From the IMG/VR virus record IMGVR_UViG_3300046715_000149, positions 1-64,000 of that record: DNA of 64,000 nucleotides; one strand, written 5' to 3'. Origin of the DNA: a virus. The translations under genes were made by a program, and so were the position numbers. Shown here in pieces: positions 1-64,000 of this stretch. The number at the start of each line of letters is the position of its first letter. The stretch's first letter is position 1. The notes beneath the pieces are model-generated. The model saw only the letters and a list, made by a program, of their open reading frames with translations. It was not told where the DNA came from and did no database searches.

Positions 1-1208
1 GGCACACGGCGGCCGCCGACGATCGCGGTCGGACGCCGGTCCGGGTCCGGGTCACAGCAGCGCGGCGACCACGCCGAGACAGCGAACCGGGCGAGCTGCT
101 GCTGGCGGTAGATCATGATGGCCTTGAGCTGCTCAGCGGCCACCACGTACTCGCCGAGTCCCGCCTCTCCGTCCTCGGCAATGATGGCAGCTTCGATGAT
201 CGGGAGCAGGGAGCGGATGTCCTGCAGTCCCTTCGCCTGGTTGAGGTAGAGGCAGGTCCAGTCGTACCGCGTGCCCCACTCGGTGAGCAGCTGCGTCTCG
301 GTGCTGGTCTTGCCGGAGCGGGTCATGCCGATCAGGGCGTACGAGGTCGAGCTGGCCATGTGCTTGCCCGCGGCCGTGGTGACGAACGCGGGCTTGCCGT
401 CGGCGTAGTCGGCGACGGAGGACAGGTCGGCGATGCTGCCGCCGGGCGAGGTGGGCGGGCCGACCGGGATGTGCCGGCGGAACGGGTTGACCAGCAGCAG
501 CGTGGTCGTAGAGCGGTCGGCCCGGTCCGGATCGCCGACGGCGGTGGACATGCCGGGCGGACCCTGGGCGACCGACTCCAGCGAGCCTAGACCGTCCTGC
601 ATCACGGCGACCGTCTCGCCGGGTGCGTGGTGCGTGGCAATGTCGATGCGGATGGGCTCGCCGGTCTTCTCGTCGCGCACGACCTTCGGGAAGAAGCGGG
701 TCAGCTTACTGATGCCCAGCTTCTTGGCCAGTCCGTCCTCCTTTTCCTCCGCCTCGCCGTGCCGGTCGTTGCGGGCGACGTCGAGCCGGGCCAGCGACCA
801 CGTCACGGCGACCGTCCAACCGGCGGTGACGAACAGCGGCGACCACCAGTAGTGCGGGCCGGTGCCGACGTTGATCTCAAAGAGGATGCCGAGGATGCCG
901 ACCGAAGCGGCCAGCGCAACCCGCTTCGGCGTCTCGCGGTGGGCGGTGAAGTGCCACGCTACCCAGCACATGCCGATGGTCACCCACGCCAGCAGGGTGA
1001 TCGCGATCGGCTCGGCGGCGGGACTGACGCGCACCGTCCAGTTGACCGGTCCGGCATGCAGGTCGATGCCGGACGTCCAGACGTGAATCAGCCACGCGAC
1101 CGGCAGGCCGGCCAGCGGGGCGAGGAACAGGCCGGCGAAACGGCGGGGCTGGTGCGTGAGCGAGCCGCCCGAGCGCGGCGCGGTCTCAGCGTGGGTCTTG
1201 GTCGCCAT
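1..1208 (-). CDS. FtsK/SpoIIIE-like DNA translocase (C-terminal end beyond the window)
   Basis: The reading frame is open to the window edge, so only the first 402 residues are seen. The N-terminal part has about four hydrophobic segments (roughly residues 25-45, 68-87, 97-112, 123-140). A soluble region follows with a Walker A motif GMTRSGKT at residues 294-301. This membrane-plus-P-loop layout fits FtsK/SpoIIIE/TcpA-type ATPases that pump double-stranded DNA at membranes; such genes occur in actinobacterial conjugative elements and some actinophages. The start ATG at 1208 has GGAGG upstream and overlaps the preceding HTH gene by 23 bases. Its job in a phage is unknown; DNA entry or lysogen plasmid handling are guesses. 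The Walker B and gamma-type DNA-binding parts cannot be checked here. Confidence 0.8.
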   Translation of the reverse strand, partial: MATKTHAETAPRSGGSLTHQPRRFAGLFLAPLAGLPVAWLIHVWTSGIDLHAGPVNWTVRVSPAAEPIAITLLAWVTIGMCWVAWHFTAHRETPKRVALAASVGILGILFEINVGTGPHYWWSPLFVTAGWTVAVTWSLARLDVARNDRHGEAEEKEDGLAKKLGISKLTRFFPKVVRDEKTGEPIRIDIATHHAPGETVAVMQDGLGSLESVAQGPPGMSTAVGDPDRADRSTTTLLLVNPFRRHIPVGPPTSPGGSIADLSSVADYADGKPAFVTTAAGKHMASSTSYALIGMTRSGKTSTETQLLTEWGTRYDWTCLYLNQAKGLQDIRSLLPIIEAAIIAEDGEAGLGEYVVAAEQLKAIMIYRQQQLARFAVSAWSPRCCDPDPDRRPTAIVGGRRV

Positions 1209-1395
1209 CTTGATCGTCCTCCAGCAGCGCACGAACCTCGGACTCGCGGTAGCGGCGATGACCGCCCAGCGTGCGAATGCTTCCGATACGACCGTCCCGT
1301 GCCCAGCGGTTCAGTGTCTTGGTTGACACGCGGAACAGCGAAGCCACCTCGGCGGGGGTGAGCAGCGGATCGCCGCCTAGGGCGTCAGTGTTCAT
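1186..1395 (-). CDS. Excisionase/MerR-type helix-turn-helix protein
   Basis: This 69-residue protein has a compact HTH of the excisionase/HTH_17 type: LTPAEVASLFRVSTKTLNRW followed by RIGSIRTLGGHRRYRESEV, the wing and helix pattern of MerR-like and Xis/BldC proteins. It probably binds DNA either as a recombination directionality factor or as a transcription regulator. It lies between a small unknown gene and the FtsK-like gene and overlaps both (TGATG at its start, 23 bases at its end), so the three are translationally coupled. No integrase is present in this window to pair it with. Function as an excisionase is therefore only a family-level suggestion. Confidence 0.8.
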   Translation of the reverse strand: MNTDALGGDPLLTPAEVASLFRVSTKTLNRWARDGRIGSIRTLGGHRRYRESEVRALLEDDQDGDQDPR

Positions 1396-1616
1396 CAGCA
1401 GTTCCGGTCGGCGGCGTTCAGCATCGACGCGATCTCGGTCGCCTCGATGCCGGAAATCCGCACGCCGACCGGGTGGCCATTGTCGTCGCGGATGTCAGTC
1501 AGGATCTCGCCGTCCAGCACGGTGATGTGGACGGTCGCGCCACAGGTCAGGCGCAAGCTTGCCTGATAGGTCGGGTGTGCGTTGATATCGGTCAATCGAG
1601 ACGCGTCGTCAGTCAT
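1395..1616 (-). CDS. Small protein of unknown function, possibly leaderless
   Basis: A 73-residue acidic protein without a recognisable domain. A longer frame reaches 1679, but that start would sit directly beside the terminator hairpin at 1681-1712. I prefer the ATG at 1616, which is preceded by CATACT and then exactly six bases, the same geometry as the other leaderless genes in this window. It ends by a TGATG overlap with the HTH gene, so it heads the short operon leading to the FtsK-like gene. Confidence 0.6.
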   Translation of the reverse strand: MTDDASRLTDINAHPTYQASLRLTCGATVHITVLDGEILTDIRDDNGHPVGVRISGIEATEIASMLNAADRNC

Positions 1617-1622
1617 GAGATG

Positions 1623-1651
1623 AGTATGACAGACAGGGCACGCGTGAGTCA
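1623..1651 (-). promoter_or_regulatory. Candidate leaderless promoter for the HTH-ftsK operon
   Basis: Read leftwards, CATACT at 1628-1623 lies six bases before the ATG at 1616. The hexamer 17 bases further upstream is TGACTC. It lacks the GGGAGTACAGT core of the main promoter family, so it is inferred from spacing only. Confidence 0.4.
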
Positions 1652-1680
1652 CGTGGGTGCGGGTGTCCGTTTCGGGCATG

Positions 1681-1712
1681 GAAAAGCCCCACCCGATCGG
1701 GTGGGGCTTTTC
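1681..1712. terminator. Bidirectional rho-independent terminator
   Basis: A perfect 32-base inverted repeat: GAAAAGCCCCACCCG on one side and its complement on the other, with A/T tracts at both edges. It lies just after the end of the leftward gene 1717-1947 and separates it from the HTH-ftsK operon. Confidence 0.85.
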
Positions 1713-1716
1713 TTGG

Positions 1717-1947
1717 TCAGGCGACGATGCGGGACTGCGGGAGCATCGTCCACCGGTTGGCCCAGTCGCGCGGGAGGCGGCCAGCCGCGACCAGCGCCAT
1801 GTCGAATCGGATCATGCTCGCGCCCGCGAACTTCAGCCACTCGATCGACGCGTCCGGGACGGTGATCACCGTCCGGCCCGACGCGTCCAGGCCAGTGCCG
1901 TGCTGGGTGGCAAATGCCTCGTCCTTGGTGGTGATCGCGATCCGCAT
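1717..1947 (-). CDS. Small protein of unknown function
   Basis: A 76-residue protein of unknown function, beginning MRIAITTKDEAFATQHG. It is a single-gene transcription unit: a family promoter with TTGCGT, a 17-base spacer and TACAGT lies upstream, a GAGAGAGGGACT ribosome-binding region precedes the ATG, and a strong terminator follows the stop. No membrane segment or cysteine pair is visible. Confidence 0.75.
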   Translation of the reverse strand: MRIAITTKDEAFATQHGTGLDASGRTVITVPDASIEWLKFAGASMIRFDMALVAAGRLPRDWANRWTMLPQSRIVA

Positions 1948-1974
1948 CTCAAGTCCCTCTCTCTCGATACTCTT

Positions 1975-2003
1975 ACTGTACTCCCAGTAGAAGGGAGACG
2001 CAA
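1975..2003 (-). promoter_or_regulatory. Family promoter P1 (TTGCGT-17-TACAGT)
   Basis: Leftward promoter. The -35 TTGCGT is at 2003-1998 and the -10 TACAGT at 1980-1975. The spacer ends CTACTGGGAG, giving a near-complete GTACTnnnAGTAC dyad over the -10 box. It drives gene 1717-1947, which here has a normal 5' leader with a ribosome-binding site. Confidence 0.8.
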
Positions 2004-2008
2004 GGGGA

Positions 2009-3001
2009 TCAGCGGAACAGGCGGCGGAGCGAGCGGTGGGCGCGCCAAAAGGCGGACCAGCCGAGGGCGACGCCGAGCACTGGGGCGCCCACCCACGGGA
2101 CCTGCGGCCAGGGCAGTTCCATCATGAGCAGGCCGCGGGCGGACAGGTAGGTGCACACGGCGATCAGGGCCAGCATGGCGAGCGGCTTGCCCAGCTTGCG
2201 GCGCCGCCGGCGTACGGGCCGGCTCGGAGTCGTCGGCCCGGCCGAACGCTCACGGCGGGAACGCGGGATGCGCTCGCCGGGCGGGCGGACCGGGCGCACG
2301 TCGTTGTGGACGGGGCGCAGCCGGTCGATCCAGAACGCCTCGGCGCGGCGGAGGGCGCGGTCATCCTCGCCCGGGTCGCCAGTGCTGCGCACGATCTCCA
2401 GGCAGCGGTAGCCGTCGCGGCCGGGCAGGATGCGCGCCTTCCACGGGTCGCGCGCCACGTCCCCGGCCGAGGTGTGGCCGCTCGATCCGTGCACGCGGCG
2501 GTGGATCGTGGTGGTGGTCATGCCGACGTACGAGTGATCGGTGTCGGACTGGCCGGCCAGGATCAGCTCGTAGACGTAGCCGTAGATCGGACGCGCGGCC
2601 ATCAGAGCAGGTCCGCGAGGTCGGCGAGCGGCCTTGGTGGCCGCGCGCTGGATCCGGCCGATGGCGAGCACCAGCGCTTCGGCGTCCATCGCGGAAGCGT
2701 CGAAGGCATCAGGAAGACTTCCGTCGATGGCAGCGCGCAGGTCGCCGATCGTCCGGACGCGGACCACCCGATCATCCGTCGGGGGGGCCAGGACCATGTT
2801 GCGCCGCGCCATGTCGTTGCGGTGCGCGTAGTTCAGATCGCCGAGGCGGAAGCGATGCTCACCGCCTAGGCCATCCAGCGTGATGACTGCTTGCGTGTTG
2901 GTGGCGCGCCACGTCTTGATCCGATAGATCTGGGCCGGCCGGGTGCCCGAGGCGGGCAGATAGGCGTACCCCTTGGCGATCCAGTTCGGGACGGTGGCCA
3001 T
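2009..3001 (-). CDS. GIY-YIG nuclease with N-terminal extension and C-terminal membrane segments
   Basis: A 330-residue frame. Residues about 1-130 match no family I know. From MAARPIYGYVYEL (ATG at 2602) a GIY-YIG domain follows: GYVYEL, then HSYVGMT, then an invariant-type arginine in IHRRVHG and a late RRAEAFWIDRL. Two hydrophobic segments lie near the C-terminus. GIY-YIG domains cut DNA and are common as phage homing or repair nucleases. The start ATG at 3001 follows the stop of the next gene upstream. Codon bias near 2640-2602 points to a different frame that ends TGATG at the ATG at 2602, so this may originally have been two genes joined by a one-base change. Confidence 0.65.
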   Translation of the reverse strand: MATVPNWIAKGYAYLPASGTRPAQIYRIKTWRATNTQAVITLDGLGGEHRFRLGDLNYAHRNDMARRNMVLAPPTDDRVVRVRTIGDLRAAIDGSLPDAFDASAMDAEALVLAIGRIQRAATKAARRPRGPALMAARPIYGYVYELILAGQSDTDHSYVGMTTTTIHRRVHGSSGHTSAGDVARDPWKARILPGRDGYRCLEIVRSTGDPGEDDRALRRAEAFWIDRLRPVHNDVRPVRPPGERIPRSRRERSAGPTTPSRPVRRRRRKLGKPLAMLALIAVCTYLSARGLLMMELPWPQVPWVGAPVLGVALGWSAFWRAHRSLRRLFR

Positions 3002-3002
3002 C

Positions 3003-3284
3003 TCAGGAGTCCTTCCGGCAGCGGTGGCCCGCGTCGTGGCGGCCAGGGGTACGGCAGTCGGGGTCGGCGCAGCGGGTGCACGCGTCAACGTGGATCGAGG
3101 CGACCTCGATCGTGTCCTCCAGGCTCCACATCTCGGGCGTGTCGTGGACCAGGTTGTCGTGATCGAGACCGCGCCCGGTCGTGTGACCGGGGCAGATGGC
3201 GACGTACGAGGCTCCGTCGTGGTCATCGGGCGTGATCTCGACGCGGGCGGTCTGGTTGTCGTTGGTGACGAACAGGCGGGCCAT
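3003..3284 (-). CDS. Small cysteine-containing protein, unknown function
   Basis: A 93-residue protein. The C-terminal part has a CTRCADPDC cluster plus His and Cys residues that could bind zinc. The rest has no recognised fold. It sits in a tight leftward operon: one base separates it from the gene upstream and its stop lies just ahead of the GIY-YIG gene start. Confidence 0.7.
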   Translation of the reverse strand: MARLFVTNDNQTARVEITPDDHDGASYVAICPGHTTGRGLDHDNLVHDTPEMWSLEDTIEVASIHVDACTRCADPDCRTPGRHDAGHRCRKDS

Positions 3285-3285
3285 C

Positions 3286-3591
3286 TCACACCGTCCGGGT
3301 GATGACTATGCGGGCCGAGTCGCGCGAGCCGTTGCGCAGCACGTTCGGGAGAGCGAACAACGCGGTCCAGAGGGCGAAGGCGTCGGCGTGGTCGGTGGGG
3401 TGGGTGATCGTCGTGACGACGGTCTGACGGTTCGAGTCGGAGTCCCAGGAGATACGGCTCGTGACCGTCGCGCCGACGCCCGGCATGACCCGCTCGACGA
3501 TCCGGCGCGCGTCGCGGGTGGCCTTCTGGACGGTGAGGCCGGTGGCCAGCTTGCGGGCGGTGCTCTTGACGCTGCGGCTCGACTGATACAT
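3286..3591 (-). CDS. Small basic protein of unknown function
   Basis: A 101-residue protein starting MYQSSRSVKSTARK. The ATG at 3591 is chosen over an upstream in-frame start because AAGGGGACGAT directly precedes it. The longer frame would run through the hairpin at 3620-3643. It is the first gene of an operon with the cysteine-containing protein and the GIY-YIG nuclease. Confidence 0.7.
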   Translation of the reverse strand: MYQSSRSVKSTARKLATGLTVQKATRDARRIVERVMPGVGATVTSRISWDSDSNRQTVVTTITHPTDHADAFALWTALFALPNVLRNGSRDSARIVITRTV

Positions 3592-3619
3592 ATCGTCCCC
3601 TTCGTTCTCGGCACGCCCA

Positions 3620-3643
3620 CCGCCCCCTGTTTGCGGGGGGCGG
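3620..3643. terminator. GC-rich hairpin, possible terminator
   Basis: CCGCCCCC pairs with GGGGGCGG around a short loop, between leftward genes 3660-3842 and 3286-3591. No T-run follows on either strand, so termination is uncertain. Confidence 0.45.
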
Positions 3644-3659
3644 GGGTTAGGTGCGCTGG

Positions 3660-3842
3660 TCAGGAGGTGGGCCCGACGATGCGAATGCATCGCTTGCACG
3701 TGATGGGTGCATCTGTGAAGCGAGAACTTCCACCGCGAGCGCCTGTCCCCGTGTCGCAACGGGGAAGGTTGCCGTATGCGGCGTGGACCGTAGTGTTACG
3801 GCCAACGATCAAGTTGCGGGCGTCCGTCGCGTTTGTTGTCAT
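3660..3842 (-). CDS. Small leaderless protein with C-terminal CxxC
   Basis: A 60-residue protein starting MTTNATDARNLIVGR. A longer frame exists, but the ATG at 3842 lies exactly six bases after the TACAGT box of promoter P2, so the mRNA should start at or next to the start codon. The C-terminal part contains CKRC and an earlier cysteine, a possible metal site. No function is recognised. Confidence 0.65.
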   Translation of the reverse strand: MTTNATDARNLIVGRNTTVHAAYGNLPRCDTGTGARGGSSRFTDAPITCKRCIRIVGPTS

Positions 3843-3848
3843 GCCCTT

Positions 3849-3877
3849 ACTGTACTCCCAGTACAAGGGGAGCGCAA
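3849..3877 (-). promoter_or_regulatory. Family promoter P2 (TTGCGC-17-TACAGT), leaderless
   Basis: Leftward promoter. The -35 TTGCGC is at 3877-3872, a 17-base spacer follows, and the -10 TACAGT is at 3854-3849. It carries the full dyad GTACTGGGAGTAC over the -10 box. The ATG of gene 3660-3842 starts six bases downstream. Confidence 0.85.
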
Positions 3878-3909
3878 CCCCTGATGGGCTGCGCCTCCCT
3901 CCGCTTTGT

Positions 3910-4509
3910 TCAGTGGCCGATCGGGGCGGGGCTGACGGGGGCGGACGGGGCAGCAAGCTGGGCTTCCAGGGAATCACGCTCGGCCTGCTTGGCGAGGCGG
4001 GTCATCCTGGCCCGCTCCTTGCGCTCGGCCGCCTTGCGGTCGGCCTCGGCCTTGTTCGCGGCGCGGGTGGCGGCGGCCTTGGTAGCGGCCTGGCTGCGGG
4101 TGGCCTTGACCGTCTCGGCCTGGGTCGCGGCCGGGTTCATCTTCTCGGCCAGCATCTCGGCGGCGACATAGCCGGCAACGACCATCGCGCCGAAAATGCG
4201 GGCACCTGCCGAGTTTCCCGCGCCGATGTTCGCAGCGAGGCTGACCAGCGTGGCGGCGATCTGGAAGCGCAGGCCCATGCGGCGCGTCTGCGGAGAGAAA
4301 CTCTCACTGCGGGCCAGCAGGCCCAGCATCGCGAAACCGTCGATGAAGATCGGAGCGGCGTACGCCTGCCATCCGGTCAGGCCCAGCAGGTTGAACAGGT
4401 GGACGATGTGGGTGTAGCTGATCGTCACGGCGAGGATCGCGATGCCGCGCGTGATGGTCTTGGCGGTCAGGTAGGTCCAGTTTCGGGGAGCGGTGGTCGT
4501 GGTGGCCAT
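3910..4509 (-). CDS. DUF2637/SpdB-like membrane protein
   Basis: A 199-residue protein with about four hydrophobic segments (roughly residues 20-38, 49-66, 80-97, 103-120). An Ala/Lys/Arg-rich, probably coiled-coil tail follows (about 130-185). This layout matches DUF2637 proteins of actinobacterial mobile elements, related to the plasmid spread protein SpdB. The ATG at 4509 is preceded by TTGGAGACACC; an upstream in-frame GTG at 4560 is less likely. Its promoter lies about 70 bases upstream. With the FtsK-like ATPase and the second membrane protein at 4916-5962 it may form a membrane-associated DNA-handling module; that link is inferred from family habit and proximity. Confidence 0.75.
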   Translation of the reverse strand: MATTTTAPRNWTYLTAKTITRGIAILAVTISYTHIVHLFNLLGLTGWQAYAAPIFIDGFAMLGLLARSESFSPQTRRMGLRFQIAATLVSLAANIGAGNSAGARIFGAMVVAGYVAAEMLAEKMNPAATQAETVKATRSQAATKAAATRAANKAEADRKAAERKERARMTRLAKQAERDSLEAQLAAPSAPVSPAPIGH

Positions 4510-4580
4510 CGGTGTCTCCAAGCTTCGGGCGGGAGGGCGATCGACGCTCCTGCGGATCACTCCGTCCCGCTGATAGCTTT

Positions 4581-4610
4581 ACTGTACTCCCAGTACTAAG
4601 GCTAGGGCAA
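4581..4610 (-). promoter_or_regulatory. Family promoter P3 (TTGCCC-18-TACAGT)
   Basis: Leftward promoter. The -35 TTGCCC is at 4610-4605, an 18-base spacer follows, and TACAGT is at 4586-4581. It carries the full dyad GTACTGGGAGTAC and drives the DUF2637-like gene with a leader of about 70 bases. Confidence 0.8.
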
Positions 4611-4630
4611 GAGATTGGCCATGGATGGCA

Positions 4631-4668
4631 CAAACCCCCGCTGAGCTGCGAGACTCGGCGGGGGTTTG
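4631..4668. terminator. Rho-independent terminator
   Basis: CAAACCCCCGC pairs with GCGGGGGTTTG around a 16-base loop that can pair further inside. It follows the stop of the leftward gene 4675-4914 and insulates promoter P3. Confidence 0.75.
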
Positions 4669-4674
4669 CCCGGA

Positions 4675-4914
4675 TTAGGAAGACGCCACCTTGACGTAAG
4701 TCGGAACGAGGTAGACCCGTACGTTGCGCGGTCCGGTGTGGCAGACCTCGACCACGCGCATCTCCCGCTGGACCCGCGCGCCGTCGTTGGCCATCACGGT
4801 TACCTTGGCGAGTTCGCCCTTGCGGGGGACGGCCTCGGCGCTGGGCCACGCCTCAATCCGTGCCCATTCCTGTCCCTGGCTGACGACCGGGCGGTAATAA
4901 AAGGCAATCTCCAC
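4675..4914 (-). CDS. Small protein of unknown function
   Basis: A 79-residue, probably beta-rich protein starting MEIAFYYRPVVSQGQ. No family is recognised. It is the last gene of the leftward unit that includes the membrane protein 4916-5962; only one base separates the two, and a terminator follows its stop. Confidence 0.7.
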   Translation of the reverse strand: MEIAFYYRPVVSQGQEWARIEAWPSAEAVPRKGELAKVTVMANDGARVQREMRVVEVCHTGPRNVRVYLVPTYVKVASS

Positions 4915-4915
4915 G

Positions 4916-5962
4916 TCAGGGCCTTCCGGTGAGGTCGTGGCCGTTCGTCCGGCGCGCCTCGGCGGCGAACGTCTCGGCGGTGCGCTGCTTGAGCGGCGGG
5001 TCGTAGTGGGCGGCCAGTTCGGCGATCGTCATGCCGCGGGGACGGTCGGCGGACATCGACGACCACATGAGTACGAGGGCATCGGCCTTGAGTTCGGGTC
5101 CGCGCAGCACCTGGCCGTCGCGGACGTGGACGCCCTGGGTGCCCTCGCGGGGGAGGATGATCTCGCGGCGGGGGATCTCGAGCGCGCTCTTCGGCTTGGC
5201 CGGTGCGGGCGGCTTCAGCACGCCATCGGCCCGGGCCAGCCGGGTGCGCATCTCGGCGACCATGGCGTCATCGGCGGACAGCGCCAGCTTGGCCAGGCGC
5301 ACGTCGCGGCGCAGCAGGTCGGAGACCGTGGAGTCGCCGCGGGACAGGCGGAACGACAGCATCGTCATCCGCGCGGTCAGCCGCTCGCGGTCGATCGTCA
5401 CCGCGTCACGCTTGGTCGGCTCCAGCGCGCCGAGGGCCAGCAGCAGACGGCGCGGCGTCCAGCGCCACGAGGTCGGCTGCTGCTTCTCCGGGTCGTCGTC
5501 GCCGGTCAGATCCAGGTGCCAGTTCCAGGCGACCAGCAGCGGGACGACGAAGCGCAGCGGCGCCTGGTGCCAGCCCTCGGCCAGCGCGACCACCGTGCCG
5601 CCGATCACCGCGAGGGACCAGACGAAGCGCACCGGGCGGGCGCGGCGCTCGTGGTCGGTACGGAAGCGGTTGGCGCGCAGCATGGCCGAGAGCATGAAGG
5701 TCTCGAAGAGCAGGAACAGCACGCCGGCGAACAGGGCCGGCACGTGGTAGACGGTCGTCGCGGCCTGCCACATGCCCTGCGCCATCCAGGTCAGGCCGAT
5801 CGTGGTGGCGATCAGCGCGACCCGGCGGTCCGGCTTCTTGGAGGTCAGGGCGAACACCACGACCAGCGCCAGCGCGGCCGGGACAGCGACCAGCAGGACC
5901 GCGGGCCAGTCGATGCGGGTGAGGCGGTCCAGAACGTCGGTGAGCAGAGAGTCAGTGGTCAT
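4916..5962 (-). CDS. Multi-pass membrane protein with DUF2637-like topology
   Basis: A 348-residue protein with five hydrophobic segments in its first half (about residues 20-40, 48-68, 74-94, 113-131, 137-152). A long hydrophilic C-terminal part follows, ending in a possible helix-turn-helix-like stretch (ELAAHYDPPLKQRTAETFAAE). The topology resembles the DUF2637 family but I cannot confirm membership. The ATG at 5962 has AGAGGAG about 15 bases upstream, an unusually long gap; a GTG further upstream is the alternative. It probably acts with the nearby FtsK-like and SpdB-like proteins at the membrane. Confidence 0.65.
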   Translation of the reverse strand: MTTDSLLTDVLDRLTRIDWPAVLLVAVPAALALVVVFALTSKKPDRRVALIATTIGLTWMAQGMWQAATTVYHVPALFAGVLFLLFETFMLSAMLRANRFRTDHERRARPVRFVWSLAVIGGTVVALAEGWHQAPLRFVVPLLVAWNWHLDLTGDDDPEKQQPTSWRWTPRRLLLALGALEPTKRDAVTIDRERLTARMTMLSFRLSRGDSTVSDLLRRDVRLAKLALSADDAMVAEMRTRLARADGVLKPPAPAKPKSALEIPRREIILPREGTQGVHVRDGQVLRGPELKADALVLMWSSMSADRPRGMTIAELAAHYDPPLKQRTAETFAAEARRTNGHDLTGRP

Positions 5963-6017
5963 GGGTACGATCGAAGCTCCTCTAGAGATCACGGTGAACC
6001 CGGATCTCCTCTCGGCG

Positions 6018-6045
6018 AACGGGGCGGTCCCACGACCGCCCCGTT
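6018..6045. terminator. Strong stem-loop terminator
   Basis: AACGGGGCGGTC and its perfect complement flank a 4-base loop between leftward genes 6053-6352 and 4916-5962. The 12-bp stem with AA/TT ends fits a terminator. Confidence 0.7.
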
Positions 6046-6052
6046 CGTGTGT

Positions 6053-6352
6053 TCAGACCGGGCGGCAGATGCCGGTCCACGTCACGGTGAACGTCCGGCC
6101 CATGCTCATGACGATCCCCGGGTCGGCGCCGGGGAGCTTGCGGAGAATCCCCTGCACGTCGTTGTCACACCCTTCCTGAGCCGAGAAGGGGGTGACCTTC
6201 GGACGCTGCACGCGGGTCTCGGCGCGGATCGCGTGCGGACGGCCGACCACCTTCGTGACGATCTCCAGCTGGTCGGCCAGGTCGCCGGGCAGGCCGTGCC
6301 GGATCAGCATGTGCCGGACGTGCGCGGAGGACTTCGGCGCCTCGTCAGCCAT
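6053..6352 (-). CDS. Small protein of unknown function
   Basis: A 99-residue protein starting MADEAPKSSAHVRHML. The ATG at 6352 overlaps the end of the clamp-like gene by eight bases, so translation is coupled; longer in-frame starts are shadows of that gene. No domain is recognised. Confidence 0.65.
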   Translation of the reverse strand: MADEAPKSSAHVRHMLIRHGLPGDLADQLEIVTKVVGRPHAIRAETRVQRPKVTPFSAQEGCDNDVQGILRKLPGADPGIVMSMGRTFTVTWTGICRPV

Positions 6353-7061
6353 GGCTGGCCACCACCCCGCCGGCATCACGCAGGAAGTTGAAGGGGCGGA
6401 CGTTCTTCGTGTCCGTCGGGTAGATGAAGCCGGCGTAGCGCTTGCCCATCGCGACCGCGACCGGTTCACTGGCGCCGCCGTAAATCATGCACAGCGTGCC
6501 ATGCGCCCGGGCGGCGCCGAACGCGCCGAGACGGGCGTGGAAGAAACTGGCAGTCGCGAGAGTGCCGTCGATGCCGAGGCCTAGCGGGTGCCGGATCGCC
6601 GAGACGGCGGGGATGTCGCGGCGGGCCTTGTCCGGGTCGCCCGGGACGCGGAGCTCGCGGTTGCCGCGCGGACTGTCGACGCGCTCGATCAGCAGGTCGC
6701 CGACGGGCGTGCACTTCAGGGTGACCGGAATGCGCCAGAGCTTGGCCGGCAGCTTGAACAGCTTCACGATCTCCTTGGCCGCGTCGAGGTAGATCCACGT
6801 ACGCCAGGGGCTGTCGTCGCCGCCCCATTCGGGCTCGTAACCGTCGTCGCTGCCCTCAGTCTCGATCTGCCCATCGCCCTCGGCGCCCTCGCCGGGCGTC
6901 CACTTGACGGTCGCGGCGGCGAACACGTCGTAGGCGGTGAAGTGCAGGGACTCGCCGTCCCACTCGATCGCGAGACCGGCGAGGTCGGACTTTTCGTTGA
7001 GCACGATGGGCAGCATGTCCTGAATGCCGCCGATCAGCTCCGTGGTCGGGATGGTGATCAT
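6345..7061 (-). CDS. Possible sliding-clamp-like protein
   Basis: A 238-residue protein. The N-terminus (ELIGGIQDMLPIVLNEK, then LAGLAIEWDGESLHFTAYDV) resembles the first domain of DnaN-type clamps: a helix followed by 'PVLSGVLLE-like' and 'L.ltAtD' strands. The C-terminus (PVAVAMGKRYAGFIYPTD) resembles the last strand of a clamp. It is shorter than DnaN (about 370 residues). The resemblance is weak and judged by eye, so a different phage family is possible. GAGAGGAGC precedes the ATG. A clear clamp gene lies at 18342-19508. Confidence 0.5.
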   Translation of the reverse strand: MITIPTTELIGGIQDMLPIVLNEKSDLAGLAIEWDGESLHFTAYDVFAAATVKWTPGEGAEGDGQIETEGSDDGYEPEWGGDDSPWRTWIYLDAAKEIVKLFKLPAKLWRIPVTLKCTPVGDLLIERVDSPRGNRELRVPGDPDKARRDIPAVSAIRHPLGLGIDGTLATASFFHARLGAFGAARAHGTLCMIYGGASEPVAVAMGKRYAGFIYPTDTKNVRPFNFLRDAGGVVASHG

Positions 7062-7372
7062 CTGGTGTTGCTCCTCTCGTCCCCGTAGAACCACGGGGGT
7101 CGTCTGGTGGATCGCGCGGACGGCCACATGCCGAGCCGCACGCACTCCTGATCGGCGTAGTCGACGCGCAGGACGGCCCGCTCCAGCACGTCGTGACCGC
7201 GCGGCGGACGCCTGTGGCCGGCCCGGGATTCGGCGCCCAGCGCCCGGGCCAGCCGGACCGCGTCGGATGCGGTGACGAACGCGCGGACCGCAGCCAGGCG
7301 CAGCGCGTTGCAGCGGGTGCACGCGCCGAGGTAGACGGTCGGCCAGGGCAGGTGACAGACGGAGCAGGTCAT
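7058..7372 (-). CDS. Zinc-ribbon-like protein
   Basis: A 104-residue protein with CSVC at residues 3-6 and CTRC about 12 residues later, a likely four-cysteine zinc ribbon, followed by a helical region. It overlaps both neighbours by ATGA-type junctions. It may bind nucleic acid or act as a partner protein; nothing more can be said. Confidence 0.7.
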   Translation of the reverse strand: MTCSVCHLPWPTVYLGACTRCNALRLAAVRAFVTASDAVRLARALGAESRAGHRRPPRGHDVLERAVLRVDYADQECVRLGMWPSARSTRRPPWFYGDERSNTR

Positions 7373-7992
7373 CGCGCCTGCCCCAGCAGCACGTCGCGCG
7401 CCTTGGTGATCAGGCGCATGACCGACTCGGACCCGCCGGGCATGTCCGGGTGGTACTTCTTGGCGGCGAACCGGTACGCGCGGGTGATGCCCTCCTTGCT
7501 GGTCAAGTCGCTGGCGATCAGCTCGATGCCGAGCGCATCGGCAAAGACCAGGCGGGCGGACTCCGGCGTGAGCGTGTCCTCCATCGGCCTGGCCGCGATG
7601 GCCTGCCAACCGCGGTACTGCTCACCGGTGCGGGTGATGCCGTAGCGATCGACGGCGCGCAGCGCGCTGAGTCCGAGGGCGATGGCGCGCACGTTGTCGC
7701 GCCAGTAGTCGAAGGCGTCGGTGGCGTAGGTCAGCGGACCGTGACGCGAGTCGAAGCTGACCTGTACGCCCTGGAAGCCGACGCGGGCGTTCGCCCGGAT
7801 CATGCCGTCGCGGCGCAGGTCAGTCTCGGTGATGTCGATCTGGGTGGCGATCACGGCGCCATCGAGCAGTTCCACCTCGCGCTTGAGCAGGTCGAGCGTG
7901 GAATTCCATCCGGTCTTGAACAGGGCGCGGCGCGGAAAGTCGGTCTTCGGCTTGTTCCATCCGGCCAGCGGGCGGATCTCGAAGCGCACCAT
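7369..7992 (-). CDS. J-domain (DnaJ-like) protein
   Basis: A 207-residue protein. The C-terminal 60 residues carry a J-domain-like segment with the signature HPD in AAKKYHPDMPGG, followed by a helix ending KARDVLLGQAR. J-domains stimulate the ATPase of Hsp70 (DnaK) through HPD. The N-terminal 140 residues are a separate, unrecognised domain. The ATG at 7992 forms TGATG with the upstream gene. Free-standing J-domain proteins are known in actinophages; here it may recruit host DnaK to replication or regulatory complexes, which is inference. Confidence 0.75.
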   Translation of the reverse strand: MVRFEIRPLAGWNKPKTDFPRRALFKTGWNSTLDLLKREVELLDGAVIATQIDITETDLRRDGMIRANARVGFQGVQVSFDSRHGPLTYATDAFDYWRDNVRAIALGLSALRAVDRYGITRTGEQYRGWQAIAARPMEDTLTPESARLVFADALGIELIASDLTSKEGITRAYRFAAKKYHPDMPGGSESVMRLITKARDVLLGQAR

Positions 7993-8186
7993 CACGCCCA
8001 GCCTTCCGGGACCGCATGGTGGTCGGCAGCGTTGTCGTAGACGTGGCGCCAGCCGGTGTACATCGCGAGCCGGCCGTCGATGATGTCGCCCGCGTTCGCA
8101 TAGAACGCCGGGCGGCCGCAGGTCTCCATGCCCTTGGTCAGGTTCGGCTCGCCGATCTTTGCAACGCAGGTCTTCACGGTGCCCAT
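7992..8186 (-). CDS. Small protein of unknown function, first gene of the clamp-like/J-domain operon
   Basis: A 64-residue protein with two cysteines (MGTVKTCVAKIG and METCGRP). GAGAGGGG lies 5 bases before the ATG. Promoter P4 lies just upstream, so this gene starts the operon running through the J-domain, zinc-ribbon and clamp-like genes to 6053. Confidence 0.7.
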   Translation of the reverse strand: MGTVKTCVAKIGEPNLTKGMETCGRPAFYANAGDIIDGRLAMYTGWRHVYDNAADHHAVPEGWA

Positions 8187-8209
8187 CTGGTCCCCTCTCG
8201 TTACGGCTT

Positions 8210-8238
8210 ACTGTACTCCCATGCTTAGCACCAACACC
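8210..8238 (-). promoter_or_regulatory. Family promoter P4 (weak -35, GGGAGTACAGTA core)
   Basis: Leftward promoter with TACAGT at 8215-8210 and GGGAG directly upstream. The -35 region (GGTGTT at 17 bases) is poor. The downstream bases, AAGCCGTAACGAGAGGGG, are the same as those after promoter P6 at 24471, which suggests a duplication. It overlaps the end of gene 8225-8473. Confidence 0.7.
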
Positions 8239-8473
8239 AGAGCGGCCGGTCGCGGACACGTTCCTCGTCGTCCTCGCGCATCAGCCGGGTGACCACGGTG
8301 GGCAGGTTTTCGCCCAGGCGGTGATCAAAGCGCACTATCGCCACCTCTTCGCTGAAGACCTCGACCATGACTCCCGGTCCGCAGTACTCGGACCATGTCG
8401 TGTGACGCACCACGACCCGATCGCCCGGGCGGATCACCTGCCCTGTCCCGCTGATCACGAAGTCGTTCGCCAC
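8225..8473 (-). CDS. Small protein of unknown function
   Basis: An 82-residue protein from a GTG at 8473, preceded by GCGAGGGGGG. A longer frame to 8593 would pass through the terminator hairpin and is rejected. The sequence is beta-rich (VIRPGDRVVVRHTTW) and ends in WCWC. No promoter is seen between the terminator and the start codon, so expression may depend on read-through. Confidence 0.6.
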   Translation of the reverse strand: MANDFVISGTGQVIRPGDRVVVRHTTWSEYCGPGVMVEVFSEEVAIVRFDHRLGENLPTVVTRLMREDDEERVRDRPLWCWC

Positions 8474-8487
8474 GACGCCCCCCTCGC

Positions 8488-8517
8488 AAAAAACCCGGGC
8501 CGATGATCCGGTCCGGG
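8488..8517 (-). terminator. Terminator or attenuator in the leader of gene 8225-8473
   Basis: Read leftwards, CCCGGACCG and CGGCCCGGG form a 9-bp stem followed by six T residues. It ends 14 bases before the GTG start at 8473, so it either ends transcription from the tRNA-like region or attenuates this gene. Confidence 0.75.
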
Positions 8518-8877
8518 CTGTTCGGTGAGCGGGTACCCAGGCCGCGCATCGGCCGGCCCGGGCACCCCCCACATCACCTCTGGTGACCGTCACGGCATCT
8601 CATGCCGTCCTCGGCGGATTCCTGCGCGTCCGACTCGATCTAAACCTTCAGCCCTTCGGCTGGTGAGTCTCGTCGGTTGAGCCTGCGTGCAATCCACGAA
8701 GCACTTTCGGCTGCTCCACCCTGAGGACCTGCCCCTCACCGCGTCGGCCTGCCGGCCTCGGCGTGCTCTTGTTTCGCTGGGTGGATCGGAGGGGCCCGGT
8801 GGTCACGGCCAATCCGACGACCACGTGCTCCGGTCGCCTAAACGCCGGACCCCTCGTGATCGTCTCTCCGATCCGTC

Positions 8878-8895
8878 ACACCTGACGTCAGGTGT
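8878..8895. repeat. Perfect 18-bp palindrome, possible operator
   Basis: ACACCTGACGTCAGGTGT is its own reverse complement. The core CCTGAC/GTCAGG recurs with a 2-base spacer at 8991-9004, about 100 bp away, which is typical of paired regulator sites. Confidence 0.5.
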
Positions 8896-8960
8896 TCCGC
8901 CCTGTTCCTCTTCCTTTTTGGGAGTCCTGAAGGTCACAGGGAAACCGACAGTGGACTCGT

Positions 8961-9037
8961 GCGCGCGACCGGAATTGAACCGGTACCTCCCCTGACGTGT
9001 CAGGCCATGGGCGCTTCTGCCGTTGAGCTACGCGCGC
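8961..9037 (-). tRNA. tRNA-like gene with abnormal anticodon arm
   Basis: Read leftwards, the 7-bp acceptor GCGCGCG/CGCGCGC and the T arm ACCGG-TTCAATT-CCGGT are perfect. The D arm starts TAGCTCAACGGCAGA. Between the D and T arms, however, there are 28 bases instead of about 23, and no 5-bp stem with a 7-base loop can be formed. That region instead contains the palindrome CCTGACACGTCAGG, so no anticodon can be assigned. It may be a decayed tRNA, a tRNA-like decoy or an attachment-site remnant. Confidence 0.5.
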
Positions 9038-9196
9038 TGTGGCCGCTGCGTGGAACCCGTGGGTGCTGCGACCACCTATTCAGTTGTGCGTCCCGTGTCG
9101 GGCCATGCCCGGGACAACGGCATCCGGGCTCGCCTACGCGACCTCCTTGGCGGTTGAGGTCAGGCTCGCGACCCTCACTCATCCTCGCGGATGCGT

Positions 9197-9514
9197 CTAG
9201 TCAAGGGTGATGCCCGCAGCCTTGAGGCCGTTGGCGAACTCCCTCGGAGTGAGTTTGATCCGGGGACCGCGGTCCGGGATCCCGTACGCGGCGGCCCACT
9301 TGCGCAGCGTGCCCTCGGTCACGATCTCGTTGATGACCGGGGTCAGCGCGTGGCTGATCTCGTTCCACGAGTGCGGGCCAGCATCCGGGTTACGGCGGCG
9401 GGCGATGAACTGGGCCAGCGACGTGTCGGACACCTCCGGACTCGTTTCGATGAGCCGGCTCACCAGTCGCATCTCTCGCGTGATGGCCGGCCGCACCCGT
9501 TTGGTGTCCGGCAT
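9197..9514 (-). CDS. Putative DNA-binding regulator
   Basis: A 105-residue basic protein starting MPDTKRVRPAITREMRLV. The C-terminal half (EGTLRKWAAAYGIPDRG) has the look of a helix-turn-helix with a recognition helix. GGGAGGAC precedes the ATG at 9514. It is transcribed away from the rightward early genes across a 108-bp divergent region, the place where phage switch regulators usually sit. A repressor or control role is inferred from position and the HTH-like segment. Confidence 0.6.
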   Translation of the reverse strand: MPDTKRVRPAITREMRLVSRLIETSPEVSDTSLAQFIARRRNPDAGPHSWNEISHALTPVINEIVTEGTLRKWAAAYGIPDRGPRIKLTPREFANGLKAAGITLD

Positions 9515-9622
9515 GCGTCCTCCCTTTCGTCGGCGCTCTTCTACTCCCCCACTGTGCCATGCGGTGTCCCCGTTGTGCAAGGGCTTGCGTGATGGGATAC
9601 TGTACGTACGGACCGAGGGGAG
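9515..9622. promoter_or_regulatory. Divergent promoter region between regulator and early operon
   Basis: Leftwards there is a diverged copy of the family core, GGGAGTAGAAG, upstream of gene 9197-9514. Rightwards a TACTGT box at about 9599-9604 has TTGTGC 19 bases upstream and is followed by GAGGGGAG and the ATG at 9623. TACTGTACGTAC also forms short dyads. Confidence 0.5.
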
Positions 9623-10006
9623 ATGGCGCAGATGACCGACGAGGAGTTTCTGGGGATGCAGTACGAGGATTCGCCCGACCTGGGCGAGCAGCTGGCGGAC
9701 GAGGTCGGGCCGATGATCGTGCCCGCGTACACCGCGCTGCTGACCAGGCGGATCGACGGGACGACCGGGGGCTACACCGAGGGGATGTGGGTGCACGGCT
9801 ACGTGACCATCGCGAGCATCGTCATCACCCACCCGCGCATCCGGCTGGGTTGTGGCACCGAGTTCCCCGGGGTCGTTCGTACGATCCCGGTAGGGCGCAG
9901 GCACCTGCGCACGGCCGAGACGTTCCGCGCGACCTGCGAGGCCGCGGCGTCGGCGTACGAGGGCAACGGGTGGACGCGGCGCCCGCACACGATCCAGGGG
10001 AGCTGA
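9623..10006 (+). CDS. Early protein of unknown function
   Basis: A 127-residue protein starting MAQMTDEEFLGMQ, with GAGGGGAG just before the ATG. It is the first gene of the long rightward replication operon. The sequence suggests a mixed alpha/beta soluble protein; no family is recognised. Confidence 0.7.
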   Translation: MAQMTDEEFLGMQYEDSPDLGEQLADEVGPMIVPAYTALLTRRIDGTTGGYTEGMWVHGYVTIASIVITHPRIRLGCGTEFPGVVRTIPVGRRHLRTAETFRATCEAAASAYEGNGWTRRPHTIQGS

Positions 10007-10008
10007 GG

Positions 10009-10473
10009 ATGGAAGACGAGGATGTCCGGGTCAGCGTGCTGGCCAACGAGCAGGACGTGCACCTGCTGCGCGAGATCGCGCGGTGGCGGCGCAACCACGA
10101 CGTGACCTACTTCCAGTGGCGGCCGGGCGTGGGCTTCGGCGTCTTCACTGAGTGGTACCGGTACGTGAACGGCAATCGGCGCACGGTGAGCTACGAGCCG
10201 GAGAGCGACATCGGCGGCGCCGCGCGACTGCTCGCGACCGTGGACTACTACGGCGGCCGGGAGCTACAGCGACTGCCGGTCCGCACGGTCACCGAGGCGG
10301 TCGATGTGCTCGTGGCGCTCGGCTTCCTGCCGGCCCGGTTCTCGTCGGCGTACCGGAGCGGGTGGGACGCGGCGACAGTGTGGGAGAAGTGCGAGGGGGA
10401 CGAGTCGACGTTCAAGCGGCTGTTCCACGACCCCGACAACATCTCGTTTCCGGCGGTGGAACCGGCATGGTGA
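10009..10473 (+). CDS. Protein of unknown function
   Basis: A 154-residue protein starting MEDEDVRVSVLANEQ. It begins two bases after the previous stop and is followed by an overlapping 36-residue frame. It is rich in aromatic residues (WRRNHDVTYFQWRPG). No family is recognised. Confidence 0.7.
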   Translation: MEDEDVRVSVLANEQDVHLLREIARWRRNHDVTYFQWRPGVGFGVFTEWYRYVNGNRRTVSYEPESDIGGAARLLATVDYYGGRELQRLPVRTVTEAVDVLVALGFLPARFSSAYRSGWDAATVWEKCEGDESTFKRLFHDPDNISFPAVEPAW

Positions 10474-10577
10474 GCCTGCTCAGGTGCCGTCAAGAAGCTG
10501 CGGCGCTGGCCTATGACATCGAGGCCGCGCGCGTCTTCGGCGAGTATGCACGGCTGAACTTTCCGGAGGGGCGATGA
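10467..10577 (+). CDS. Very small protein
   Basis: A 36-residue frame starting MVSLLRCRQEAAALAY. It overlaps the preceding gene by 7 bases and the exonuclease start by ATGA. Coupling on both sides supports it as a real small gene. It is helical with no known function. Confidence 0.55.
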   Translation: MVSLLRCRQEAAALAYDIEAARVFGEYARLNFPEGR

Positions 10578-11611
10578 AGATCGGAGACCTGGTCACGCCG
10601 ACTGGCCGGCTGGTGCTTCCGCCGGAACGGCTCGGCGGAGACGAGTGGCTGGAGAAACGGCGGTGGCGCGACGAGGTGCCAGGCGGTTACTGCATCGGGT
10701 CGTCCGAGGTGCCGTCGATCCTCGACCTGGAGGGCGTGGACACTCCGGCGCACATCTACCGCCGGAAGGTCTCCAACATCGACACGCCGGTCAATGAGGC
10801 CATGTGGCTCGGGTCCGAGATGGAGGGCGCGATCGCCCTCGCCTGGGCTCGGCGGAACCGGGCGGTCATCGACGAGATCGGGCTGGTCAGCAACGTCGAT
10901 CGGCCGTGGAGGCAGGCGACTATCGACCGTCGCGTCCGTGAATGCCCGGTCTACCGAGACACGAAGAAAGAGTGCCTGCTGGAAATCAAGTTGGTCGGGT
11001 ACTCGTCGGCGGCGAAGTGGAAGCGGGATATCCCGGACCGCGTGCTCGCTCAGATCATCGATCAGCTCATGGTGACTGGCTACGGCCACGCGCACTACGC
11101 CGCGCTGGTCAGTAGCACCCACCTTGCCCAGGGAATCATCTACGCCGACCGCGAGCAGAAGCTGATGGCCTACATCGACGCCGAGGTGGAGCGGTTCCGG
11201 ACCGAGCACCTGCTGACCGGTCGCGAGCCGGAGTGGAACGTCTCGGAGAAGCCCGACAAGATGATCGCGCTCGACGAGGCGACGCACCCGGAACGGGTCG
11301 GCACGCTGGACATCGAGGGCATCGGCGAGGTCATGGAGTACGCCCGGCTCGCACGGCGCAAGGCCGACGCCGAGACCGCGCGCAAGGCGGCCGCCGCGCG
11401 GCTGCGGCAGCTCGCCGATGGCCGGGAGTTCGTGACGTTCGCCGGTCAGCTCGCGTACCGCCTCGGGCCGACCCGCAATACGAACGTCGACCTCGACAAG
11501 CTCAAGGAGAAGTACCCGGACGCGTACGCCGATCCCGAGGTGGTCAGCGAGACGACGTCGCACACGATCTACATCGACAAGGCGTACAAGGTCGGAAAGG
11601 GAGACGAATGA
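10574..11611 (+). CDS. YqaJ/RecB-type exonuclease (viral recombinase)
   Basis: A 345-residue PD-(D/E)xK nuclease of the YqaJ type. Visible motifs are GSSEVPSIL (41-50), GSEMEGAIALAW (80-91), D118 in QATIDRR, LLEIK (135-139) with the catalytic E137 and K139, and a following LAQIIDQLMVTGY helix. Such enzymes resect double-stranded DNA to make 3' tails for strand annealing. The partner ERF annealing protein lies 1 kb downstream in the same operon, forming a Red-like recombination pair. The start overlaps the previous gene by ATGA. Confidence 0.85.
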   Translation: MKIGDLVTPTGRLVLPPERLGGDEWLEKRRWRDEVPGGYCIGSSEVPSILDLEGVDTPAHIYRRKVSNIDTPVNEAMWLGSEMEGAIALAWARRNRAVIDEIGLVSNVDRPWRQATIDRRVRECPVYRDTKKECLLEIKLVGYSSAAKWKRDIPDRVLAQIIDQLMVTGYGHAHYAALVSSTHLAQGIIYADREQKLMAYIDAEVERFRTEHLLTGREPEWNVSEKPDKMIALDEATHPERVGTLDIEGIGEVMEYARLARRKADAETARKAAAARLRQLADGREFVTFAGQLAYRLGPTRNTNVDLDKLKEKYPDAYADPEVVSETTSHTIYIDKAYKVGKGDE

Positions 11612-11793
11612 TGCGGAGGCGGGTTCGGCCCGAGGTGGCGGTAGGGCTGCTCGTGCTCTGCCTCGTGGCGTTCGTCGGCGCCGGGCGGGCGGCGGCGCAC
11701 GGGCACATGGTGGCCAGCATCGTCATCGCGGCCGGGGCGTCGGTCAGCGGGCTGATCGTGATGCTGGCCCAGCCGAGCGGGAGGCGGCGCTGA
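11608..11793 (+). CDS. Small membrane protein
   Basis: A 61-residue protein with two hydrophobic segments (about residues 9-27 and 35-53) separated by a short polar loop. It overlaps the exonuclease stop and the start of the DnaQ-like gene by ATGA and TGATG junctions. Function is unknown. Confidence 0.7.
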   Translation: MMRRRVRPEVAVGLLVLCLVAFVGAGRAAAHGHMVASIVIAAGASVSGLIVMLAQPSGRRR

Positions 11794-12671
11794 TGTGGTG
11801 GAACGGGCGGGCACTGGGATTGGACTTTGAGAGCGATGGGCCGGTGCCGACCGAGGCGCGGGTCATCACGGGCGCGCTGGTGCACCTTCCTGGGCCCGGG
11901 GCTGTGCCGGCCTATCAGGAGATGGAGACCATGCTCCAGCCTGAGCGGGACATCCCGCAGGAGGCGATCGACATCCACGGGATCACGACCGAGCGGGCGC
12001 GGGACGAGGGCGTGCTGCGCGAGGTGGGGATCGCCTCGATCGCCACCACGATCGCCGAGCTCGCCGGGCCGGAGGTGCCGGTGGTCGGGCACAACGTCGT
12101 GTACGACCTGACGCTGCTCGATCGGGAGCTGCGGCGGCTCGGGCTGGGCCGGCTGGAGATCGAGCGCGAGGTGTTCGCGCAGATCCAGCAGGTGCGGATG
12201 GTCCTGGGCGAGCGGCTCGTGGCCACCTTCCCGGTGATCGACACGCTGGTGCTGGACAAGGCCGTCGACCCCTACCGCAAGGGGTCGCGGCGGCTGGTGG
12301 ACGCGGCGACGTTCTACAACGTGCCGATGGCCGAGGGTGCGGCGCACGGGGCCACGGCCGACGTGATCGCCAGCCTGCGGATCGCCATCACGATGGCCAG
12401 GCGGTGCGAGGAGCCATCGGCCACGCTCTTCGAGCGCTACCGCGACCGCAAGAAGCCGCAGGAGGTCGTTGCCGCCTTCTATGCCCTCGGCGCGCGGTCG
12501 CTGGCCGACCTGCACTGCGCTCAGGTGAAGTGGAAGGCGGAGCAGGCCGAGAGGCTGCGGGAGTACTTCCGGCAGAAGGGCACGGCCGACCCGGACAAGG
12601 TGTCGACGGACTGGCCGGTCCAGGCGATCGGCGAGGACGAGGCGGTCGAGACCGTCAGTACGGTGCAGTGA
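11793..12671 (+). CDS. DnaQ-like DEDDh 3'-5' exonuclease
   Basis: A 292-residue protein. Exo I is LDFES with D11 and E13, Exo II is GHNVVYDLTLLDREL with D104, and Exo III is HGATAD with H184 and D189, the DEDDh pattern of DnaQ and RNase T-type exonucleases. The last 100 residues form an extra domain with charged helices. It probably trims 3' ends in replication or recombination and lies between the YqaJ exonuclease and ERF genes. Confidence 0.85.
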   Translation: MWWNGRALGLDFESDGPVPTEARVITGALVHLPGPGAVPAYQEMETMLQPERDIPQEAIDIHGITTERARDEGVLREVGIASIATTIAELAGPEVPVVGHNVVYDLTLLDRELRRLGLGRLEIEREVFAQIQQVRMVLGERLVATFPVIDTLVLDKAVDPYRKGSRRLVDAATFYNVPMAEGAAHGATADVIASLRIAITMARRCEEPSATLFERYRDRKKPQEVVAAFYALGARSLADLHCAQVKWKAEQAERLREYFRQKGTADPDKVSTDWPVQAIGEDEAVETVSTVQ

Positions 12672-12690
12672 GAGACGAGAGGGGACGAGG

Positions 12691-13479
12691 ATGAGTGACC
12701 TGAGGAGCAAGGCCGAGGCGGCCAAGTCGGCGCCGACAGTGACCGACGAGGGGATCGCCAGGGTGCGGGCCGGTCTGGCCGGAAAGTCCCCGGCCGAGCC
12801 GGAGCCGGACGTGACCTACAGCGGCGTCGCGGCCGACCTGGACGTGCCGGTGCACATCGCGTGGCTGCGGGTGATGCAGGATGTGCAGTGGCTCGGTAAG
12901 GAACGGCGCGGGGACAAGTACATGTACCGGGGGATCGACGACGTGATGAACCTCGTCGGGCCGGCCGAGCGCAAGCACGGCGTGTTCGTCATGCCGACCG
13001 GGATCGAGCCGTCGTTCACGACGATCAACACCAAGAGCGGCGCGGCCATGAACTACTGCCGGGCGGTCGTGCACTTCACGATCTACGGGCCCAAGGGTGA
13101 CACCATGACCGCGTCGGTACTCGGCGAGGGATTCGACACCGGCGACAAGTCCGGCAGCAAGGCACAGTCGGTGGCACTGCGGACGCTGTACCTGAACGGG
13201 CTCGCGATCCAGACCAACGAGCCGGCCCGCGACACCGAGTACGGCGACCAGCACGAGATCGCCGGGCCGAAGGCGCCGACGCCGGACGAGTACGCGGCGA
13301 TGATCCTGGACGAGCGAGTGACGCTGCAGCGGCTCCAGCAGATCAAGGCCGAACTGACCGCCGACCGGACGACGGGGGCGTCCGTCGTCGAGGTCTTCGG
13401 GGGGGAGCCGACCCGGCTGATCGACCTCGTGCAGCGGGCAGGCAAGGCCAAGATGAAGCAGCAGGAGGCGCAGGGATGA
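12691..13479 (+). CDS. ERF-family single-strand annealing protein
   Basis: A 262-residue protein. Residues about 55-185 carry the ERF signature: YMYRGIDDVMN, a beta-rich middle, then GEGFDTGDKSGSKAQSVALR. ERF proteins anneal complementary single strands during phage recombination or genome circularisation. The upstream YqaJ-type exonuclease would supply the single strands. A GAGAGGGGACGAGG ribosome-binding region precedes the ATG. Confidence 0.85.
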   Translation: MSDLRSKAEAAKSAPTVTDEGIARVRAGLAGKSPAEPEPDVTYSGVAADLDVPVHIAWLRVMQDVQWLGKERRGDKYMYRGIDDVMNLVGPAERKHGVFVMPTGIEPSFTTINTKSGAAMNYCRAVVHFTIYGPKGDTMTASVLGEGFDTGDKSGSKAQSVALRTLYLNGLAIQTNEPARDTEYGDQHEIAGPKAPTPDEYAAMILDERVTLQRLQQIKAELTADRTTGASVVEVFGGEPTRLIDLVQRAGKAKMKQQEAQG

Positions 13480-13859
13480 CCCGCGAGGAGTACGAGCAGA
13501 ACCGGCAATGCCTCGAGGCAATGATCGAGCAGAGGCGGGAACATGTCGGCGAGGGCTGCGGCGGGCTGACGTGCATGGGGGAGCCGGCCAACATGTCGCT
13601 GCGCGCCGGGATCAATGTCGACCCCGGGTGGCCGGTCAGGCTGGTGCTCACCGCGGTCACGATGATGGCCGGCCACCAGGACCGGATCGAGAATCTCGAG
13701 CGGCGGATGGAGGTTCAGCGGCAGATGACAGCCGACGCCGCGGCGAGCGCGATGCGACTGGACGCCGATCTCGTGGACGCACACGGGCAGATCGCCGGGC
13801 TCGAGGAGAGAGTCGCGGCGCTGCTGGCCGAGTTGACCGTGATGGAAGAGCCCGAGTGA
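13476..13859 (+). CDS. Coiled-coil protein of unknown function
   Basis: A 127-residue protein. The second half (about residues 68-125) is a charged heptad-like coiled coil (HQDRIENLERRMEVQRQ). The first part has two cysteines in GCGGLTC. It overlaps the ERF gene by ATGA and ends just before the operator at 13883. Confidence 0.7.
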   Translation: MTREEYEQNRQCLEAMIEQRREHVGEGCGGLTCMGEPANMSLRAGINVDPGWPVRLVLTAVTMMAGHQDRIENLERRMEVQRQMTADAAASAMRLDADLVDAHGQIAGLEERVAALLAELTVMEEPE

Positions 13860-13882
13860 TCTAGCAGGTGGCTTGCTTTATT

Positions 13883-13914
13883 GGACTGTACTCCCGATAA
13901 TGGGAGTACAGTCC
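13883..13914 (+). promoter_or_regulatory. Family promoter P5 expanded to a perfect inverted repeat
   Basis: GGACTGTACTCCC, six bases, then its exact complement GGGAGTACAGTCC. The right half supplies the rightward -10 box TACAGT at 13907-13912. The left half is the same element facing leftwards. TTGGAC lies 20 bases upstream of the -10 box. It controls the helicase-methyltransferase-clamp operon and is the only doubled copy of the motif. Confidence 0.8.
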
Positions 13915-13934
13915 AATCTTATGAAGGGGAGACG

Positions 13935-14174
13935 ATGAAGAAGAATTTTCGGTGCACCGACGATGCCGCGTGGGGGGCGGGACTCGCCAAGGCGGAGGCG
14001 ATGCGGCGCGCGGGCTACGACATCGACATGACCAGCGTGCTCAACACGGCCGTGCGGCAGTTCGCCGACGAGACGCCCGAGGCGAGCGCGGCGCGGTTCG
14101 GACTGGTCAAGGGCGAGAAGCCGGTGGCCATCTACCGCAAGCCGCTGGCCCGGACCGAGCCGGTCGGCCGGTGA
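13935..14174 (+). CDS. Small protein of unknown function, first gene of the helicase operon
   Basis: A 79-residue protein starting MKKNFRCTDDAAWGAGLAKA; a possible ribbon-helix-helix-like arrangement (AGYDIDMTSVLNTAVRQFADE) could bind DNA. AAGGGGAG precedes the ATG. A five-codon frame (ATG at 13921) covers the ribosome-binding site and its stop overlaps this ATG, a possible coupling device. The end forms TGATG with the helicase gene. Confidence 0.65.
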   Translation: MKKNFRCTDDAAWGAGLAKAEAMRRAGYDIDMTSVLNTAVRQFADETPEASAARFGLVKGEKPVAIYRKPLARTEPVGR

Positions 14175-16636
14175 TGGCGTCGTACGCCGACTTCCTGGCC
14201 GGCAAGAGCCAGTACGGCAGCGACGACGGGTTCGCCTACTCGTGGCGGCCCGACTTCCTGTTCGGCTTCCAGGACTCCCTCACCGAGTGGGCCTGCCAGA
14301 TCGGGCGCGGGGCCCTGTTCGCGGACTGCGGGCTCGGCAAGGCTCAGCCGGTTGATGAGCCCGTGCTGACCCCCTCGGGATGGCGGGCGATCGGATCGCT
14401 CGCTGTCGGAGATCAAGTCATCACTGCCGATGGCGAGGCGACCCGGATCATCGGGATGTTCCCGCAGGGTCAGCGGGACACCGTTCGAGTCCGGATGAAC
14501 GACGGGTCTTCGACCGTGTGCGACCGTGACCATTTGTGGACGGTGGCAACCGATCTGGACATTTCCCGTGGCCGACCCTGGCGGACGCTTACCGCTCAGC
14601 AGTTGATCGCGGCCGGACTGGAATTGCCGCCCCGGAACGGGCCCAGATGGAGGGTGCCCGTCGTCGAGGGTGTCCGCCATCCCACCGCAGACCTTCCCAT
14701 CGACCCGTACGTCATGGGTGTGCTTCTCGGAGATGGATCGTTCCGGCCGCCGGGCGGCCCGGAGTTCACTGCGGTGGACGCCCAGATCGCCGCCGAGGTC
14801 AAGACTCGACTCCCTGAGTCGATGCGCCTGTCGATGGACCCCCGTGCTGACCGATCCCAGCAGTACCGCCTTGCGATCGTGGGCGGGGCTGGAAGTGGCG
14901 GACGGTCCAATCCGTTCCTGCAGGCAATCAAGAAATGGGGACTGCACGGAGTCCATTCGAGCGGAAAGTTCATCCCACAGGAGTATCTGTATGGCGACCG
15001 CCATCAGCGACTCGCCCTGCTTCGCGGACTCATGGATACCGACGGATATGTCGCCGCAAGCGGGATGATCCAGTTCGGGTCCTCGTCGCTGCGCCTAGCC
15101 GATGGCGTGACCGAGATCGTGCGAAGCCTGGGCGGAGTCGTCCGGGCCAGCTCGAAGATCCCCACGTACCACCATCTGGGCGAGCGGCGGACCGGGCAGC
15201 GGCACCACGTCCTGACGATCGCCCTACCGAACGGCACCATGCCGTTCCTGCTTGATCGCAAGGTCGCTCGATGCCGTGACCGGTACTACGCCCCTCAGCG
15301 GAAGATCGCGAGTATCGAGCCGGAGGGACGCAGCGAGTGCGTCTGCATTCGGGTCGAGCATCCGTCACAGCTCTATGTCACACGCGACCACATCGTCACG
15401 CACAACACTCCGATGCAGCTCGTGTGGGCCGAGAACGCACGGCGCGCCACCGGCAAGCCCGTGCTCGTGCTGACCCCGCTGGCGGTCGCGTTCCAGACCG
15501 AGACCGAGGCCGCCAAGTTCGGGATCGAGGCCGGCATCTCCCGCGACGGGACGCTGCCTGCGCCGATCACGATCACCAACTACGAGCAGCTCGAGAAGTT
15601 CGACCCGGACAAGTTCGGCGCGGTGGTCTGCGACGAGTCGTCCGCGATCAAGGCATTCGACGGCAAGCGCAAGGCGATCGTGACCGAGTTCCTGCGGACC
15701 GTGCCCTACCGCCTGCTGGCCACCGCCACGGCGGCGCCGAACGACTACGTCGAACTCGGCACCTCCAGCGAAGCGCTCGGCTACCTCGGGCACATGGACA
15801 TGCTCGGCCGCTTCTTCATCAACGCCCAGCGGACCACCACGGCATTCAAGGGCCGGTACATGAACCGTGGCGAGCGGCGGGACGGGTTCATGGATCAGCA
15901 CGGGTGGCGATTCAAGGGTCACGCCGAGGATGCGTTCTGGCGCTGGGTCGTGTCCTGGGCCCGGGCCGTCCGCAAGCCGTCCGACCTCGGCTACTCCGAC
16001 GACGGATACGTGCTACCGGAGCTGCGCGAGATCAAGCACCTGATCGACGCGTCCACTCCTGCCGACGGCCGGCTGTTCGACATCCCGGCGCAGGGGCTGC
16101 ACGAGGAGCGCGAGGAGGCGCGGCGGACCATCCCCGAGCGGTGCGAGAAGGCGGCCGAACTGCTGGTCGACGCCAAGCCTGGTGTGGCATGGTGCCACCT
16201 CAATGACGAGGCCGACCTGCTGGTCAAGCTGATCGACGGCGCCGTCCAGGTGTCCGGGTCCGACTCGCCGCAGGAGAAGGAGGAGAAGCTGCACGCGTTC
16301 TCCGACGGGCAGATCCGGGTGCTGGTCACCAAGCCGAAGCTCGGCGCGTGGGGCCTGAACTGGCAGCACTGCCACCGCATGACCTACTTCCCCAGCCACT
16401 CCTACGAGCAGTGGTATCAGGCCGTCCGGCGCTCATGGCGCTTCGGTCAGACCGAGCCGGTGACCGTGGACATCGTGACCACGCCCGGCGGTGGCCGGAT
16501 CTTCGACAACCTGCACCGCAAGGCGACGGCGGCCGACCAGATGTTCGGCGCGCTGACCAGGCACATGCGTAACGCGCTGGCCGTCAAGCCGATCTCCACC
16601 TACCCGCACCCCGTCGAGATCCCGCCGTGGATCTGA
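14174..16636 (+). CDS. SNF2-type DNA helicase interrupted by an intein
   Basis: An 820-residue precursor whose mature helicase would be 465 residues after removal of a 355-residue intein. Motif I (GLGK then T) is split by the intein after K56. Further motifs are CDESS (motif II), LLATATAAP (motif III), GAWGLNWQHCHR (motif V region) and QAVRRSWRFGQ (motif VI), which is the SNF2/superfamily 2 pattern. It probably remodels or unwinds DNA for replication or modification. The adjacent methyltransferase overlaps its end by ten bases, so the two are likely made together. The start ATG forms TGATG with the preceding gene. Confidence 0.85.
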   Translation: MASYADFLAGKSQYGSDDGFAYSWRPDFLFGFQDSLTEWACQIGRGALFADCGLGKAQPVDEPVLTPSGWRAIGSLAVGDQVITADGEATRIIGMFPQGQRDTVRVRMNDGSSTVCDRDHLWTVATDLDISRGRPWRTLTAQQLIAAGLELPPRNGPRWRVPVVEGVRHPTADLPIDPYVMGVLLGDGSFRPPGGPEFTAVDAQIAAEVKTRLPESMRLSMDPRADRSQQYRLAIVGGAGSGGRSNPFLQAIKKWGLHGVHSSGKFIPQEYLYGDRHQRLALLRGLMDTDGYVAASGMIQFGSSSLRLADGVTEIVRSLGGVVRASSKIPTYHHLGERRTGQRHHVLTIALPNGTMPFLLDRKVARCRDRYYAPQRKIASIEPEGRSECVCIRVEHPSQLYVTRDHIVTHNTPMQLVWAENARRATGKPVLVLTPLAVAFQTETEAAKFGIEAGISRDGTLPAPITITNYEQLEKFDPDKFGAVVCDESSAIKAFDGKRKAIVTEFLRTVPYRLLATATAAPNDYVELGTSSEALGYLGHMDMLGRFFINAQRTTTAFKGRYMNRGERRDGFMDQHGWRFKGHAEDAFWRWVVSWARAVRKPSDLGYSDDGYVLPELREIKHLIDASTPADGRLFDIPAQGLHEEREEARRTIPERCEKAAELLVDAKPGVAWCHLNDEADLLVKLIDGAVQVSGSDSPQEKEEKLHAFSDGQIRVLVTKPKLGAWGLNWQHCHRMTYFPSHSYEQWYQAVRRSWRFGQTEPVTVDIVTTPGGGRIFDNLHRKATAADQMFGALTRHMRNALAVKPISTYPHPVEIPPWI
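14342..15406 (+). other. Class 3-like intein with LAGLIDADG endonuclease
   Basis: This 355-residue insert lies inside the Walker A motif. Its first residue is Ala, not Cys or Ser. It has the Trp-Cys-Thr triplet of class 3 inteins: W66 in DRDHLW, C335 in CVCIRV and T353 in IVTHN. It ends HN and is followed by Thr as the +1 residue. In class 3 inteins the block F cysteine, here C335, starts splicing. Two LAGLIDADG-type motifs are present at about residues 122-133 (YVMGVLLGDGS) and 223-236 (LALLRGLMDTDGYV), so the homing endonuclease looks intact. Confidence 0.85.
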
Positions 16637-17661
16637 GCAAGCCGAGAGGAACCGAGACCGTGGGCAACGTCCTTGACCAGCAGATCACCGACCGATGGGC
16701 CGTCTACAACGGCGACTGCATGGAGGTGATGGCGTCCTACCCGGCCGACTCGCTGCACCTGTCGATCTACTCCCCGCCGTTCGCCGGGCTCTATCACTAC
16801 TCGTCCAGCGAGCGGGACCTGAGCAACAACGTCGACTACGACTCGTTCTTCGCGCACTACGAGCACGTGACCCGGGAGCTGGCGCGGATCACCATGCCGG
16901 GCCGGCGCACGCTGGTGCACTGCATGGACGTGCCGCGGTCGAACAGCGGGCGCAACGACTCGCTGATGGACTTCCCCGGCGACATCATCCGGATGCACGA
17001 ACGGCTCGGCTTCGTCTACACCGGGCGCTACCACGTGTGGAAGGAGCCGCTCGCGGTTCGCAACCGGACCATGACCAAGGGCCTCGCGCACAGGACGATC
17101 GTGGAGGACGCGTCCCAGTGCTCGGTCGCGTCGGCCGACTACCTGCTCGCCTTCCGCAAGCGCGGCGACAACCCGGTGCCGATCGCCAACCCGGTCGGGC
17201 TGATGGAGTACGCCGGATGGCGCACCCCGCCGGCCGAGGTGCTCAGCTACCGCGGGTGGACCGGCAAGCAGACCGAGAACCGCTACTCGCACTGGGTGTG
17301 GAGGCAGTACGCCTCGGCGTTCTGGGACGACATCCGCGGCAACGGCGGTGACCGGGCGCTGGACGAGGGCGCGGTGCTGCCGTTCCGGGCCAGCCGGGAC
17401 GACGACGACGAGAAGCACGTGCACCCGCTCCAGCTCGACGTGATCCACCGTGGCGTGCAGTTGTGGAGCAACCCGGGCGAGACGGTGTTCACGCCGTTCA
17501 TGGGCGTCGGCAGCGAGGTCTACGAGGCGGTGCGGTGCGGACGGCGTGGCGTCGGTGCCGAGCTCAAGACCAGCTACTACAAGCAGGCCGTCCGCAACCT
17601 GGCCACCGTCGACAGGACCGAGCAGGTCGCCGAGACGCTGTTCGACGCGGCGGAGGCGTGA
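16627..17661 (+). CDS. Beta-class N4/N6 DNA methyltransferase
   Basis: A 344-residue protein. Motif IV SPPF is at residues 49-52. The S-adenosylmethionine-binding motif FTPFMGVGSE follows near residue 287, with the later GRRGVGAELKTSYY. The order IV before I marks the beta class of amino-methyltransferases acting on adenine N6 or cytosine N4. The GTG at 16627 overlaps the helicase end; an alternative GTG at 16660 has the better ribosome-binding site AGAGGA. No restriction enzyme is beside it, so self-protection of phage DNA or an epigenetic role with the helicase is likely. Confidence 0.8.
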   Translation: MDLSKPRGTETVGNVLDQQITDRWAVYNGDCMEVMASYPADSLHLSIYSPPFAGLYHYSSSERDLSNNVDYDSFFAHYEHVTRELARITMPGRRTLVHCMDVPRSNSGRNDSLMDFPGDIIRMHERLGFVYTGRYHVWKEPLAVRNRTMTKGLAHRTIVEDASQCSVASADYLLAFRKRGDNPVPIANPVGLMEYAGWRTPPAEVLSYRGWTGKQTENRYSHWVWRQYASAFWDDIRGNGGDRALDEGAVLPFRASRDDDDEKHVHPLQLDVIHRGVQLWSNPGETVFTPFMGVGSEVYEAVRCGRRGVGAELKTSYYKQAVRNLATVDRTEQVAETLFDAAEA

Positions 17662-18122
17662 TGCGCTACTACTTCGCGGGCGCGTACGCGCGGCGGGCCG
17701 AGCTGGGGCGTTACGCGTTCGCGATCCAGATGGAGGCGAACGGCGCCAAGGTCGTGTCGCGATGGCTGACCGACCCGCAGGAGGGGCTGGACGCCGGATT
17801 TTCGGCGGGCGGGCTCGAGACGCCCGAGGCGGTCAGCAAGGCGTGGGAGTACGGGCAGCGCGACATCGAGGACCTGTCCGGTGCCGACGCGATTGTGTCG
17901 TTCACCGGTGAAGGCCTGCGCGGCGGGCGGCACATTGAGCACGGCATGGCGATCAGCTATTACGACAACCACCCGTGGGATCTGTCCCAGCGCACGGAGC
18001 CGATCCGGCTGATCGTGGTCGGCCCGCGCGAGCACGTCTTCCACTGTCACCCGGCGACCGAGGTCTACCCGGACTGGGCGGCGTTCCTGGCACACGAGAT
18101 CGAGCAGTACCGGGAGGGTTGA
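17661..18122 (+). CDS. Nucleoside 2-deoxyribosyltransferase-like protein
   Basis: A 153-residue protein. It starts YYFAGAYARR and has DIEDLSGADAIVSFTG and GGRHIEHGMAISY, matching the fold and probable catalytic glutamate of nucleoside 2-deoxyribosyltransferase-like proteins. These exchange bases on deoxyribose or handle modified nucleotides. The C-terminal part HVFHCHP is typical of the phage branch. It overlaps the methyltransferase by TGATG, so a role in nucleotide supply or modification is suggested. Confidence 0.75.
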   Translation: MRYYFAGAYARRAELGRYAFAIQMEANGAKVVSRWLTDPQEGLDAGFSAGGLETPEAVSKAWEYGQRDIEDLSGADAIVSFTGEGLRGGRHIEHGMAISYYDNHPWDLSQRTEPIRLIVVGPREHVFHCHPATEVYPDWAAFLAHEIEQYREG

Positions 18123-18123
18123 C

Positions 18124-18345
18124 GTGGCCGAACAGATGGGACCCGACGACCTTGCCGACCACCTGGCTCAGTGCCGACAGGTGGACGCCGCCTTGGTTGG
18201 CGGCACGGGTGTGGACATGACCGAGACCGTTCAGATGTTGATTGCCGCCGGATGGACGTACAAGGGGACCGAATACGTAGCCGGGAAGCGGGTGCGATAC
18301 CTCGCACCGCCGCCCCCGGAGGAGAACCGAGAGGAGAACCGATGA
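18124..18345 (+). CDS. Small protein of unknown function
   Basis: A 73-residue protein from a GTG start. It consists of an acidic N-terminal helix, then a short segment (MLIAAGWTYKGTEYVAGKRVRYL) and a Pro/Glu tail. The end overlaps the clamp start by ATGA. No family is recognised. Confidence 0.65.
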   Translation: MAEQMGPDDLADHLAQCRQVDAALVGGTGVDMTETVQMLIAAGWTYKGTEYVAGKRVRYLAPPPPEENREENR

Positions 18346-19508
18346 TCGAGGGAGAGGTCACCGCCAAGCCGCAGGTGTTCGCGGCGGCGGTCAAGTGGGC
18401 GGCGAAGTTCGCCGCGGGCAAACCGGCCGTGCCGATCCAGGGCGGGCTGCTGCTCACGGCCGACGGGTCGGGCAACCTGGCCATCGACAGCTTCGGCGAG
18501 GGCATCACCGCCCGGGCCGTCGTGCCGGTCGACGGCGAGGGCAAGGGGTCGACGATCGTGTCGGCGCGGCTGCTGGACCAGTTGGTCGCCACGTTCGCCG
18601 ACAAGCCGGTCACGCTGAGCGGGGACGACGAGACCGGCTTGGTCATCGTGGCCGGCCGGTGGACCGGCACGGTACCGGTGATGGGCGACGTCGGCGACTG
18701 GTCCGGCGTGCAGGACGGGATGCTGGTGCCGCCGCAGCAGATCGGCACCGTCAGTGGGCAGGCGTTCCACGACCTGATCGCCCGAGCGGCGGCGGCGACC
18801 GAGCACGACGCGGGCAAGCCGATCGCGTTGCAGTGCATCCACCTGACCTTCGGCGGGCGGACGGTCGTCGCGATGGCCAGCGACTCGCTGCGGGCCACCC
18901 GCGACGCGGCGCCGTTCGTCCGGACCGAGGAGTCCGAGATCCAGAACGCGCTCGTCACCGGACAGTGGATGGCCGACGTGGCGGCCGCGTTCATCGGGCC
19001 GGACGACATCGCGGTCGGGCTCGGTCCCAACGTGCTCGCGCTGAGCTCGGCCACCCGATCGGTGGTCGTCCGGCAGATCGCCGAGCCGTGGCAGATGCGC
19101 GAGGTCATCGCGACGCTGCTCATCGACGAGCTCCCGCACGAGGTGCTGGTCAAGGTGTCCGACCTCATGCAGCCGATGAAGCGGGCCGTGCTCATGCGGG
19201 AGAAGGACGGGCCGATCGCCGCGGTGATGAGCACCGACCTGATCACTGTGCACGCCAAGGCCGACCAGATCCAGCAGAAGGGCTCGGAGGAGGTCGACGC
19301 CCAGTACCAAGGACCCGATCACACGCTGGCGTTCAACCCGAAGTACCTGGCCGACGCGCTCGGCTCGGCGCCGGGCGAGATCGTGCGGATCCGGTTCAAC
19401 GACCAGGAGAAGCGGCCGGGCCGGCCCTGGCACGTCGTGCTGACCTCGGCCGACGACGAGGGCTCGCAGTGGCAGCACCTGCTCATGCCGCTGAAGCTGC
19501 GGGGCTGA
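18342..19508 (+). CDS. dnaN: DNA polymerase III beta clamp (DnaN-like)
   Basis: A 388-residue protein, the usual length for a bacterial clamp subunit. It shows three clamp-fold repeats with typical strands (LLLTADGSGNLAIDSF, VAMASDSLRATRD, VMSTDLITVHA) and ends in a DnaN-like final strand (WQHLLMPLKLRG). Clamps encircle DNA and tether polymerases. No DNA polymerase gene is visible in the window, so this clamp may redirect the host polymerase. GAGGAGAACCG precedes the ATG. Confidence 0.75.
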   Translation: MIEGEVTAKPQVFAAAVKWAAKFAAGKPAVPIQGGLLLTADGSGNLAIDSFGEGITARAVVPVDGEGKGSTIVSARLLDQLVATFADKPVTLSGDDETGLVIVAGRWTGTVPVMGDVGDWSGVQDGMLVPPQQIGTVSGQAFHDLIARAAAATEHDAGKPIALQCIHLTFGGRTVVAMASDSLRATRDAAPFVRTEESEIQNALVTGQWMADVAAAFIGPDDIAVGLGPNVLALSSATRSVVVRQIAEPWQMREVIATLLIDELPHEVLVKVSDLMQPMKRAVLMREKDGPIAAVMSTDLITVHAKADQIQQKGSEEVDAQYQGPDHTLAFNPKYLADALGSAPGEIVRIRFNDQEKRPGRPWHVVLTSADDEGSQWQHLLMPLKLRG

Positions 19509-19511
19509 GCC

Positions 19512-20105
19512 ATGACGCTGACGCTGGGACAGATCACGGCCGAGGTGCGCGAGGTCAACATCGCGCACGGCTGGCGGCCGGCCGAGGGTGGGCCGGGCGA
19601 GAACACGTGGGGCGACTACATCGCGCTGATGCACTCCGAGGTGAGCGAGGCGCTGGAGGCGTACCGGGACTACCGGCTGACTGACGCGACCGAGCCGTAC
19701 GACCTGATCGACCCGGAGACCGGGAAGGACGTCCCGGCCAAGCCTGAGGGCGTGGGGTCGGAGTTCGCCGACGTGCTGATCCGGCTGGTCGACATGGCCG
19801 ACGTGTTCGGGATCAGGCTGAGCGGTTACGACCACCTGACCGACCTCCGCGCGCACGCGCCGGACAGCCGCCTGTCGGTGGTCACGTTCGGCGATCACAT
19901 GATGTGGCTGCACCGCGAGATCTCGGACGCCGTGCTCAGCCCGGCCAGGCTCGCGCTGGTGCTGCGCGCGCTGGACACGATCGCCCGCAAGTACGGCATC
20001 GACCTCGAGGCGGAGTACGTGCGGAAGATCGCGTACAACCGGACGCGGGTCTGGCAGCACGGCGGGCGCACGCTCGCCGGAGAGAAGGAGATCGAGAATG
20101 CGTAA
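19512..20105 (+). CDS. mazG: MazG-like nucleotide pyrophosphohydrolase
   Basis: A 197-residue all-helical protein. Residues about 38-97 show the EExxE-type metal-binding pattern: MHSEVSEALEAYR then EFADVLIRLVDMADVFGI. A second, degenerate half repeats it (WLHREISDAV then ALDTIARKYGIDLEAEY). MazG-like enzymes hydrolyse nucleoside triphosphates to monophosphates and can clean the pool or dampen host alarmone signalling. It follows the clamp gene closely. Confidence 0.75.
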   Translation: MTLTLGQITAEVREVNIAHGWRPAEGGPGENTWGDYIALMHSEVSEALEAYRDYRLTDATEPYDLIDPETGKDVPAKPEGVGSEFADVLIRLVDMADVFGIRLSGYDHLTDLRAHAPDSRLSVVTFGDHMMWLHREISDAVLSPARLALVLRALDTIARKYGIDLEAEYVRKIAYNRTRVWQHGGRTLAGEKEIENA

Positions 20106-20355
20106 GGCGACAGAGGATGTGCTCGCGCGGACCGAGGCGGAGCGGCAGATCGGGGATGTGCTGGAACGGGAGGGCTTGATCGACGGCAGCACGCACGAGC
20201 CGACCGAGGTGGGCCGGGCGGTGCTGAACGCGCTGGGCAGGTTCGTGGAGTTCGAGACCGGCACCAGCAAGGACCCGGACCGGCAGGCCGTGGCGATGCG
20301 GCGGCTGGTCACCACCGGCCCGTGGGAGATCGACCCGAACGGGGTCGCCAAGTAG
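20098..20355 (+). CDS. Small protein of unknown function
   Basis: An 85-residue acidic protein starting MRKATEDVLARTEAERQ. It overlaps the end of the MazG-like gene by eight bases and is followed by a GC-rich hairpin. No family is recognised. Confidence 0.65.
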   Translation: MRKATEDVLARTEAERQIGDVLEREGLIDGSTHEPTEVGRAVLNALGRFVEFETGTSKDPDRQAVAMRRLVTTGPWEIDPNGVAK

Positions 20356-20362
20356 CAAACGG

Positions 20363-20388
20363 CGCGGGGCGGCTCCGGTCGCCCCGCG
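20363..20388. terminator. GC-rich hairpin, weak terminator candidate
   Basis: CGCGGGGCG pairs with CGCCCCGCG around an 8-base loop. No T-run follows. It may pause transcription between the clamp/MazG group and gene 20410. Confidence 0.4.
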
Positions 20389-20409
20389 TGCACCGAGGGG
20401 AGAGGGAGC

Positions 20410-21126
20410 ATGACGATCACCGACGAGGGCCGCGTGGCGTACGGGTGCAACCCGCGGGCGCGGTGCGGAGACACGCAGGGCGCGTGGACCAAGGGATGCC
20501 GGCACCCGGGCGCGGTCCGGGCGCACGAGCAGTGGATGAACGAACGGCAGGCGCTGAAGGAGGCGGCGAAAGGCTGGCCGGCCGGTCAGTGCCTGGCGCC
20601 GATCCACAACACCCGGTGGGCGGCCGCGGTGCACGCCTGCCGCTGCCCGGGGGCGCTCAGGGCGGTTGCGCTGGACATCCAGCGCCGTTCCACGCTGGCC
20701 AAGGACGAGCGGGCTCGGGCGTACGCGCTGGAGTACGACCGGGAGGTCCGGCGCATCGAGCGCGCGACCGGCGGGCGGCTGTCGGCCGACCCGCGGCGGG
20801 AGTGGCGCTACGGCAAGGCGGGGGTCAGCTCGATCACCGTGATGATGATGCTGCACGGCTTCCCCGACAACCCCACCCGGGCCGAGCGGATGGTCGCGAT
20901 CATCAAGCTGGACGGCCGGATGGTCCGCGACGAGCACACCGCGCAGATGCGGCCGATGTTCAAGAGCGAGATCGGCGCGCGGATCGGGTGCACCGAGGCG
21001 ACCGTGCGGCGACTGCGGGCCGAGCGCGAGCGGCGCCGGGACGAGCGGACGCTGCGCCGGCTGGCCGACGCGCAGTGGCGGGCGGCGCACCACGCGCACG
21101 GGGCGGAGCGACGGCCGAGACCCTGA
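20410..21126 (+). CDS. Putative DNA-binding protein with cysteine-rich N-terminus and HTH
   Basis: A 238-residue basic protein. The N-terminal 80 residues carry several Cys and His residues (CNPRARCGDT, GCRHPG, CRCPGAL) that could bind zinc. Near the C-terminus, KSEIGARIGCTEATVRRLRAE is a good helix-turn-helix. A transcription or replication-initiation role is plausible but unproven. GGGGAGAGGGAGC precedes the ATG. Confidence 0.7.
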   Translation: MTITDEGRVAYGCNPRARCGDTQGAWTKGCRHPGAVRAHEQWMNERQALKEAAKGWPAGQCLAPIHNTRWAAAVHACRCPGALRAVALDIQRRSTLAKDERARAYALEYDREVRRIERATGGRLSADPRREWRYGKAGVSSITVMMMLHGFPDNPTRAERMVAIIKLDGRMVRDEHTAQMRPMFKSEIGARIGCTEATVRRLRAERERRRDERTLRRLADAQWRAAHHAHGAERRPRP

Positions 21127-21170
21127 CCGGTCGGTGGTAGAACCGGCATTGCGCACGTGCTTACGCTGAC

Positions 21171-21195
21171 CCGACCCCGTCTCGTGCGGGGTCGG
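21171..21195. terminator. Stem-loop between 20410 and 21262 genes
   Basis: CCGACCCCG pairs with CGGGGTCGG around a 7-base loop. No U-tract follows, so it may be a pause or processing site. Confidence 0.4.
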
Positions 21196-21261
21196 CCCGT
21201 ATCGAGGGGGAGACGATGGTACGATGGAACCTGTCAATCCGTCCGTGAGCAGGGGATATTC

Positions 21262-21453
21262 ATGGTCAGGACAGCAAAGGATCGAGCGCTGTACGCCAGC
21301 GGGAAGGCCGCCGAGGCCGCGCAGCGCCGGCGATGGCAGAAGGTTGTCGCGGAGATGCGGGCGAACGGTCTCGATGTGCTCGTCTTCCCGGCCGGGGAGC
21401 GGGAGGAACACCAGGACTACACCCTCTACGCCGTCCCCGCCGCGAGGCGCTGA
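21262..21453 (+). CDS. Small basic protein of unknown function
   Basis: A 63-residue protein starting MVRTAKDRALYASGK, basic at the N-terminus and acidic later. AGGGGATATTC precedes the ATG. It stands alone between two stem-loops. No family is recognised. Confidence 0.65.
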   Translation: MVRTAKDRALYASGKAAEAAQRRRWQKVVAEMRANGLDVLVFPAGEREEHQDYTLYAVPAARR

Positions 21454-21462
21454 GACGGCGAA

Positions 21463-21485
21463 AGCCCGCGGTACGAACGCGGGCT
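21463..21485 (+). terminator. Stem-loop terminator
   Basis: AGCCCGCG pairs with CGCGGGCT around a 7-base loop, followed by CTCTCT. It lies directly after the stop of gene 21262-21453. Confidence 0.6.
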
Positions 21486-21521
21486 CTCTGATCACCGGGA
21501 CGAGCAACAGAAGGAGTTGTC

Positions 21522-21950
21522 GTGACCAATGATAACGGATCGGCTACTCAACGGCTGATCGACGCCCTCGGCGACCCCGACCGGCTCTACGACCGCGGGC
21601 AACTGGCGTTCCTCATGGGCGCCGCGATGCGCTGGGGATACGAGGCGGCCGAGGCAGAGATGGCCGCCGACCCGATGTCCTGGGCGGCCGGGCTCGAACA
21701 GGGCTACCGGCTGCGGTGCGCCGAGCAGGAGGAGGGCTACCCGCCCCCGCCGTACCTGTTGGTCGCGGGGGTCAAGGTGGGCGGCGACCAGCGGGCGGCG
21801 CGCGAGGCGGTGGCCGCCGACCGGACGCAGCGCTACGCGGGCGGGCCGGTCGAGGTGTGGGAGGCCGACCGGCCCGAGCCGGCCCGTGACCCCCGGCCGA
21901 TGCGGGTGCGCAAGGTCGACGGGCTGTGGACCTGGGCGGAGCAGCTGTGA
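21522..21950 (+). CDS. Protein of unknown function
   Basis: A 142-residue protein from a GTG preceded by AGAAGGAGTTGTC. It starts MTNDNGSATQRLIDALGDP and has an acidic helical N-terminal half and a Pro/Arg-rich C-terminal half. No family is recognised. Confidence 0.7.
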   Translation: MTNDNGSATQRLIDALGDPDRLYDRGQLAFLMGAAMRWGYEAAEAEMAADPMSWAAGLEQGYRLRCAEQEEGYPPPPYLLVAGVKVGGDQRAAREAVAADRTQRYAGGPVEVWEADRPEPARDPRPMRVRKVDGLWTWAEQL

Positions 21951-21996
21951 TCGATTCCGGACACGCGCGCCGCGTGGCAGAGCGCCGAGGTACGCC

Positions 21997-22269
21997 ATGA
22001 GGACCGTGACGATCGGGACCGACCCGGCCTGCGACATCGTGGTCGACGACCCGTACGCCTCGCCGGTGCACTGCCGGTTAACCGAGGGCAGATTCTGCGT
22101 CTGGGTGGTTCAGGATCTCGGCTCGACAAACGGCACGACGGTCATGCGTAACGGACAGATCCGGGACAGGCTGGGCCTGGGTGCAACGTGCCATCTCACC
22201 ACCGGTGATGTGCTGGTGATCGGGCGGACCCGGATGCCGCCGTTCACGCCGGAGCGGGTGGCGGGATGA
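21997..22269 (+). CDS. FHA-domain protein (phosphothreonine reader)
   Basis: A 90-residue protein that is almost entirely an FHA domain: IGTDPACDIVVDDPYAS, S22 and H25 of the SxxH element, then LGSTNGT with N45. FHA domains bind phosphothreonine peptides on proteins. Actinobacterial hosts have many Ser/Thr kinases, so the protein may dock on a phosphorylated host or phage protein. The usual arginine after the first glycine is replaced by threonine, which could weaken binding. It overlaps the helicase start by GATGACG, so it may work with the replisome. Confidence 0.8.
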   Translation: MRTVTIGTDPACDIVVDDPYASPVHCRLTEGRFCVWVVQDLGSTNGTTVMRNGQIRDRLGLGATCHLTTGDVLVIGRTRMPPFTPERVAG

Positions 22270-23807
22270 CGCCGCCGGAGGAGATCTCGGCTGCCGAGGA
22301 TCTCTGGGCGGGAGAGCGGGTCGACGAGGACGGCTACGTCCTCGAGCGCGACGACGTGTACGGGGACGAGGTCGGCCCGCACGTGGTCGGCTCCACTCCG
22401 GCCGACATGACCGCGCAGGAGGCCATCGCCGCGCGCTACCGGCTGCCCGAGGAGTTCTGGGGCTCGCGCGAGGTGTTCAAGCTGATCCGCCAGGCCGCGT
22501 GGCAGAGCCAGACTCACCCGGACGCCGTGCTCGCCTGCGTGCTGACCAGAGTGGCCGGCGCGCTCGGGCCCGAGGTCAGCTTCGACACCGGCAAGAGCCT
22601 CGGCACGATGAGCCTGTTCGCGGTGCTGCTGAGCAAGAGCGGCATCGGCAAGTCGGACGCGGTCAAGGCGGCCAAGCGGCTGATGCGGATGCCCTCGTGG
22701 TTGTGCGGGCCGGACGGCGCGATCGACATGGACGTGTTCCGCGACGGGTTGTCGCTGAGCACCGGCGAGGGCCTGGCCGAGACGTTCATGGGCACCGTCG
22801 AGGTGGAGGCGACCAACCCCGACGGCTCGGTCAAGTACGAGATGAAGGGCCGCGGCCGCAACGCGGTGCCCGAGCCGGTCATGGTCAAGGTGCGCAAGGC
22901 GGTCCGCGGCCGGGCCTGGTTCTACGTCGACGAGGGAGAGGTGCTGACCAAGCTGATGCACGAGCGGTCCGGTGCCACGCTGGGCGGGCACTTGCGGACG
23001 GCCTGGTCGGGCGCCGCGCTGTCGCAGTCCAACGCGTCGGAGGAGCGCTGGCGGTACGTCCCGGACGGCAGCTACACGGTCGGCATGATCATCGGCTACC
23101 AGCCGGAGACCGCCGTGACCATGCTGTCCGAGGTCGGCCCGGGCACCCCGCAGCGGTTCCTGTGGCTGGGCGCCCAGGACACCGAGATGCCCCACCCCGA
23201 CGAGGCCTTCGAGTTCCCCGAGCCGCTCGTGCTGCCATCCGAGCACCGCCGGACCGGGGTCGTCCAGTTCCCGGCCGAACTGCGCCGGTGGTTCCGCCAC
23301 CAGATCCACGGCAAGCACGTCGGCACCATCGAGTTCGACCCGATGGACTCGCACGAGCCGCTGATGCGGGCCAAGCTGTCGGCGCTGCTGTGCTACATCG
23401 ACGGCCGGATGCTGGTCGATCGGGACGACTGGATCCTGGCCGGCATGATCTGGTCGGTCTCCTGCGCGATCCGCAACCGGCTGATCCGCTACCGCGACCA
23501 GCAGGCCGAGCGGAGCGCCGAGGAGAAGCGCGCGGCCCGGATCACCGAGGCGGTGGAGATCGAGACGGCCAAGGCGGGCATCGGCGCCGACGTCGAGCGG
23601 GTGGCCCGGCGGATCTATCACTACGTGGCCGAGGCGGCGCCGGAACCGTTCACGTCGGTCAAGGCGTACGTGATCTACAAGAAGTTGTCACGCGACAAGC
23701 CTTTGTTCAAGGCCGCGGTGGCGCACGCGGTGTCCATCGGATGGATCAACGAGATAGATGAGGGTGGATTGGAAACGGGCTCTTCGATGCCAAACGAGCG
23801 ATCTTGA
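22266..23807 (+). CDS. DUF3987-type replicative helicase/primase-associated ATPase
   Basis: A 513-residue protein. A P-loop SGIGKS is at residues 125-130 and a Walker B WFYVDE at about 218-223. The later GMIIGYQPETAVTML and QRFLWLGA resemble the sensor region of DUF3987/RepA-type hexameric helicases found in phages and mobile elements. The N-terminal 70 residues are acidic and the C-terminal 90 form a helical, probably winged-helix tail. It probably unwinds the origin: the candidate origin begins immediately after its stop codon. It overlaps the FHA gene by ATGA. Confidence 0.75.
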   Translation: MTPPEEISAAEDLWAGERVDEDGYVLERDDVYGDEVGPHVVGSTPADMTAQEAIAARYRLPEEFWGSREVFKLIRQAAWQSQTHPDAVLACVLTRVAGALGPEVSFDTGKSLGTMSLFAVLLSKSGIGKSDAVKAAKRLMRMPSWLCGPDGAIDMDVFRDGLSLSTGEGLAETFMGTVEVEATNPDGSVKYEMKGRGRNAVPEPVMVKVRKAVRGRAWFYVDEGEVLTKLMHERSGATLGGHLRTAWSGAALSQSNASEERWRYVPDGSYTVGMIIGYQPETAVTMLSEVGPGTPQRFLWLGAQDTEMPHPDEAFEFPEPLVLPSEHRRTGVVQFPAELRRWFRHQIHGKHVGTIEFDPMDSHEPLMRAKLSALLCYIDGRMLVDRDDWILAGMIWSVSCAIRNRLIRYRDQQAERSAEEKRAARITEAVEIETAKAGIGADVERVARRIYHYVAEAAPEPFTSVKAYVIYKKLSRDKPLFKAAVAHAVSIGWINEIDEGGLETGSSMPNERS

Positions 23808-23812
23808 AAAGT

Positions 23813-23844
23813 GGGGTTCATGGGGTTCACGTGAACCCCATCGG
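23813..23844. repeat. Left origin dyad cluster
   Basis: GGGGTTCA occurs twice directly (23813 and 23822). The second copy forms a perfect 18-bp palindrome with TGAACCCC. ATCGGG follows. Confidence 0.7.
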
Positions 23845-24000
23845 GCACTCTGGCGGTTGCAAAAACGGTAAGGGTACCCTAAGTTGATCGTGGAGTCCAA
23901 GATCTCAAAAAACAGGGCCTGACCTGCGTATATATATAGATATAGATATAGAGTAGCTTGATTAAAATAACGCGCGAGCAAACCAGAGAGACACCCCCTT

Positions 24001-24046
24001 GGGGTTCATGAACCCCAGAACCCCATCGGTAAGCCGTGGCTTACCG
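24001..24046. repeat. Right origin dyad cluster and hairpin
   Basis: GGGGTTCATGAACCCC is a perfect 16-bp palindrome, followed by AGAACCCCATCGG. A perfect hairpin, CGGTAAGCC-GT-GGCTTACCG, then ends at 24046. Confidence 0.7.
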
Positions 24047-24071
24047 AGTAGACATCGATGGGAGTCGAAGG

Positions 24072-24326
24072 ATGACTGAGCGCAGGTGCCGCAACGGCGG
24101 GAAGGCGTGGCCGTTCCATGCCGGCCACGCGGGGGCGCAGGACTACGCGACGGAGCCAATCGTGGTGGCGGTCGGGCGCGAGTTCGCCGAGGAGGTCTCC
24201 GCGCTCGCGGGCTTCGTCGGTGAGGGGTTGGTGGAGATGACCCACGCAGACGGCTGCATGTGCGAGGGAGCGCGTCGGCCGACTGCGGCGTGCGTGCGGA
24301 ACACAATGACCAGCGACCTCACGTAG
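24072..24326 (+). CDS. Small protein of unknown function with Cys residues
   Basis: An 84-residue protein starting MTERRCRNGGKAWPFH. The ATG at 24072 is preceded by GGGAGTCGAAGG. It has a CMC pair near the C-terminus. An upstream in-frame start at 24036 would overlap the origin hairpin and is rejected. No family is recognised. Confidence 0.6.
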   Translation: MTERRCRNGGKAWPFHAGHAGAQDYATEPIVVAVGREFAEEVSALAGFVGEGLVEMTHADGCMCEGARRPTAACVRNTMTSDLT

Positions 24327-24441
24327 CCGCTGTGGGCCGTTCAGGGGCTGGCGTAGGGGTCAGGGTGGGCAGAGGCTTTCTGGAGGCGCACAGAGCCGCT
24401 CAGGCCGTTTCTGACCGAACGGCTGATACGGGTTCCGGGTG

Positions 24442-24471
24442 TTGCCCCCCGATCACCGTCGGGAGTACAGT
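24442..24471 (+). promoter_or_regulatory. Family promoter P6 (TTGCCC-18-TACAGT)
   Basis: Rightward promoter with TTGCCC at 24442-24447, an 18-base spacer ending CGGGAG, and TACAGT at 24466-24471. The following AAGCCGTAACGAGAGGGG is shared with P4. It starts the accessory operon from 24497. Confidence 0.8.
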
Positions 24472-24496
24472 AAGCCGTAACGAGAGGGGTTGTGGG

Positions 24497-24787
24497 ATGA
24501 CTGAGGGGAAGGTGGCCCTGCCCACCGTTGCGGACAAGCAGGCTGAGCAGGTGCAACGCCAGGCCGCGCGGGTGGTCAAGCAGCTTCGGGACCTGGCCGA
24601 CCGGGTGGAGCAGGAGGTCGTCCAGCAGGTCAAGTCCGCCAAGGCGGGCAGTTCGGAGTGGTCGTCCTACGGATGGGTGGCCTCGCGGGTCGTGCACGAG
24701 GTCCAGTGGGGCGTCGCCAACTTGCCGCTCAGCCAGCTCGTCTCCGACGCCGCTGCGGCCGACGTCTACCGCGCGACGGGGGAGTGA
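24497..24787 (+). CDS. Small helical protein of unknown function
   Basis: A 96-residue protein with long predicted helices (DKQAEQVQRQAARVVKQ). GAGAGGGG lies 9 bases before the ATG. It is the first gene behind promoter P6. No family is recognised. Confidence 0.7.
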   Translation: MTEGKVALPTVADKQAEQVQRQAARVVKQLRDLADRVEQEVVQQVKSAKAGSSEWSSYGWVASRVVHEVQWGVANLPLSQLVSDAAAADVYRATGE

Positions 24788-24993
24788 CCGCCGTGCACAT
24801 CGTGGTGACGGTGCAGCTGGACACGGCCGGCGGGATGCGGGTGGCCGCGTCCGATCCGATGGACTGGACGCAGGCCGACATCGAGCGCCGTCGGCTGCTG
24901 GCCGTGCTCGCGCAGCAGCAGCCGCGCGACGTGGCAGCGGGCCGGGTGCGCGCGACGGTCTGCGAGATCGGCGACGAGGTGCTGGTGCGGTGA
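24784..24993 (+). CDS. Small protein of unknown function
   Basis: A 69-residue protein from a GTG overlapping the previous stop. It has a beta-strand start (HIVVTVQLDTAGGM), an acidic helix and a final strand. No family is recognised. Confidence 0.65.
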   Translation: MTAVHIVVTVQLDTAGGMRVAASDPMDWTQADIERRRLLAVLAQQQPRDVAAGRVRATVCEIGDEVLVR

Positions 24994-25256
24994 GCGACCG
25001 GGTGCAGCTGGACGAGCCGCAGCACGCGGCTCTGGCGCGCGAGGTGGTCGCCGCGGCCCGCGAGTACTACCGGACCGGCGGTGACGTGACCGCGCACAAC
25101 GAGCTGATGGACGCCGTACAGCGGCTCGAGGAGTCGTACCGAAAACTGCTGATCCGGCCGACCTCGTGCTGGTGTGGCACTGGCCACGAGCACGAGCGCG
25201 GCGCGGGCTACCACTGCCGCCCGAAGGGGCCGGGGGTAGGTCATGGCCGCGAGTGA
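24990..25256 (+). CDS. Small protein with C-terminal Cys/His cluster
   Basis: An 88-residue protein from a GTG with a GTGA overlap. A helical part is followed by CWCGTGHEHERGAGYHC, a possible metal-binding knuckle. The function is unknown. Confidence 0.65.
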   Translation: MSDRVQLDEPQHAALAREVVAAAREYYRTGGDVTAHNELMDAVQRLEESYRKLLIRPTSCWCGTGHEHERGAGYHCRPKGPGVGHGRE

Positions 25257-25452
25257 TCACCCCGGCTACCGCGTGCCGACCCGCGCCGGTGAGGCGCGTG
25301 CCAAGTCGGCCGGCATCGTGCTCGACAATCACCGGATCGAGCGGGACGGCAGCGTGTGGCTGTGCGTGCACTGCAAGGTCACGTGGCCATGGCCGCAACC
25401 CCTGCCGATGCCGGCTGTGCCGTGCGTCCCGCGCAGGTGGGGTGACCAGTGA
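25243..25452 (+). CDS. Small protein with zinc-ribbon-like cysteines
   Basis: A 69-residue protein with CVHC and a later single Cys. It overlaps the previous gene by 14 bases and the next by GTGA. No family is recognised. Confidence 0.65.
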   Translation: MAASDHPGYRVPTRAGEARAKSAGIVLDNHRIERDGSVWLCVHCKVTWPWPQPLPMPAVPCVPRRWGDQ

Positions 25453-25922
25453 CCGGCTTGGCGTGGGCGGCCGGCGTGATCGGCTACGTGGTCGTGGCCG
25501 TGCTGACCGCGCGCCTGTTCGTTCGCGCCGACCTGGAGCGGGCCGCGCGCCACGCGCTGAAGGATCGCAGAGATGCGGCTCGTTACGTGAAGCCGGGGGC
25601 GGACGCCGAGGAGCGCGAGCGATGGGCATCCGTCCAAGGATCATTGATCACCCAGAATGACCGTGACGAGTCGGCCCGCCTCGGGCTCACGGTGGGCGCG
25701 GGCTGGCCGATCTTCTGGCTGTTCACGGCCGCTCTTGCCTTGGTCGCCATGCTGGCCGGCCTGCTCCACATGGGTGCCCGCAAGATGTCCGCGGACATCG
25801 TTCCGCAGGCCGAGCGGGACCGCCTGGCTGCCATCACGCAACGACGCGAGCGGCAGGAGCTGGACCTTCTTCGCAAGCAGGCCCGCGACCTCAGCCTGCC
25901 GTTCCCCCGGGACGACGCATGA
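25449..25922 (+). CDS. Membrane protein with coiled-coil tail
   Basis: A 157-residue protein with one hydrophobic segment at about residues 4-24 and a second at about 84-107. A charged coiled-coil stretch follows (AERDRLAAITQRRERQELDL). It starts with GTG overlapping the upstream stop. Role unknown. Confidence 0.7.
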   Translation: MTGLAWAAGVIGYVVVAVLTARLFVRADLERAARHALKDRRDAARYVKPGADAEERERWASVQGSLITQNDRDESARLGLTVGAGWPIFWLFTAALALVAMLAGLLHMGARKMSADIVPQAERDRLAAITQRRERQELDLLRKQARDLSLPFPRDDA

Positions 25923-26122
25923 GCCCCGGCGGAGTGACCTGGCTGCGGGTGACGATCCTCGCGCTCTACGCCTTCACCGGCGGCGGCGTGGCTGTCGGTG
26001 GCATGACCGCGGGCGAGCTCGTCCTGATGGTCGTCCTCGGCGTGATCGCGTTCGCAGGCATCGTGCTGGCCGACTGGATCAACGCGGACGCGCGCGGAGG
26101 GACGGCGAGTGAGCACCGCTGA
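25919..26122 (+). CDS. Small two-segment membrane protein
   Basis: A 67-residue protein with hydrophobic segments at about residues 8-28 and 31-51 and a short acidic tail. It overlaps its neighbours by ATGA and by 14 bases. A small membrane or holin-like protein is possible, but it is far from the lysis genes. Confidence 0.65.
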   Translation: MSPGGVTWLRVTILALYAFTGGGVAVGGMTAGELVLMVVLGVIAFAGIVLADWINADARGGTASEHR

Positions 26123-26348
26123 GCAGATGGACTGGCTTACCCGGCGATTGCTGCACACGTCGCAGCACAACAAATGCCCGATCTTTATCGCTGGACGGAT
26201 ACAGGACGACATCAATGCACTGCGATCAATGGCCGGACTGCCGGAGTTCGTCTGGGGCGACTGGGTGCCGGACGAGGAAGTGCAGCGGTGCACCGTGCAT
26301 GCCGAGGACTGCACAGGTCAGCACACTCATCCTGCGGCCGGCCCGTGA
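26109..26348 (+). CDS. Small protein of unknown function
   Basis: A 79-residue protein from a GTG start (MSTAEQMDWLTRRLLHTSQ) with a Cys/His-containing C-terminus (CTVHAEDCTGQHTH). No family is recognised. Confidence 0.6.
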   Translation: MSTAEQMDWLTRRLLHTSQHNKCPIFIAGRIQDDINALRSMAGLPEFVWGDWVPDEEVQRCTVHAEDCTGQHTHPAAGP

Positions 26349-26542
26349 GTGCGTCAGGCCAGATGCCCAGCGACTACGGCCAGCACTGGACGCCCGAGGC
26401 GGCCTGGCCGGACTACGGCGCGTGCGGGTGCGGCGCCGAGGCAGCCACGCCGTGCCTGGACCGCCGAATCAAGCACCTTCCGCCCCGCAAGATGTGGACC
26501 GCCCACCCGGACCGGCAATGCTTCACGGGAGTCAGAGGATGA
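26345..26542 (+). CDS. Small zinc-finger-like protein
   Basis: A 65-residue protein from a GTG overlapping the previous stop. CGCGAEAATPC followed by HPDRQ matches the short phage zinc-finger pattern C-x-C-x(4-6)-C...H-x-x-R common in actinophages. A nucleic-acid-binding role is likely but unproven. Confidence 0.65.
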   Translation: MSASGQMPSDYGQHWTPEAAWPDYGACGCGAEAATPCLDRRIKHLPPRKMWTAHPDRQCFTGVRG

Positions 26543-26546
26543 CGAT

Positions 26547-27041
26547 ATGAGCGAATATGTGCGGAGTCCGATCATCGAGATCACCGTGTACGGGACACCA
26601 GCCCCGCAGGGGTCGAAGTCCTTCAAGGGCATCAGCGGCGGGCGCGGGATCATGGTGGAGTCGTCCAAGAAGGTGAAGCCCTGGCGTGATGCGGTCCGCG
26701 CGGACGCGATCGTGGAGCGGCAGGCGATGACCGCGTTCGCGGTGCTGGACGAGCCGCTGTACGCCGAGATGGTCTTCACGTTCGTCCGCCCGCGGTCGCA
26801 CTACCGGACCGGCCGCAACGCGCACCTTCTCCGCGATGGGGCTCCGGACCGGCCGTCGGCCAAGCCGGACGTGTCGAAGCTGTGCCGGTCGACAGAGGAC
26901 GCGCTGACCGACGCGGGGATCTGGCGGGACGACGCCCGGGTGGTCGAGTACACCCGGCTGGCGAAGGTGTTCGCGGGCGAGGACAAGGACGCGCTGGACT
27001 CGCCCGGTGCGGTGATCCGGGTCTACCGCAACATTGGTTAG
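26547..27041 (+). CDS. rusA: RusA-type Holliday junction resolvase
   Basis: A 164-residue protein. The N-terminal strand VYGTPAPQGSK, then KPWRDAVR, and the hallmark KPDVSKLCRSTEDALTDAG followed by WRDDARVVEY contain the acidic residues that bind metal in RusA. RusA cuts four-way junctions and is common in phages with a recombination system like the exonuclease/ERF pair here. The length is as expected. Confidence 0.85.
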   Translation: MSEYVRSPIIEITVYGTPAPQGSKSFKGISGGRGIMVESSKKVKPWRDAVRADAIVERQAMTAFAVLDEPLYAEMVFTFVRPRSHYRTGRNAHLLRDGAPDRPSAKPDVSKLCRSTEDALTDAGIWRDDARVVEYTRLAKVFAGEDKDALDSPGAVIRVYRNIG

Positions 27042-27052
27042 ATCAACGACGA

Positions 27053-27073
27053 GTTGCGGATTGCGTCCGCAAC
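27053..27073 (+). promoter_or_regulatory. Stem-loop after rusA
   Basis: GTTGCGGA pairs with TCCGCAAC around a 5-base loop between rusA and the next gene, just upstream of its ribosome-binding site. It may limit read-through. Confidence 0.4.
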
Positions 27074-27093
27074 TTCGAACGACAGGAGACGAG

Positions 27094-27402
27094 ATGGGTG
27101 CGGAGAAGATGCCTGGTCGCCGGTTCGGCGTGCCAGCCGGACGGACCGAGCGGACCGAGCGGATGGTGCGGACCGTCTACCCGGACGGGACGACCGTGGA
27201 CAGTGAGCCTGCCGAGGTGGCCAAGGGTGCGGGGATGGCCTGGGCTGGCCTCGCGGGGATCTTCGCGAAGGCGGGCGCACCGGAGGGGACGCGGCGCAAG
27301 ACGTTCACCCGCACGGTGATCGTCGAGGCAAGCCCGTGGGTCGAGGTGGTCCTACCGGACGCCGAGGAGCCGGCTGGCGAGGATGCGGCGGTCGGATCAT
27401 GA
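27094..27402 (+). CDS. Protein of unknown function
   Basis: A 102-residue protein starting MGAEKMPGRRFGVPAG. ACAGGAGACGAG precedes the ATG; the longer frame to 27034 runs through the stem-loop. It has a beta-hairpin-like start (MVRTVYPDGTTVDSE) and an acidic end. No family is recognised. Confidence 0.65.
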   Translation: MGAEKMPGRRFGVPAGRTERTERMVRTVYPDGTTVDSEPAEVAKGAGMAWAGLAGIFAKAGAPEGTRRKTFTRTVIVEASPWVEVVLPDAEEPAGEDAAVGS

Positions 27403-27755
27403 AGGCGCTGATCATCGGCGGCGAGCGGCACGGCGAGTGGATCGACGTGCTCGACGGCTCGCACGCGTGGGTGGACATCCGCACCGCGGACACCTTCCGC
27501 ATCCGCAAACTCGGGTGGGGGGTGACCCGCATCGGGCAGGGTGGCGCCGAGCTGACCGGCGAGAAGTACAAGGTCGTCCTGGCGATCCACCCGGTGATCG
27601 CGACCGGCGACGCGATGGAGCAGCAGATCGTTACGCAGATGATCCAGATGATGGCGATGAACCTGTTCATCCGCACGCACGGTGAGGCGGTCGACCCCGA
27701 GCCGGTGCCCGACACTCCGGCGGTCCTGTTCGGCCCGGACGGGGGCCCGCTGTGA
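27399..27755 (+). CDS. Protein of unknown function
   Basis: A 118-residue protein starting MKALIIGGERHGEWID, with an Ile/Met-rich helix (EQQIVTQMIQMMAMNLF) in the second half. It is ATGA-coupled to the previous gene. No family is recognised. Confidence 0.7.
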   Translation: MKALIIGGERHGEWIDVLDGSHAWVDIRTADTFRIRKLGWGVTRIGQGGAELTGEKYKVVLAIHPVIATGDAMEQQIVTQMIQMMAMNLFIRTHGEAVDPEPVPDTPAVLFGPDGGPL

Positions 27756-28225
27756 TCGAGCGACTCCGCGGCACCGACCGCACAGACGACCCGCTGTTCA
27801 ACCTGGACGAGGCATTCCTGCCGTTCCGCGTCTTGGTCATGAGCTCCCAGTGGTACGCGACCTACCTGTTCGGCATGGCCGCCGCGCCGATCGGCATCGA
27901 CTGGCAGCGTCGCTACCGGGAGCCCAAGCCGGGCGAACTGTGCTTCGCCACTGACTACGCGATCAACCCGCGCGCCGACGCGGACACGCTGCTGAAATCG
28001 TTCGGCTACTTCCTCGGCGAGCAGCAGGAGCCGATCTACGACGACGAGACGTGGGCCAAGGTCCAGGATCAATACGATGATCGGAAGGACTGTCCGACCG
28101 AGCGGGTCTTCTACATCCAGTACGGCCCGAAGCCGGACGACGTGTGCCGGTGGGAGAACGCCCAGTGCCAGGTGATCGCCACTCGCGCGATCAGCGACGA
28201 ACTGCACGATAGGTGGCGGTCGTGA
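27752..28225 (+). CDS. Protein of unknown function
   Basis: A 157-residue protein from a GTG, rich in aromatics (MSSQWYATYLFGM) with two cysteines near the C-terminus. It is coupled to both neighbours. No family is recognised. Confidence 0.7.
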   Translation: MIERLRGTDRTDDPLFNLDEAFLPFRVLVMSSQWYATYLFGMAAAPIGIDWQRRYREPKPGELCFATDYAINPRADADTLLKSFGYFLGEQQEPIYDDETWAKVQDQYDDRKDCPTERVFYIQYGPKPDDVCRWENAQCQVIATRAISDELHDRWRS

Positions 28226-28425
28226 CCGACTGGTTCCGGGTGACCGTCGAGGACCTCCAGACCGGAGACAAGCAGGTGGTCGAGGTGGCCGGGGGGGACT
28301 ACGTGATCAACACGTTCGGCTCGTGCTACCTCGACTCGATGCAGACCTACATGGGCGGCACCGTCCAGGTGTTCATCAAGGACCACCGCCCGGCCGCCAA
28401 GCCACGACACCCGGAGTCGGCGTGA
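28222..28425 (+). CDS. Small protein of unknown function
   Basis: A 67-residue beta-rich protein from the GTG at 28222, which overlaps the previous stop; the GTG at 28213 is an alternative. No family is recognised. Confidence 0.6.
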   Translation: MTDWFRVTVEDLQTGDKQVVEVAGGDYVINTFGSCYLDSMQTYMGGTVQVFIKDHRPAAKPRHPESA

Positions 28426-28709
28426 CGGGCCGCGCGGGCTACTCCCTGCCCGAGACGCGGGCGGTGATCGAGGCGCTGGTCGCCGTCCGCGTGGCGCACG
28501 GCCTGTCGCAGAAGGATCTCGCCGACCTGATGGGTGCCGATCAGGCGTGGCTGAGCACCGTCGAGACGGGCGGCCGGCCCGATCCGCAGTTCTCCACGAT
28601 CGTCCGCCTTGCTCAGGCGCTGGGCGTGACGTCATCCCTCACGATCTACGACCCACGCTCCGGCGACTCGTGGATCCTGCCGATCACCCCCGACCGGAGG
28701 GCAGCCTGA
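28422..28709 (+). CDS. XRE-family helix-turn-helix regulator
   Basis: A 95-residue protein with a standard XRE/Cro-type HTH across residues about 18-70: AHGLSQKDLADLMGADQ, AWLSTVETGGRPDPQFST, VRLAQALGV. It probably binds an operator as a dimer. Starting with GTG inside a run of coupled small genes, it is not autoregulated from an adjacent divergent promoter as phage repressors often are. Its targets could include the GTACTnnnAGTAC sites; this is a guess. Confidence 0.8.
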   Translation: MTGRAGYSLPETRAVIEALVAVRVAHGLSQKDLADLMGADQAWLSTVETGGRPDPQFSTIVRLAQALGVTSSLTIYDPRSGDSWILPITPDRRAA

Positions 28710-28909
28710 TGGCCCACGACCGGCCCGACCGGCACCCGCTGTGCACCTGCCCGGAGTCGACCTTTACCTTCTGGCCGGACCGCGATGCATGCAGGGCCCG
28801 GGCCTTCCCGCTCGACCCGCACCCGGTGCTGGAGATCGAGGACATCCGGGACATCAGGGCGATCGTCGCCGGTCTGTACCCGCCCGGTTCTCGCAGTTCG
28901 GAGCGCTGA
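28709..28909 (+). CDS. Small protein of unknown function
   Basis: A 66-residue protein starting MAHDRPDRHPLCTCPES, with Cys and His in the first 20 residues and an acidic helix later. It is TGATG-coupled to the XRE gene. No family is recognised. Confidence 0.6.
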   Translation: MAHDRPDRHPLCTCPESTFTFWPDRDACRARAFPLDPHPVLEIEDIRDIRAIVAGLYPPGSRSSER

Positions 28910-28915
28910 CATGCC

Positions 28916-29554
28916 ATGATCGCGGCCATGACGCGCACGGAGACGAGCATGGCGGACCGGTGCTACGAGGCGACGTCCGACGCGCGGGGCCGGATCGATC
29001 GGCTGTATCCGCTGATCGTCGAGCCAGAGAACGGCGGCCCGGACACCGGGACGATCGGCCGGCACGCGCCCGAGTCGTCCGAGCCGTGGGGCAAGCAGGC
29101 CGCCGGCGCCTACTTCGACCTGTACTTCGGCGCTCGCGAGTACGCCCGGGCCATGCGCGGCGCCGCGCGGATGCGCCGTCCGGCCGACGTGTGCGGGCAC
29201 GCGGCCCTCGACATCGTGGACGCGATGGTGACCATCTCGCAGCCGTTCATCCTGCGCGGTGTGACTCGCGGACTCGAGCGGCTGGTCCGCCAGGCCGATC
29301 AGGTACCGGGTATCGACGAGGGTGAGCCGTGGGTGGCGCTGCCCAGCCTGCCCGGTCTTCCGCCGCTCGCGTGCCCGTACTGTCGGACGTTCGGCTTGCG
29401 TATGCTCAAGCGCAAGGGTGAGGTCAAGTGTTTCTTCCCCGGCTGCACGGACTCCGACGGATCGCCGACCCGGGCGCGACTGGAGCCGGGCCGGATGACG
29501 GGTGAGGCGCGGCTGATCTTCGGAGACGGCATCATGATGGGCGGCGAGGCGTGA
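28916..29554 (+). CDS. Protein with C-terminal zinc knuckle
   Basis: A 212-residue protein. The first 150 residues are helical with a conserved-looking ISQPFILRGVTRGLERL. A four-cysteine zinc ribbon follows (CPYCRTF, then CFFPGC) and a short tail. The start could be 28916 or 28928. The same layout is frequent in actinophage proteins of unknown role. Confidence 0.7.
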   Translation: MIAAMTRTETSMADRCYEATSDARGRIDRLYPLIVEPENGGPDTGTIGRHAPESSEPWGKQAAGAYFDLYFGAREYARAMRGAARMRRPADVCGHAALDIVDAMVTISQPFILRGVTRGLERLVRQADQVPGIDEGEPWVALPSLPGLPPLACPYCRTFGLRMLKRKGEVKCFFPGCTDSDGSPTRARLEPGRMTGEARLIFGDGIMMGGEA

Positions 29555-29676
29555 GGATCGAGCGATACCTCGGCCGGGTGATCGGCTTGCGCAGCAGGTC
29601 AGGGAGACGTTGGCTGATCGACGCGCTGACCGCGCGGGCCATTCGGTTGCACAAGCAGTCGGGCGGCCCGGCGTGA
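29551..29676 (+). CDS. Very small basic protein
   Basis: A 41-residue frame from a GTG overlapping the previous stop (GTGA) and overlapping the next start (GTGA). It is Arg/Leu-rich, beginning VRIERYLGRVIGLRS. Coupling on both sides and codon bias support it; the function is unknown. Confidence 0.5.
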   Translation: MRIERYLGRVIGLRSRSGRRWLIDALTARAIRLHKQSGGPA

Positions 29677-29894
29677 GTGTCCGGATCACCAGGGAAGTTC
29701 TGGACGCGATGAACACCGGCATGCCGCATGATCTGGCCTTGGTGACCAGGGCGCGCCAGATTCTGGAGGCGGCCGGGTGTGAGGTGGAGATCCATCCTGC
29801 GGAGAAGGCCGAAATCGATCGGCTGCACAGGATGGCCGAGCGCTGTCACGCCGAGGCCGACGCGCTGGCGGCCCGGTTGAGTGGTGGCGCATGA
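29673..29894 (+). CDS. Small helical protein of unknown function
   Basis: A 73-residue protein from a GTG (MSVRITREVLDAMNTG), mostly helical with a heptad-like C-terminal half. It is ATGA-coupled to the next gene. No family is recognised. Confidence 0.6.
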   Translation: MSVRITREVLDAMNTGMPHDLALVTRARQILEAAGCEVEIHPAEKAEIDRLHRMAERCHAEADALAARLSGGA

Positions 29895-30265
29895 GTGAAT
29901 CAGTCGAGGCGCAGACACTTCCCCACCCGTGCGGCGCGACGAGGCCGCCCCTGCGTGACCCCGGCTGGGAGTGCACCGGCCGGGACCTGATCATCGTCAC
30001 TACGACGAAGGTAACGGGCGAACTCCTGCCCGTCGTCCTTCCCGCGCGAGCCCTGGAGATCCACGAGCCTGAGGATTGGTGGGACACCCCGGTCCGTCCG
30101 TTCACCGGTGGCGACCACCTGCATCTCTGCGTGCCGCGGCGCCCGACCTCGTTTCGGGGCGACACGGTGATGCACGAGGGTGACGCTGCGGTCCTGTGGA
30201 AATATCTGGGCCCGGTCGCCGGCGGGGGGCATGCCTGGATGGGCCCGCCCCCGGAAGGGTCATGA
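29891..30265 (+). CDS. Protein of unknown function
   Basis: A 124-residue protein starting MSESVEAQTLPHPCGA, with several prolines and tryptophans and beta-strand segments (DLIIVTTTKVTGELL). It is coupled to both neighbours. No family is recognised. Confidence 0.65.
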   Translation: MSESVEAQTLPHPCGATRPPLRDPGWECTGRDLIIVTTTKVTGELLPVVLPARALEIHEPEDWWDTPVRPFTGGDHLHLCVPRRPTSFRGDTVMHEGDAAVLWKYLGPVAGGGHAWMGPPPEGS

Positions 30266-30576
30266 GCGTGCCGTTCACGAAGCTGAAGAAGCCCGACGGC
30301 CAGTACTCCGTCGCCGATCCCAACCAGACGCTCGTGCGTCTCCCCGCCCCCACGCAGGGCGCCGATCTGAGGTCGGCCGAGGCCTACCCGAATACGGCCG
30401 AGCGCGTGCTCCGGTTCATCCGTGACGTGCTGGCCGCGGTCGCGCTGGCGATGGTGATCGTGGTGCTCGCCCTGGCCGCGCGGTTCATGGTGTCGGTGGC
30501 TGCGGCGATCGACCAGTGGCGGGCCGAGTCGGTCGCTGTCGACTGTCCGGCCGGTCCTGGGCAGTGTGGCGGATGA
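30262..30576 (+). CDS. Single-pass membrane protein
   Basis: A 104-residue protein with a soluble N-terminal half and one long hydrophobic segment at about residues 56-83 (VLAAVALAMVIVVLALAAR), then a short tail with two cysteines. Role unknown. Confidence 0.65.
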   Translation: MSVPFTKLKKPDGQYSVADPNQTLVRLPAPTQGADLRSAEAYPNTAERVLRFIRDVLAAVALAMVIVVLALAARFMVSVAAAIDQWRAESVAVDCPAGPGQCGG

Positions 30577-30683
30577 GGCGCCGCCGCCGTCTGCTCACGG
30601 CCGAGGAGGGCATGACCATCGCGGTCGGCGCGGCGTTCCTCGTCGCGGCCGCCGCCTACGTCACGCTGCGGGTGATCTGGTGA
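30573..30683 (+). CDS. Tiny membrane protein
   Basis: A 36-residue frame starting MRRRRRLLTAEEGM with one hydrophobic segment (IAVGAAFLVAAAAYVTL). It is ATGA-coupled to the previous gene and GTGA-coupled to the nuclease gene. It is reminiscent of small pilin-like or membrane peptides; function unknown. Confidence 0.55.
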   Translation: MRRRRRLLTAEEGMTIAVGAAFLVAAAAYVTLRVIW

Positions 30684-31042
30684 CCGTCTGGACCGTGCCC
30701 GCCACCGTGCTGCGCGTGGTCGACGGCGACACCCTGATGCTCAAGCTGGACCTCGGCTGGCACATCTCGTACGAGGCCAGGTGCCGGCTGATCGGCGTGA
30801 ACGCTCCCGAGCTCGACACCGACGAGGGCGTGGCTGCCCGGCTCTGGGTGATCAGCAAGCTCAGCGATGCCGGCGTCCACCCGATCGGCAGCGAACATCC
30901 GGATCCGGTCACGCTGGTCTCGCACGCGATCGACAAGTACGGCCGACCACTCGGTCAGGTGCTGGTGACCACGCCGCAGGGCAGCACGTTCGACCTCGGC
31001 CTGGAGTTGCTCGAAGCGGGCCATGCGGTCCCGATGTCCTGA
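30680..31042 (+). CDS. Staphylococcal nuclease (thermonuclease) homologue
   Basis: A 120-residue protein. VLRVVDGDTLML, then ARCRLIGVNAPEL and DKYGRPLGQVLV match the strands and the catalytic Asp/Arg/Glu positions of the SNase fold, which cuts DNA and RNA using calcium. No signal peptide is visible, so it may act inside the cell. It starts with GTG overlapping the previous stop. Confidence 0.8.
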   Translation: MTVWTVPATVLRVVDGDTLMLKLDLGWHISYEARCRLIGVNAPELDTDEGVAARLWVISKLSDAGVHPIGSEHPDPVTLVSHAIDKYGRPLGQVLVTTPQGSTFDLGLELLEAGHAVPMS

Positions 31043-31119
31043 CGATGCGGCAGTACTGGACGCGATGTCTTGCGCGTACCGGCCGGTAGTGCAGCACTGT
31101 GGGTAGGTGACCGATCACG

Positions 31120-31233
31120 TTGAAAGGCTCATTGCTCGCGCTGGTTCTCGCGCTGATGCTAATCGTCCTGATCGCTATCGTAGGGGTCATGTCGGTGGCG
31201 ATCGTCTACCTGCTCTCGCTGGTCGCGCCGTGA
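31120..31233 (+). CDS. Tiny membrane protein (TTG start)
   Basis: A 37-residue frame, LKGSLLALVLALMLIV and onwards, almost wholly hydrophobic. Its third positions are GC-rich, unlike the overlapping HNH frame over the same bases, which supports this frame as the coding one. The stop overlaps the HNH start by GTGA. The TTG start is uncertain. Confidence 0.45.
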   Translation: MKGSLLALVLALMLIVLIAIVGVMSVAIVYLLSLVAP

Positions 31234-31667
31234 TCCTCGGTCGGGAGTGCCTGGTCCATCCGGATCACGACGACAAGGTCCCCATCGAGTCGCACCACGT
31301 CAGACCGTGCCCTCGCGGTGGGGGTGACTCGCAGACGCTGACGCTGTGCGCCAATGCGCACGGCCGGATCCATCACCTGCTCGACGACATCGAGGGCTAC
31401 GCCGCGGCCTGTCCGTACGCGACCGCCGACGAGGTGATCGCGCGGCTCCCGGCGCACGTGTGGACGGGCTTCACCGAGACGGAGCAGATGATCGCCTTCC
31501 GGGGCTGGCAGGCGTACGGCCTCGGCTTCCTGAACGGCCGCTACCTGAACGCCTTCCGCTGGTGGTCGACCGACGGCCGGGCCAAGCAGGATGACGTTCC
31601 GCACTTCGGGGAGCTCTTCCACGCCTCCCGATGGTCTCGCAAATGGCGTAAGGAACTGAACGAGTGA
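31230..31667 (+). CDS. HNH-endonuclease-like protein
   Basis: A 145-residue protein from the GTG at 31230. ESHHVRPCPRGGGDSQTLTLCANAHGRIHHLLD resembles the HHV...N...H core of HNH nucleases in which the first His, Asn and last His form the metal site. HNH proteins often lie just before terminase genes and help cut at cos sites; the terminase small subunit is 2.5 kb downstream. A longer frame to 31107 has poor codon bias and is rejected. The C-terminal half contains an unrecognised Trp/Arg-rich segment. Confidence 0.7.
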   Translation: MILGRECLVHPDHDDKVPIESHHVRPCPRGGGDSQTLTLCANAHGRIHHLLDDIEGYAAACPYATADEVIARLPAHVWTGFTETEQMIAFRGWQAYGLGFLNGRYLNAFRWWSTDGRAKQDDVPHFGELFHASRWSRKWRKELNE

Positions 31668-31840
31668 TGTCCTGGTACTGGATCACTCCGCTGACCGGCC
31701 TCGGTGGCGTCCTGATCGGCTGCTGGATCGACCGGCTGATCGACCGTCGCCTGATGCGCCGGCTCAACGTCCAGCCGTGGTGGCCCCCGATGGGCACCAA
31801 GCCGCCGACGAACGCCCAGCGACACCGCCGTGTGGGATGA
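31667..31840 (+). CDS. Small membrane-associated protein
   Basis: A 57-residue protein starting MSWYWITPLTGLGGVLIG, with a short hydrophobic N-terminal segment and a basic tail. It is TGATG-coupled to the HNH gene and overlaps the globin gene by 11 bases. No family is recognised. Confidence 0.6.
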   Translation: MSWYWITPLTGLGGVLIGCWIDRLIDRRLMRRLNVQPWWPPMGTKPPTNAQRHRRVG

Positions 31841-32795
31841 TCCGGCGGCATGGGCGCTGGGCGCGGCGCTCGTGCTGGCACTGACCGTGCCGCCGCTGGT
31901 GATGATGGGACGAAGGATGTTCGGGAGACGAAAGCAGGAGACCATGTCCGACGAGAGCGTTACCGAGGTCTTGGCCGTACCGGCCGAGCCAGGCGAGCAG
32001 GACCCGCAGGCGATCGTCCGGGCCGAGGCGATGGCCGACGCGGCGACGACCGAGTCGTTCGGCGTGGTGCACGACGAGGAGCCGGCCAAGATGCCGTACG
32101 CCGGTCCGGTCGTCGCCGACGAGGACGAGCGACGGTGGGCGTCCGAGGGCATCCCCGCGGCCACGACCGCCGCGATCCCGATCCGGCAGACGCCGTTCGC
32201 GCGGCTCGCGCCGGTTCCGCCTCAGCCGTTGATCAGCCAGTTCCGGACCGACTGCCAGGAATGCGGAGGGCGCGGCTTCATGCCCGGTATCAACGACCTG
32301 CTCCAGGAGTCGGTAAGCCTGCTGGGCGACCAGGGCGATGAGGTCGTCCGGCTGTTCTACTCGGCCCTGCTGCGCGCCCACCCGCAGCTGATGACCCTGT
32401 TCCCCGGCAATCCGACGCAGGGCGACTTCGGCTCGGACCACAAGGGCGCGGTCCAGCGTGACCGCCTGCTCAAGGCGCTGACCGCGCTGGCCGCCCTGTA
32501 CGACCCGGGCGACGCGGAGAAGATGAAGCACCTCGATCAGGCGCTCGCCTCGTTCGGCCGGGCGCACGCGAGCTTCATCCGGCAGGACGGCACGGTGCGC
32601 GGCGCCACTCTCGAGGAGTACGCCGCGGTGAAGGATGCGCTGTTCACCACGCTGGTGCGGGTCGCCGCCGGCAAGTGGAAGCCCGAGTACACCGAGGCGT
32701 GGGGCCAGGCGTACGACTACGCCGCGGCGGCCATGCTCACCGAGCAGTTCCGTTCGGGCTTCACGGCGCCTCGTTTTCCGCGGGTCAGTTCATGA
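31830..32795 (+). CDS. Membrane-anchored globin-domain protein
   Basis: A 321-residue protein. Residues about 8-27 form a membrane anchor. A long acidic, Pro/Ala-rich linker holds a CQEC pair (142-145). Residues about 155-305 align by eye with bacterial haemoglobins such as Vitreoscilla haemoglobin: Y177 (B10) in LFYSALLRAHP, F191 (CD1) in TLFP, H246 (F8, haem ligand) in FGRAH, and W291 in EAWGQAY. Globins bind oxygen or nitric oxide through haem. No reductase domain is attached. It starts with GTG inside the previous gene's end and is coupled to the next gene. The role in a phage is unknown; nitric oxide or redox defence is a guess. Confidence 0.8.
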   Translation: MWDDPAAWALGAALVLALTVPPLVMMGRRMFGRRKQETMSDESVTEVLAVPAEPGEQDPQAIVRAEAMADAATTESFGVVHDEEPAKMPYAGPVVADEDERRWASEGIPAATTAAIPIRQTPFARLAPVPPQPLISQFRTDCQECGGRGFMPGINDLLQESVSLLGDQGDEVVRLFYSALLRAHPQLMTLFPGNPTQGDFGSDHKGAVQRDRLLKALTALAALYDPGDAEKMKHLDQALASFGRAHASFIRQDGTVRGATLEEYAAVKDALFTTLVRVAAGKWKPEYTEAWGQAYDYAAAAMLTEQFRSGFTAPRFPRVSS

Positions 32796-33061
32796 TGATC
32801 CGGAAGGTTTCGTTCGAGCACGTCAGCGCGATCAGGCATCCCGAGTACTACCACGGCGACTACCCCTGCCCGGACGTCGACCGGGAGGGCATCCCCGACG
32901 AGCACTGGACGCGCACCGAGCGCCAGGGCGACGACGTCACCCAGCAGTACGAAGGCCTGCTCGAACTGATCGGCCGCGGTGAGCTGATCAGGAATGTCCA
33001 CCTGTACGAGGCGGAAGCGCCCGTTGATCCGCAATGGCGCGAGGTGGCGACCGGCACGTGA
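32792..33061 (+). CDS. Small protein of unknown function
   Basis: An 89-residue acidic protein from ATG 32792 (ATGATG), overlapping the globin stop. It contains YYHGDYPCPDVDREG and a helical C-terminal part. No family is recognised. Confidence 0.65.
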   Translation: MMIRKVSFEHVSAIRHPEYYHGDYPCPDVDREGIPDEHWTRTERQGDDVTQQYEGLLELIGRGELIRNVHLYEAEAPVDPQWREVATGT

Positions 33062-33207
33062 AGAAGATCCGCTGCTCCCTCTGCCGCGCCCGCGTGCTGT
33101 ACGTGCTCGCGGGCACGACTACGCTGGTCTGCCGGACGTGCGACTGGGGCACGATCGACAACGGCCCGGTCCGGCCGTTGCGCGAGCAGGGGGCGCAGTC
33201 GGCATGA
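33058..33207 (+). CDS. Small zinc-ribbon protein
   Basis: A 49-residue protein from a GTG overlapping the previous stop. Two pairs, CSLC and CRTC, about 16 residues apart form a probable zinc ribbon. It is ATGA-coupled to the next gene. Role unknown. Confidence 0.6.
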   Translation: MKKIRCSLCRARVLYVLAGTTTLVCRTCDWGTIDNGPVRPLREQGAQSA

Positions 33208-33398
33208 GGTGCTGGTGGTGCGGCATCGAGCTGGACGGTGAGTACGAGGTGATGTCGATGGAGTCCGATCAGGCCGTGATCCGGTTCGTGCAGTGGCCGC
33301 CCGGCGACCACGAGCATGCGGAGCTCCCGCCGTCCGCCGAGTATATGGTCGAACAGGGTCACGCTGCCCTGATGAGAATCCACGGGGCGCTCTGGTGA
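33204..33398 (+). CDS. Small protein with N-terminal CWWC
   Basis: A 64-residue protein starting MRCWWCGIELDGEYEV. The single CxxC pair followed by His residues could bind metal. It is coupled to both neighbours. No family is recognised. Confidence 0.6.
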   Translation: MRCWWCGIELDGEYEVMSMESDQAVIRFVQWPPGDHEHAELPPSAEYMVEQGHAALMRIHGALW

Positions 33399-33616
33399 GT
33401 GGCATGACGATCACCGACGCGGCGCAGGCGATGAGTCCGCCGATCCCGCGGCGCGAACTGGCCCGCCGCCTGCGGGACGTGGCGACGATCGGCACGGAGT
33501 ACGGTCGCCGTGGCCGCCGCGCCGCGCTCTACCCGGTCGACGCGATCATGCGGGCGCATGCTGAGTGGGTGCGCGAGCGACCGGCCCACCGTCATGCCGT
33601 CGAGATGGGGGCGTGA
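33395..33616 (+). CDS. Small protein with HTH-like segment
   Basis: A 73-residue basic protein from a GTG. ISPPIPRRELARRL-like helices followed by RRAALYPVDAIMRAHAEW look like a helix-turn-helix with a wing, similar to small phage DNA-binding proteins. This assignment is tentative. Confidence 0.55.
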   Translation: MSGMTITDAAQAMSPPIPRRELARRLRDVATIGTEYGRRGRRAALYPVDAIMRAHAEWVRERPAHRHAVEMGA

Positions 33617-33620
33617 CGGG

Positions 33621-34100
33621 ATGGACATTAGGTGCCCTAATGACGGCGAGATGACCAACAAGCGCTGTTGGAAGTGCGGATGGGTGCGTGGCGGTGAGCA
33701 GCTTCCAGATGATCAGAGCATCGTGAGCGGCGCGGATGATCTGTTCGCGTTCGTGCGGCGATGCCTGGACGAGGACGAGGCGCGCACCCGCAAGCTCCTG
33801 GCGGACGCCCAACGGACGACGCTCACCCTGCAAGACCCGCGCCTCCTTGGCAAGTTCATCCCCGGCTGGCACGACTGGCCCGACGTCGAGCAGATGTGCA
33901 CCGAGCGGCTGGCCGAGGTCGAGGCCAAGCGGCGCATCCTCGACGACCACGACATCCTGGTCAGCGCCATCCGGCGCGTTGACGACGTGGAAGGCAACCG
34001 GCTTCTCCACGCCCGACGCGAGGCACGAGAGAGTGACATCAGGTGGCTCGCCCAGCCGTACGCCGGGCAGGACGGCTGGCGGGAAGAGTGGCGTGCCTGA
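33621..34100 (+). CDS. DUF6221 family protein with N-terminal zinc ribbon
   Basis: A 159-residue protein. CPNDGEMTNKRCWKC at the N-terminus is a four-cysteine-type ribbon. DDLFAFVRRCLDEDEARTR, a mid WHDWPDVEQM and EVEAKRRILDDHD match DUF6221 as found in streptomycetes and their phages, where the function is unknown. It is the last gene before the late promoter. Confidence 0.7.
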   Translation: MDIRCPNDGEMTNKRCWKCGWVRGGEQLPDDQSIVSGADDLFAFVRRCLDEDEARTRKLLADAQRTTLTLQDPRLLGKFIPGWHDWPDVEQMCTERLAEVEAKRRILDDHDILVSAIRRVDDVEGNRLLHARREARESDIRWLAQPYAGQDGWREEWRA

Positions 34101-34131
34101 GGCCCGTTCGGCCCGTATTCGCTGGTGAGGT

Positions 34132-34160
34132 TTGTCGGACGATTAAGTCTGTGCCAGAAT
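34132..34160 (+). promoter_or_regulatory. Candidate late promoter
   Basis: TTGTCG, a 17-base spacer and CAGAAT in a gap between the accessory operon and the terminase genes. It is sigma-70-like and lacks the GGGAG element of the family promoters. It would drive the packaging and head genes. Confidence 0.5.
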
Positions 34161-34182
34161 TCCGCGCAGGAGAGGTGTGTTC

Positions 34183-34671
34183 ATGGGCAGCCAGACGCCA
34201 CGCGACGTGACTCACCCGCCGGCCAGGCAGGCAGAGACGTACGAGAAGCGGCGCCGCGCGGCCGAGCTCCGGCGGGCCGGCTGGACGTGGGATGCCGTTG
34301 CCGAAGAGGTCGGCTACTCCAGCAGAGGGTCGGCCCACGCAGCGGTCAAGGCTCTGCTCCAGGAACACCAGTCACTCGCCTACGACGAGATCGCCCTCTA
34401 CCGGCAGGAGTCGCTGGACCGGCTGACCGACCTGCTCAAGGTGGCAATGAAGGGCGCGCTCGCGGGCGACGAGAAGATGATGCGCGAGGCGCGTCTGATC
34501 ATAAGCCAGATCGGCGACCTCACCGGCGAGAAGGCTCCGCTCCAGGTGCAGATCGGGGAGAGCGATGTCGATCGACTTCTTCGGGAAGCTCTCGACGAGT
34601 TCCGACGCCGAACTGCTCAGCTTGATCGGAAAGCTGGAGCAGATCCAGGACGTGCAGCGCAAGACGGCTGA
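34183..34671 (+). CDS. terS: Terminase small subunit
   Basis: A 162-residue protein. The N-terminal part (YEKRRRAAELRRAGWTWD then EEVGYSSRGSAHAAV) is the HTH typical of small terminases that recognise the packaging site; the rest is helical. GCAGGAGAGG precedes the ATG at 34183 (a GTG at 34177 is possible). The last 107 bases overlap the large-subunit gene in another frame. Confidence 0.75.
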   Translation: MGSQTPRDVTHPPARQAETYEKRRRAAELRRAGWTWDAVAEEVGYSSRGSAHAAVKALLQEHQSLAYDEIALYRQESLDRLTDLLKVAMKGALAGDEKMMREARLIISQIGDLTGEKAPLQVQIGESDVDRLLREALDEFRRRTAQLDRKAGADPGRAAQDG

Positions 34672-36217
34672 GCTGTCCCGCTCGGAATTCCGGCAGCGCT
34701 ACCCCACGCCCGGCGCTCTGGCCAAGGCGTACTTCGTCAAGACCAAGCAGACGCCTGCGCTGGACGCCATCGACGAGGCCCTGGTGGACCTGGCGGACGC
34801 CGCCGGCGCTTCGGGCCGGCAGATGATTTTCGTCCCGCCGCAGGAGGGCAAGTCGACCCGCGCGTCCTGCTGGTTCCCGCTCTGGCTGCTCGCGCAGGAT
34901 CCGAGCCTGCGGATCGCGATCGTGGTCTACTCCGCCGAGAAGGCCGAGCGATGGGGCCGCTGGATCCGCCGCATGATCGAGGCGCATCCGGAGCTCGGCA
35001 TCGCCCTGGCGCCGGACAGCCGCGCGGTCGACCGGTTCGAGACCACCGCGGGCGGCGTGGTTCTCTCGGTCGGCATCGACGGCGGCCTGACCTCCGAGGC
35101 GGTCGACCTGCTGATCATCGACGACCCGCTCAAGGGCCGCGCCGAGGCCGAGTCGTCCACCTACCGCAAGCGCTGCTGGGATTGGTGGGAGTCGAACGCC
35201 ATGACCCGCGCGTCGGATCAGTTCCGCGTGGTGCTGATGATGACCCGCTGGCACTCCGACGACCTGGCCGGCCGACTGCTGGCCGAGGAGCCCGGCGAGT
35301 GGAACGTGCTGCGCATCCCCGCGGTGCGCGACGAGGCCTCGGCCCGCGTCCGGGGCAGCGACGGTGCGTCGGTGTTCCATCCGAACGGTGAGCTGATCAG
35401 CGTCCGCAACCGGCCCGCCGGGTGGTTTCTCGGGCTGAAGGCCAAGCGGTCGATGTACGTGTGGAATTCGATCTACATGCAGGTGCCGGTCGCGGCCGAG
35501 GGCAACCTGTTCGCCCGGTCGGACTTCCGCTACTGGTCGTTCATGCAGCCGGACCGCACCCGGCACGACGCGCTGCTCGGCGCTCAGATCAACATTGAGG
35601 GCGTCCGCTTCTTCGTCGCGGACATGGTCCGGTTCATCACCGTCGACCTGGCGGCGAGCAAGAAGACCAGCGCGGACTACACGGTCGTCTCGGTGTGGGG
35701 GATCACCGGAAACGGACGGCTCGTGCTGCTGGACATGAAGCGCGCCCGCCTCGGCGAGGAAGAGCACTGGACGCTGGTCGCCCCGATGTGCAAGCGATGG
35801 GCGTGCCCCGACGTCTACGTCGAGAAGTCGTTCATCTCGTCCACGCTGGTCCGTGACGCCACTCAGCTGGGCTTGCGGATCCAGCCGGTCGCCCCGGACA
35901 CCGACAAGATCACGCGCTCGATCCCGGCGGCCAACCGGGTCAAGGCCCACACCGTGCACTGGCCGGACTACGTGCCCTGGCGCGACGACTGGGAGGACGA
36001 GATCGCGGGCTTTCCGATGTGGGCGCACGACGACATGGCCGACACGCTCTTCTACGCCGGACGGATCGCCTCGGCCCACTGGACTCCGCCGCGCGACGTG
36101 TCCGATAACACCCGCGACCAGCGCGTGGCCCGCGCGTCCGAGGCCGCAGCCGAGCAGGCCTACCGCGCGAGCACCGGCATGAGCGGCGAGATCGACCTCA
36201 GCCGGGCCCAGTGGTGA
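34565..36217 (+). CDS. terL: Terminase large subunit
   Basis: A 550-residue protein. The ATPase part has a Walker-A-like PPQEGKST (about residues 90-97) and Walker B LLIIDDP, and the coupling motif region VVLMMTRWHSDDLAGRLL. The nuclease part starts ITVDLAASKKTSADYTV with the metal-binding Asp. It pumps DNA into proheads and cuts concatemers. GGGGAGAGCG lies directly before the ATG. The length is normal. Confidence 0.9.
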   Translation: MSIDFFGKLSTSSDAELLSLIGKLEQIQDVQRKTAELSRSEFRQRYPTPGALAKAYFVKTKQTPALDAIDEALVDLADAAGASGRQMIFVPPQEGKSTRASCWFPLWLLAQDPSLRIAIVVYSAEKAERWGRWIRRMIEAHPELGIALAPDSRAVDRFETTAGGVVLSVGIDGGLTSEAVDLLIIDDPLKGRAEAESSTYRKRCWDWWESNAMTRASDQFRVVLMMTRWHSDDLAGRLLAEEPGEWNVLRIPAVRDEASARVRGSDGASVFHPNGELISVRNRPAGWFLGLKAKRSMYVWNSIYMQVPVAAEGNLFARSDFRYWSFMQPDRTRHDALLGAQINIEGVRFFVADMVRFITVDLAASKKTSADYTVVSVWGITGNGRLVLLDMKRARLGEEEHWTLVAPMCKRWACPDVYVEKSFISSTLVRDATQLGLRIQPVAPDTDKITRSIPAANRVKAHTVHWPDYVPWRDDWEDEIAGFPMWAHDDMADTLFYAGRIASAHWTPPRDVSDNTRDQRVARASEAAAEQAYRASTGMSGEIDLSRAQW

Positions 36218-36227
36218 GCCGATCGGG

Positions 36228-36536
36228 TCAGAGGACCTCGTCCGTCCCGTGCTCGACGGAGGCCGGTCGCACGCCGATCTCGCCCCACGGGGCCGGCACG
36301 TCGCGCGCCTCGCGGACGACGTACACGGACATGCCGACGCGCTGACCGGCAGCGTTCTGGCGCCACTGCCCGAAGTTGTCGTAACCGCAGAATCGAACGA
36401 CCTCCAGCACGCCACCCTCGGGCCGGACGAAGCGCTCGCGCACGGTGTACGCCACGTCCAGCGTCCAGCCGGGCTGGGCGTACGCGGTGGTGATGATGTC
36501 CCCGGTCCGGATCATCTCTGCGGCACGCTTCATCAT
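36228..36536 (-). CDS. Leaderless accessory protein
   Basis: A 102-residue protein (MMKRAAEMIRTGDIIT, beta-rich). It is on the strand opposite to the late genes. The ATG at 36536 is exactly six bases from the TACAGT box of P7. A second ATG follows at 36533. A GDIIT-x-A-type start and several aromatic residues suggest a small beta-barrel; the function is unknown. Confidence 0.75.
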   Translation of the reverse strand: MMKRAAEMIRTGDIITTAYAQPGWTLDVAYTVRERFVRPEGGVLEVVRFCGYDNFGQWRQNAAGQRVGMSVYVVREARDVPAPWGEIGVRPASVEHGTDEVL

Positions 36537-36542
36537 GCCTCT

Positions 36543-36571
36543 ACTGTACTCCCAGTACGAGAGCTACGCAA
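36543..36571 (-). promoter_or_regulatory. Family promoter P7 (TTGCGT-17-TACAGT), leaderless
   Basis: Leftward promoter: TTGCGT at 36571-36566, TACAGT at 36548-36543, full dyad GTACTGGGAGTAC. The ATG follows after six bases. Confidence 0.85.
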
Positions 36572-36573
36572 CG

Positions 36574-36882
36574 TCAGTCGGACCAGAGCCGGACGGGGCC
36601 GAGCGGATCGGCGACGCGACCGGCGATCTCTACGTCCACGGTGAAGGTCAGCGAATCGTCTTCGTTCAGCGGCCCGACGGTGGTCGTCTCGTCGCGGGAT
36701 GATCGGTAGACGACCACTCCGTCGTCGCCGTGCACCACGTAGTTCGCCACGCGGATGCGGGGCAGGGGACCGCAGGCGTACGCAGTGATTTGCAGCTTGC
36801 CGCCGGTCAGCCGCAGGCCGGTGATGGGCAGGATCTGCTCATCGACGACCAGGGCGCCGATCGTGGTGGCGGTCACGTCCAT
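36574..36882 (-). CDS. Accessory protein of unknown function
   Basis: A 102-residue protein starting MDVTATTIGALVVDEQ, beta-rich throughout. It overlaps the upstream gene by ten bases. It is part of a four-gene leftward cassette placed between the terminase and portal genes. No family is recognised. Confidence 0.7.
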   Translation of the reverse strand: MDVTATTIGALVVDEQILPITGLRLTGGKLQITAYACGPLPRIRVANYVVHGDDGVVVYRSSRDETTTVGPLNEDDSLTFTVDVEIAGRVADPLGPVRLWSD

Positions 36883-37235
36883 GTGGCATCGACCTCACGC
36901 ATGTCGACCCTGATCATCGTCCCCTCGGGAATGCCGTTGTCGCCCGTGCCGATCGTGTAGATCACGGACCCGATCCTGATCTGGTCCGGCCGCATGTCCG
37001 GGTCGACGACGATGCGCAGGCCCGCGATCGAGTCGCCATCGTGCACTCGCCATGGCGGGACAGGCGATGTGCGCGGCCTCGGCAGCGTGTCGGCCGCCCG
37101 CTGGAAGTAGGCGAGACCGGCGCCGGCGCCGACGCTGATGCAGTCGACGTAGCCGCCCGCGCGCATGGTGACCTCCCGCGCTCGCGTCACGGTCTCGATC
37201 GCGGCGCGCATGGCATCCATGTCGGGCCCGCTCAT
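36873..37235 (-). CDS. Accessory protein of unknown function
   Basis: A 120-residue protein with a helical start (MDAMRAAIETVTRAREVT) and a beta-rich end. It overlaps the upstream gene by four bases (ATGA). No family is recognised. Confidence 0.7.
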   Translation of the reverse strand: MSGPDMDAMRAAIETVTRAREVTMRAGGYVDCISVGAGAGLAYFQRAADTLPRPRTSPVPPWRVHDGDSIAGLRIVVDPDMRPDQIRIGSVIYTIGTGDNGIPEGTMIRVDMREVDATWT

Positions 37236-37471
37236 TCCAGCACCGGAGCCGGCGCGGCGTTCAGGTCGGGGAGTTCCAGCCAGACCACCTCGGCCGGATC
37301 GCTCAGGTGGTCACCGGTGCGTTTCTCCGCATCCGCGCACGGCTCGGCGTGGTGCCCGGTATCCCCGTCGATGCACCAGTGGTTGGCCTCGCCGGTATCC
37401 GGATCGACGTGCCGCATCCACCGATGCGCGGTGACCGTGTCGTCTCCCGTTTCCTGCCCATGTTCCGTCAT
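37232..37471 (-). CDS. Small accessory protein, possibly leaderless
   Basis: A 79-residue acidic protein starting MTEHGQETGDDTVTAH, with WMRHVDPDTGEANHWC and a CADAEK segment. TACGAT lies six bases before the ATG, the leaderless geometry. It heads the four-gene leftward cassette; the portal gene starts 24 bases away on the other strand. Confidence 0.7.
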   Translation of the reverse strand: MTEHGQETGDDTVTAHRWMRHVDPDTGEANHWCIDGDTGHHAEPCADAEKRTGDHLSDPAEVVWLELPDLNAAPAPVLE

Positions 37472-37477
37472 GCCCTG

Positions 37478-37506
37478 ATCGTAGGAGGTGCCCCATGTCG
37501 TTCACC
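37478..37506 (-). promoter_or_regulatory. Candidate leaderless promoter for the leftward cassette
   Basis: TACGAT at 37483-37478 read leftwards, six bases before the ATG at 37471. The hexamer 17 bases upstream is GGTGAA. It overlaps the portal ribosome-binding site and start. It is inferred from spacing. Confidence 0.4.
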
Positions 37507-38820
37507 GGAATTCCGCGCACACCGGAGGGCACGCTCGGCGCCCAGTACGACGCGCTGGCCATGGACCTACTCGAGAACGTGCCCGCGCTGACCTTCCCGC
37601 TGTCGGTCCAGACCTACTCGCGGATGCGCACGGACCCGCAGATCAGCGCGGTGCTCAAGGCCTACACGTACCCGCTGCGCTCGGCGACCTACGTGGTCAA
37701 CCCGTCCGGCTGCCGCGACGAGGTCGTCCAGTTCGTCGCGGACCAGTGGGGCCTGCCGATCATGGGCGACGATGCAGGACCCGGTCCGGCCCGGCGCAAG
37801 GGCCTGCGCTGGGACGAGCACATCCGGCTCGCGCTGCTCATGCTGCCGTTCGGCTTCTCGCCGTTCGCGAAGTGGTTTGACGTGGGCGGTACCCCGCTGC
37901 GCGCCCGGCTCGGCGGACTGTCCGAGCGGCTGCCGCAGACGATCAGCGACATCCGGGTCAACGACGACGGTTCGCTGCAGGGCATCATCCAGTACGGCGC
38001 CGAGGACATGATCCCCGTCCGCGACCTGCACTGGTACGCCCACGAGCGCGAGGGCTCGGCCTGGCAGGGCCGCTCGCTGATGCGTGAGGCGTACGGGCCA
38101 TGGCTGCTCAAGCACGAGATGTGGCGCGTCATGGGTCAGTCGTCGCGCCGATTCGGCATGGGCGTGCCGACCGTGACCGCGCCGCCCGGTTCACCGCCGG
38201 CCGACGTGACCGCGGCCGCCGACATCGCTGCCGGCTACCGCGCGGGCGACCAGTCCGGCATCGGCCTGCCCGACGGCTTCAAGTTCGACCTGACCGGCCT
38301 GTCCGGCTCGGTGCCCGACACGAAGGCGTTCGTCGAGTACCTGGACGCGCAGATCGCGACCAGCGTGCTCGCCGAGATCCTGAACCTGGACACCGCGAGC
38401 ACCGGCAACCGCGCGCTCGGCGAGACCGTGATCGGCCTGCTGCAGATGTCCTGGTCAGCCACCGCGAAGGAGATCACCGGTCCGGCCACCGACCTGAGCA
38501 TCGAGATGGTCGACATCAACTTCGGCGAGGACGAGCCCGCCCCGCAGATCATGTGCACGGACGTCACCCGCCCGGAGCTGACCAGCGAGGCCATCGCCGC
38601 GCTCGTCTCGGCCAAGGCGCTGACCGCGGACATCGGCCTCGAGAACGAGGTCCGGCTGCGCTATGGCCTGCCCCCGATCACCGACGCCGACCGCACGGCC
38701 GCCATGCCGCAGCCGGTCGTTCCGCCCGCCCCGGCCAACCCGCCGGCCACCGACCCGAACGCGCCACCTGCTCCGGCATCGAAGACCGCCCAGCCCGCAG
38801 GAGCGTCGGCCGGTGGCTGA
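37495..38820 (+). CDS. Portal protein
   Basis: A 441-residue protein in the expected place after the terminase and before the protease/MuF protein. Features such as LENVPALTFPLSVQTYSRMRTDPQI, a middle QGRSLMREAYGPWLLKHEMW and a Pro/Ala-rich tail fit DUF935/SPP1-type portals, which form the ring through which DNA passes. GTAGGAGGTGCCCC precedes the ATG. Confidence 0.8.
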   Translation: MSFTGIPRTPEGTLGAQYDALAMDLLENVPALTFPLSVQTYSRMRTDPQISAVLKAYTYPLRSATYVVNPSGCRDEVVQFVADQWGLPIMGDDAGPGPARRKGLRWDEHIRLALLMLPFGFSPFAKWFDVGGTPLRARLGGLSERLPQTISDIRVNDDGSLQGIIQYGAEDMIPVRDLHWYAHEREGSAWQGRSLMREAYGPWLLKHEMWRVMGQSSRRFGMGVPTVTAPPGSPPADVTAAADIAAGYRAGDQSGIGLPDGFKFDLTGLSGSVPDTKAFVEYLDAQIATSVLAEILNLDTASTGNRALGETVIGLLQMSWSATAKEITGPATDLSIEMVDINFGEDEPAPQIMCTDVTRPELTSEAIAALVSAKALTADIGLENEVRLRYGLPPITDADRTAAMPQPVVPPAPANPPATDPNAPPAPASKTAQPAGASAGG

Positions 38821-41149
38821 CGTCGCGGTCCGTCAACCGATCGCCCTGCGCACGCTGCACGGCATCGAGCTGGCTGCGGTCGGCACCTGGAAGGCCAGCA
38901 CCGGAGAGACGACGTTCACCGCCGAGGACTTCACGAACGCTGTCGCCGCCATGGACTGCCCCGGCGTCCGCAACCCCGTGATCAAGCTCGGCCACGCCGA
39001 ACCGGACTCGACCGGCGGTGTCCGATGGGACGGCGAGCCTGCCGTGGGCTGGGTCGCCAACATGCGCTTCGACGGCGCCAAGATGATGGGCGACCTGACT
39101 GGCATGCCGGCCTGGCTGGCCGACGCGGACGAGAACGGGCTCTCGGTGCTCGCCGCGGCGTACCCGGACCGGTCGATCGAGATCTACCGCCCGTTCGTCT
39201 GCCAGATCGGCCACGAGCACCCTAGCGTGATCACCGCGCTGTCCTTGCTCGGCGTGGCACCCCCGGGCGTCGGCGTGCTCAAGAGCATGCAGGATGTCTA
39301 TGCCGCGTTCACCGAGCCGGTCCCCGGCGACTCCGGCGCCACGATGGCCCGGGCGATGCTATCGACCACGGTCACGCTGGCTGCCGCCGAGCCGCGCGGC
39401 CTGACCGACATCGAGCAGCAGTCAGGCGTCGACTTCGCCGCGCTGCGCACCGTGTGGGACAGCGAGCTCGACGACCTCGTGACCGAGTGGGACGACCTGA
39501 GCGCCACCCAGCGCGCCGATCTGGCCGCGCAGATCGAGACGGCGGTCGACGACAACAACCCGGATGCCCTCGGCGCGCTCGTGCTCACCGGCGCGGCCGG
39601 CTCAGCCCTGCTGCTCGCCGCGATGCTGGTCATGGCGCAGACCGCGGCTGACGACATGGTGGCCGCCGCAGCCAGGCAGGGCACGACCCTGGACGCGGTC
39701 ACCCTGATCGAGGACGACCTGAACGAGGTCGCCGGCGCGGTCGCCGCAGCCATGGCCGTCGGCACCGCCGCTTCGGCCGGCCGCACGGCGGCGCAGCTGC
39801 TCGGCACCGGAGACGGCAAGCACGTGGCCGGCCAGGTCGTCGACCACCTCGCCGCGCTGACCGATCGGTTCCTGCGCGACCAACTGGGCGGCGCCCTGTC
39901 GGCCGCCCAGCACGTCGGCCGGCACGCGGCCCTCGCCCAGTTCACCGGTGACGTCGAGTGGTTCGCCAGCGAGGTCAACGACACGAACGCGTGCGCGCCG
40001 TGCCGCGAGATCGACGGGCACCGCTTCGGCTCCGAGGACGAGGCGATCACCGCGTACGGCTCCGGCAAGTTCTCCGGCTGCCTGGCCGGTGCCCGATGTC
40101 GCGGCCAGCTCGTCCCGATCCTCGGCTCCGATCGTTCGGCGGCGTCCGCCCCGATCTCCACCACTGTCCGCATGACCCTGGGAGGGCCGATGGGCACCAA
40201 GACCGGCGGCGTCGTCAAGGCGTCCGTCTCCGTCGAAGACATCAGCCGCAAGTACTACGAGACGGCCGGTTACTCGATGTGGATCACCGAGATGCAGGTC
40301 GATCCGCTGCAGCTGATCGCGGCCGACGACGCGACCGGCAAGTACTACCGGATCCCCGTCACGCTCTCCGGCGAGCAGTTCACCTTCGGCGACCCGCAGG
40401 AGGTGGCCGTCGCCTACCAGGACGTCAAGGCGGTGGCCAAGGCCGCCGCGACCTGGGCGGACCGCAAGGCCGCGCTCGCCGCGGCCCGCAAGAACGAGGA
40501 CGGCACCGACCTCGTGGCGCCGGACGTGTCGCCTGCGGGTGCCGCGATCCGCAAGGTGCTCGAAACCAAGGCCGCGACCGCAACGGTCGAGACCGAGGTC
40601 CCGGTGGCCACCAAGACTCCCGACGCCGACCCGGCGACCGGGCCCACCAACCCGAAGGAGGCGGCGTCCGTGGACGCAGTCAAGATGCGGGAGGCGCTGG
40701 GGCTCGGTCCCGACGCCACCGACGCCGAGGTGAGCGAGGCGTTCGCCGCGCAGGCCGCGGCCTCGGCCACCCCGCCGAACACGCCGGACCCGGCGGCCAC
40801 CCTTACGGCGATCCCGCCGAACGCCGGTGGCGCGATGCTCATCGACCCGGAGAACTACAAGGCGCTGGTGGCCATGGCCGCCAAGGGTCAGACCGCCTTT
40901 GAGCAGATGCAGCGCAACGAGCGCGACGTGGTGCTCGACAAGGCGGTCCACGACGGCCGGTTCCCGGTCTCGCGGCTGTCCACCTACGCGGCGATGTGGG
41001 ACAAGGACCCCGCGTCGACCAAGGCGTACATCGAGCTCATGCCCAAGAACAGCGTGCCGGTCATGGCCGCCGGATTCCTCGGCGCCGAGATCAGCCAGAA
41101 CGAGACCGACCTCGCCTACGAGGGCGTGTACGGAAAGGCCGGTGCGTAA
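38813..41149 (+). CDS. Fused head maturation protease, MuF-like and scaffold protein
   Basis: A 778-residue protein from a GTG. The N-terminal 170 residues resemble the Mu I-type prohead protease (IKLGHAEPDSTGGVRWD, VGWVANMRFDGAKMMGDL). Residues about 365-440 hold the MuF signature with four cysteines (TNACAPCREIDGHRF and CLAGARCRGQ). The C-terminal 150 residues resemble the scaffold end of Mu I (MREALGLGPDATDAEVSEAF, then SRLSTYAAMWDKDP). In Mu these are separate genes. Here MuF sits between protease and scaffold in one chain. The protease would process the head and then itself. Confidence 0.75.
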   Translation: MADVAVRQPIALRTLHGIELAAVGTWKASTGETTFTAEDFTNAVAAMDCPGVRNPVIKLGHAEPDSTGGVRWDGEPAVGWVANMRFDGAKMMGDLTGMPAWLADADENGLSVLAAAYPDRSIEIYRPFVCQIGHEHPSVITALSLLGVAPPGVGVLKSMQDVYAAFTEPVPGDSGATMARAMLSTTVTLAAAEPRGLTDIEQQSGVDFAALRTVWDSELDDLVTEWDDLSATQRADLAAQIETAVDDNNPDALGALVLTGAAGSALLLAAMLVMAQTAADDMVAAAARQGTTLDAVTLIEDDLNEVAGAVAAAMAVGTAASAGRTAAQLLGTGDGKHVAGQVVDHLAALTDRFLRDQLGGALSAAQHVGRHAALAQFTGDVEWFASEVNDTNACAPCREIDGHRFGSEDEAITAYGSGKFSGCLAGARCRGQLVPILGSDRSAASAPISTTVRMTLGGPMGTKTGGVVKASVSVEDISRKYYETAGYSMWITEMQVDPLQLIAADDATGKYYRIPVTLSGEQFTFGDPQEVAVAYQDVKAVAKAAATWADRKAALAAARKNEDGTDLVAPDVSPAGAAIRKVLETKAATATVETEVPVATKTPDADPATGPTNPKEAASVDAVKMREALGLGPDATDAEVSEAFAAQAAASATPPNTPDPAATLTAIPPNAGGAMLIDPENYKALVAMAAKGQTAFEQMQRNERDVVLDKAVHDGRFPVSRLSTYAAMWDKDPASTKAYIELMPKNSVPVMAAGFLGAEISQNETDLAYEGVYGKAGA

Positions 41150-41523
41150 TGGCTGAGACCACTCCCATCTTCCTGCCGGGTCCGATCACCATGCAGGCCA
41201 GCGCGGCGGTCACCGGCGCCCGGCTGGTGGAGAACACCGGCGGCACGGCGAACGGCACCGTCGGCCCGGCCGGTGCGGCATCGGTCAAGGTTGTCGGCTA
41301 CGCCGGCAACGACCAGGCCACCGTCGGCGGCAAGGTTCCGGTCTGGCCGCTCGCCGGTCACGTCTTCGAGATCCTGTGCACCGGTACCGTCGCGGCCGGC
41401 GACAATCTCGCCGCCGCCGTCAACGGCACGGTGGCGCCGATCGCGGCGGGCACCTTCGGGCAGCTCGTCGGGGTGGCGCTCACCGGCGCCACCGACGCAA
41501 ACATCCGGTTCCTGGGCCGGTAA
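41149..41523 (+). CDS. Head decoration protein (DUF2190-like)
   Basis: A 124-residue, Gly/Ala/Thr-rich beta protein. GTVAAGDNLAAAVNGTVAPI and GQLVGVALTGATD fit the DUF2190-type decoration proteins that trim HK97-like capsids. It lies immediately before the major capsid gene. Confidence 0.75.
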   Translation: MAETTPIFLPGPITMQASAAVTGARLVENTGGTANGTVGPAGAASVKVVGYAGNDQATVGGKVPVWPLAGHVFEILCTGTVAAGDNLAAAVNGTVAPIAAGTFGQLVGVALTGATDANIRFLGR

Positions 41524-41536
41524 GGAGACCTGACCA

Positions 41537-42466
41537 ATGGCCATCACCTACCCGCCCACGGTTCCGACCCTCTCGGGCGACGTCCTCACCATCTCGCGGT
41601 TCCTCAACACCCCGACCGCCGTGGCCCGCCGGCTGCGCACGATCGCTGAGAACCGCTTCATCGCCGACGTGCTGCTGTCCGGGCGCGTCGAGGGCTCCTC
41701 GATCCTGTACGAGACCGACGAGTCCATCTACACCTCCCGCGCCCCCGAGGTCGTCACGCCGGGCGGGCAATACCCGCGCTCGGTGGCGCCGACCGGCACG
41801 GCCGCCGTGGCCAACCCGGTCAAGTGGGGCCAGGAGGTGCCGATCACCGACGAGGAGATCGGCCGCTTCCGCGGCGACGCCGTGGAGCGCAACCTGCAGA
41901 AGATCGTGAACTACCTCGTGTTCACCGTCGACACGACCGCGCTCGCGGTCATCGCCGCCGGTGTCACCGCGTCGGTCGCCGCGCTGGTCGCCTGGAACAC
42001 CCTGGCCACCGCCAACCCCGTGCTCGACCTGCTGCGGGCCAAGGCCACGATCCGCGCCACGAACAAGGGCTACGACCCGGACACCGTGGCGTGCGACGAC
42101 TTCGCGTACGCCTACATCATCGGCAACTTCAACGTGCTGGCGACGATGGCTCGCGAGAACGGCCAGACCGCCAGCATCACCGGCAACGTGGTCGAGATCG
42201 CCGGACTGCGCATCCTGCCGACGCCGAACCTGCCTACCGCGGGCACGGCCATCGTCGTCGACTCGCGGGTTCTGGGCTCGCTCGGCTACGAGCGGATCCC
42301 GAGCCCGGAGTACTCGGGCGACCCGTCCACCGGCGTCGAGACGCAGTCCCGGCGCAATCCGGCCGGCAACGACGAGTGGCTGGTCCGCGGCCGCCGCCCG
42401 GTCGTCCCGTTCGTCCAGGAGCCCGGCGCCGGATGCAAGATTACCGGTATCGGCACCCTGACCTGA
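41537..42466 (+). CDS. Major capsid protein (HK97-like)
   Basis: A 309-residue protein in the usual place between decoration and connector genes. Features are an N-arm start (FLNTPTAVARRLRTIAENRF), a long E-loop-like segment, and a C-terminal part (GLRILPTPNLPTAG, ARRPVVPFVQEPG-type end). The length fits actinophage capsid proteins. AAGGAGACCTGACCA precedes the ATG. Confidence 0.8.
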   Translation: MAITYPPTVPTLSGDVLTISRFLNTPTAVARRLRTIAENRFIADVLLSGRVEGSSILYETDESIYTSRAPEVVTPGGQYPRSVAPTGTAAVANPVKWGQEVPITDEEIGRFRGDAVERNLQKIVNYLVFTVDTTALAVIAAGVTASVAALVAWNTLATANPVLDLLRAKATIRATNKGYDPDTVACDDFAYAYIIGNFNVLATMARENGQTASITGNVVEIAGLRILPTPNLPTAGTAIVVDSRVLGSLGYERIPSPEYSGDPSTGVETQSRRNPAGNDEWLVRGRRPVVPFVQEPGAGCKITGIGTLT

Positions 42467-42479
42467 TCGGAGACGAAGC

Positions 42480-42884
42480 ATGAAGCACGTCGTACTGTTC
42501 GACCGGCTGTCGTTCCAGAAGCACAAGCTCAACCCGGACGGCAGCCCGTCCATCGAGCCGGACGGCCCGGAAGAGGTTGTTCGCAAGGGCCACGATGTCC
42601 CGGACTACGTTCAGGAATGGGAGCGTGCCGCGCTGGCGAACGCGGGCATGATCGTGCCGGTCGCGGACGTTCCGCAGCCGGTCGCCGTGCCCGAGCCGCT
42701 CGGCCCGCCCGAGCCGGTGATCCAGGAGCCCGAGGCTCCGACCGGTCCCGATCCGCGTGACAGCCGCGCGGCGTGGGAGGACTACGCGACCAGCCCGGCG
42801 GGCGGCATGACCGCCGACGAGGCCGCGTCGTATCCGAACAAGCAGGCGCTGATCGACGCGGTCAACGCCAAGACGAGTAAGTGA
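42480..42884 (+). CDS. Head-associated protein with C-terminal SAP/LEM-like segment
   Basis: A 134-residue protein. A proline-rich middle is followed by SRAAWEDYATSPAGGMTADEAASYPNK-type sequence, a short helical module also repeated in the protein at 48989-49495. Such modules occur in phage head and connector proteins of unknown role. Confidence 0.65.
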   Translation: MKHVVLFDRLSFQKHKLNPDGSPSIEPDGPEEVVRKGHDVPDYVQEWERAALANAGMIVPVADVPQPVAVPEPLGPPEPVIQEPEAPTGPDPRDSRAAWEDYATSPAGGMTADEAASYPNKQALIDAVNAKTSK

Positions 42885-42886
42885 GC

Positions 42887-42919
42887 ACGAGCGGCGGCCT
42901 CGTGGTGGCCGCCGCTCGT
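42887..42919. terminator. Strong stem-loop after the capsid genes
   Basis: ACGAGCGGCGGCC and its complement flank a 7-base loop. The 13-bp stem has no T-run. It may reduce read-through from the highly expressed capsid genes. Confidence 0.6.
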
Positions 42920-42935
42920 ACGTAACGTCAATGCC

Positions 42936-43172
42936 ATGACATGGGAAGAGCGGATGGCAGCGAAGGCCGCCGAGCGGCGTGCCGCAGAGCCGACACCAGT
43001 CGATCCCCACGAGGGGCACCACATTCATCACCTCGGCAACGCGGCGTGGTGCTCGTGCGGCGAGTTCGCCGGGGTCTTCTCGGTCGTCATCACGCCCGAG
43101 ATGATGGAGCCGGACTACGTTCCGCCAATGAGGTCGTGCCCGATCTGCGGTGAGACCGAAGGCCCTTATTGA
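42936..43172 (+). CDS. Small zinc-ribbon-like protein
   Basis: A 78-residue protein. A charged N-terminal helix is followed by HEGHHIHHLGNAAWCSCGEF and CPICGE, giving a likely zinc site. It lies in the head region but looks accessory rather than structural. Confidence 0.6.
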   Translation: MTWEERMAAKAAERRAAEPTPVDPHEGHHIHHLGNAAWCSCGEFAGVFSVVITPEMMEPDYVPPMRSCPICGETEGPY

Positions 43173-43194
43173 TCAAAGACACTGAGGGGGGATC

Positions 43195-43485
43195 GTGGCG
43201 TATGCACGGCATGTGACGCTCACGGCGAACACCGTGCAGACGTTCACGCTCACCGACAACTCGTCTGGGTTCGAGATCCTCAACCGCAGCGGGGCGGGTG
43301 AGATCTACATCAGCCACGACGGGACCGCCGCACCGACGGACCCGACCGTGGCCGGCAATGACTTCGACGTGGTGCCCGCCGCGATCGGTGCGGGTGCCCG
43401 CGTCCGGCGCACCGGGACCGCAGCCATCGTGGTCAAGGTGATCAGCGCGCAGGCCACGGCGGTCAGCTTCCGGAGCATCTCGTGA
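43195..43485 (+). CDS. Small beta-rich structural protein
   Basis: A 96-residue protein from a GTG preceded by GAGGGGGGATC. Thr/Ala-rich beta strands (LTANTVQTFTLTDNSSG) resemble small decoration or head-fibre proteins. It is ATGA-type coupled to the next gene. Confidence 0.6.
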   Translation: MAYARHVTLTANTVQTFTLTDNSSGFEILNRSGAGEIYISHDGTAAPTDPTVAGNDFDVVPAAIGAGARVRRTGTAAIVVKVISAQATAVSFRSIS

Positions 43486-44081
43486 GCCGACAGGTCGATC
43501 GCGGGCCGACAGGCTTCGAGCGGTTCGGCGGCGGCGTCCCGGCGTTCTCGCCCGTCCCGGTGCCCGCCGACCACGGCTCGCTCGGCTGGACCTTCGACCC
43601 TGCCGATACTCAGGCCGGCACGATCCTGCCGACGGCGGGCAGGCTCGAGGTGGTCCGCATCCGCGCGACCGCCGCGCTGGTCACGAACATCAACCTGCAC
43701 GTAGTCACGGCCGGCGCGACGCTGACCGCCAACCAGTGCCTCGCCGCGCTCTACACCGACGCGGGCGTGCTGCTCTCGTCGACCGGCAACCAGGCAACCG
43801 CGTGGCAGTCGACGGGCATGAAGGTGTGCGCCCTGTCTGCCGCACAGGCGGTCACGCCGGGCCAGTGGTACCGCGTGGCCTTCTACGCGAACGGCACGAC
43901 GCTGCCGACCTTCGCCCGCGGGTCGTCTGTCGGTGCGGTCGGCTCGGACCTCATCAACTACGGCCTGTCGGCGCCGACGCTGCGGTTCTCCACCGCGGAC
44001 ACCGGACGGACGACGACCATGCCGGGCACGCTCGGCGCCCAGACCGCCGCCCCCATCGCCTGGTGGGCCGGTCTTTCCTGA
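43482..44081 (+). CDS. Minor structural protein, beta-sandwich-like
   Basis: A 199-residue protein from a GTG. Strand-rich segments with Trp (GSLGWTFDPADT, PGQWYRVAFYANGTTL) look like a carbohydrate-binding-type beta-sandwich. It ends before a strong hairpin and a leftward gene. A surface or receptor-binding role is plausible. Confidence 0.55.
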   Translation: MSRQVDRGPTGFERFGGGVPAFSPVPVPADHGSLGWTFDPADTQAGTILPTAGRLEVVRIRATAALVTNINLHVVTAGATLTANQCLAALYTDAGVLLSSTGNQATAWQSTGMKVCALSAAQAVTPGQWYRVAFYANGTTLPTFARGSSVGAVGSDLINYGLSAPTLRFSTADTGRTTTMPGTLGAQTAAPIAWWAGLS

Positions 44082-44107
44082 CCCTCGGTACGCGCTCACC
44101 GGGGCCC

Positions 44108-44154
44108 GGCCCGCGGCGGCGGCGGGCTTCGTCTCCCTTGCCGCCGCCGCGGCC
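44108..44154. terminator. Hairpin between convergent genes
   Basis: A GCGGCGGCGG run pairs with CCGCCGCCGC about 20 bases away, between the rightward gene ending at 44081 and the leftward gene ending at 44163. Confidence 0.55.
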
Positions 44155-44162
44155 AACTCAAG

Positions 44163-44465
44163 TCAGCTGAGCGCCTCGTTCATCTCAAGAGCGAAGTGGT
44201 GATCGCGAGCAATGCGCGTCCCATCGGTCCGAACGCGGGGCTCGCTGGCACGCCAGTCCTCGCGCTGGCGCTTCGCCCGGATCTCTTCGGTGTAGGTGCA
44301 GTAAGCCTCGGTGATGTCACAGACGATCGACGCCTCATCCGTCGTCCCGTGCCCGCAATGCGAGTGGTACTCGCGCCAAGCGGCGACCTGCTTGCTCTCG
44401 GCCGCGGCCAGCACTCGGCGCATCTGCCCGTCTACCGCGTATCCGATGTCTGCGAAGCTGCCCAT
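44163..44465 (-). CDS. Leaderless accessory protein
   Basis: A 100-residue protein starting MGSFADIGYAVDGQMRR, helical with four cysteines/histidines (HSHCGH, CDITEAYCTY). The ATG lies exactly six bases after the TACAGT of P8. It is a single leftward gene inserted in the late region. The function is unknown. Confidence 0.75.
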   Translation of the reverse strand: MGSFADIGYAVDGQMRRVLAAAESKQVAAWREYHSHCGHGTTDEASIVCDITEAYCTYTEEIRAKRQREDWRASEPRVRTDGTRIARDHHFALEMNEALS

Positions 44466-44471
44466 ACCCTT

Positions 44472-44500
44472 ACTGTACTCCCACTAGACCGGAAATGCAA
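44472..44500 (-). promoter_or_regulatory. Family promoter P8 (TTGCAT-17-TACAGT), leaderless
   Basis: Leftward promoter: TTGCAT at 44500-44495, TACAGT at 44477-44472, preceded by GTGGGAG. The dyad is broken. The ATG follows after six bases. Confidence 0.8.
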
Positions 44501-44513
44501 AGGAGTCCCCGAC

Positions 44514-45191
44514 ATGGGCAACGACTTCGGGCACGCGACCGACAGCATGTCCGTCGCCGTACGCACCGCGCTGGAGGAGTCCGGCTTCGGCACGACGCAC
44601 TGGCGGGTGGACCGCTGGGACGAAGAGCAGACCAACGACGCGATGCTCCGGCTGCGCGACCTCGGGATCGCGATCCCCGCTCGCATCTGCGGGGTGAAGG
44701 ACAACCACGCGGACTACAGCGTCGCCATCACCCCCGAACTCTTCGCGCACGTCGGCATCCGGCCGTACGAGTCCAGCGAGGTCGTAGGCAACCTCATCAC
44801 CAACGCCGGGTGGACCCGGCTGATGAACCTGCTCACCAACCAGGGCGCGACGCAGGCACTGGACGCCACGCACGCGCGGATCGGGGTGGGCAACAGCAAC
44901 ACGGCTGAGGCGTACACCGATACCGACCTCGGCGCGGCGGCCGGCTCGGCGAACCGCTGGTTCCAGCTGGTTTCCGGCGCCGGATCGCTCGGCACGCGCA
45001 CTCTCGCATGGTCGGCGACGTTCGGCACGGCGGACGGCAACTTTGCCTGGAACGAGTTTGGGATCGACCAGGGCACGGCCAGCGGCAACACCGTGACGGC
45101 CATCCTGTTCAACCACAAAGCGTCGATCGCTCAGGGCACGAAGGCCAGCGGCCAGACCTGGACGGCGACCGCGACGCTGACCTTCACCTAG
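44514..45191 (+). CDS. Structural protein, likely fibre or minor head protein
   Basis: A 225-residue protein. Residues about 90-225 follow a pattern frequent in actinophage structural proteins: NLITNAGWTRLMNLL, ARIGVGNSNTAEAYTDTDL, FAWNEFGIDQG and a beta-rich end. It starts behind AAAGGAG just after the P8 promoter on the other strand. Probably part of a surface structure. Confidence 0.65.
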   Translation: MGNDFGHATDSMSVAVRTALEESGFGTTHWRVDRWDEEQTNDAMLRLRDLGIAIPARICGVKDNHADYSVAITPELFAHVGIRPYESSEVVGNLITNAGWTRLMNLLTNQGATQALDATHARIGVGNSNTAEAYTDTDLGAAAGSANRWFQLVSGAGSLGTRTLAWSATFGTADGNFAWNEFGIDQGTASGNTVTAILFNHKASIAQGTKASGQTWTATATLTFT

Positions 45192-45200
45192 GAGACGAGC

Positions 45201-45518
45201 ATGGCTGTCGGACGCGGCTTTACCAAGAACGACATCGACCAGCGCATGTCGGCGATCGTCGAGCAGGTCTGGGGCTCTCTGGACCTGGCCAACCGGGCGT
45301 CGCTGTGGCTGGCGAACACGAACATCGTCCCGAACGACGCGGCCCTGGTTGCCCTCGGCTACACCGCAGGCGAGGTGACGACGCTGCGGACGGCGATGAA
45401 CGACCTCGGCTCGTCGAACGGTCTGTGGGGTGTGGCGCACACCCTCAAGACGGTGCCGTCGGTGAACAACTTCTTCTTCACGGCCCAACTGCTGACCGGC
45501 GTCAATTACACCGGTTAA
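45201..45518 (+). CDS. Structural-region protein of unknown function
   Basis: A 105-residue protein starting MAVGRGFTKNDIDQRM, largely helical. TAGGAGACGAGC precedes the ATG. It lies among fibre-like genes. No family is recognised. Confidence 0.65.
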   Translation: MAVGRGFTKNDIDQRMSAIVEQVWGSLDLANRASLWLANTNIVPNDAALVALGYTAGEVTTLRTAMNDLGSSNGLWGVAHTLKTVPSVNNFFFTAQLLTGVNYTG

Positions 45519-45536
45519 ACCGGCGAGAGGTGAGCC

Positions 45537-46235
45537 GTGGCCCCGACGCCGGTCGCCCAGCACTACACCCAGATCAGCCCGCAGGGCACCTCGGCGCTGA
45601 CCGTGACGTTCACTCCCGGCAACGGCGAGATCCTGGTGATCAAGCTGGCGACGTGGGACAGCGCATCCCCCCTGGGAGCCCCGTCCGGCGGCGGCCTGAC
45701 GTACACGGCGAGGGTGACCAACGCTCCCGGTGGATTCAACCAGTGGGCGGCGATCTACACCGCGCCAGTCCTCACCTCGCCGGGCTCGATGACGGTCAGC
45801 TCGACGCCATCGGTCAGCCTCCGCGGGTCGATGTGCGTCGAGCGCTGGTCGGGTGCGCAGCTCGCCGCGACGCCGATCACGGCGACATCTGCCTCCACCG
45901 GTGCCGCGACGGGCTCGATCACCCCGAGTGCGGGGACGAGCGTCATCCCCTGGGTCGCCGGCGATGTCAACTCGGTCAACCCGGGAACCCCCACCTACCT
46001 CGCCTCAGCGACGCAGGACGGTCTCCGCGATGATCACGTCGGCAGCAACGGCGTGGACTATCACGCCTACCAGAACAGCACCGGAACCGGCGCGCAGAGC
46101 TACGGGCTGAGCGCTCCGACCGGCATGCAGTATGTGACCGCCGCGATCGAGGTACAGGACGCCGGCGGTGCGGCATTCATCGCGCCTAAGCCGCTGCTGG
46201 TCCGCCAGGCCGTCAAGCGCGCGAGTTTCTTCTAG
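45537..46235 (+). CDS. Beta-rich structural protein
   Basis: A 232-residue protein from a GTG, rich in Ser, Thr, Gly and Pro. The segments YTQISPQGTSALTVTFTPG and VERWSGAQLA resemble surface beta-sandwich proteins found in prophages. It ends in a basic tail (VRQAVKRASFF). A fibre role is likely. Confidence 0.6.
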   Translation: MAPTPVAQHYTQISPQGTSALTVTFTPGNGEILVIKLATWDSASPLGAPSGGGLTYTARVTNAPGGFNQWAAIYTAPVLTSPGSMTVSSTPSVSLRGSMCVERWSGAQLAATPITATSASTGAATGSITPSAGTSVIPWVAGDVNSVNPGTPTYLASATQDGLRDDHVGSNGVDYHAYQNSTGTGAQSYGLSAPTGMQYVTAAIEVQDAGGAAFIAPKPLLVRQAVKRASFF

Positions 46236-46244
46236 GGAGCCCGG

Positions 46245-46745
46245 ATGTCCGCCAAGACCTACAAGACCTACAACGGCGCGATGCCGACCACGGCGGCCCT
46301 GGCTCCGGTGGCGACCGGTACGGCGATCAAGACGCTGCTGCAGATCGCGATGCCGTCGACTGAGCAGATGCGGGTGATCGCGTGGGGGATCTCGTTCGAC
46401 GGATCCGCCGCGGCGACACCCGGCAAGGTGGAGCTCATCGAGACCGATGTCGCGGCCACGGTCACCGCACACGTGGCGGCCGGGATCATCAAGCTGAACT
46501 CGCCCAACGACGTGGCGTCACTGGCCACGCTCGGCACCGCCGCGACAGGCTACACGGCCAGCGCCGAGGGCACGACCACCGCGTCCCGACTGCTCGACTA
46601 CCAGCTGATCGCGCCGACCGGGCAGTACGGCTGGCAGAACCCTCTCAGCCGGGAGTGGGAGGTCGGCGTCAGCAAGTTCCTGCGCGTGCGCGTGACCTTC
46701 GGAACGACGGTCAACGCGATCACCTGGGTCGAGTGGGAAGAGTGA
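46245..46745 (+). CDS. Beta-rich structural protein
   Basis: A 166-residue protein starting MSAKTYKTYNGAMPTT. It has long strand-forming segments (MRVIAWGISFDGSAAATPG) and an EW-rich end. Its position within the fibre cluster suggests a virion component. No family is recognised. Confidence 0.6.
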   Translation: MSAKTYKTYNGAMPTTAALAPVATGTAIKTLLQIAMPSTEQMRVIAWGISFDGSAAATPGKVELIETDVAATVTAHVAAGIIKLNSPNDVASLATLGTAATGYTASAEGTTTASRLLDYQLIAPTGQYGWQNPLSREWEVGVSKFLRVRVTFGTTVNAITWVEWEE

Positions 46746-46770
46746 TCTGACCGAGCGAGAGGCGTAGCCG

Positions 46771-47907
46771 ATGGCCCGGATCGGTCGTAGCTTTCCCACC
46801 CATCCGCTGATCAAGCATCAGTCCCTCTTCCTGCCGTCCAACATCACCCTCGCCGACGCCGGGTCCGAGGCCGAGGCGCTCACGGCTACCGCGACAGTCC
46901 CGCTCGCCGATACCGGCGCCGGGACCGAGGCACTGACCGCGACCGTAGCCGCGCCGCTGGCGGACGCGGGCTCGAGCGCCGAGGCACTGGCGGCCACGGT
47001 CGCCGCGCCGCTGGCCGACGCCGGATCGGCCGTTGATTCCCTGACGGTCACGGTCGCGGCTCCGCTCGCCGACGCCGGCGCGGCGTCCGACGCCCTGGAC
47101 AACGGGCTCGGCACGACCAAGTCGCTGACCGACACCGGCTCGGCGGCCGACACGCTCACCGTCACGGCGACGGTCCCGCTCGCCGACACGGCGACCGGCG
47201 CCGACGCGCTGGCGGTAACTGCGGCCGTCCCGCTCGCGGACACCGGGTCGGCCGCCCAGTCGCTGACCGCTACCGCCGCGGCACCGCTGGCGGACGCGGC
47301 GTCTTCCGGCGAGTCGTTGATCGCGAGCGTCACCGCCTCGCTCGCCGACAGCGCGGCGGCGGCCGACTCGCTGACCGCCACCGCGACCGTTCCGCTCGCC
47401 GACACCGGCGCCGCGTCGGACGCGATCGACAACGGTCTCGGCACGAACAAGGCCCTTGCCGACACCGGGGCATCCGCCGAGGCGCTGACCGCTACCGCGG
47501 CCACGCCGCTGGCCGACGCCGGATCCGGCGCCGACGCGCTCGGCGTGAGTGTGGCGCCGGCCCTGGCCGACACCGCCTCGGCGTTGACCACGCTGGCGGT
47601 GACCTCGGTCGCCGCGCCGCTGGCGGACGCGGGCTCCGCTGCCGACACGCTCAGCGTGCAGGTCACGCTGGCACTCACCGACACCGGGCACGCGGTGGAC
47701 ACCGCGGTCGGGCAGGACAATGCGTTCGTCCTGAAGTCCCTGAACGATTCAGGTTCGGCCGCAGACTCGTTCTTCTTCGTGCCTAGCCTGATCACGGGCC
47801 GGCCCGCGGTGACCGGCGATCCGGCGACATCCAAGGCGACCGGCGATCCGGCCGTCGGGACCGTGACCGGCGATCCGGTCTACGCCAGCGCGACGGGAGT
47901 GTACTGA
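46771..47907 (+). CDS. Repeat-rich fibrous protein
   Basis: A 378-residue protein made of about 17 tandem repeats of about 18 residues, consensus PLADxGSxADxLTxTxAx, from about residue 27 to 345. It ends with three TGDP repeats. The DNA repeat is about 54 bases and is clear in the coding strand. Two copies carry a longer DALDNGLGTTK-type variant. Such sequences form elongated rods or surface fibres. It lies in the late region ahead of connector genes. Confidence 0.75.
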   Translation: MARIGRSFPTHPLIKHQSLFLPSNITLADAGSEAEALTATATVPLADTGAGTEALTATVAAPLADAGSSAEALAATVAAPLADAGSAVDSLTVTVAAPLADAGAASDALDNGLGTTKSLTDTGSAADTLTVTATVPLADTATGADALAVTAAVPLADTGSAAQSLTATAAAPLADAASSGESLIASVTASLADSAAAADSLTATATVPLADTGAASDAIDNGLGTNKALADTGASAEALTATAATPLADAGSGADALGVSVAPALADTASALTTLAVTSVAAPLADAGSAADTLSVQVTLALTDTGHAVDTAVGQDNAFVLKSLNDSGSAADSFFFVPSLITGRPAVTGDPATSKATGDPAVGTVTGDPVYASATGVY

Positions 47908-48644
47908 TGCCGCAGACGGTGTACGACCTGGGCGACCCGATCACCAGCCGGCTCAAGCTGGGCGTCACGCCCGACGGATCCACGGTCGCCGCCGTGACGC
48001 TGCAGCGCCCGGACGGCACGTCGATCGCGGTTACGCCCGGCGCGTGGGTGGGCGACGAGAAGACGGCGCAGTTCTACGCGACCGACGACGGCACGGTATC
48101 CGGCACGCTGCTGGCCGCGGCCGGCGACTGGCTGGCCGTGTGGAAGGTGACCGGCACCGGCGCCTCGGTCACGCCGAAGGTCTACAACGTCGCGCCGCTG
48201 CCCGGCACCAGTACCCGGCCGTCGTGGTCGCCGTTCCTGTCGGACGTGGCCGACCACGTGCCCTACCTGACGATCGACCCGACCATCCCCGGCTCGCAGG
48301 TCTACCTCGGCACGTTCACCGGCTACACCTCGCCGACCGACGAGCAGGCGCAGCGGCACATCGACATCGCCGTGTCGATCGTCGGCGCGGGCTTCGGCAC
48401 GCTGACCGGCACGCTGCCTCGGATGGCCCGCTCGGTCGCCGCGACCTGGGCGGCCGCCACGCTCTGCCGCGCGTTCGCCCGCGACGCCGAGACGGTAGCC
48501 CGGGCCGCCGACCTGATGCGCCAGGCGCAGGCCGACCTCAAGGTGCTCACGTCTGCCGTCGACAACACCGGCAGCACCACGCTCAACGCCGTACCCGTGC
48601 TCAGGGCGCCCGATCCGGTGCCGTGGGGTGATCAGTATCTTTAG
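47907..48644 (+). CDS. Probable head-tail connector protein
   Basis: A 245-residue protein. The N-terminal 100 residues are beta-rich (GDPITSRLKLGVTPDGSTV); the C-terminal 130 are helical (ARSVAATWAAATLCRAFARDAE), the layout of adaptor proteins that attach below the portal. It is ATGA-coupled to the repeat protein. The assignment is from position and overall shape. Confidence 0.5.
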   Translation: MPQTVYDLGDPITSRLKLGVTPDGSTVAAVTLQRPDGTSIAVTPGAWVGDEKTAQFYATDDGTVSGTLLAAAGDWLAVWKVTGTGASVTPKVYNVAPLPGTSTRPSWSPFLSDVADHVPYLTIDPTIPGSQVYLGTFTGYTSPTDEQAQRHIDIAVSIVGAGFGTLTGTLPRMARSVAATWAAATLCRAFARDAETVARAADLMRQAQADLKVLTSAVDNTGSTTLNAVPVLRAPDPVPWGDQYL

Positions 48645-48659
48645 GATCTTGGAGGATCG

Positions 48660-48980
48660 ATGACCGACTTCGCTGCGGACTCGGTGGACAGCATCACCGG
48701 CGGCACGCTGACCAAGCGCACGGGAACGGCAAGCGCGGACACCGTCCCCGCCGGGACCACCGTCCTGTGGGTCAACGGCGGGGCGGGCTCGCACACCGTC
48801 ACCCTGACCAACAACAAGACGGACCAGGGACTGACCATCTCCAGCCGTATCCTGACCATCCCTGCCGCCACGGCCTATCAGTCTCGCATCGACCCGCTCA
48901 CCGGCGACGCCAACGGCCGGGTAGCCGTGGCGATCAACGGCACGGCGGCCGAGGTCACCTACTACATCACCAATACCTAG
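48660..48980 (+). CDS. Small beta-rich structural protein
   Basis: A 106-residue Thr/Ala-rich protein (VDSITGGTLTKRTGTASAD). Its pattern resembles the small decoration-like protein at 43195-43485. No family is recognised. Confidence 0.6.
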   Translation: MTDFAADSVDSITGGTLTKRTGTASADTVPAGTTVLWVNGGAGSHTVTLTNNKTDQGLTISSRILTIPAATAYQSRIDPLTGDANGRVAVAINGTAAEVTYYITNT

Positions 48981-48988
48981 GAGACGTC

Positions 48989-49495
48989 ATGGCCAACGAG
49001 TACACCGCGCTGCGCAGCATCCTGGCACCGGGCACCAGCGTCTACGGCTACCACCGCGGCCAGCCGGTCATGGCGTCGGTCGTGGACGCGTGGTCGCTGA
49101 GCGTCGGCACCGCCAACGATCCGGACGCGGACGTGGTCGAGGGCGACCTGCCTGCCGACGAGCCCGCCGTTGCCCCCGCCCCGCGCCGCCCGACCGAGGC
49201 CGACAACCGGGCGACGTGGGAGTCGTGGGCGGTCGCCAACGGCATGGACGCGCAGCAGGCGGCCGAGGCCAGCCAGGAGGACCTCGAGGCGGTGGGCGTC
49301 AGCGAGCAGGGCGAGCAGCCCGTGCGGCCGGCCGACACCGCCAAGAAGGCCGAGTGGCAGGCGTACGCCGCGCGACTGGGCGCCGACGAGACCTGGGCAT
49401 ACGCCGACACGACCACGAAGGCCGACCTGCAGGCGTACGCGCCGCAGCCGGGTGACACCGTGGCCGTCGCGGCCACCGAGGCGAGTCAGGGCTGA
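48989..49495 (+). CDS. Protein with repeated LEM/SAP-like modules
   Basis: A 168-residue protein. A DNRATWESWAVANGMDAQQAAEAS module is followed by AKKAEWQAYAARLGADETWAYADT; both resemble the module in the protein at 42480-42884. TAGGAGACGTC precedes the ATG. It is likely a connector-region protein of unknown role. Confidence 0.65.
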   Translation: MANEYTALRSILAPGTSVYGYHRGQPVMASVVDAWSLSVGTANDPDADVVEGDLPADEPAVAPAPRRPTEADNRATWESWAVANGMDAQQAAEASQEDLEAVGVSEQGEQPVRPADTAKKAEWQAYAARLGADETWAYADTTTKADLQAYAPQPGDTVAVAATEASQG

Positions 49496-49497
49496 CC

Positions 49498-49932
49498 GTG
49501 GCGCGCGACGTCGTGGTGGTCATGGACCCGCGCTGGGAGGTCGGCGTGCTCGGCCTGTCCGAGGACTGGCTGGACCAGGCCGCGGTCATCGTGGCCGGCG
49601 GCCAGAAGCGGCGCATCCCGGTCTCGGCCGACGGCAGCAACGGCAGGCCGGCCGGCTACGCGCGCGACCGCATCCACGTCGAGCGCGGCCGGGACGAGGC
49701 CGGCCCGTACCGCGACATCGGCTCGGACGCCGAGACGCCGGAGGGCTACCCCTACCCCCTAGGACTTGAGCTCGGCACGGCGCCGCACGTGATCGAGCCG
49801 AAGGGGCCCGGCTACCCGCTGCGCGACTCGCACGGCAACGTGTTCGGCTACCACGTCGACCACCCGGGCACGCCGCCCTACCCGTGGTGCCGCGCCGCGC
49901 TGGCCGATCTCGTGGGTAGGGTCTTCCGGTGA
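49498..49932 (+). CDS. Head-tail joining protein (HK97 gp10-like)
   Basis: A 144-residue protein from a GTG. HVIEPKGPGYPLRD followed by HVDHPGTPPYPWCRAALADL matches the late segment of gp10-type minor head/tail joining proteins. Its position just before the tail-terminator-type gene agrees. Confidence 0.7.
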   Translation: MARDVVVVMDPRWEVGVLGLSEDWLDQAAVIVAGGQKRRIPVSADGSNGRPAGYARDRIHVERGRDEAGPYRDIGSDAETPEGYPYPLGLELGTAPHVIEPKGPGYPLRDSHGNVFGYHVDHPGTPPYPWCRAALADLVGRVFR

Positions 49933-50168
49933 CCACCACGGCGGCCAGCACCCGGCATCTGCTGACCCTCTGGCACGGCCAGAAGCCGTGGCACTGGGCC
50001 GCTCTCAAGTACGGCCACGCCCAGCCGCTCGGCTTCCGCAACCACCTGCGCGCCCGCCGGTTCTGGCAGATCCACCTCACGCCCGTGCACATCGAGCGCG
50101 ACTACAGCAAGTGGAACGTCGGCATCTGCTGGGGCAAACGGACCGTCTACCTCATGGTGCACCGGTGA
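49929..50168 (+). CDS. Small protein of unknown function
   Basis: A 79-residue basic, Trp-rich protein from a GTG (RHLLTLWHGQKPWHWAAL). It is coupled by GTGA overlaps on both sides within the connector genes. No family is recognised. Confidence 0.6.
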   Translation: MTTTAASTRHLLTLWHGQKPWHWAALKYGHAQPLGFRNHLRARRFWQIHLTPVHIERDYSKWNVGICWGKRTVYLMVHR

Positions 50169-50359
50169 CCGCCCTCGTCAAGCCATACGCGTATCTGCCC
50201 GACTATGCCGATGTCGACTACGTGGACGGCAAGCTCTCCGTTGCGCAGGGGATCATCGCAAGGACGACTGACCCGGGTCTGAAGCGACGGTGGATGGAGA
50301 CGGTGGACCTACTGCTTGAGCAGCGGTCGGCGCTGGCTTCGCTGGACGGTCAGCAGTGA
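50165..50359 (+). CDS. Small protein of unknown function
   Basis: A 64-residue acidic protein from a GTG (MTALVKPYAYLPDYADVDY), helical at the C-terminus. It is coupled to both neighbours. No family is recognised. Confidence 0.6.
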   Translation: MTALVKPYAYLPDYADVDYVDGKLSVAQGIIARTTDPGLKRRWMETVDLLLEQRSALASLDGQQ

Positions 50360-50784
50360 CCGCGCGGACCTACGCCGACGCAGTGGGCGTGATGCGCGAA
50401 TGGATCAACTCGCGCACGACCACGCTGGTCGGCGTCGGGCATCCGCTTCAGCAGGGCGCGCACCTGAAGAAGATCTCGGGCGGCGCACCTGCGGCGTACG
50501 CGTACCTGGAAGAGGGCATCTCGTTCCGCAGCGCGGACTCGCCGGAGAGCCCGGACATGCTCGCGGCCATGTCGGCGCAGATCTACGCGGACACCCGCGA
50601 GGCGGCCGGACTGGCCGCGACCGCGCTGGCCGAGGAGCTGAGCACGCAGCTCGAAGGTCGCGAGACCGCGGTGACGGGCGCGGTCATCTACGCGGTCGAC
50701 GACATCCAGGGGCCGGCCTACGTGCCCGACGGCGACCGGCCGCGGCTGCTGCTCAACTGGACCGTTCGGATCCGGCCGACGTGA
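50356..50784 (+). CDS. Probable tail terminator protein
   Basis: A 142-residue protein from a GTG, preceding the tail tube gene. It starts MTARTYADAVGVMREWINS and ends in strand-rich RLLLNWTVRIRPT, fitting minor tail/tail terminator proteins. The assignment rests mainly on gene order. Confidence 0.6.
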   Translation: MTARTYADAVGVMREWINSRTTTLVGVGHPLQQGAHLKKISGGAPAAYAYLEEGISFRSADSPESPDMLAAMSAQIYADTREAAGLAATALAEELSTQLEGRETAVTGAVIYAVDDIQGPAYVPDGDRPRLLLNWTVRIRPT

Positions 50785-50788
50785 GCCG

Positions 50789-51106
50789 CTAGACCAGCCG
50801 ACCGGTCTTGCCGATTAGGTCGTCAGCGATGCCGGTCAGCACCTCGGCCTCGGCCTGCAACTCGCCGACGAGCCGCAGTAGGGCCTGTCGCTGGTCGATG
50901 ATCCGGGTGCAGGCGCTCCATGCGGTGCCGTGGCCATAGTCGCCGTCGCCGCCGGGCGAGTATCCGGCCGCGATCAGTTCGTCGTAGACGCACCGCTTCC
51001 CACGTCGGATCGGCGTGTCGAGGATTTTGCCGATCTCCGCGCGCACCTCGGCGGCGGCATCCTCCAGTCGGCGGCTGAGCTGATGCAGGTGCTCCAGGTT
51101 CTCCAT
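50789..51106 (-). CDS. Leaderless accessory protein
   Basis: A 105-residue, mostly helical protein starting MENLEHLHQLSRRLED; long coiled-coil-like helices with a short GYSPGGDGDYGHG loop. The ATG lies exactly six bases after TACAGT of P9. A longer frame to 51433 would cross the tRNA-like element and is rejected. The function is unknown. Confidence 0.75.
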   Translation of the reverse strand: MENLEHLHQLSRRLEDAAAEVRAEIGKILDTPIRRGKRCVYDELIAAGYSPGGDGDYGHGTAWSACTRIIDQRQALLRLVGELQAEAEVLTGIADDLIGKTGRLV

Positions 51107-51112
51107 GGAATT

Positions 51113-51141
51113 ACTGTACTCCCAGCGGACCAACATCGCGA
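51113..51141 (-). promoter_or_regulatory. Family promoter P9, leaderless, weak -35
   Basis: TACAGT at 51118-51113 with GCTGGGAG upstream; the hexamer 17 bases upstream, TCGCGA, is poor. The ATG at 51106 follows after six bases. Confidence 0.75.
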
Positions 51142-51154
51142 TAGGCGGACTGGC

Positions 51155-51250
51155 GTGAGCAATCGGACGTGGGTGTGGCTCGTCCTGGTCTGCACGCTGC
51201 TGGCCCTGCTGGTGACGCTCGCGATCATCAACACGTGGATGACCGGATAG
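51155..51250 (+). CDS. Tiny membrane protein
   Basis: A 31-residue frame from a GTG: VSNRTWVWLVLVCTLLALLV and onwards, one hydrophobic segment. It reads away from P9. No clear ribosome-binding site beyond GGCGGACTGGC is seen, so it is uncertain. Confidence 0.35.
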   Translation: MSNRTWVWLVLVCTLLALLVTLAIINTWMTG

Positions 51251-51304
51251 CGGCCCGAGGTCCCCATCGTTCCGGTCGCCGCAGTCACGTGACCCGGCTG
51301 TCGT

Positions 51305-51376
51305 CCCAGGCGGGGAGTCGAACCCAACCTCTCGCCCTGCGTTCGGGCGAGCGCTCTGCCACTGAGCTAGCCCGGG
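51305..51376 (-). tRNA. tRNA-like gene with over-long anticodon stem
   Basis: Read leftwards: acceptor CCCGGGC with GCCTGGG (one G-U), TA, D arm GCTC-AGTGGCA-GAGC, and a T loop GGGTTCGACTCCC. The anticodon arm is CTCGCCC-GAACGCA-GGGCGAG, 7 bp with a 7-base loop or 5 bp with an 11-base loop, and lacks U33. The T stem has a mismatch and is one base short. The anticodon would be ACG if the 7-base loop is used. It lies on the strand opposite to the late genes. Confidence 0.5.
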
Positions 51377-51542
51377 TCGGGCCCGATGACCGCCACGCGG
51401 TCCGCCGAGGGCGGCGCTGGTCGCTTCGCTCAACCTGCGCGGGTTACACCGGGCACCTTGCCCACCACCTTAGCCACCCGGCCTCACGAGAGGTGCGGGT
51501 CTTCAGTACGCCCCTCGGGGGCTTTGATCTGAGGAGTGATCC

Positions 51543-52124
51543 ATGCCAGCGGTGACAGTCCCGAAGGGCGCGCTCAGTTTCGGCGCCGGATATCTCTACG
51601 TGTCCGACCTCGGCGTTTCGGCGCCGACCAACACTGTCGTCGGCTCGGTGTTCACCGACACCTGGCCCGGCGGCTGGAACCTGTGGGGCGTCACCCGCGA
51701 GGGCCACACCCTGAACATCGGCATCGACACCGACGCGGTGGAGGCGGCCGAGTACGTCGACCCGCTGCTCAACGTCGTCACCGGCCGCACCATCACGGCC
51801 GAGTTCGAGGTCATGCAGATCCACCTGACCAACTACAAGCGCGCGTTCAACGGCGGCACCAAGGCGACCTCCGGCGCGGGCACCACGCTGCTGACCACGT
51901 TCACGCTGCCGCAGATCGGCGCCGAGGTCCGCCAGCAACTCGGATGGGAGGCGGTGGACGGCACCGAGCGCTGGTGGGGGATGCAGACCTTCCAGACCGG
52001 CTCGGTCGGCATCCAGCGCAAGAAGGGCGCGGACAACGCCAGCCTCCCGCTGACGTTCACCTTCGAGCCGGACGCGTCCTCGCAGCCGATCTACTTCGCT
52101 GCCGCCGGGACCAACCGTGGCTGA
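51543..52124 (+). CDS. Major tail tube protein
   Basis: A 193-residue protein in the expected place before the tail chaperones. It shows the beta-sandwich pattern of siphovirus tube proteins (GYLYVSDLGVSAP, EGHTLNIGIDTDAVEAAEYVDP, LPLTFTFEPDASS). TGAGGAGTGATCC precedes the ATG. Hexamers stack into the tail tube around the tape measure. Confidence 0.8.
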   Translation: MPAVTVPKGALSFGAGYLYVSDLGVSAPTNTVVGSVFTDTWPGGWNLWGVTREGHTLNIGIDTDAVEAAEYVDPLLNVVTGRTITAEFEVMQIHLTNYKRAFNGGTKATSGAGTTLLTTFTLPQIGAEVRQQLGWEAVDGTERWWGMQTFQTGSVGIQRKKGADNASLPLTFTFEPDASSQPIYFAAAGTNRG

Positions 52125-52758
52125 CATCCAGATGAACGCCGGCGGCACGTGGCCGCCGCCGCCGTGGACCGGCATGCCGGACCAGCCGTCGGACGGCCAG
52201 CCGTACTACACCACGCTTCCGCGCGATACGCCGATGGCCGATCCGACCTCGCGCGATGCGCAGGCCGCGGCCGAGGGGGTCGTGCTCGACCCGGACGGCG
52301 ACTACCTCGATTTCTACGACGAGAAGTTCCGGCTGGCGGACAAGGTCGGGCTTGCGCCGATGATCCGGTTCGGCGCTGCTGCGAACCGCGGGCTCGACTC
52401 CGACGACATGGAAGGCCTGGCCGCGATGCACTCGCTCATCCGGTCGGTCATCCACCGCCCGCCGCTGCTGGACGAGCACGGCCAGCAGCAAGTCGACGTC
52501 AACGGCAAGAAGCTGCGCGACGAGAAGGAGTGGAACCGCTTCCTCGACCTCGCCGAGGACGAGCTTGCCGACGGCGACGAGATCATGGACTTCGTCAACC
52601 GGGCGATGGAGATCATGGCCGCCCGCCCTACCAAGCCGCGAGAGCTCTCCTCGGGTGGATCGCGGACAACTTCGGCGAGTTCGAGGGCCGGCTCGTCCTC
52701 GCGGGCCATGCACCCCGATGTGGCTGGGCTGACGCCGGTCGCGGATCTGGGCCGCTAG
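52117..52758 (+). CDS. Tail assembly chaperone, short form
   Basis: A 213-residue protein from a GTG between the tube and tape measure genes. The helical core (EEWNRFLDLAEDELADGDE-type segment) ends in a Ser/Arg-rich tail. In siphoviruses this product and a frameshifted longer form help assemble tape measure and tube. The second form shares this N-terminus and continues in the -1 frame. Confidence 0.75.
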   Translation: MADIQMNAGGTWPPPPWTGMPDQPSDGQPYYTTLPRDTPMADPTSRDAQAAAEGVVLDPDGDYLDFYDEKFRLADKVGLAPMIRFGAAANRGLDSDDMEGLAAMHSLIRSVIHRPPLLDEHGQQQVDVNGKKLRDEKEWNRFLDLAEDELADGDEIMDFVNRAMEIMAARPTKPRELSSGGSRTTSASSRAGSSSRAMHPDVAGLTPVADLGR

Positions 52759-52931
52759 ACGACATGCCGCTGCGGGTGGCGCTCAATGCCGCCTACGCGA
52801 TGTTGACCCAAGGTCTGGAAGCGGACCAGCGGCAGCAGATCGACGAGCAGATCTACGGGTGGGGCGAGATGAACAACCAGGCCAACCGTGTGCTTCGCAT
52901 GGGCGTGGACGACAGCGGAGGTGAGAGCTGA
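52635..52931 (+). CDS. Tail assembly chaperone, frameshift extension (-1 frame)
   Basis: The -1 frame is open from 52149 to 52931. From about 52640 it reads ARALLGWIADNFGEFEG and continues past the short form's stop to just before the tape measure start. The shift must happen between the start of gene 52117 and its stop at 52758; the codon pattern suggests near 52630-52660. The start given is only an approximate junction; no obvious heptamer slip site was found. Confidence 0.65.
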   Translation, partial: AARALLGWIADNFGEFEGRLVLAGHAPRCGWADAGRGSGPLDDMPLRVALNAAYAMLTQGLEADQRQQIDEQIYGWGEMNNQANRVLRMGVDDSGGES

Positions 52932-55900
52932 TGGTGGCTCTTGCCTCCGCGTTCGTTCGTGTCCGGCCACAGGTCGACCGGAACGAGTTCGCCAAGGCGG
53001 CCGAACAGGTCGGCCAGGATGCCGGGAAGGTTTACGGCGACGCCTTCGCCCGCGGGTCCGACGGCAAGCTGAGCGACTCTCGCAGCAAGATGGTCAAGGA
53101 GTCCGAGAAGGCGGCCGGGGACGCCGGGGGCAAGTCCGGGCGAGCGTTCGGCAAGAGCTTCGGCCGGGAGACGGACAAGTCGTCCGGCGCGTTCAGCAAG
53201 GCCATCGCGCTGATGGCGGCCAAGACGACGCTGTTCGCCGGGACGGCCGCGGCGGCTGCACCGGGCATCATCCACCTGACTGCCGCCCTCGCCCCCGCGG
53301 TCGGGGTGATCGCCGGGCTGCCCGCCGTGCTCGCCGCAGGCGGCGCGGCGATGGCCACGTTCAAGGTTGCCACGGGAGGGGTCGGCAAGGCGATCACCGC
53401 CGGGCTGACCGGCACGGCCAAGCAGGCGCAGAAGGCGTTGGACGCGCTGCCGCCATCGGCGCAGCGGTTCACGAAGGTGATCGTCGGACTCAAGCCTAAG
53501 ATCGATGCGCTGCGCCAGTCGGTGGCCGAGCGCTTCTTCCGGCCGCTGACTGATGACATCAAGCCGCTGGCCGACAAGTACTTCCCGCTGATCAAGACGC
53601 AGATGTCCAACCTTGCCGGACCGCTGGGCGGACTGGCCGAACAGTTCACCAAGACCGCCCGGAGCAGTCGCGTGTTCTCGGCCGTGTCCAGCGTCTTCAA
53701 GAACACCCGCGTGTCGGTGATCCTGCTGCGCGGCGCGATCGACCCGCTCACCAAGGCGCTCGCCGCAGTGATCAGCGCGACCGCGGGAAAGCTGCCCGGT
53801 CTGGCGCAGGGCTTCGCCGACGGTGCGGCCAAGGTCGGCGTCTTCCTGCAGAAGGCCGCCGCGTCCGGTCAGATCAGCCAGTTCTTCCAGGCCGGGCTGA
53901 CCACGCTCAAGCAGTTGGGCGGGATCGTCGTCAACGTCGGCTCGATCCTGCAGAGCGTGTTCTCTGCGGCGACCGCGACCGGCAACAACCTGCTCGGCAA
54001 CCTCAAGGCGCTGACCAGCCAGGCGGCGGCCTTCCTCAAGAGCGTCCAGGGCTCGAGCGCGCTCGCCTCGCTGTTCGGCACCCTCGCCCAGTTCGGGCAG
54101 GCGCTGCGCACCTCGCTCGGCGCCGTGCTGCCCGCCATCGCGACGAGCATCCAGATCCTCGCCCCCGCCGTGGCCGGCCTGGCCGGCCCGTTCGCCCAGC
54201 TGATCGTCGCGGTGGCCCCGCTGCTGCCGATGTTCGCCGGGTGGGCCGCAGTCATCATCACGAAGCTGACACCGGCCATCACGACGCTATCGAAGTTCCT
54301 GGCCGAGCACACCGACGTGGTCAAGGCGGCTGCGACCGCCGTCGGTGCGTTCCTGGCCGTGCAGAAGCTGGCCGCGGCCGCCATCGCCATCCAGGCGGCG
54401 GGCGGCCTGCTCGCATACGCCAAGGGCCTGCAATTGGTCACCACACTCACGAAGATCTGGACCGGCGCGCAGGCTGCGCTCGACGTCGTGCTGAACGCCA
54501 ACCCAATCGGCCTGGTCGTCGTCGCGATCGCCGCGCTGGTGGCCGGGATCGTGCTGGCCTACAAGCACTCCGAGACGTTCCGTAACATCGTGCAGGCGGT
54601 ATGGGGCGCGATCAAGGTGGCGATCGGCGCGACCGTCGACTGGATCGTCAACGTCGCGTGGCCCGCGATCAAGAAGGCGTGGGACGCGATCGCGGCCGCC
54701 GGGCTGTGGCTCTGGCACAACGTGATCGAGCCGGTCTGGCACGGCATCCAGGCGGTCATCAGCTTCGTGGTCGCCGCCGTGAAGACCTACATCGCGATCA
54801 TCGTGGCCGAGTTCAAGTTCGTCGCTGGCATCGCGTTGTGGCTGTGGCACAACATCTTCGAGCCCGTGTTCAACGGGATCAAGAAGGTCGTCGAGATCTG
54901 GTGGCTGGCCACCGAGATCGTCTTCAAGCTGTTCGCGGACGTGACCCGAGTGATAGTCGGCGCGGCGGTCGGCTTCCTCAAGTCGGTGTTCACCGCGGTG
55001 TTCGGCTTCATCAAAGACAAGGTGATCACGCCCTGGTGGACCACCATCCAGCTGATATTCAACGCCTTCCGGTCCTACGTGATCGGCCCCATCGCCGCCG
55101 CAGCCGAATTCCTGCGCTCGCTGTTCGCCAGGATCTTCACGGCGATCGGCAACACCGTCATCGGCTGGTACCGCAACTACATCGCGCCGATCTTCACCGC
55201 GGTCCGCAACGCATGGAACACGCTGGCACTCGGCTTCTCCATCATCTACAACACAAAGATCAAGCCGGTGTTCGACGCGTTCGTCGGCTTCATCAAGGGC
55301 ACCGTGGTCAAGGGCTTCCAGACCGGCGTCTCGCTCATCTCCAAGGCATGGAGCGCCGTGCAGGCTGCGGCAAAGGCGCCCGTGACGTTCGTGGTCAACC
55401 ACGTGATCAACCCGTTCATCAACGGCCTGAACAAGGCGGCGTCGATCGTCGGCGTGAAGGACCGTGTCGAGCCGATCAAGGGCTTCGCGACCGGCGGGCA
55501 GCTGCCCGCTTACGCGACCGGCGGCCGGATCGCCGGTGCGCCGTCGGCCGTCGACAACCGGCTGGCGCCGGCCACGATCCCCGGCGTCGGCGCGGTGAAG
55601 CTGGCCGGCGGCGAGTACGTGGTCAACGCGCAGGACACGGCCAAGGCGCTCCCGCTGCTCAAGTGGGTCAACGCCGGAATGAAGGGCGGAGCCGCGGGGA
55701 TCTCCCGCTACCTCGGCCGGCCGCTCACCGAGTTCCCCGGTGACGGGTCGGAGGGCTGGGCGTTCGCCGATGGCGGGCTCGTCGGCTGGACCAAGGACGT
55801 GTGGGGCGCGCTGACCAATCCGGGCGCGACCATCCGCAAGCCGTTCGAGGCGTTGCTCAATCAGATCCCAGGCGTCGGCATGATCAAGGATTTCCTGATC

Positions 55901-56614
55901 GGCTCGGCCAAGAAGTTCCTCGGCTCGGCGATCGGCTGGATCACCGGCATCGGCGGTCCGGTCTCCGGGTCGCTCAACAACGTGCAGCGCGCCGTGCAGG
56001 CCCGGGCGTTCGTGCAGAACCAGGCGGGCAAGCCCTACATCTGGGCGTCGGCCGGACCGCGCGGCTACGACTGCTCCGGAATCGTCAGCGCGGCGTACAA
56101 CATCCTCAAGGGCAACAACCCGTACAGCCATACGTTCTCCACCGAGAGCCTGCCCGGTCGGTGGTTCGACACCCGGCAGAAGCTCGGCACGCTGATGGCC
56201 GGCTGGTCGCACCCGGGCCAGAGTCCGGCGTCGGCGTCCGTCGGTCACATGGCCGGGCAGATCGCGGGCATGCCGTTCGAGTCGACCGGATCGTCCGGCG
56301 TCCGGATCGGCGCCCGGGCCCGCCGGTTCACGCAGTTCGCCAACACCGGTGCCGCGCGGGCGTCGGGCGGGCTCATCGATTTCCCGCCGGTCCGGCTGTT
56401 CGACAAGGGCGGGCTGTGGCCGTCCGGCACGCTCGGTGCCAACATGTCCGGACGCACCGAGTACGTGGACCCGACCGGCCGCGGCGGATCGCGGACCTAC
56501 CAGATCACCATCAACGTCGCGGCCGGCGCGCATCCGGTCGAGGTGGGCCGGCAGGCGGTGATCGCGATCCAGGCGTTCGAGAACGCGAACGGCGCGGCCT
56601 GGCGGAAGCCGTGA
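52931..56614 (+). CDS. Tape measure protein with C-terminal NlpC/P60-like domain
   Basis: A 1227-residue protein, the longest in the window, setting tail length. The first 300 residues have hydrophobic stretches (IALMAAKTTLFAGTAAAAAPG). The middle is repetitive and Ala/Val/Trp-rich with many membrane-like helices. Residues about 1015-1130 carry an NlpC/P60-like peptidase pattern: C1048 in YDCSG and H1106 in VGHMAG, with GKPYIWASAGPRG upstream. This domain could open peptidoglycan during DNA entry. Confidence 0.85.
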   Translation: MVALASAFVRVRPQVDRNEFAKAAEQVGQDAGKVYGDAFARGSDGKLSDSRSKMVKESEKAAGDAGGKSGRAFGKSFGRETDKSSGAFSKAIALMAAKTTLFAGTAAAAAPGIIHLTAALAPAVGVIAGLPAVLAAGGAAMATFKVATGGVGKAITAGLTGTAKQAQKALDALPPSAQRFTKVIVGLKPKIDALRQSVAERFFRPLTDDIKPLADKYFPLIKTQMSNLAGPLGGLAEQFTKTARSSRVFSAVSSVFKNTRVSVILLRGAIDPLTKALAAVISATAGKLPGLAQGFADGAAKVGVFLQKAAASGQISQFFQAGLTTLKQLGGIVVNVGSILQSVFSAATATGNNLLGNLKALTSQAAAFLKSVQGSSALASLFGTLAQFGQALRTSLGAVLPAIATSIQILAPAVAGLAGPFAQLIVAVAPLLPMFAGWAAVIITKLTPAITTLSKFLAEHTDVVKAAATAVGAFLAVQKLAAAAIAIQAAGGLLAYAKGLQLVTTLTKIWTGAQAALDVVLNANPIGLVVVAIAALVAGIVLAYKHSETFRNIVQAVWGAIKVAIGATVDWIVNVAWPAIKKAWDAIAAAGLWLWHNVIEPVWHGIQAVISFVVAAVKTYIAIIVAEFKFVAGIALWLWHNIFEPVFNGIKKVVEIWWLATEIVFKLFADVTRVIVGAAVGFLKSVFTAVFGFIKDKVITPWWTTIQLIFNAFRSYVIGPIAAAAEFLRSLFARIFTAIGNTVIGWYRNYIAPIFTAVRNAWNTLALGFSIIYNTKIKPVFDAFVGFIKGTVVKGFQTGVSLISKAWSAVQAAAKAPVTFVVNHVINPFINGLNKAASIVGVKDRVEPIKGFATGGQLPAYATGGRIAGAPSAVDNRLAPATIPGVGAVKLAGGEYVVNAQDTAKALPLLKWVNAGMKGGAAGISRYLGRPLTEFPGDGSEGWAFADGGLVGWTKDVWGALTNPGATIRKPFEALLNQIPGVGMIKDFLIGSAKKFLGSAIGWITGIGGPVSGSLNNVQRAVQARAFVQNQAGKPYIWASAGPRGYDCSGIVSAAYNILKGNNPYSHTFSTESLPGRWFDTRQKLGTLMAGWSHPGQSPASASVGHMAGQIAGMPFESTGSSGVRIGARARRFTQFANTGAARASGGLIDFPPVRLFDKGGLWPSGTLGANMSGRTEYVDPTGRGGSRTYQITINVAAGAHPVEVGRQAVIAIQAFENANGAAWRKP

Positions 56615-57894
56615 CCGGCTGGATCGTCGAGGTCGGGCTGGCCATCGGCGCGACCATCCCGACGACCACGTTCATCGTCGGGTCGGCGAGCCAGGGCATC
56701 ATCGGCACCAACCTGATCGGCACGGCGAACATGCTGGCCGACCTGTCCGACCGCAAGCAGGAGATCAGCGTCTCGCGCACCAGCGACCGCACGGCCGGGC
56801 CGCTGATCACCTACAACGCAGGCACGGCGACGGTGAAGCTGCTCAACATGGACGGCGCGCTCGACCCGTACGTTCTCGAGGCGGCCGGGCTGACCGGGCC
56901 GGGCGTCATCCTGCGACTGCGGTATCAGGTGCCGAGCGGCACGATCCAGCCGGTGTTCTACGGGTTCATCGACTCGTGGGACCCGGACGCCACCTCGCCG
57001 ACCGTCGGCATCGTGACGATCACCGCGACCGACGGGTTCATCCTGCTCAACCAGGCCACGGACACGCTCGTGTCCCCGGTCGGCGCGAACGAGAGCGTCA
57101 CGGCGCGGGTCACCCGCGTGCTCGACGCGATGACCTGGCCCGCCGGACTGCGGTCGCTCGGCGCAACCAGCGAGATCCTCCAGGCCACCTCGTTCGGGTC
57201 GCCAGGGCTGGAGATGATCCAGGACGCGGTCAAGGCCGAGATCGGCGAGTTCTACCAGCAGCCCGACGGAGTGATGTTCCTGCGCGGCCGCCACGCGATC
57301 CAGACCGACGCGCGCTCGGCCACCTCGCAGGCCACCTTCGGCAGCAACCGGGCCGGCGGCGAGATCCCGTACGTCGGCCGCCCGGTCACCGCGTGGGACA
57401 AGACCGGCATGCACAACCGCGTCAAGGCCACCATCGACGGCTCGACCAACGTCCAGATCGCGCAGGACGCGACCAGCATCGGGCTCTACGGCACGGCCTA
57501 CACGGTGGAGGAGTCGGCGCTCAAGCTGACGCTCGACAGTTCGGCGCTGTCGTGGGCGAGCTACGTGCTGGCCGCGGACGTGAAGCCGACCTTCCGGTTC
57601 TCCGGGATCACGCTCAACTCAGCGCTCGAGCAGATCGGTGTGCCGACGCTGGATCAGCAGTTCGGCCGGGTGCTGGGCGACCGGGTCACGGTGGTCCGGC
57701 GACCACCCGCGCAGCCGTACGGCTCGATCGTCGACTCGCGGGAGCTCTACGTCCAGGGCATCAGCCACACGTGGAACGCCAAGAGCAAGCAGACGCTGAC
57801 CACCTTCGACCTGCAGCCGGTCAGCAAGCTGCCCTTCTTCGTCATCGGCTCTGCCACGCAGGGCGTCATCGGACAGAGCGTCATCGCCTGGTAG
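56611..57894 (+). CDS. Minor tail protein (distal tail region)
   Basis: A 427-residue protein from a GTG overlapping the tape measure stop. It is beta-rich, with GSASQGIIGTNLIGTANML near the N-terminus and a similar GSATQGVIGQSVIAW at the very end. The position after the tape measure and the size fit a minor tail/baseplate hub protein of actinophages. Confidence 0.7.
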   Translation: MTGWIVEVGLAIGATIPTTTFIVGSASQGIIGTNLIGTANMLADLSDRKQEISVSRTSDRTAGPLITYNAGTATVKLLNMDGALDPYVLEAAGLTGPGVILRLRYQVPSGTIQPVFYGFIDSWDPDATSPTVGIVTITATDGFILLNQATDTLVSPVGANESVTARVTRVLDAMTWPAGLRSLGATSEILQATSFGSPGLEMIQDAVKAEIGEFYQQPDGVMFLRGRHAIQTDARSATSQATFGSNRAGGEIPYVGRPVTAWDKTGMHNRVKATIDGSTNVQIAQDATSIGLYGTAYTVEESALKLTLDSSALSWASYVLAADVKPTFRFSGITLNSALEQIGVPTLDQQFGRVLGDRVTVVRRPPAQPYGSIVDSRELYVQGISHTWNAKSKQTLTTFDLQPVSKLPFFVIGSATQGVIGQSVIAW

Positions 57895-57903
57895 GAGCGC
57901 ACC

Positions 57904-58509
57904 ATGCCATTCAAGGTCTTCACCAACGGGAGCGTGCTCCCGGACACCGACCTGAACGACTACCTGATGGAGCAAGCGGTCATCTCCTGCACGTCGGGTA
58001 CCCGGCCGGGCTCGCCGAACAACGGCATGACCATCTTCGAGACCGACACGAACCGGTACGCGTGCTATAGCACCTCGGCCGTTGCGTGGCTGTACTTCGG
58101 CCAGGTCATCACCGGCGGGTGGACCCCCACGCTGACCGCAGTGACGACCAACCCGACGCTCGGCTCCGGCGGCGGGCAGAACGGCCGGTTCACGCTGTTC
58201 GGCGGGAAGTGGTGCACGCTGCGGTTCTCGATCGCCTTCGGCACGTCCGGCACCAACGCGGGCAGTGGGCAGTATCTGGTCGCGCTGCCGTTCACGGCGT
58301 CGTCCGCCATCACCGGCGGCGTCCCGAACACTGCGGGAGGTGTCGTGCGAGCCGGCGGGTCGGTCGCCACCGTGACGTGGTTCGCCTCGTCGGGATCGAC
58401 CACGATGGCGGCGCTGACCACGTCGGGCAGCAACGTGGCCAGCGGCGCGCCGGGCGCGTGGGGCGTCAACGACTACCTCAGCGGGACGTTCACGTACGAG
58501 ATCGCCTAG
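57904..58509 (+). CDS. Minor tail or tail-tip protein
   Basis: A 201-residue protein. The N-terminal 60 residues (FTNGSVLPDTDLNDYLMEQAV, then GTRPGSPNNGMTIFETDTN) follow a pattern common at the start of phage tail-tip and fibre proteins; the rest is a Gly/Ser/Thr-rich beta domain. It probably contacts the host. The gene overlaps the leftward phosphodiesterase end by four bases. Confidence 0.7.
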   Translation: MPFKVFTNGSVLPDTDLNDYLMEQAVISCTSGTRPGSPNNGMTIFETDTNRYACYSTSAVAWLYFGQVITGGWTPTLTAVTTNPTLGSGGGQNGRFTLFGGKWCTLRFSIAFGTSGTNAGSGQYLVALPFTASSAITGGVPNTAGGVVRAGGSVATVTWFASSGSTTMAALTTSGSNVASGAPGAWGVNDYLSGTFTYEIA

Positions 58510-59333
58510 CAGGCGGTGGCGCGCCAGGCCACGTAGGCGGCGGGCTTGCCGGTGATGAAGCCCGAGACCAGAAGCTTTCCGGAAGAATCCCGGTAGGTTG
58601 CCATGCGTGCCCACTCGCTGGCGTCGTCTCCGGCGGCCGGGTCCGCCCACGCGTAGACCCGCAGTCCGGCGCCGGTCCACTTGGTCAGCCGCGCGCCGGT
58701 GATCGCGTCGTGATGCTTGAGCAGGATGCTCGCGTGCGGGGTGATGTCCGCCGGGTCCGCGTCGCCGACCGACTGGTCCAGCGCGCGGGTGTAGCCGGGC
58801 AGCCGGACGGCCACCTGATCCAGGACGGCCGGGTCGAAGGACTCGAGCGCGGGCTTCGGGCCTCCGGCGCCGGCCTGGCTGGTGAGCGCGGCGATGAACA
58901 TCGCCCACTGCGCCTCGGTCGGCATCACCTTCGGCTCGACGAACATGTAGGCCTTGTCCACGCTCTGGTCGTTCATGATCTCGGCGAGGGTCGGCACGGG
59001 CTGGCCGTCGGCGGTGCGCAGATTTGCGATTTGCGCAAATGTCAAATCCGCAACCGCGCCCGTTCCGTCCGTGGTCCGGTCGACCGTCTCGTCGTGCATG
59101 ATGACCGGCACGTCGTCGGAGGTGAAGCGGACGTCGGTCTCCCAGAAGCCGACACCGGAGTTGCTCGCCTGGCGGAACGCGTTGCGGGTGTTCTCGACGT
59201 ACCGCTCGGTCCCGCCGCGGTGCGCGACCGGTCCGGGCGTGGCGCACGTGGCCGCGCTCGCGGGAACGGCCGAGGCGGCGAGCACGAGCGGGACGACGGC
59301 GGCCACCGCGAGCGGCCGGAGGATTCTCATCAT
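58506..59333 (-). CDS. Secreted glycerophosphodiester phosphodiesterase
   Basis: A 275-residue protein. It has a signal peptide (MMRILRPLAVAAVVPLVLAAS, cut near ASAA). The GDPD domain has AHRGGTERYVENT with H38, R39, E47 and N48, then ETDVRFTSD with E65 and D67, and VIMHDETVDRTTDG with H80 and D81. These enzymes hydrolyse glycerophosphodiesters from phospholipids or teichoic acids. It faces against the late genes between tail-tip and lysin genes. No family promoter is seen upstream. It could alter the lysogen surface or aid release. Confidence 0.85.
   Translation of the reverse strand: MMRILRPLAVAAVVPLVLAASAVPASAATCATPGPVAHRGGTERYVENTRNAFRQASNSGVGFWETDVRFTSDDVPVIMHDETVDRTTDGTGAVADLTFAQIANLRTADGQPVPTLAEIMNDQSVDKAYMFVEPKVMPTEAQWAMFIAALTSQAGAGGPKPALESFDPAVLDQVAVRLPGYTRALDQSVGDADPADITPHASILLKHHDAITGARLTKWTGAGLRVYAWADPAAGDDASEWARMATYRDSSGKLLVSGFITGKPAAYVAWRATAC
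59021..59048. repeat. AT-rich inverted repeat inside the phosphodiesterase gene
   Basis: GATTTG..ATTTGCGCAAAT..CAAATC, with a perfect 12-bp palindromic centre. It stands out in GC-rich DNA. It may be a protein-binding site, or simply coding for the ANLR-type segment. Confidence 0.3.
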
Positions 59334-59374
59334 GCCGTAAGCATGCACCAACGGCCCACTTAGGAGAGACCACC

Positions 59375-60361
59375 ATGTCGATCGAGGGAGTGGACTACGC
59401 CGACAGCCGGCCCAGCGCGAGCGCACTGAAAGCCGCCGGCAAGCACTTCGCCGTCAGGTACGGCGGACCAGGCCGGGCCAGCAAGCAGCTGACGGCGAGC
59501 GAGGCAGATGCGCTTCGGGCGACAGGAATCGACATCGTGGCCAACGCCGAAGGTGCCGCCTCGGGATTCAAGGGGAAGGCGACAGGGCGAACCTGGGCAC
59601 AGCAGGCTCTCGATCACTTCGGCCCGCTGGGAATGCCGGAGGGCCGGCCGGTGTATTTCTCTGTCGACTGGGACGCCGGGTCTGCCGATTGGGCCGGTAT
59701 CGACGCGGCGCTCTCCGGTGCTGCGGGGGTCCTCGGCGCCGGGCGGGTCGGCGTGTACGGCAGCTACGACACCGTCGCCCACTGCAAGCAGGCGGGATCG
59801 GCGTCGTGGTTCTGGCAGACCTACGCATGGAGCGGCGGCAAATGGCATCCGGCTGCCCACCTTCAGCAGTACAAGAACGGCGTGACCATCGGGGGAGCCG
59901 ACTGCGACCTCGACCGCGCGATGACCGACGACTACGGACAATGGGGAGTGAGTGACGTGAGTGAAGCAGAGGTCACCAGCGCGCTGACCAAGTTCTTCTC
60001 GGTCGGCAGTCAGCCGGTCAGCAAGGGCGGGCTGCCCGAGTCGAAAATCGGCCACGATGCCAGCTCGCAGGGCGTGCCGGACACCATCTCCGGCGGCACG
60101 ATCACCCTGTACGGGCTGATCGGGAAGATCGGGACGCAGGTGCTGCTCGCGCGCAAGGACCTCGCCGACCTGGCCGGTAGGGATCTGGTAGATGAGGATG
60201 CTATCGCGGCGAGCGTGCTGATGGGGCTGACCCCCGAGCGCCTCGGCGCCGCAATCGTGGCCGCGGGGCTGACGCCGAGCGCACTGGTCGCCGCGATCCC
60301 GGACGACCTGGCCGAACAGGTGCTCGCGCTGCTGGGCGAGAAGCTCCGCCCGTCGCAGTGA
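59375..60361 (+). CDS. Endolysin with DUF1906 glycoside-hydrolase-like domain
   Basis: A 328-residue protein. Residues about 1-190 form a DUF1906 domain (Rv2525c-like, TIM-barrel hydrolase): MSIEGVDYADSRPS, GRPVYFSVDWDAG, GVYGSYDTV and a late DCDLDRAM. The C-terminal part is helical and may bind the wall or assemble the enzyme. It probably cuts peptidoglycan at lysis. The holin-type genes follow directly, and TAGGAGAGACCACC precedes the ATG. Confidence 0.8.
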   Translation: MSIEGVDYADSRPSASALKAAGKHFAVRYGGPGRASKQLTASEADALRATGIDIVANAEGAASGFKGKATGRTWAQQALDHFGPLGMPEGRPVYFSVDWDAGSADWAGIDAALSGAAGVLGAGRVGVYGSYDTVAHCKQAGSASWFWQTYAWSGGKWHPAAHLQQYKNGVTIGGADCDLDRAMTDDYGQWGVSDVSEAEVTSALTKFFSVGSQPVSKGGLPESKIGHDASSQGVPDTISGGTITLYGLIGKIGTQVLLARKDLADLAGRDLVDEDAIAASVLMGLTPERLGAAIVAAGLTPSALVAAIPDDLAEQVLALLGEKLRPSQ

Positions 60362-60783
60362 CCTGGACCGCACGGGCCCTGACGCATCGGGTCGGCCGCC
60401 GCGGGGCTATCCTGCTGATCCTCGCGATCATCGACGTCGCGTACGGGATGAGCCTGGTCGGGCCTGCCGCCGAGACGCTCGGGTCGGCCGCGACCATCTG
60501 GCGCCAGCACTACGCGCCGCTGTGGGTATGGGGGATGGGCTGGCTGGTCATCGCCGCGATCCTGATCGTTTCGGCGTTCCTGCGCAATGATCGCTTCGGC
60601 TACGCTGCGGCCATCGGATGGAAGATCGCTTGGAGCGTCTCGACGCTGGCATCGTGGATCGTCGGTGGCGTTCCCCGGGGCTGGTTGAGCAGCATCATCT
60701 GGGCGGTCGTCGCCGGAATGGTCATGGTCATCGCGGGATGGCCGGAGCCGCACACGATCGCGCGAGTAGAGGGACATGGATGA
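60358..60783 (+). CDS. Multi-pass membrane protein, possible holin
   Basis: A 141-residue protein from a GTG overlapping the lysin stop. It has about four hydrophobic segments (about residues 17-37, 53-71, 81-99, 107-126). Position and topology fit a holin that lets endolysin reach the wall. It overlaps the next gene by ATGGATGA-type coupling. Confidence 0.65.
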   Translation: MTWTARALTHRVGRRGAILLILAIIDVAYGMSLVGPAAETLGSAATIWRQHYAPLWVWGMGWLVIAAILIVSAFLRNDRFGYAAAIGWKIAWSVSTLASWIVGGVPRGWLSSIIWAVVAGMVMVIAGWPEPHTIARVEGHG

Positions 60784-61250
60784 TCGAGGCAGCTACGCAG
60801 ACGCCGTCGGTCACGCAGACGTGGCTGCCGGCCGCGCTGTCTGCGCTCGCGGCCCTCGTCGGCGCCTGGCTGGTCTACCGCAACGCCACCAAGGCGAACC
60901 GGATCACCGAGCAGAACGAGCTGGCCGGCCAGCAACTGGCGTGGACCAAGCAAGCGATGGACGAGGCGCGGGTGGCCAAGGACGACGCCAAGACGGCGAC
61001 GACTGCGGCTCGGGCGGCGACCGACGCGGCCAACGCGGCGACCAGCCGCGCCACGGCGGCCGAGAGTCGGCTGACCGAGGTGCTGGACACCGCGGGCAAG
61101 CTGATGGAGTGGATCGCCCGGGTCGTCCGTAAGGCGCACGAGGTGGACCAGAACGACAGCACGGCGGCCGACGTCCGGGAACTGCTGCGCGTGATCAACG
61201 GCGGGCCGCCCGAGATCTCGGCGTCGCAGATCAAACGGAAGGCGCGGTAG
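60780..61250 (+). CDS. Membrane-anchored coiled-coil protein
   Basis: A 156-residue protein with one N-terminal hydrophobic segment (about residues 14-34), then a long Ala-rich coiled coil (AKTATTAARAATDAANAAT). The layout is like accessory lysis proteins in actinophage lysis cassettes. Exact role unknown. Confidence 0.65.
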   Translation: MIEAATQTPSVTQTWLPAALSALAALVGAWLVYRNATKANRITEQNELAGQQLAWTKQAMDEARVAKDDAKTATTAARAATDAANAATSRATAAESRLTEVLDTAGKLMEWIARVVRKAHEVDQNDSTAADVRELLRVINGGPPEISASQIKRKAR

Positions 61251-61814
61251 ATGGCGATCCGGCCGGGCTTCAACTCGGAGCTCAACCTCGTCGCGGCTGG
61301 CCCGACGACGTGGGCGCTGACCGTGCCGCTCGTGTGGACCGGAACGAAGGGCGACACGTTCGTCGTGCCGACGGGATTTCTGACCGACTTCGCGACCGTG
61401 CCGCGGTTCCTGCACTGGGAGGTCTCGCCGTACGGCGCCTACACCCGCGCGGCCGTGCTGCACGACTGGTTGCTGGTCAGCCTGGCCGAATGGGACCGAG
61501 AGGTCAGCCGCGAGGGCGGCGGGGCGTGGCTGCCGCCCGCGAACTCGCGCGACTGTGACGGGATCTTCCGGCGGGTGATGGAGGACCTCGGCGTGCCGTG
61601 GGCGAAGCGCTGGACGATGTGGACCGCAGTGCGGTGGGCGTCGCTGTTCAACTCGCGGCGCGCGTACGGCCGGCGCATCGGCCGGGACCTGCCGGCCATG
61701 CTTGGCATGACCCTGCTCGCGCTGCCGGTGAGCTTGCCCGGCGCGCTCGGCGTACTGATCTCGCTCGGCCTGCTCAAGATAGTCAACATGCTCGCGCGCA
61801 TCGTGCGCGCGTGA
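61251..61814 (+). CDS. DUF1353 family protein with C-terminal membrane segment
   Basis: A 187-residue protein. GFLTDFATVPRFLHW and RAAVLHDWLLVS match DUF1353, a phage-specific family near lysis genes. A hydrophobic segment lies near the C-terminus (about residues 147-180). Function unknown. It starts immediately after the preceding stop. Confidence 0.75.
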   Translation: MAIRPGFNSELNLVAAGPTTWALTVPLVWTGTKGDTFVVPTGFLTDFATVPRFLHWEVSPYGAYTRAAVLHDWLLVSLAEWDREVSREGGGAWLPPANSRDCDGIFRRVMEDLGVPWAKRWTMWTAVRWASLFNSRRAYGRRIGRDLPAMLGMTLLALPVSLPGALGVLISLGLLKIVNMLARIVRA

Positions 61815-61828
61815 AGGAGGCGGAAGCC

Positions 61829-62134
61829 ATGGCAACACCCACCGTCCGGGACCTCGGCGCATCGTTGGTCCGGACCTTCGTCGCGACCGCGGTCGGCGTC
61901 GGCATCGCGTGGCTGGCGAAGAACGCGCACTTCGTGATCGACGACGCCACGTCGGCCGGCCTGGTGCAGGCGTTCACCGGCGTGGTCATCGGCGCCTACT
62001 ACTTGGTGATCCGTACGCTCGAGACCAAGGTCCCCGGGTTCGGATGGCTGCTCGGCCTGGCCAAGCTGCCGACCTACCCGGCGGCCACAGGTGAGGTGCC
62101 GGTCCCCGCGTCGGGTAGCGTTCCGACCAAGTAG
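61829..62134 (+). CDS. Holin-like membrane protein
   Basis: A 101-residue protein with two hydrophobic segments (about residues 14-30 and 45-62) and a short polar tail. GAAGGAGGCGGAAGCC precedes the ATG; a GTG at 61811 in frame is possible. It is the last late gene before the terminator. A phage holin of the two-segment type is likely. Confidence 0.65.
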   Translation: MATPTVRDLGASLVRTFVATAVGVGIAWLAKNAHFVIDDATSAGLVQAFTGVVIGAYYLVIRTLETKVPGFGWLLGLAKLPTYPAATGEVPVPASGSVPTK

Positions 62135-62161
62135 CTTCCGGGGTCGAGCACCCGGACAGAG

Positions 62162-62200
62162 AACCGCCCCCGAACCGTCGCGGCCCGGGGGCGGTTTTTC
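62162..62200 (+). terminator. Rho-independent terminator of the late operon
   Basis: AACCGCCCCCG pairs with CGGGGGCGGTT around a 13-base loop, followed by TTTTC. It ends the rightward late transcription unit. Confidence 0.85.
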
Positions 62201-62211
62201 TGTGTCCGGAG

Positions 62212-62640
62212 CTAGTGCTTGTGGTCGCGGCAGTGCACGACGACGCCGGGGCAGTCGCCCTTGCGGCGGGTCACCAGCGCGAGTCCGATCCCGCCGAGGA
62301 CGACCAGCGCGCCGAGCGCGGCCGGGCGGTCCAGCGCGCCGGCCATGGATCGAAGCGCGAGGTAGAGCAGGCTGACGCCCGCAGCGAGCACGACGGTCAG
62401 GATGCTGCCACCGATCAGCATCGGCTTGAGCACCGGGTGCCGTTTACCCCACGCGATCGGCTGGTCGACCAGCACCGTCACGTCGGCGGTCACCGTGCCG
62501 TCGCCGTTGCGGCGCAGGGCCACAGCGCGCGGGTCGGTCACCAGACGGCCCTGTCGGTACTGGGTGAGCAGGGCCGCGCGGACCTGCGGGGCCGTGCCCA
62601 CGATCGGCAGGTTGCGCGGCACGAGGTTGCTGCTGGTCAT
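62212..62640 (-). CDS. Membrane protein of unknown function
   Basis: A 142-residue protein starting MTSSNLVPRNLPIVGTA; a soluble N-terminal half and two hydrophobic segments (about residues 74-96, 104-122), with two cysteines near the C-terminus (DCPGVVVHC). GAGAGGGGCAGACG precedes the ATG. No family is recognised. Confidence 0.65.
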   Translation of the reverse strand: MTSSNLVPRNLPIVGTAPQVRAALLTQYRQGRLVTDPRAVALRRNGDGTVTADVTVLVDQPIAWGKRHPVLKPMLIGGSILTVVLAAGVSLLYLALRSMAGALDRPAALGALVVLGGIGLALVTRRKGDCPGVVVHCRDHKH

Positions 62641-62703
62641 CGTCTGCCCCTCTCGGTGATCTGATGATAGAGCATCGGGCATACAGTGCGTCCTTGCTCA
62701 CGA

Positions 62704-62740
62704 CAAAGCCCCTGCTCGGGGGTCGGGAGCAGGGGCTTTG
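62704..62740. terminator. Bidirectional terminator
   Basis: CAAAGCCCCTGCTC pairs with GAGCAGGGGCTTTG around a 9-base loop. It lies after the leftward gene 62758-63135. Confidence 0.85.
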
Positions 62741-62757
62741 TCCGGGGTGGGGAAGGA

Positions 62758-63135
62758 TCAGGAGGCGAGCAGCGCCACTGCGTACGCGCCCAGGCCGAGC
62801 CAGACGAGAACGGTGAGCAGGCCGCGGACGATCAGGAACGGCGCCGAGGGAACCTCCACCCGCCAGGCGGCGACCGTGCCGATCGCGGCGACGGTCGCTA
62901 CTAGGATGAAGCCGATGGGCAGGTGGCCGAGGCCCGGACCCGCGCCGGTGAAGAGCGGGACGAACACGTGCGCGAACAGCCACCACGCGCCGAGGCCGAT
63001 CGTGCCGGCCCCGACCAGGATGCCGGTGGGCACGGCGCCGAAACGCCGGAAGCGCAGCCAGCGGGCGTGCCGGGTGCCGTAGTCGGCAGCAGCGGCGCGT
63101 TCAGCCGTGGCGTTCCACTCTTCCTTGCTCAGCAT
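62758..63135 (-). CDS. Multi-pass membrane protein of unknown function
   Basis: A 125-residue protein with three hydrophobic segments (about residues 35-55, 72-90, 98-121). The ATG at 63135 has GAGAGG about 8 bases upstream. It is its own transcription unit, bounded by the terminator at 62704-62740. Role unknown. Confidence 0.65.
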   Translation of the reverse strand: MLSKEEWNATAERAAAADYGTRHARWLRFRRFGAVPTGILVGAGTIGLGAWWLFAHVFVPLFTGAGPGLGHLPIGFILVATVAAIGTVAAWRVEVPSAPFLIVRGLLTVLVWLGLGAYAVALLAS

Positions 63136-63230
63136 CCCGGTTACCTCTCGTCTCCCCTCGGTGTCTCCATTAGAACACGGAGCGTCGTCACCGCCTCGTC
63201 ATCGCGCTGACGATATGGTCGCGCAGTAGA

Positions 63231-63515
63231 TCACGGGCCGTAATCCGCTCGTCGGGCTTTGAGCGTGTAGGCGTCCAGATCGTTACGCAGGGCATCGATC
63301 CGAGCGATCACGTACGGGCCATCTTCCTTGTCATCCAGTTCGCCGCGCGAGCGGAGTTCGGCCAGCAGTTCGGCACCGGTTGCGTTAGCCAGTCCGTGGC
63401 TGTTCATCGCCTCGACGACCAGCGCGGCGTCTTCGGCGGTGAACATGACGCCGATGTACGCGCCGTCGCGATAGAGGTTCTGCGGCTGGTGGTTGCCGAC
63501 GCGGTAGGCGGTCAC
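63231..63515 (-). CDS. Small protein of unknown function
   Basis: A 94-residue protein starting MTAYRVGNHQPQNLYR; a beta-hairpin-like start followed by helices (EDAALVVEAMNSHG). It overlaps the winged-helix gene by four bases. No family is recognised. Confidence 0.65.
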   Translation of the reverse strand: MTAYRVGNHQPQNLYRDGAYIGVMFTAEDAALVVEAMNSHGLANATGAELLAELRSRGELDDKEDGPYVIARIDALRNDLDAYTLKARRADYGP

Positions 63516-63745
63516 GGCTCGACCCTCGGCGCAGCGGTGAGTGTCCAGGTCTTCGCGCCGTTCGCAGCCACACCGGCCGCACGGACCTCGCCATAGCCGA
63601 CGAGCCGCTTGATCGAGCCGCGCACGTGGGTGACGCTGAGGAGGAGCTGGTCGGAGATCTCGCCGATGGTCTCCGGCACTTCGCCCCTGCGGATCAGGTT
63701 CGCGAGGTGGTCGGTGACCTGGCGGTCGACGTGGTCGGTGGCCAT
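63512..63745 (-). CDS. Winged-helix DNA-binding protein
   Basis: A 77-residue protein with the winged-helix order: helices (VTDHLANLIRRGEVPET, IGEISDQLLLSVTHVRGSIKRL) and a wing (GEVRAAGVAANGAKTWTLT). Likely a small transcription regulator. It could be a repressor of one of the operator families in the window; this is a guess. Confidence 0.65.
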   Translation of the reverse strand: MATDHVDRQVTDHLANLIRRGEVPETIGEISDQLLLSVTHVRGSIKRLVGYGEVRAAGVAANGAKTWTLTAAPRVEP

Positions 63746-63746
63746 G

Positions 63747-63980
63747 TCAGCCCTCCTCCGTTCCGGCGGCGAGGCGGGCGTGGTGGTCGGCTGCGGGCAG
63801 CGGCAGCGTGCCGCTTCCCTCGCAGGGCACCTTGTGCCAGCGGCCGGGCTCCGAGCGCATGTGTTTGACGGTGAGTCCGGCCTTGGTCAGCTTGGGCCAG
63901 TCGCGGCAGGTCTGGCATTGGCCCCGCGTCTGGTCGGCCCAGTCGGGGCGCGCATCCGCTTGGTTGTTGAGGGTGGTCAC
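63747..63980 (-). CDS. Small cysteine-containing protein
   Basis: A 77-residue protein from a GTG at 63980 preceded by CCAGGAGAAACCAC. CQTCRDW at the N-terminal part and a later Cys may bind zinc. It ends one base before the ATG of the winged-helix gene, with which it is probably co-transcribed. Confidence 0.6.
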   Translation of the reverse strand: MTTLNNQADARPDWADQTRGQCQTCRDWPKLTKAGLTVKHMRSEPGRWHKVPCEGSGTLPLPAADHHARLAAGTEEG

Positions 63981-64000
63981 GTGGTTTCTCCTGGCGTGAG

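What the first reader, a model, noticed from the sequence alone, without database searches (positions are those of the whole stretch)
1975..51141. A dispersed family of near-identical promoters, four of them exactly six bases from the start codon
At least nine copies of GGGAGTACAGTa are found (P1-P9: -10 boxes at about 1975, 3849, 4581, 8210, 13907, 24466, 36543, 44472, 51113), seven before leftward genes and two before rightward ones. Four (P1, P2, P7, P8) have TTGCGT, TTGCGC or TTGCAT exactly 17 bases upstream of TACAGT, and P3 and P6 have TTGCCC at 18. In P2, P7, P8 and P9 the ATG follows the -10 box after exactly six bases and no ribosome-binding site exists, so the mRNA should be leaderless. 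Most of the genes are accessory, not structural. A single conserved, scattered promoter with leaderless output suggests one phage regulon, perhaps the genes expressed in the lysogen.
Basis: partly seen in the sequence, partly recalled or inferred. Interest (0 to 1): 0.85.

Follow-up and report, generated by a model that had tools for sequence, protein, structure and literature searches.

The report
Phage-wide promoter family with shared operator
A soil-type actinobacterial phage (and its whole genus) puts the same short control sequence on the promoters of many small, mostly one-off accessory genes and, in two copies, on the promoter of a small Arc-like DNA-binding protein that probably switches all of them, and itself, off.

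Summary
GGGAGTACAGT occurs 10 times in the 66.5-kb phage (0.005 expected), all intergenic, none with one mismatch. I fetched ten relatives (TerL 58-98% identical). Eight records hold the same family. Over 53 dispersed sites in nine phages, TTG lies 17/18 bases upstream of the -10 in 44 (0.76 expected), and ATG follows after exactly six bases in 20 (0.57 expected). Most of the rest have a Shine-Dalgarno leader fitting the same start point. These are sigma70-type promoters with leaderless or short-leader mRNAs.

It is one arm of a perfect 16-bp inverted pair around a separate promoter (TTGCTT-17-GATAAT) that drives a 79-aa Arc-like (ribbon-helix-helix) protein. In all seven near-complete genomes two copies flank the -10 of that gene. 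In phage G010 the dyad is GTGGGTACAGT and all six dispersed promoters carry the same changed base. So the 11-mer is best read as the operator of an autoregulated phage repressor, lying over the -10 of dispersed accessory-gene promoters.

The lysogen idea is unsupported: no integrase, resolvase or ParA was found. An early burst followed by shut-off fits better. Binding and timing are inferred, not shown.

The parts
1975..1985 (-). P1: motif GGGAGTACAGT with TACAGT as -10; -35 TTGCGT at 1998-2003 (17 bp); leadered, ATG at 1947 with Shine-Dalgarno
3849..3859 (-). P2: motif and -10; -35 TTGCGC 17 bp; ATG 6 bases downstream (leaderless)
3660..3842 (-). small ORF (60 aa) read from P2, leaderless; no homolog in relatives
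4581..4591 (-). P3: motif and -10; -35 TTGCCC 18 bp; 71-nt gap to ATG of 3910-4509 (weak DUF2637)
8210..8220 (-). P4: motif and -10 without recognisable -35; gene 7992-8186; promoter and gene conserved in G001, G005, G010
13880..13917 (.). P5 operator: perfect 16-bp inverted pair ATTGGACTGTACTCCC-GATAAT-GGGAGTACAGTCCAAT
   Evidence: folds as hairpin in RNA
13873..13901 (+). P5 promoter: TTGCTT-17-GATAAT (-10 at 13896-13901) lying inside the operator
13935..14174 (+). 79-aa Arc-like (ribbon-helix-helix) protein, candidate autoregulated repressor
14174..16636 (+). helicase with LAGLIDADG intein, same operon as candidate repressor
16627..17661 (+). DNA methylase (N6_N4_Mtase), same operon
24461..24471 (+). 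P6: motif and -10; -35 TTGCCC 18 bp; leadered gene 24497-24787; in G001 the same promoter reads the next gene
36543..36553 (-). P7: motif and -10; -35 TTGCGT 17 bp; leaderless
36228..36536 (-). 102-aa accessory gene of P7; region 36225-36888 absent from G001
44472..44482 (-). P8: motif and -10; -35 TTGCAT 17 bp; leaderless
44163..44465 (-). 100-aa accessory gene of P8; cassette absent from G001
51113..51123 (-). P9: motif and -10, no clear -35; leaderless
50789..51106 (-). 105-aa accessory gene of P9; cassette about 50787-51152 absent from G001

Best explanation
The 11-mer is the recognition site (operator) of a phage-encoded DNA-binding protein and lies over the -10 box of dispersed host-sigma70-type promoters. 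The most likely protein is the 79-aa Arc-like ribbon-helix-helix product of 13935-14174, whose own promoter (P5) carries two copies flanking its -10. On infection, host RNA polymerase would fire P5 and all dispersed promoters at once. This would give an early burst of small accessory proteins, many from leaderless mRNAs. As the Arc-like protein accumulates it would shut the dispersed promoters and its own. Because promoter plus operator travel with each small gene as a cassette, newly acquired genes join the regulon at once. Shown from sequence: promoter architecture, spacing, conservation, P5 geometry, concerted change of site, cassette presence/absence. Inferred: that the Arc-like protein binds the site, that binding represses, and the early-then-off timing.
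For: 1) Promoters: 44 of 53 dispersed sites in nine phages have TTG 17/18 bases from TACAGT (expected 0.76); 20 have ATG at exactly six (expected 0.57). Most of the other genes start 23-44 bases downstream behind a Shine-Dalgarno, consistent with one start point. 2) More than a promoter: T-GGGRG-TACAGT-A is near-invariant while flanks differ. 3) At the Arc-like gene the motif does not serve as -10. In 7 of 7 genomes two copies flank another -10: inverted with 6-bp gap around GATAAT in G000, G001, G004, G005; inverted with longer gap in G010 and (variant half-site) G008; direct tandem in G006. 4) Concerted change: in G010 both arms and all six dispersed sites read GTGGGTACAGT, and GGGNGTACAGT is absent. 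In G000 all are GGGAG; in G004 and G005 all are GGGGG. 5) Regulator: helix layout fits strand-helix-helix; N-x-R-x-P aligns with Arc/Mnt in register; phmmer alignment to the antitoxin MazE6; P22 Arc is the top but non-significant Foldseek hit; 46% identity over half its length to mycobacteriophage Ramsey gp70, annotated 'Arc-like repressor'. 6) Cassettes: P7, P8, P9 gene-plus-promoter blocks are absent from G001 with near-exact junctions; 17 of 20 leaderless genes have no homolog in the other near-complete genomes.
Against: No binding or expression data exist. The RHH assignment is weak by every single test (Pfam, PHROGs and NCBIfam silent; Pfam Arc model no hit even at E 10; Foldseek not significant). 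The concert is imperfect: G001 has GGGGG in the P5 pair but GGGAG in dispersed sites; the G008 pair reads GGGGGGACAC against dispersed GGGGGTACAST. Co-occurrence of site and protein is not unique: the HTH-like gene 9197-9514 and other non-structural genes have the same distribution. A repressor that first has to be made cannot be told from an activator or a lysogeny repressor by sequence alone.
Confidence: 0.6

Rival explanations
1. The 11-mer is only a strong extended promoter element read by the host (or an alternative) sigma factor; it is conserved because it is a good promoter, and the P5 pair is incidental.
For: TACAGT fits a TANNNT -10, the -35 TTGCG at 17 is conserved, T and A flank the core. 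Most TTG-17/18-TANNNT promoters between genes of this phage carry the motif.
Against: The P5 copies are not in -10 position and the left arm faces no gene; two copies flank the -10 of the same gene in 7 of 7 genomes; a base change appears in both arms and all dispersed sites of G010. A host-read element should not change in concert in one phage.
Confidence: 0.17
2. The site is bound by another phage regulator, such as the conserved HTH-like product of 9197-9514 or an immunity repressor; the Arc-like gene is just one of its targets.
For: 9197-9514 is present in all seven genomes; dispersed repressor sites are known for L5-type immunity repressors (PMC9283540).
Against: Only the Arc-like promoter carries the paired arrangement. 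No exact motif lies in the 9515-9622 promoter region of the HTH-like gene. No integrase, resolvase or ParA.
Confidence: 0.2
3. The P5 inverted pair is an intrinsic terminator of the upstream operon (9623-13859), and its similarity to the dispersed promoters is secondary.
For: It folds with -29 kcal/mol, z -6.4; in G005 the stem is followed by a run of T.
Against: In G006 the two copies are direct repeats and cannot form this hairpin; the stem sequence equals the dispersed promoter motif and changes with it in G010; a spaced -35 and -10 lie inside it in every genome. It may do both jobs.
Confidence: 0.08
4. One reading: the regulon is expressed in the lysogen (prophage-expressed genes).
For: Small leftward single genes with own promoters inside a rightward structural operon are typical of morons expressed from prophages (own knowledge). 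A TraB/FtsK-like gene hints at a plasmid-like state.
Against: No integration or ParA module found in seven genomes; no prophage relative found in 84,980 species genomes (one scan with two short patterns).
Confidence: 0.1

Closest known systems
ESAS promoters of cluster K mycobacteriophages (Adephagia, TM4; PMC3203893, PMC11373665)
   Same: Dispersed intergenic copies (7 in Adephagia) of SigA-like promoters spaced 17-18 bp that contain a conserved inverted-repeat operator; phage-subgroup-specific changes of the repeat; regulator suspected to be a transcriptional repressor.
   Different: There a 15-17 bp imperfect inverted repeat accompanies each promoter, linked to the SAS repeat at the start codon, and the regulator is unknown. 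Here each dispersed promoter has one asymmetric 11-mer over the -10, a large share is leaderless, and a paired copy sits on the gene of a candidate regulator. The published SAS sequence is different.
Early/anti-defence gene promoters of archaeal viruses with Aca8 (PMC11065993) and Aca autorepressors of acr operons (PMC9410906)
   Same: Same promoter plus regulatory sequence before many small accessory genes and before a small DNA-binding protein thought to shut them off.
   Different: Archaeal TATA/BRE promoters and wHTH Aca8; here a bacterial sigma70 promoter and an RHH-like protein; anti-defence function of the genes is untested.
Stoperators of cluster A mycobacteriophages (L5 gp71 type; PMC9283540, PMC6550527)
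   Same: Dispersed, asymmetric, oriented short operator with one regulator.
   Different: Stoperators mostly stop elongation and the regulator is the immunity repressor; here every dispersed site is a promoter with an adjacent start codon.
Arc and Mnt repressors of phage P22 (ribbon-helix-helix)
   Same: N-x-R-x-P at the N-terminal strand, size, helix layout, autoregulated early promoter (the last from own knowledge of Arc).
   Different: Arc acts at one locus (own knowledge); no significant family match; here a genome-wide regulon is proposed.

Membership tests
ESAS promoters (cluster K) | SigA-like -35/-10 spaced 17-18 bp, intergenic, several copies | tested here: met
   44 of 53 sites with TTG at 17/18; all ten copies of the window intergenic
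ESAS promoters (cluster K) | Inverted repeat of 15-17 bp at each promoter | tested here: not met
   single asymmetric 11-mer at dispersed sites; inverted pair only at P5. G006/G008 have a different dyad GCAAS-N3-STTGC on the -35
ESAS promoters (cluster K) | SAS GGGATAGGAGCCC before the start codon | tested here: not met
   sequences between the motif and the start codons contain no such repeat
Stoperators (L5 gp71) | Asymmetric site oriented with transcription | tested here: met
   dispersed sites point at a start codon downstream
Stoperators (L5 gp71) | Sites act away from promoters, inside transcribed regions | tested here: not met
   sites overlap -10 boxes
Ribbon-helix-helix (Arc/MetJ) transcription factor | N-terminal strand followed by two helices | tested here: inconclusive
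   AF2 helices 16-29 and 33-46 after an extended N-terminal stretch, mean pLDDT 82; the strand only forms in a dimer, which was not modelled
Ribbon-helix-helix (Arc/MetJ) transcription factor | Significant sequence or fold match to a known RHH family | tested here: inconclusive
   top Foldseek hit Arc, E 3.5; hhalign E 0.014; Pfam silent; tblastn to annotated Arc-like repressor E 0.01
Aca-type autorepressor regulon | Small DNA-binding protein whose own promoter shares the operator of the accessory genes | tested here: met
   (DNA-binding nature itself inferred)
Aca-type autorepressor regulon | Repression shown, linked genes are anti-CRISPR or anti-defence | not testable with these tools
   no expression or phenotype data; products have no family match
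Leaderless mRNA | Transcription start at the A of ATG | not testable with these tools
   predicted from -10 to ATG spacing of six in 20 of 53; needs 5' end mapping

The most novel reading that the evidence does not exclude
A genus of actinobacterial phages runs a genome-wide plug-in regulon: one 11-bp half-site laid over the -10 of leaderless or short-leader promoters is read by an autoregulated Arc-like repressor, site and reader change together between phages, and new small genes (probably counter-defence or take-over genes) enter the regulon as promoter-gene cassettes. The motif would then be a signpost for finding early accessory genes in actinophages.
Probability: 0.4. Interest if true: 0.75.

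Novelty: new variant of a known kind. Interest (0 to 1): 0.62.

Why it matters
Dispersed repeated promoters have been seen in other actinophages (cluster K ESAS), but their regulator is unknown. Here the paired site on one conserved gene names a candidate regulator, and G010 provides a natural specificity variant to test it with. If right, the motif marks a set of early, fast-changing small genes, which is where anti-defence and host take-over proteins would be sought. It also shows phages using leaderless translation as a compact cassette format in high-GC hosts.

Tried and rejected
- Megablast of 7 kb against 50,697 phages: no match; portal and terminase only about 35-40%.
- Pattern GGGAGTACAGTA-N5-ATG in all viral contigs: 21 hits, apparently chance hits in unrelated contigs.
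- Exact P5 pair with GGGAG: none, because relatives use GGGGG.
- Helicase relatives (80 loci): no recognisable Arc-like gene or shared dyad upstream by a crude pattern search; the system appears limited to this genus.
- Five more distant relatives (TerL ~50%): no motif, no Arc-like gene, no comparable repeated promoter 11-mer.
- Genome contigs scan for prophages: none confirmed.
- Pfam, PHROGs, NCBIfam, PDB for the Arc-like protein: no significant family.
- Reading both P5 arms as -10 boxes: rejected, the left arm faces no gene and the right one has no -35 at 17.
- Papers: no report of this motif found in the held library.
Full report
The window is 64 kb of a 66,492-bp virus record (G000) with a 127-bp terminal direct repeat, so probably a complete, circularly assembled phage genome; G+C is about 69%. 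It has rightward structural genes (portal, capsid), a rightward replication/recombination module (YqaJ exonuclease, ERF, helicase, methylase, sliding clamp) and a leftward arm of mostly unknown genes with a TraB/FtsK-like protein. No close relative is in the phage collection.

Check of the observation. GGGAGTACAGT occurs ten times exactly, never with one mismatch, and all copies are intergenic. The second-order Markov expectation is 0.005. The tenth copy, 13885-13895 on the minus strand, was missed. With 13902-13912 it forms the perfect inverted pair ATTGGACTGTACTCCC-GATAAT-GGGAGTACAGTCCAAT. A promoter TTGCTT-17-GATAAT lies inside this pair, so 'P5' is a pair of sites around another -10.

Relatives. 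Terminase searches gave ten relatives (G001-G010, TerL identity 58-98%). Copies of GGGNGTACAGT per record: G004 14, G005 8, G006 7, G008 3, G003 1, with no reversed-motif controls; G001 has 7 and G002 2. G010 had none until its Arc-like gene was inspected: its dyad reads ACTGTACCCAC...GTGGGTACAGT, and GTGGGTACAGT then proved to occur at six further promoters there. Five still more distant phages (G011-G015, TerL about 50%) have neither motif nor Arc-like gene.

Promoter anatomy. Over 53 dispersed sites (this set includes GTGGGTACAGT in G010 and GGGGGTACACT variants in G006 and G008), TTG stands 17 bases before TACAGT in 33 and 18 in 11. ATG follows after exactly six bases in 20. In 32 the gene starts further down, nearly always 23-44 bases, behind a purine-rich Shine-Dalgarno. 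Chance would give 0.76 and 0.57. Sites in related phages are not independent events, but the window alone gives 6 of 8 and 4 of 8. Both classes fit one start point seven bases after TACAGT. [quoted passage not shown] the host itself is not known.

Cassettes. P7, P8 and P9 with their genes are absent from G001 with near-exact junctions. P6 is kept in G001 although the gene behind it is lost, so the promoter reads the next gene. 17 of 20 leaderless genes have no homolog in the other near-complete genomes; some leadered ones (8220 type) are conserved with their promoter. The products of the window's regulon match no family.

Operator evidence. The promoter of the gene at 13935 carries two copies flanking its -10 in all seven near-complete genomes: inverted with a 6-bp gap (G000, G001, G004, G005), inverted with a longer gap (G010, and G008 with a variant half-site), or direct tandem (G006). 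Orientation and gap vary; what stays is one copy in the spacer and one immediately after the -10. A terminator hairpin therefore cannot be the whole story, although some copies would fold well and are followed by T runs. The half-site matches the dispersed sites of the same phage in G000, G004, G005 and G010, and nearly in G006; it departs in G001 (one base) and G008.

The candidate regulator is 64-83 aa long with N-x-R-x-P or a close variant at its N-terminus and two helices after it. The profile aligns to Arc/Mnt with N, R and P in register (E 0.014). Arc is the first Foldseek hit, but not significant. A mycobacteriophage 'Arc-like repressor' near a methylase gene is 46% identical over half its length. 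The sum is suggestive, not proof. That it represses, and that expression is early then off, is inference from operator position over the -10 and from autoregulated phage repressors in general.

Comparison. The nearest system is the ESAS of cluster K mycobacteriophages, recently reinterpreted as SigA-like promoters with an inverted repeat and an unknown regulator (PMC11373665). The nearest functional analogue is the shared early promoter of archaeal viruses with Aca8 (PMC11065993). This case works like both but is a member of neither by the tests made.

Lysogeny. No tyrosine integrase, serine recombinase or ParA-type ATPase is found in any of seven genomes, with controls ringing in known genomes. 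The lysogen reading is unsupported, not excluded.

Noticed in passing
14174-16636: The helicase carries a LAGLIDADG intein inserted in the Walker A motif (GLGK/T); the homologs in G004, G005 and G010 lack it.
   Followed up: partly
L074-L077 (G006), L078-L081 (G008): A second dyad GCAAS-N3-STTGC covers the -35 of most dispersed promoters in G006 and G008 (9 of 11 occurrences just upstream of the motif) and is absent from G000-G005; a second regulator is likely.
   Followed up: partly
window 9515-9622: The divergent promoter region of the HTH-like gene 9197-9514 has TTGTGC-17-GATACT and GCAAGGGCTTGC but not the exact 11-mer.
   Followed up: no
8192-8220 and 24461-24489: P4 and P6 share about 29 identical bases (GGGAGTACAGTAAGCCGTAACGAGAGGGG), suggesting promoter-leader duplication within the genome.
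   Followed up: no
3610-4689: Compared with G001, about 0.9 kb including P2 and P3 is collapsed to one promoter, as if by recombination between promoter copies.
   Followed up: no
3-1208 and the record beyond 64000: A TraB/FtsK-like gene (about 27% identical to Streptomyces plasmid TraB) probably crosses the record ends; with a weak DUF2637 match at 3910-4509 it hints at a plasmid-related arm, without ParA.
   Followed up: partly
58506-59333: Leftward glycerophosphodiester phosphodiesterase gene (signal-peptide-like N-terminus) inside the rightward region, without the motif; moron-like.
   Followed up: no
46771-47907: Internal degenerate repeats in a gene of the structural region, differing in arrangement from G001.
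   Followed up: no
8959-9037 and 51303-51376: tRNA-Val and tRNA-Arg genes on the minus strand.
   Followed up: no

What the first reader, a model, noticed from the sequence alone, without database searches (positions are those of the whole stretch)
14342..15406. Intein with the Trp-Cys-Thr triplet of class 3 inside the Walker A motif of a phage helicase
The insert begins with Ala, ends HN before Thr, and shows W66, C335 and T353, which is the class 3 signature described first in mycobacteriophage inteins, where the block F cysteine starts splicing. It interrupts GLGK-T, so the helicase is inactive until splicing. It also keeps two LAGLIDADG motifs. Intein placement at a nucleotide-binding site makes splicing a possible control point for the helicase and the coupled methyltransferase operon.
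Basis: partly seen in the sequence, partly recalled or inferred. Interest (0 to 1): 0.7.

Follow-up and report, generated by a model that had tools for sequence, protein, structure and literature searches.

The report
Class 3 intein in phage helicase
A self-splicing, self-spreading protein insert (an intein of the well-described class 3) sits in the ATP-binding loop of a phage helicase; it is a clear but ordinary new member of a known and widespread family.

Summary
Positions 14342-15406 encode a 355-residue in-frame insert (A1, H64, W66, C335, T353, HN355, then Thr+1) inside DCGLGK|TPMQL of an SF2 helicase (14174-16636; 465 aa after splicing). It is a class 3 intein: W66, C335, T353 and H64 align with Trp67, Cys118, Thr137 and His65 of the experimentally studied M. 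smegmatis DnaBi1 intein, and the AlphaFold2 model (pLDDT 95) matches that structure at 1.4 A over 123 residues. W-C-T is kept in 170 of 175 inteins compared, none with Cys1. Both LAGLIDADG motifs keep their aspartates. The 80 closest helicases are uninterrupted; two (81-82% identical) give exact empty sites at DNA level. The closest intein (61%) lies at the same codon of a much more distant (32%) helicase-methylase of Dactylosporangium, so the intein moved horizontally, probably by homing. The helicase-methyltransferase pair is real and conserved (74 of 74 relatives with room), but it exists without the intein, and the Cys48 that makes DnaBi1 a redox switch is absent. A regulatory role is therefore unsupported. 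New member of a known kind, low interest.

The parts
14174..16636 (+). Intein-bearing SF2 (SNF2-like) helicase gene, 820 aa precursor, 465 aa after splicing; motifs GLGK|T, DESS, TAT, QAVRRSWRFGQ
14174..14341 (+). N-extein, 56 aa, ends DCGLGK
   Evidence: empty sites
14342..15406 (+). Class 3 intein with LAGLIDADG homing endonuclease, 355 aa
14342..14344 (+). Ala1 (no N-terminal nucleophile)
14531..14533 (+). Block B catalytic His64 (B:10); DxxH with D61
14537..14539 (+). Trp66 (B:12) of the WCT triplet
14705..14743 (+). First LAGLIDADG motif PYVMGVLLGDGSF (residues 122-134), catalytic-type D131
15017..15052 (+). Second LAGLIDADG motif LLRGLMDTDGYV (residues 226-237), catalytic-type D234
15344..15346 (+). 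Cys335 (F:4), predicted first nucleophile
15398..15406 (+). Thr353 (G:5), His354, Asn355 at the C-terminal splice junction
15407..16633 (+). C-extein, 409 aa, starts with Thr+1 (second nucleophile and Walker A Thr)
16627..17661 (+). N6_N4_Mtase DNA methyltransferase overlapping the helicase stop by 10 nt; conserved partner of the helicase, fused to it in Dactylosporangium (L180)

Best explanation
This is a class 3 intein with a two-motif LAGLIDADG homing endonuclease, horizontally acquired at the Walker A codon of a phage SF2 helicase. Most likely mechanism: the precursor folds and Cys335 (block F), assisted by His64 and Thr353 and packed against Trp66, attacks the Lys-1/Ala1 bond to give the class-specific branched thioester. 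The N-extein moves to Thr+1, Asn355 cyclises, and an acyl shift leaves the 465-residue helicase with an intact GLGKT. The freed 355-residue intein cuts intein-free alleles at GLGKT and is copied in by repair. Shown here: sequence, predicted fold, conserved residues, empty sites, intein/extein phylogenetic discordance, signs of purifying selection. Inferred from established class 3 biochemistry: splicing and its order. Inferred from motifs: endonuclease activity and homing.
For: Residues and frame exact. In the alignment to M. smegmatis DnaBi1 (PDB 6bs8), H64/W66/C335/T353/D61 fall on His65/Trp67/Cys118/Thr137/Asp62 (PMC6195587). AlphaFold2 model pLDDT 95.3; best splicing-domain match 6bs8 (class 3) Z 20.0, 1.4 A over 123 residues, then 6rix (class 3) Z 19.5; the whole protein matches PI-SceI at Z 27. 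Of 94 phage and IMG/VR relatives plus the window, WCT 90/95, H64 95/95, C335 95/95, no Cys1; of 80 bacterial-genome relatives plus the window, WCT 81/81. The 80 closest helicases are all uninterrupted, two colinear with the window at DNA level. Intein tree: window + L180 supported 100/99; extein tree: window nested among empty helicases 100/100 and far from L180. dN 0.36, dS 1.33 against the L180 intein; splicing part 64% and endonuclease part 60% identical, so both parts appear maintained.
Against: No splicing or cleavage assay was possible. dS of 1.33 is close to saturation, so dN/dS is rough. The AU test does not reject a single origin of the inteins at this site of this helicase family (p 0.111), so the number of acquisitions is uncertain; the window-L180 discordance does not depend on that test. 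The 80 nearest helicases were ranked by tblastn score, which disfavours intein-bearing copies, so 80/80 is not a frequency estimate.
Confidence: 0.94

Rival explanations
1. The intein is a conditional switch: splicing responds to redox or another cue and gates helicase (and helicase-methylase) activity, as shown for M. smegmatis DnaBi1.
For: Cys nucleophile and P-loop site as in DnaBi1, which is inhibited by H2O2 through a Cys48-Cys118 disulfide. The window has other cysteines (C60, C311, C333), and C60 is common in relatives (68/95).
Against: The Cys48 equivalent is Thr47. The intein is sporadic and horizontally acquired while the helicase-methylase module is conserved without it. No regulatory partner is visible.
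Confidence: 0.05
2. Class 1 or class 2 splicing: the intein has a Cys at F:4 but splices by another route, for example direct attack by Thr+1.
For: Some class 1 inteins carry Cys at F:4 (PMC3196547); class 2 inteins also lack the position-1 nucleophile.
Against: No position-1 nucleophile; complete W-C-T with DxxH in block B; nearest fold is a class 3 intein; class 2 is reported only in KlbA.
Confidence: 0.02
3. A degenerate, non-splicing intein (pseudogene), like Arthrobacter FB24 Arth_1007.
For: Precedent for a dead class 3 intein (PMC3196547).
Against: All catalytic residues intact; helicase motifs intact on both sides; dN well below dS over the whole intein.
Confidence: 0.02

Closest known systems
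M. smegmatis DnaBi1 intein (class 3, PDB 6bs8; PMC6195587)
   Same: P-loop insertion in a helicase, no Cys1, W-C-T, DxxH block B, same splicing fold (1.4 A over 123 residues)
   Different: DnaBi1 is a mini-intein without endonuclease and has the redox partner Cys48; this one keeps a LAGLIDADG domain and has Thr at that place
Mycobacteriophage Catera Gp206, mycobacteriophage Bethlehem DnaB and Deinococcus radiodurans Snf2 inteins (splicing-tested class 3, named in PMC3196547)
   Same: Class 3 signature; phage or SNF2-type hosts
   Different: Different host proteins; not sequence-compared here by name
Class 3 inteins in the helicases of Brevundimonas phage Domovoi and Erythrobacter phage L02 (L007, L018)
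   Same: Inserted at GLGK|T of phage helicases with W-C-T and LAGLIDADG
   Different: Only 39-42% identical; different helicases
Dactylosporangium roseum helicase-methylase intein (L180)
   Same: 61% identical intein, same GLGK|T codon
   Different: Host is a fused helicase-methylase only 32% identical in the helicase part

Membership tests
Class 3 intein | No Cys/Ser/Thr nucleophile at intein position 1 | tested here: met
   Ala1
Class 3 intein | Trp at block B position 12 | tested here: met
   W66 aligns with Trp67 of 6bs8; two residues after His64
Class 3 intein | Cys at block F position 4 | tested here: met
   C335 aligns with Cys118 of 6bs8; 95/95 conserved
Class 3 intein | Thr at block G position 5 | tested here: met
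   T353, VTHN
Class 3 intein | Terminal His-Asn and Ser/Thr/Cys at +1 | tested here: met
   HN355, Thr+1 confirmed by empty sites
Class 3 intein | HINT splicing fold | tested here: met
   Model pLDDT 95.3; 6bs8 Z 20.0 at 1.4 A
Class 3 intein | Cys F:4 shown to be the first branch point and splicing observed | not testable with these tools
   needs expression and mutagenesis
LAGLIDADG homing endonuclease | Two LAGLIDADG motifs with acidic residues and pseudo-dimeric fold | tested here: met
   D131 and D234; Pfam PF14528 7e-7; matches PI-SceI and I-DmoI structures
LAGLIDADG homing endonuclease | Cleavage of the intein-free allele | not testable with these tools
   needs an in vitro cutting assay
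Redox-switch intein (DnaBi1-like) | Cys equivalent to Cys48 that forms the inhibitory disulfide | tested here: not met
   Thr47 at the aligned position

The most novel reading that the evidence does not exclude
The intein has been co-opted as a conditional gate on a phage helicase-methylase modification module, with a cysteine other than Cys48 (for example Cys60 or Cys333) as its sensor.
Probability: 0.04. Interest if true: 0.6.

Novelty: new member of a known kind. Interest (0 to 1): 0.2.

Why it matters
It adds a well-bounded class 3 intein with exact empty sites at 81-82% protein identity and a clear case of an intein crossing between very different helicases at the same Walker A codon. It is a ready test pair for class 3 splicing plus homing, but it does not change what is known.

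Tried and rejected
Single-sequence search of IMG/VR with the intein gave only 4 loci, so an alignment was used. Independent acquisition of every intein at this helicase site: suggested by the tree but not shown, AU p 0.111. DnaBi1-like redox switch: Cys48 absent. Related terminase in the Dactylosporangium genome: no match, and no positive control there, so uninformative. A Micromonosporaceae survey failed because the handle form was wrong and was not repeated. The 2011 paper that defines class 3 (PMC3133030) is not held; its definition was taken from PMC3196547 and PMC5050341. The record AY500153 is not in the collection. Model coordinates were not exposed, so active-site distances could not be measured.

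Full report
What is there. The window lies in a 66,492-base uncultivated virus record. A helicase gene runs from ATG 14174 to the stop at 16636. At 14342-15406 it carries an in-frame 355-codon insert between the Lys and Thr of the Walker A motif, DCGLGK|TPMQL. Removing the insert gives a 465-residue protein that aligns from end to end with uninterrupted phage helicases. His64 gives the block B histidine in a DxxH setting.

Which class. Class 3 is defined by lack of a position-1 nucleophile together with Trp B:12, Cys F:4 and Thr G:5 (PMC3196547; PMC5050341). All are met. In the alignment to the M. smegmatis DnaBi1 intein, His64, Trp66, Cys335, Thr353 and Asp61 fall on His65, Trp67, Cys118, Thr137 and Asp62 (residue roles from PMC6195587). 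An AlphaFold2 model on 69 sequences has mean pLDDT 95.3. Its splicing domain is closest to that class 3 structure (6bs8, Z 20.0, 1.4 A over 123 residues, 30% identity) and then to the class 3 M. chimaera DnaB1 intein (6rix). The whole protein matches PI-SceI, an intein with a LAGLIDADG endonuclease, at Z 27.

The family. Homologues occur in 773 phage records. Of 94 phage and IMG/VR relatives plus the window, 90 of 95 keep W-C-T, all keep His64 and Cys335, and none has Cys1; 85 of the 94 relatives follow a Lys and 91 precede Thr or Ser. Of 80 relatives from bacterial genomes plus the window, all 81 keep W-C-T and His-Asn; by my reading of the flanks their hosts include RecG-like, PhoH-like, DnaB-like and SNF2-like proteins. 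A class 3 intein in a helicase P-loop is therefore an established arrangement: M. smegmatis DnaBi1 is one (PMC6195587), and the K|T position is called a classic P-loop insertion in PMC5050341.

How it got there. The 80 helicases closest to the extein are uninterrupted; 77 have an intact GxGK[T/S] and three have a substitution in that motif. L020 and L021, 81-82% identical in protein, are colinear with the window in the surrounding genes; the DNA alignment breaks at 14341 and resumes at 15403-15406, and both read straight through AAG|ACG. That ranking disfavours interrupted copies, and four more members of this helicase family do carry an intein at the same site (L106, L119, L131, L148). The nearest intein of all, 61% identical, is in the chromosome of Dactylosporangium roseum (L180), at the same codon of a helicase only 32% identical. 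L106, whose extein is 53% identical to the window's, has an intein only about 41% identical. The intein tree joins the window to L180 (100/99), while the extein tree places the window inside intein-free phage helicases (100/100), far from L180. The intein therefore moved horizontally. Third-position GC (0.76 against 0.94-1.00 in the helicase) agrees. A single origin of the inteins at this site is not rejected (AU p 0.111). Splicing and endonuclease parts are about equally conserved with L180 (64% and 60%), with dN 0.36 and dS 1.33 (dS is near saturation). The two LAGLIDADG aspartates are retained in 92 and 95 of 95 sequences. Active splicing and homing are the likeliest state.

The control-point idea. 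The methyltransferase (16627-17661, N6_N4_Mtase) overlaps the helicase stop by 10 nt, and the pairing is genuine: 74 of 74 intein-free relatives with at least 1 kb downstream have it adjacent, and in L180 the two are one polypeptide. The pairing is kept without the intein, and protein splicing should not act on the neighbour's translation. DnaBi1 senses oxidation through a Cys48-Cys118 disulfide (PMC6195587); the aligned residue here is Thr47. The helicase is very probably inactive until splicing, but nothing indicates that splicing is regulated.

Verdict. Observation confirmed. Class assignment supported. Regulatory reading unsupported. New member of a known kind.

Noticed in passing
window 14174-17661; L020-L099; L180:2501-3559 and flanks: SF2 helicase and N6_N4 DNA methyltransferase form a strictly conserved phage gene pair (74/74 relatives with room downstream) and are fused into one 1222-aa ORF in Dactylosporangium roseum; function of the pair unknown.
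   Followed up: partly
L240 (Sediminivirga luteola): A class 3 intein in the same wider helicase family as L180 but at a different site (GQAL|T instead of GLGK|T).
   Followed up: no
L119:245-1273: Relative at the same helicase site with the block B Trp replaced by His (DHLH) while Cys and Thr are kept; a natural variant of the WCT triplet.
   Followed up: no
L138, L141, L175, L005: Relatives with Ser, Leu or Pro at the G:5 Thr column (WCS, WCL, WCP by alignment); natural variants, possible decay or alignment error.
   Followed up: no
window 10574-13479: Recombination module beside the helicase: YqaJ/RecE-like exonuclease, RNase_T exonuclease, ERF annealing protein.
   Followed up: no
window 34565-36217: Terminase large subunit only about 36% identical to its nearest phage records (Arthrobacter, Glutamicibacter, Brevibacterium phages): a distant, probably actinobacterial, uncultivated phage.
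   Followed up: no
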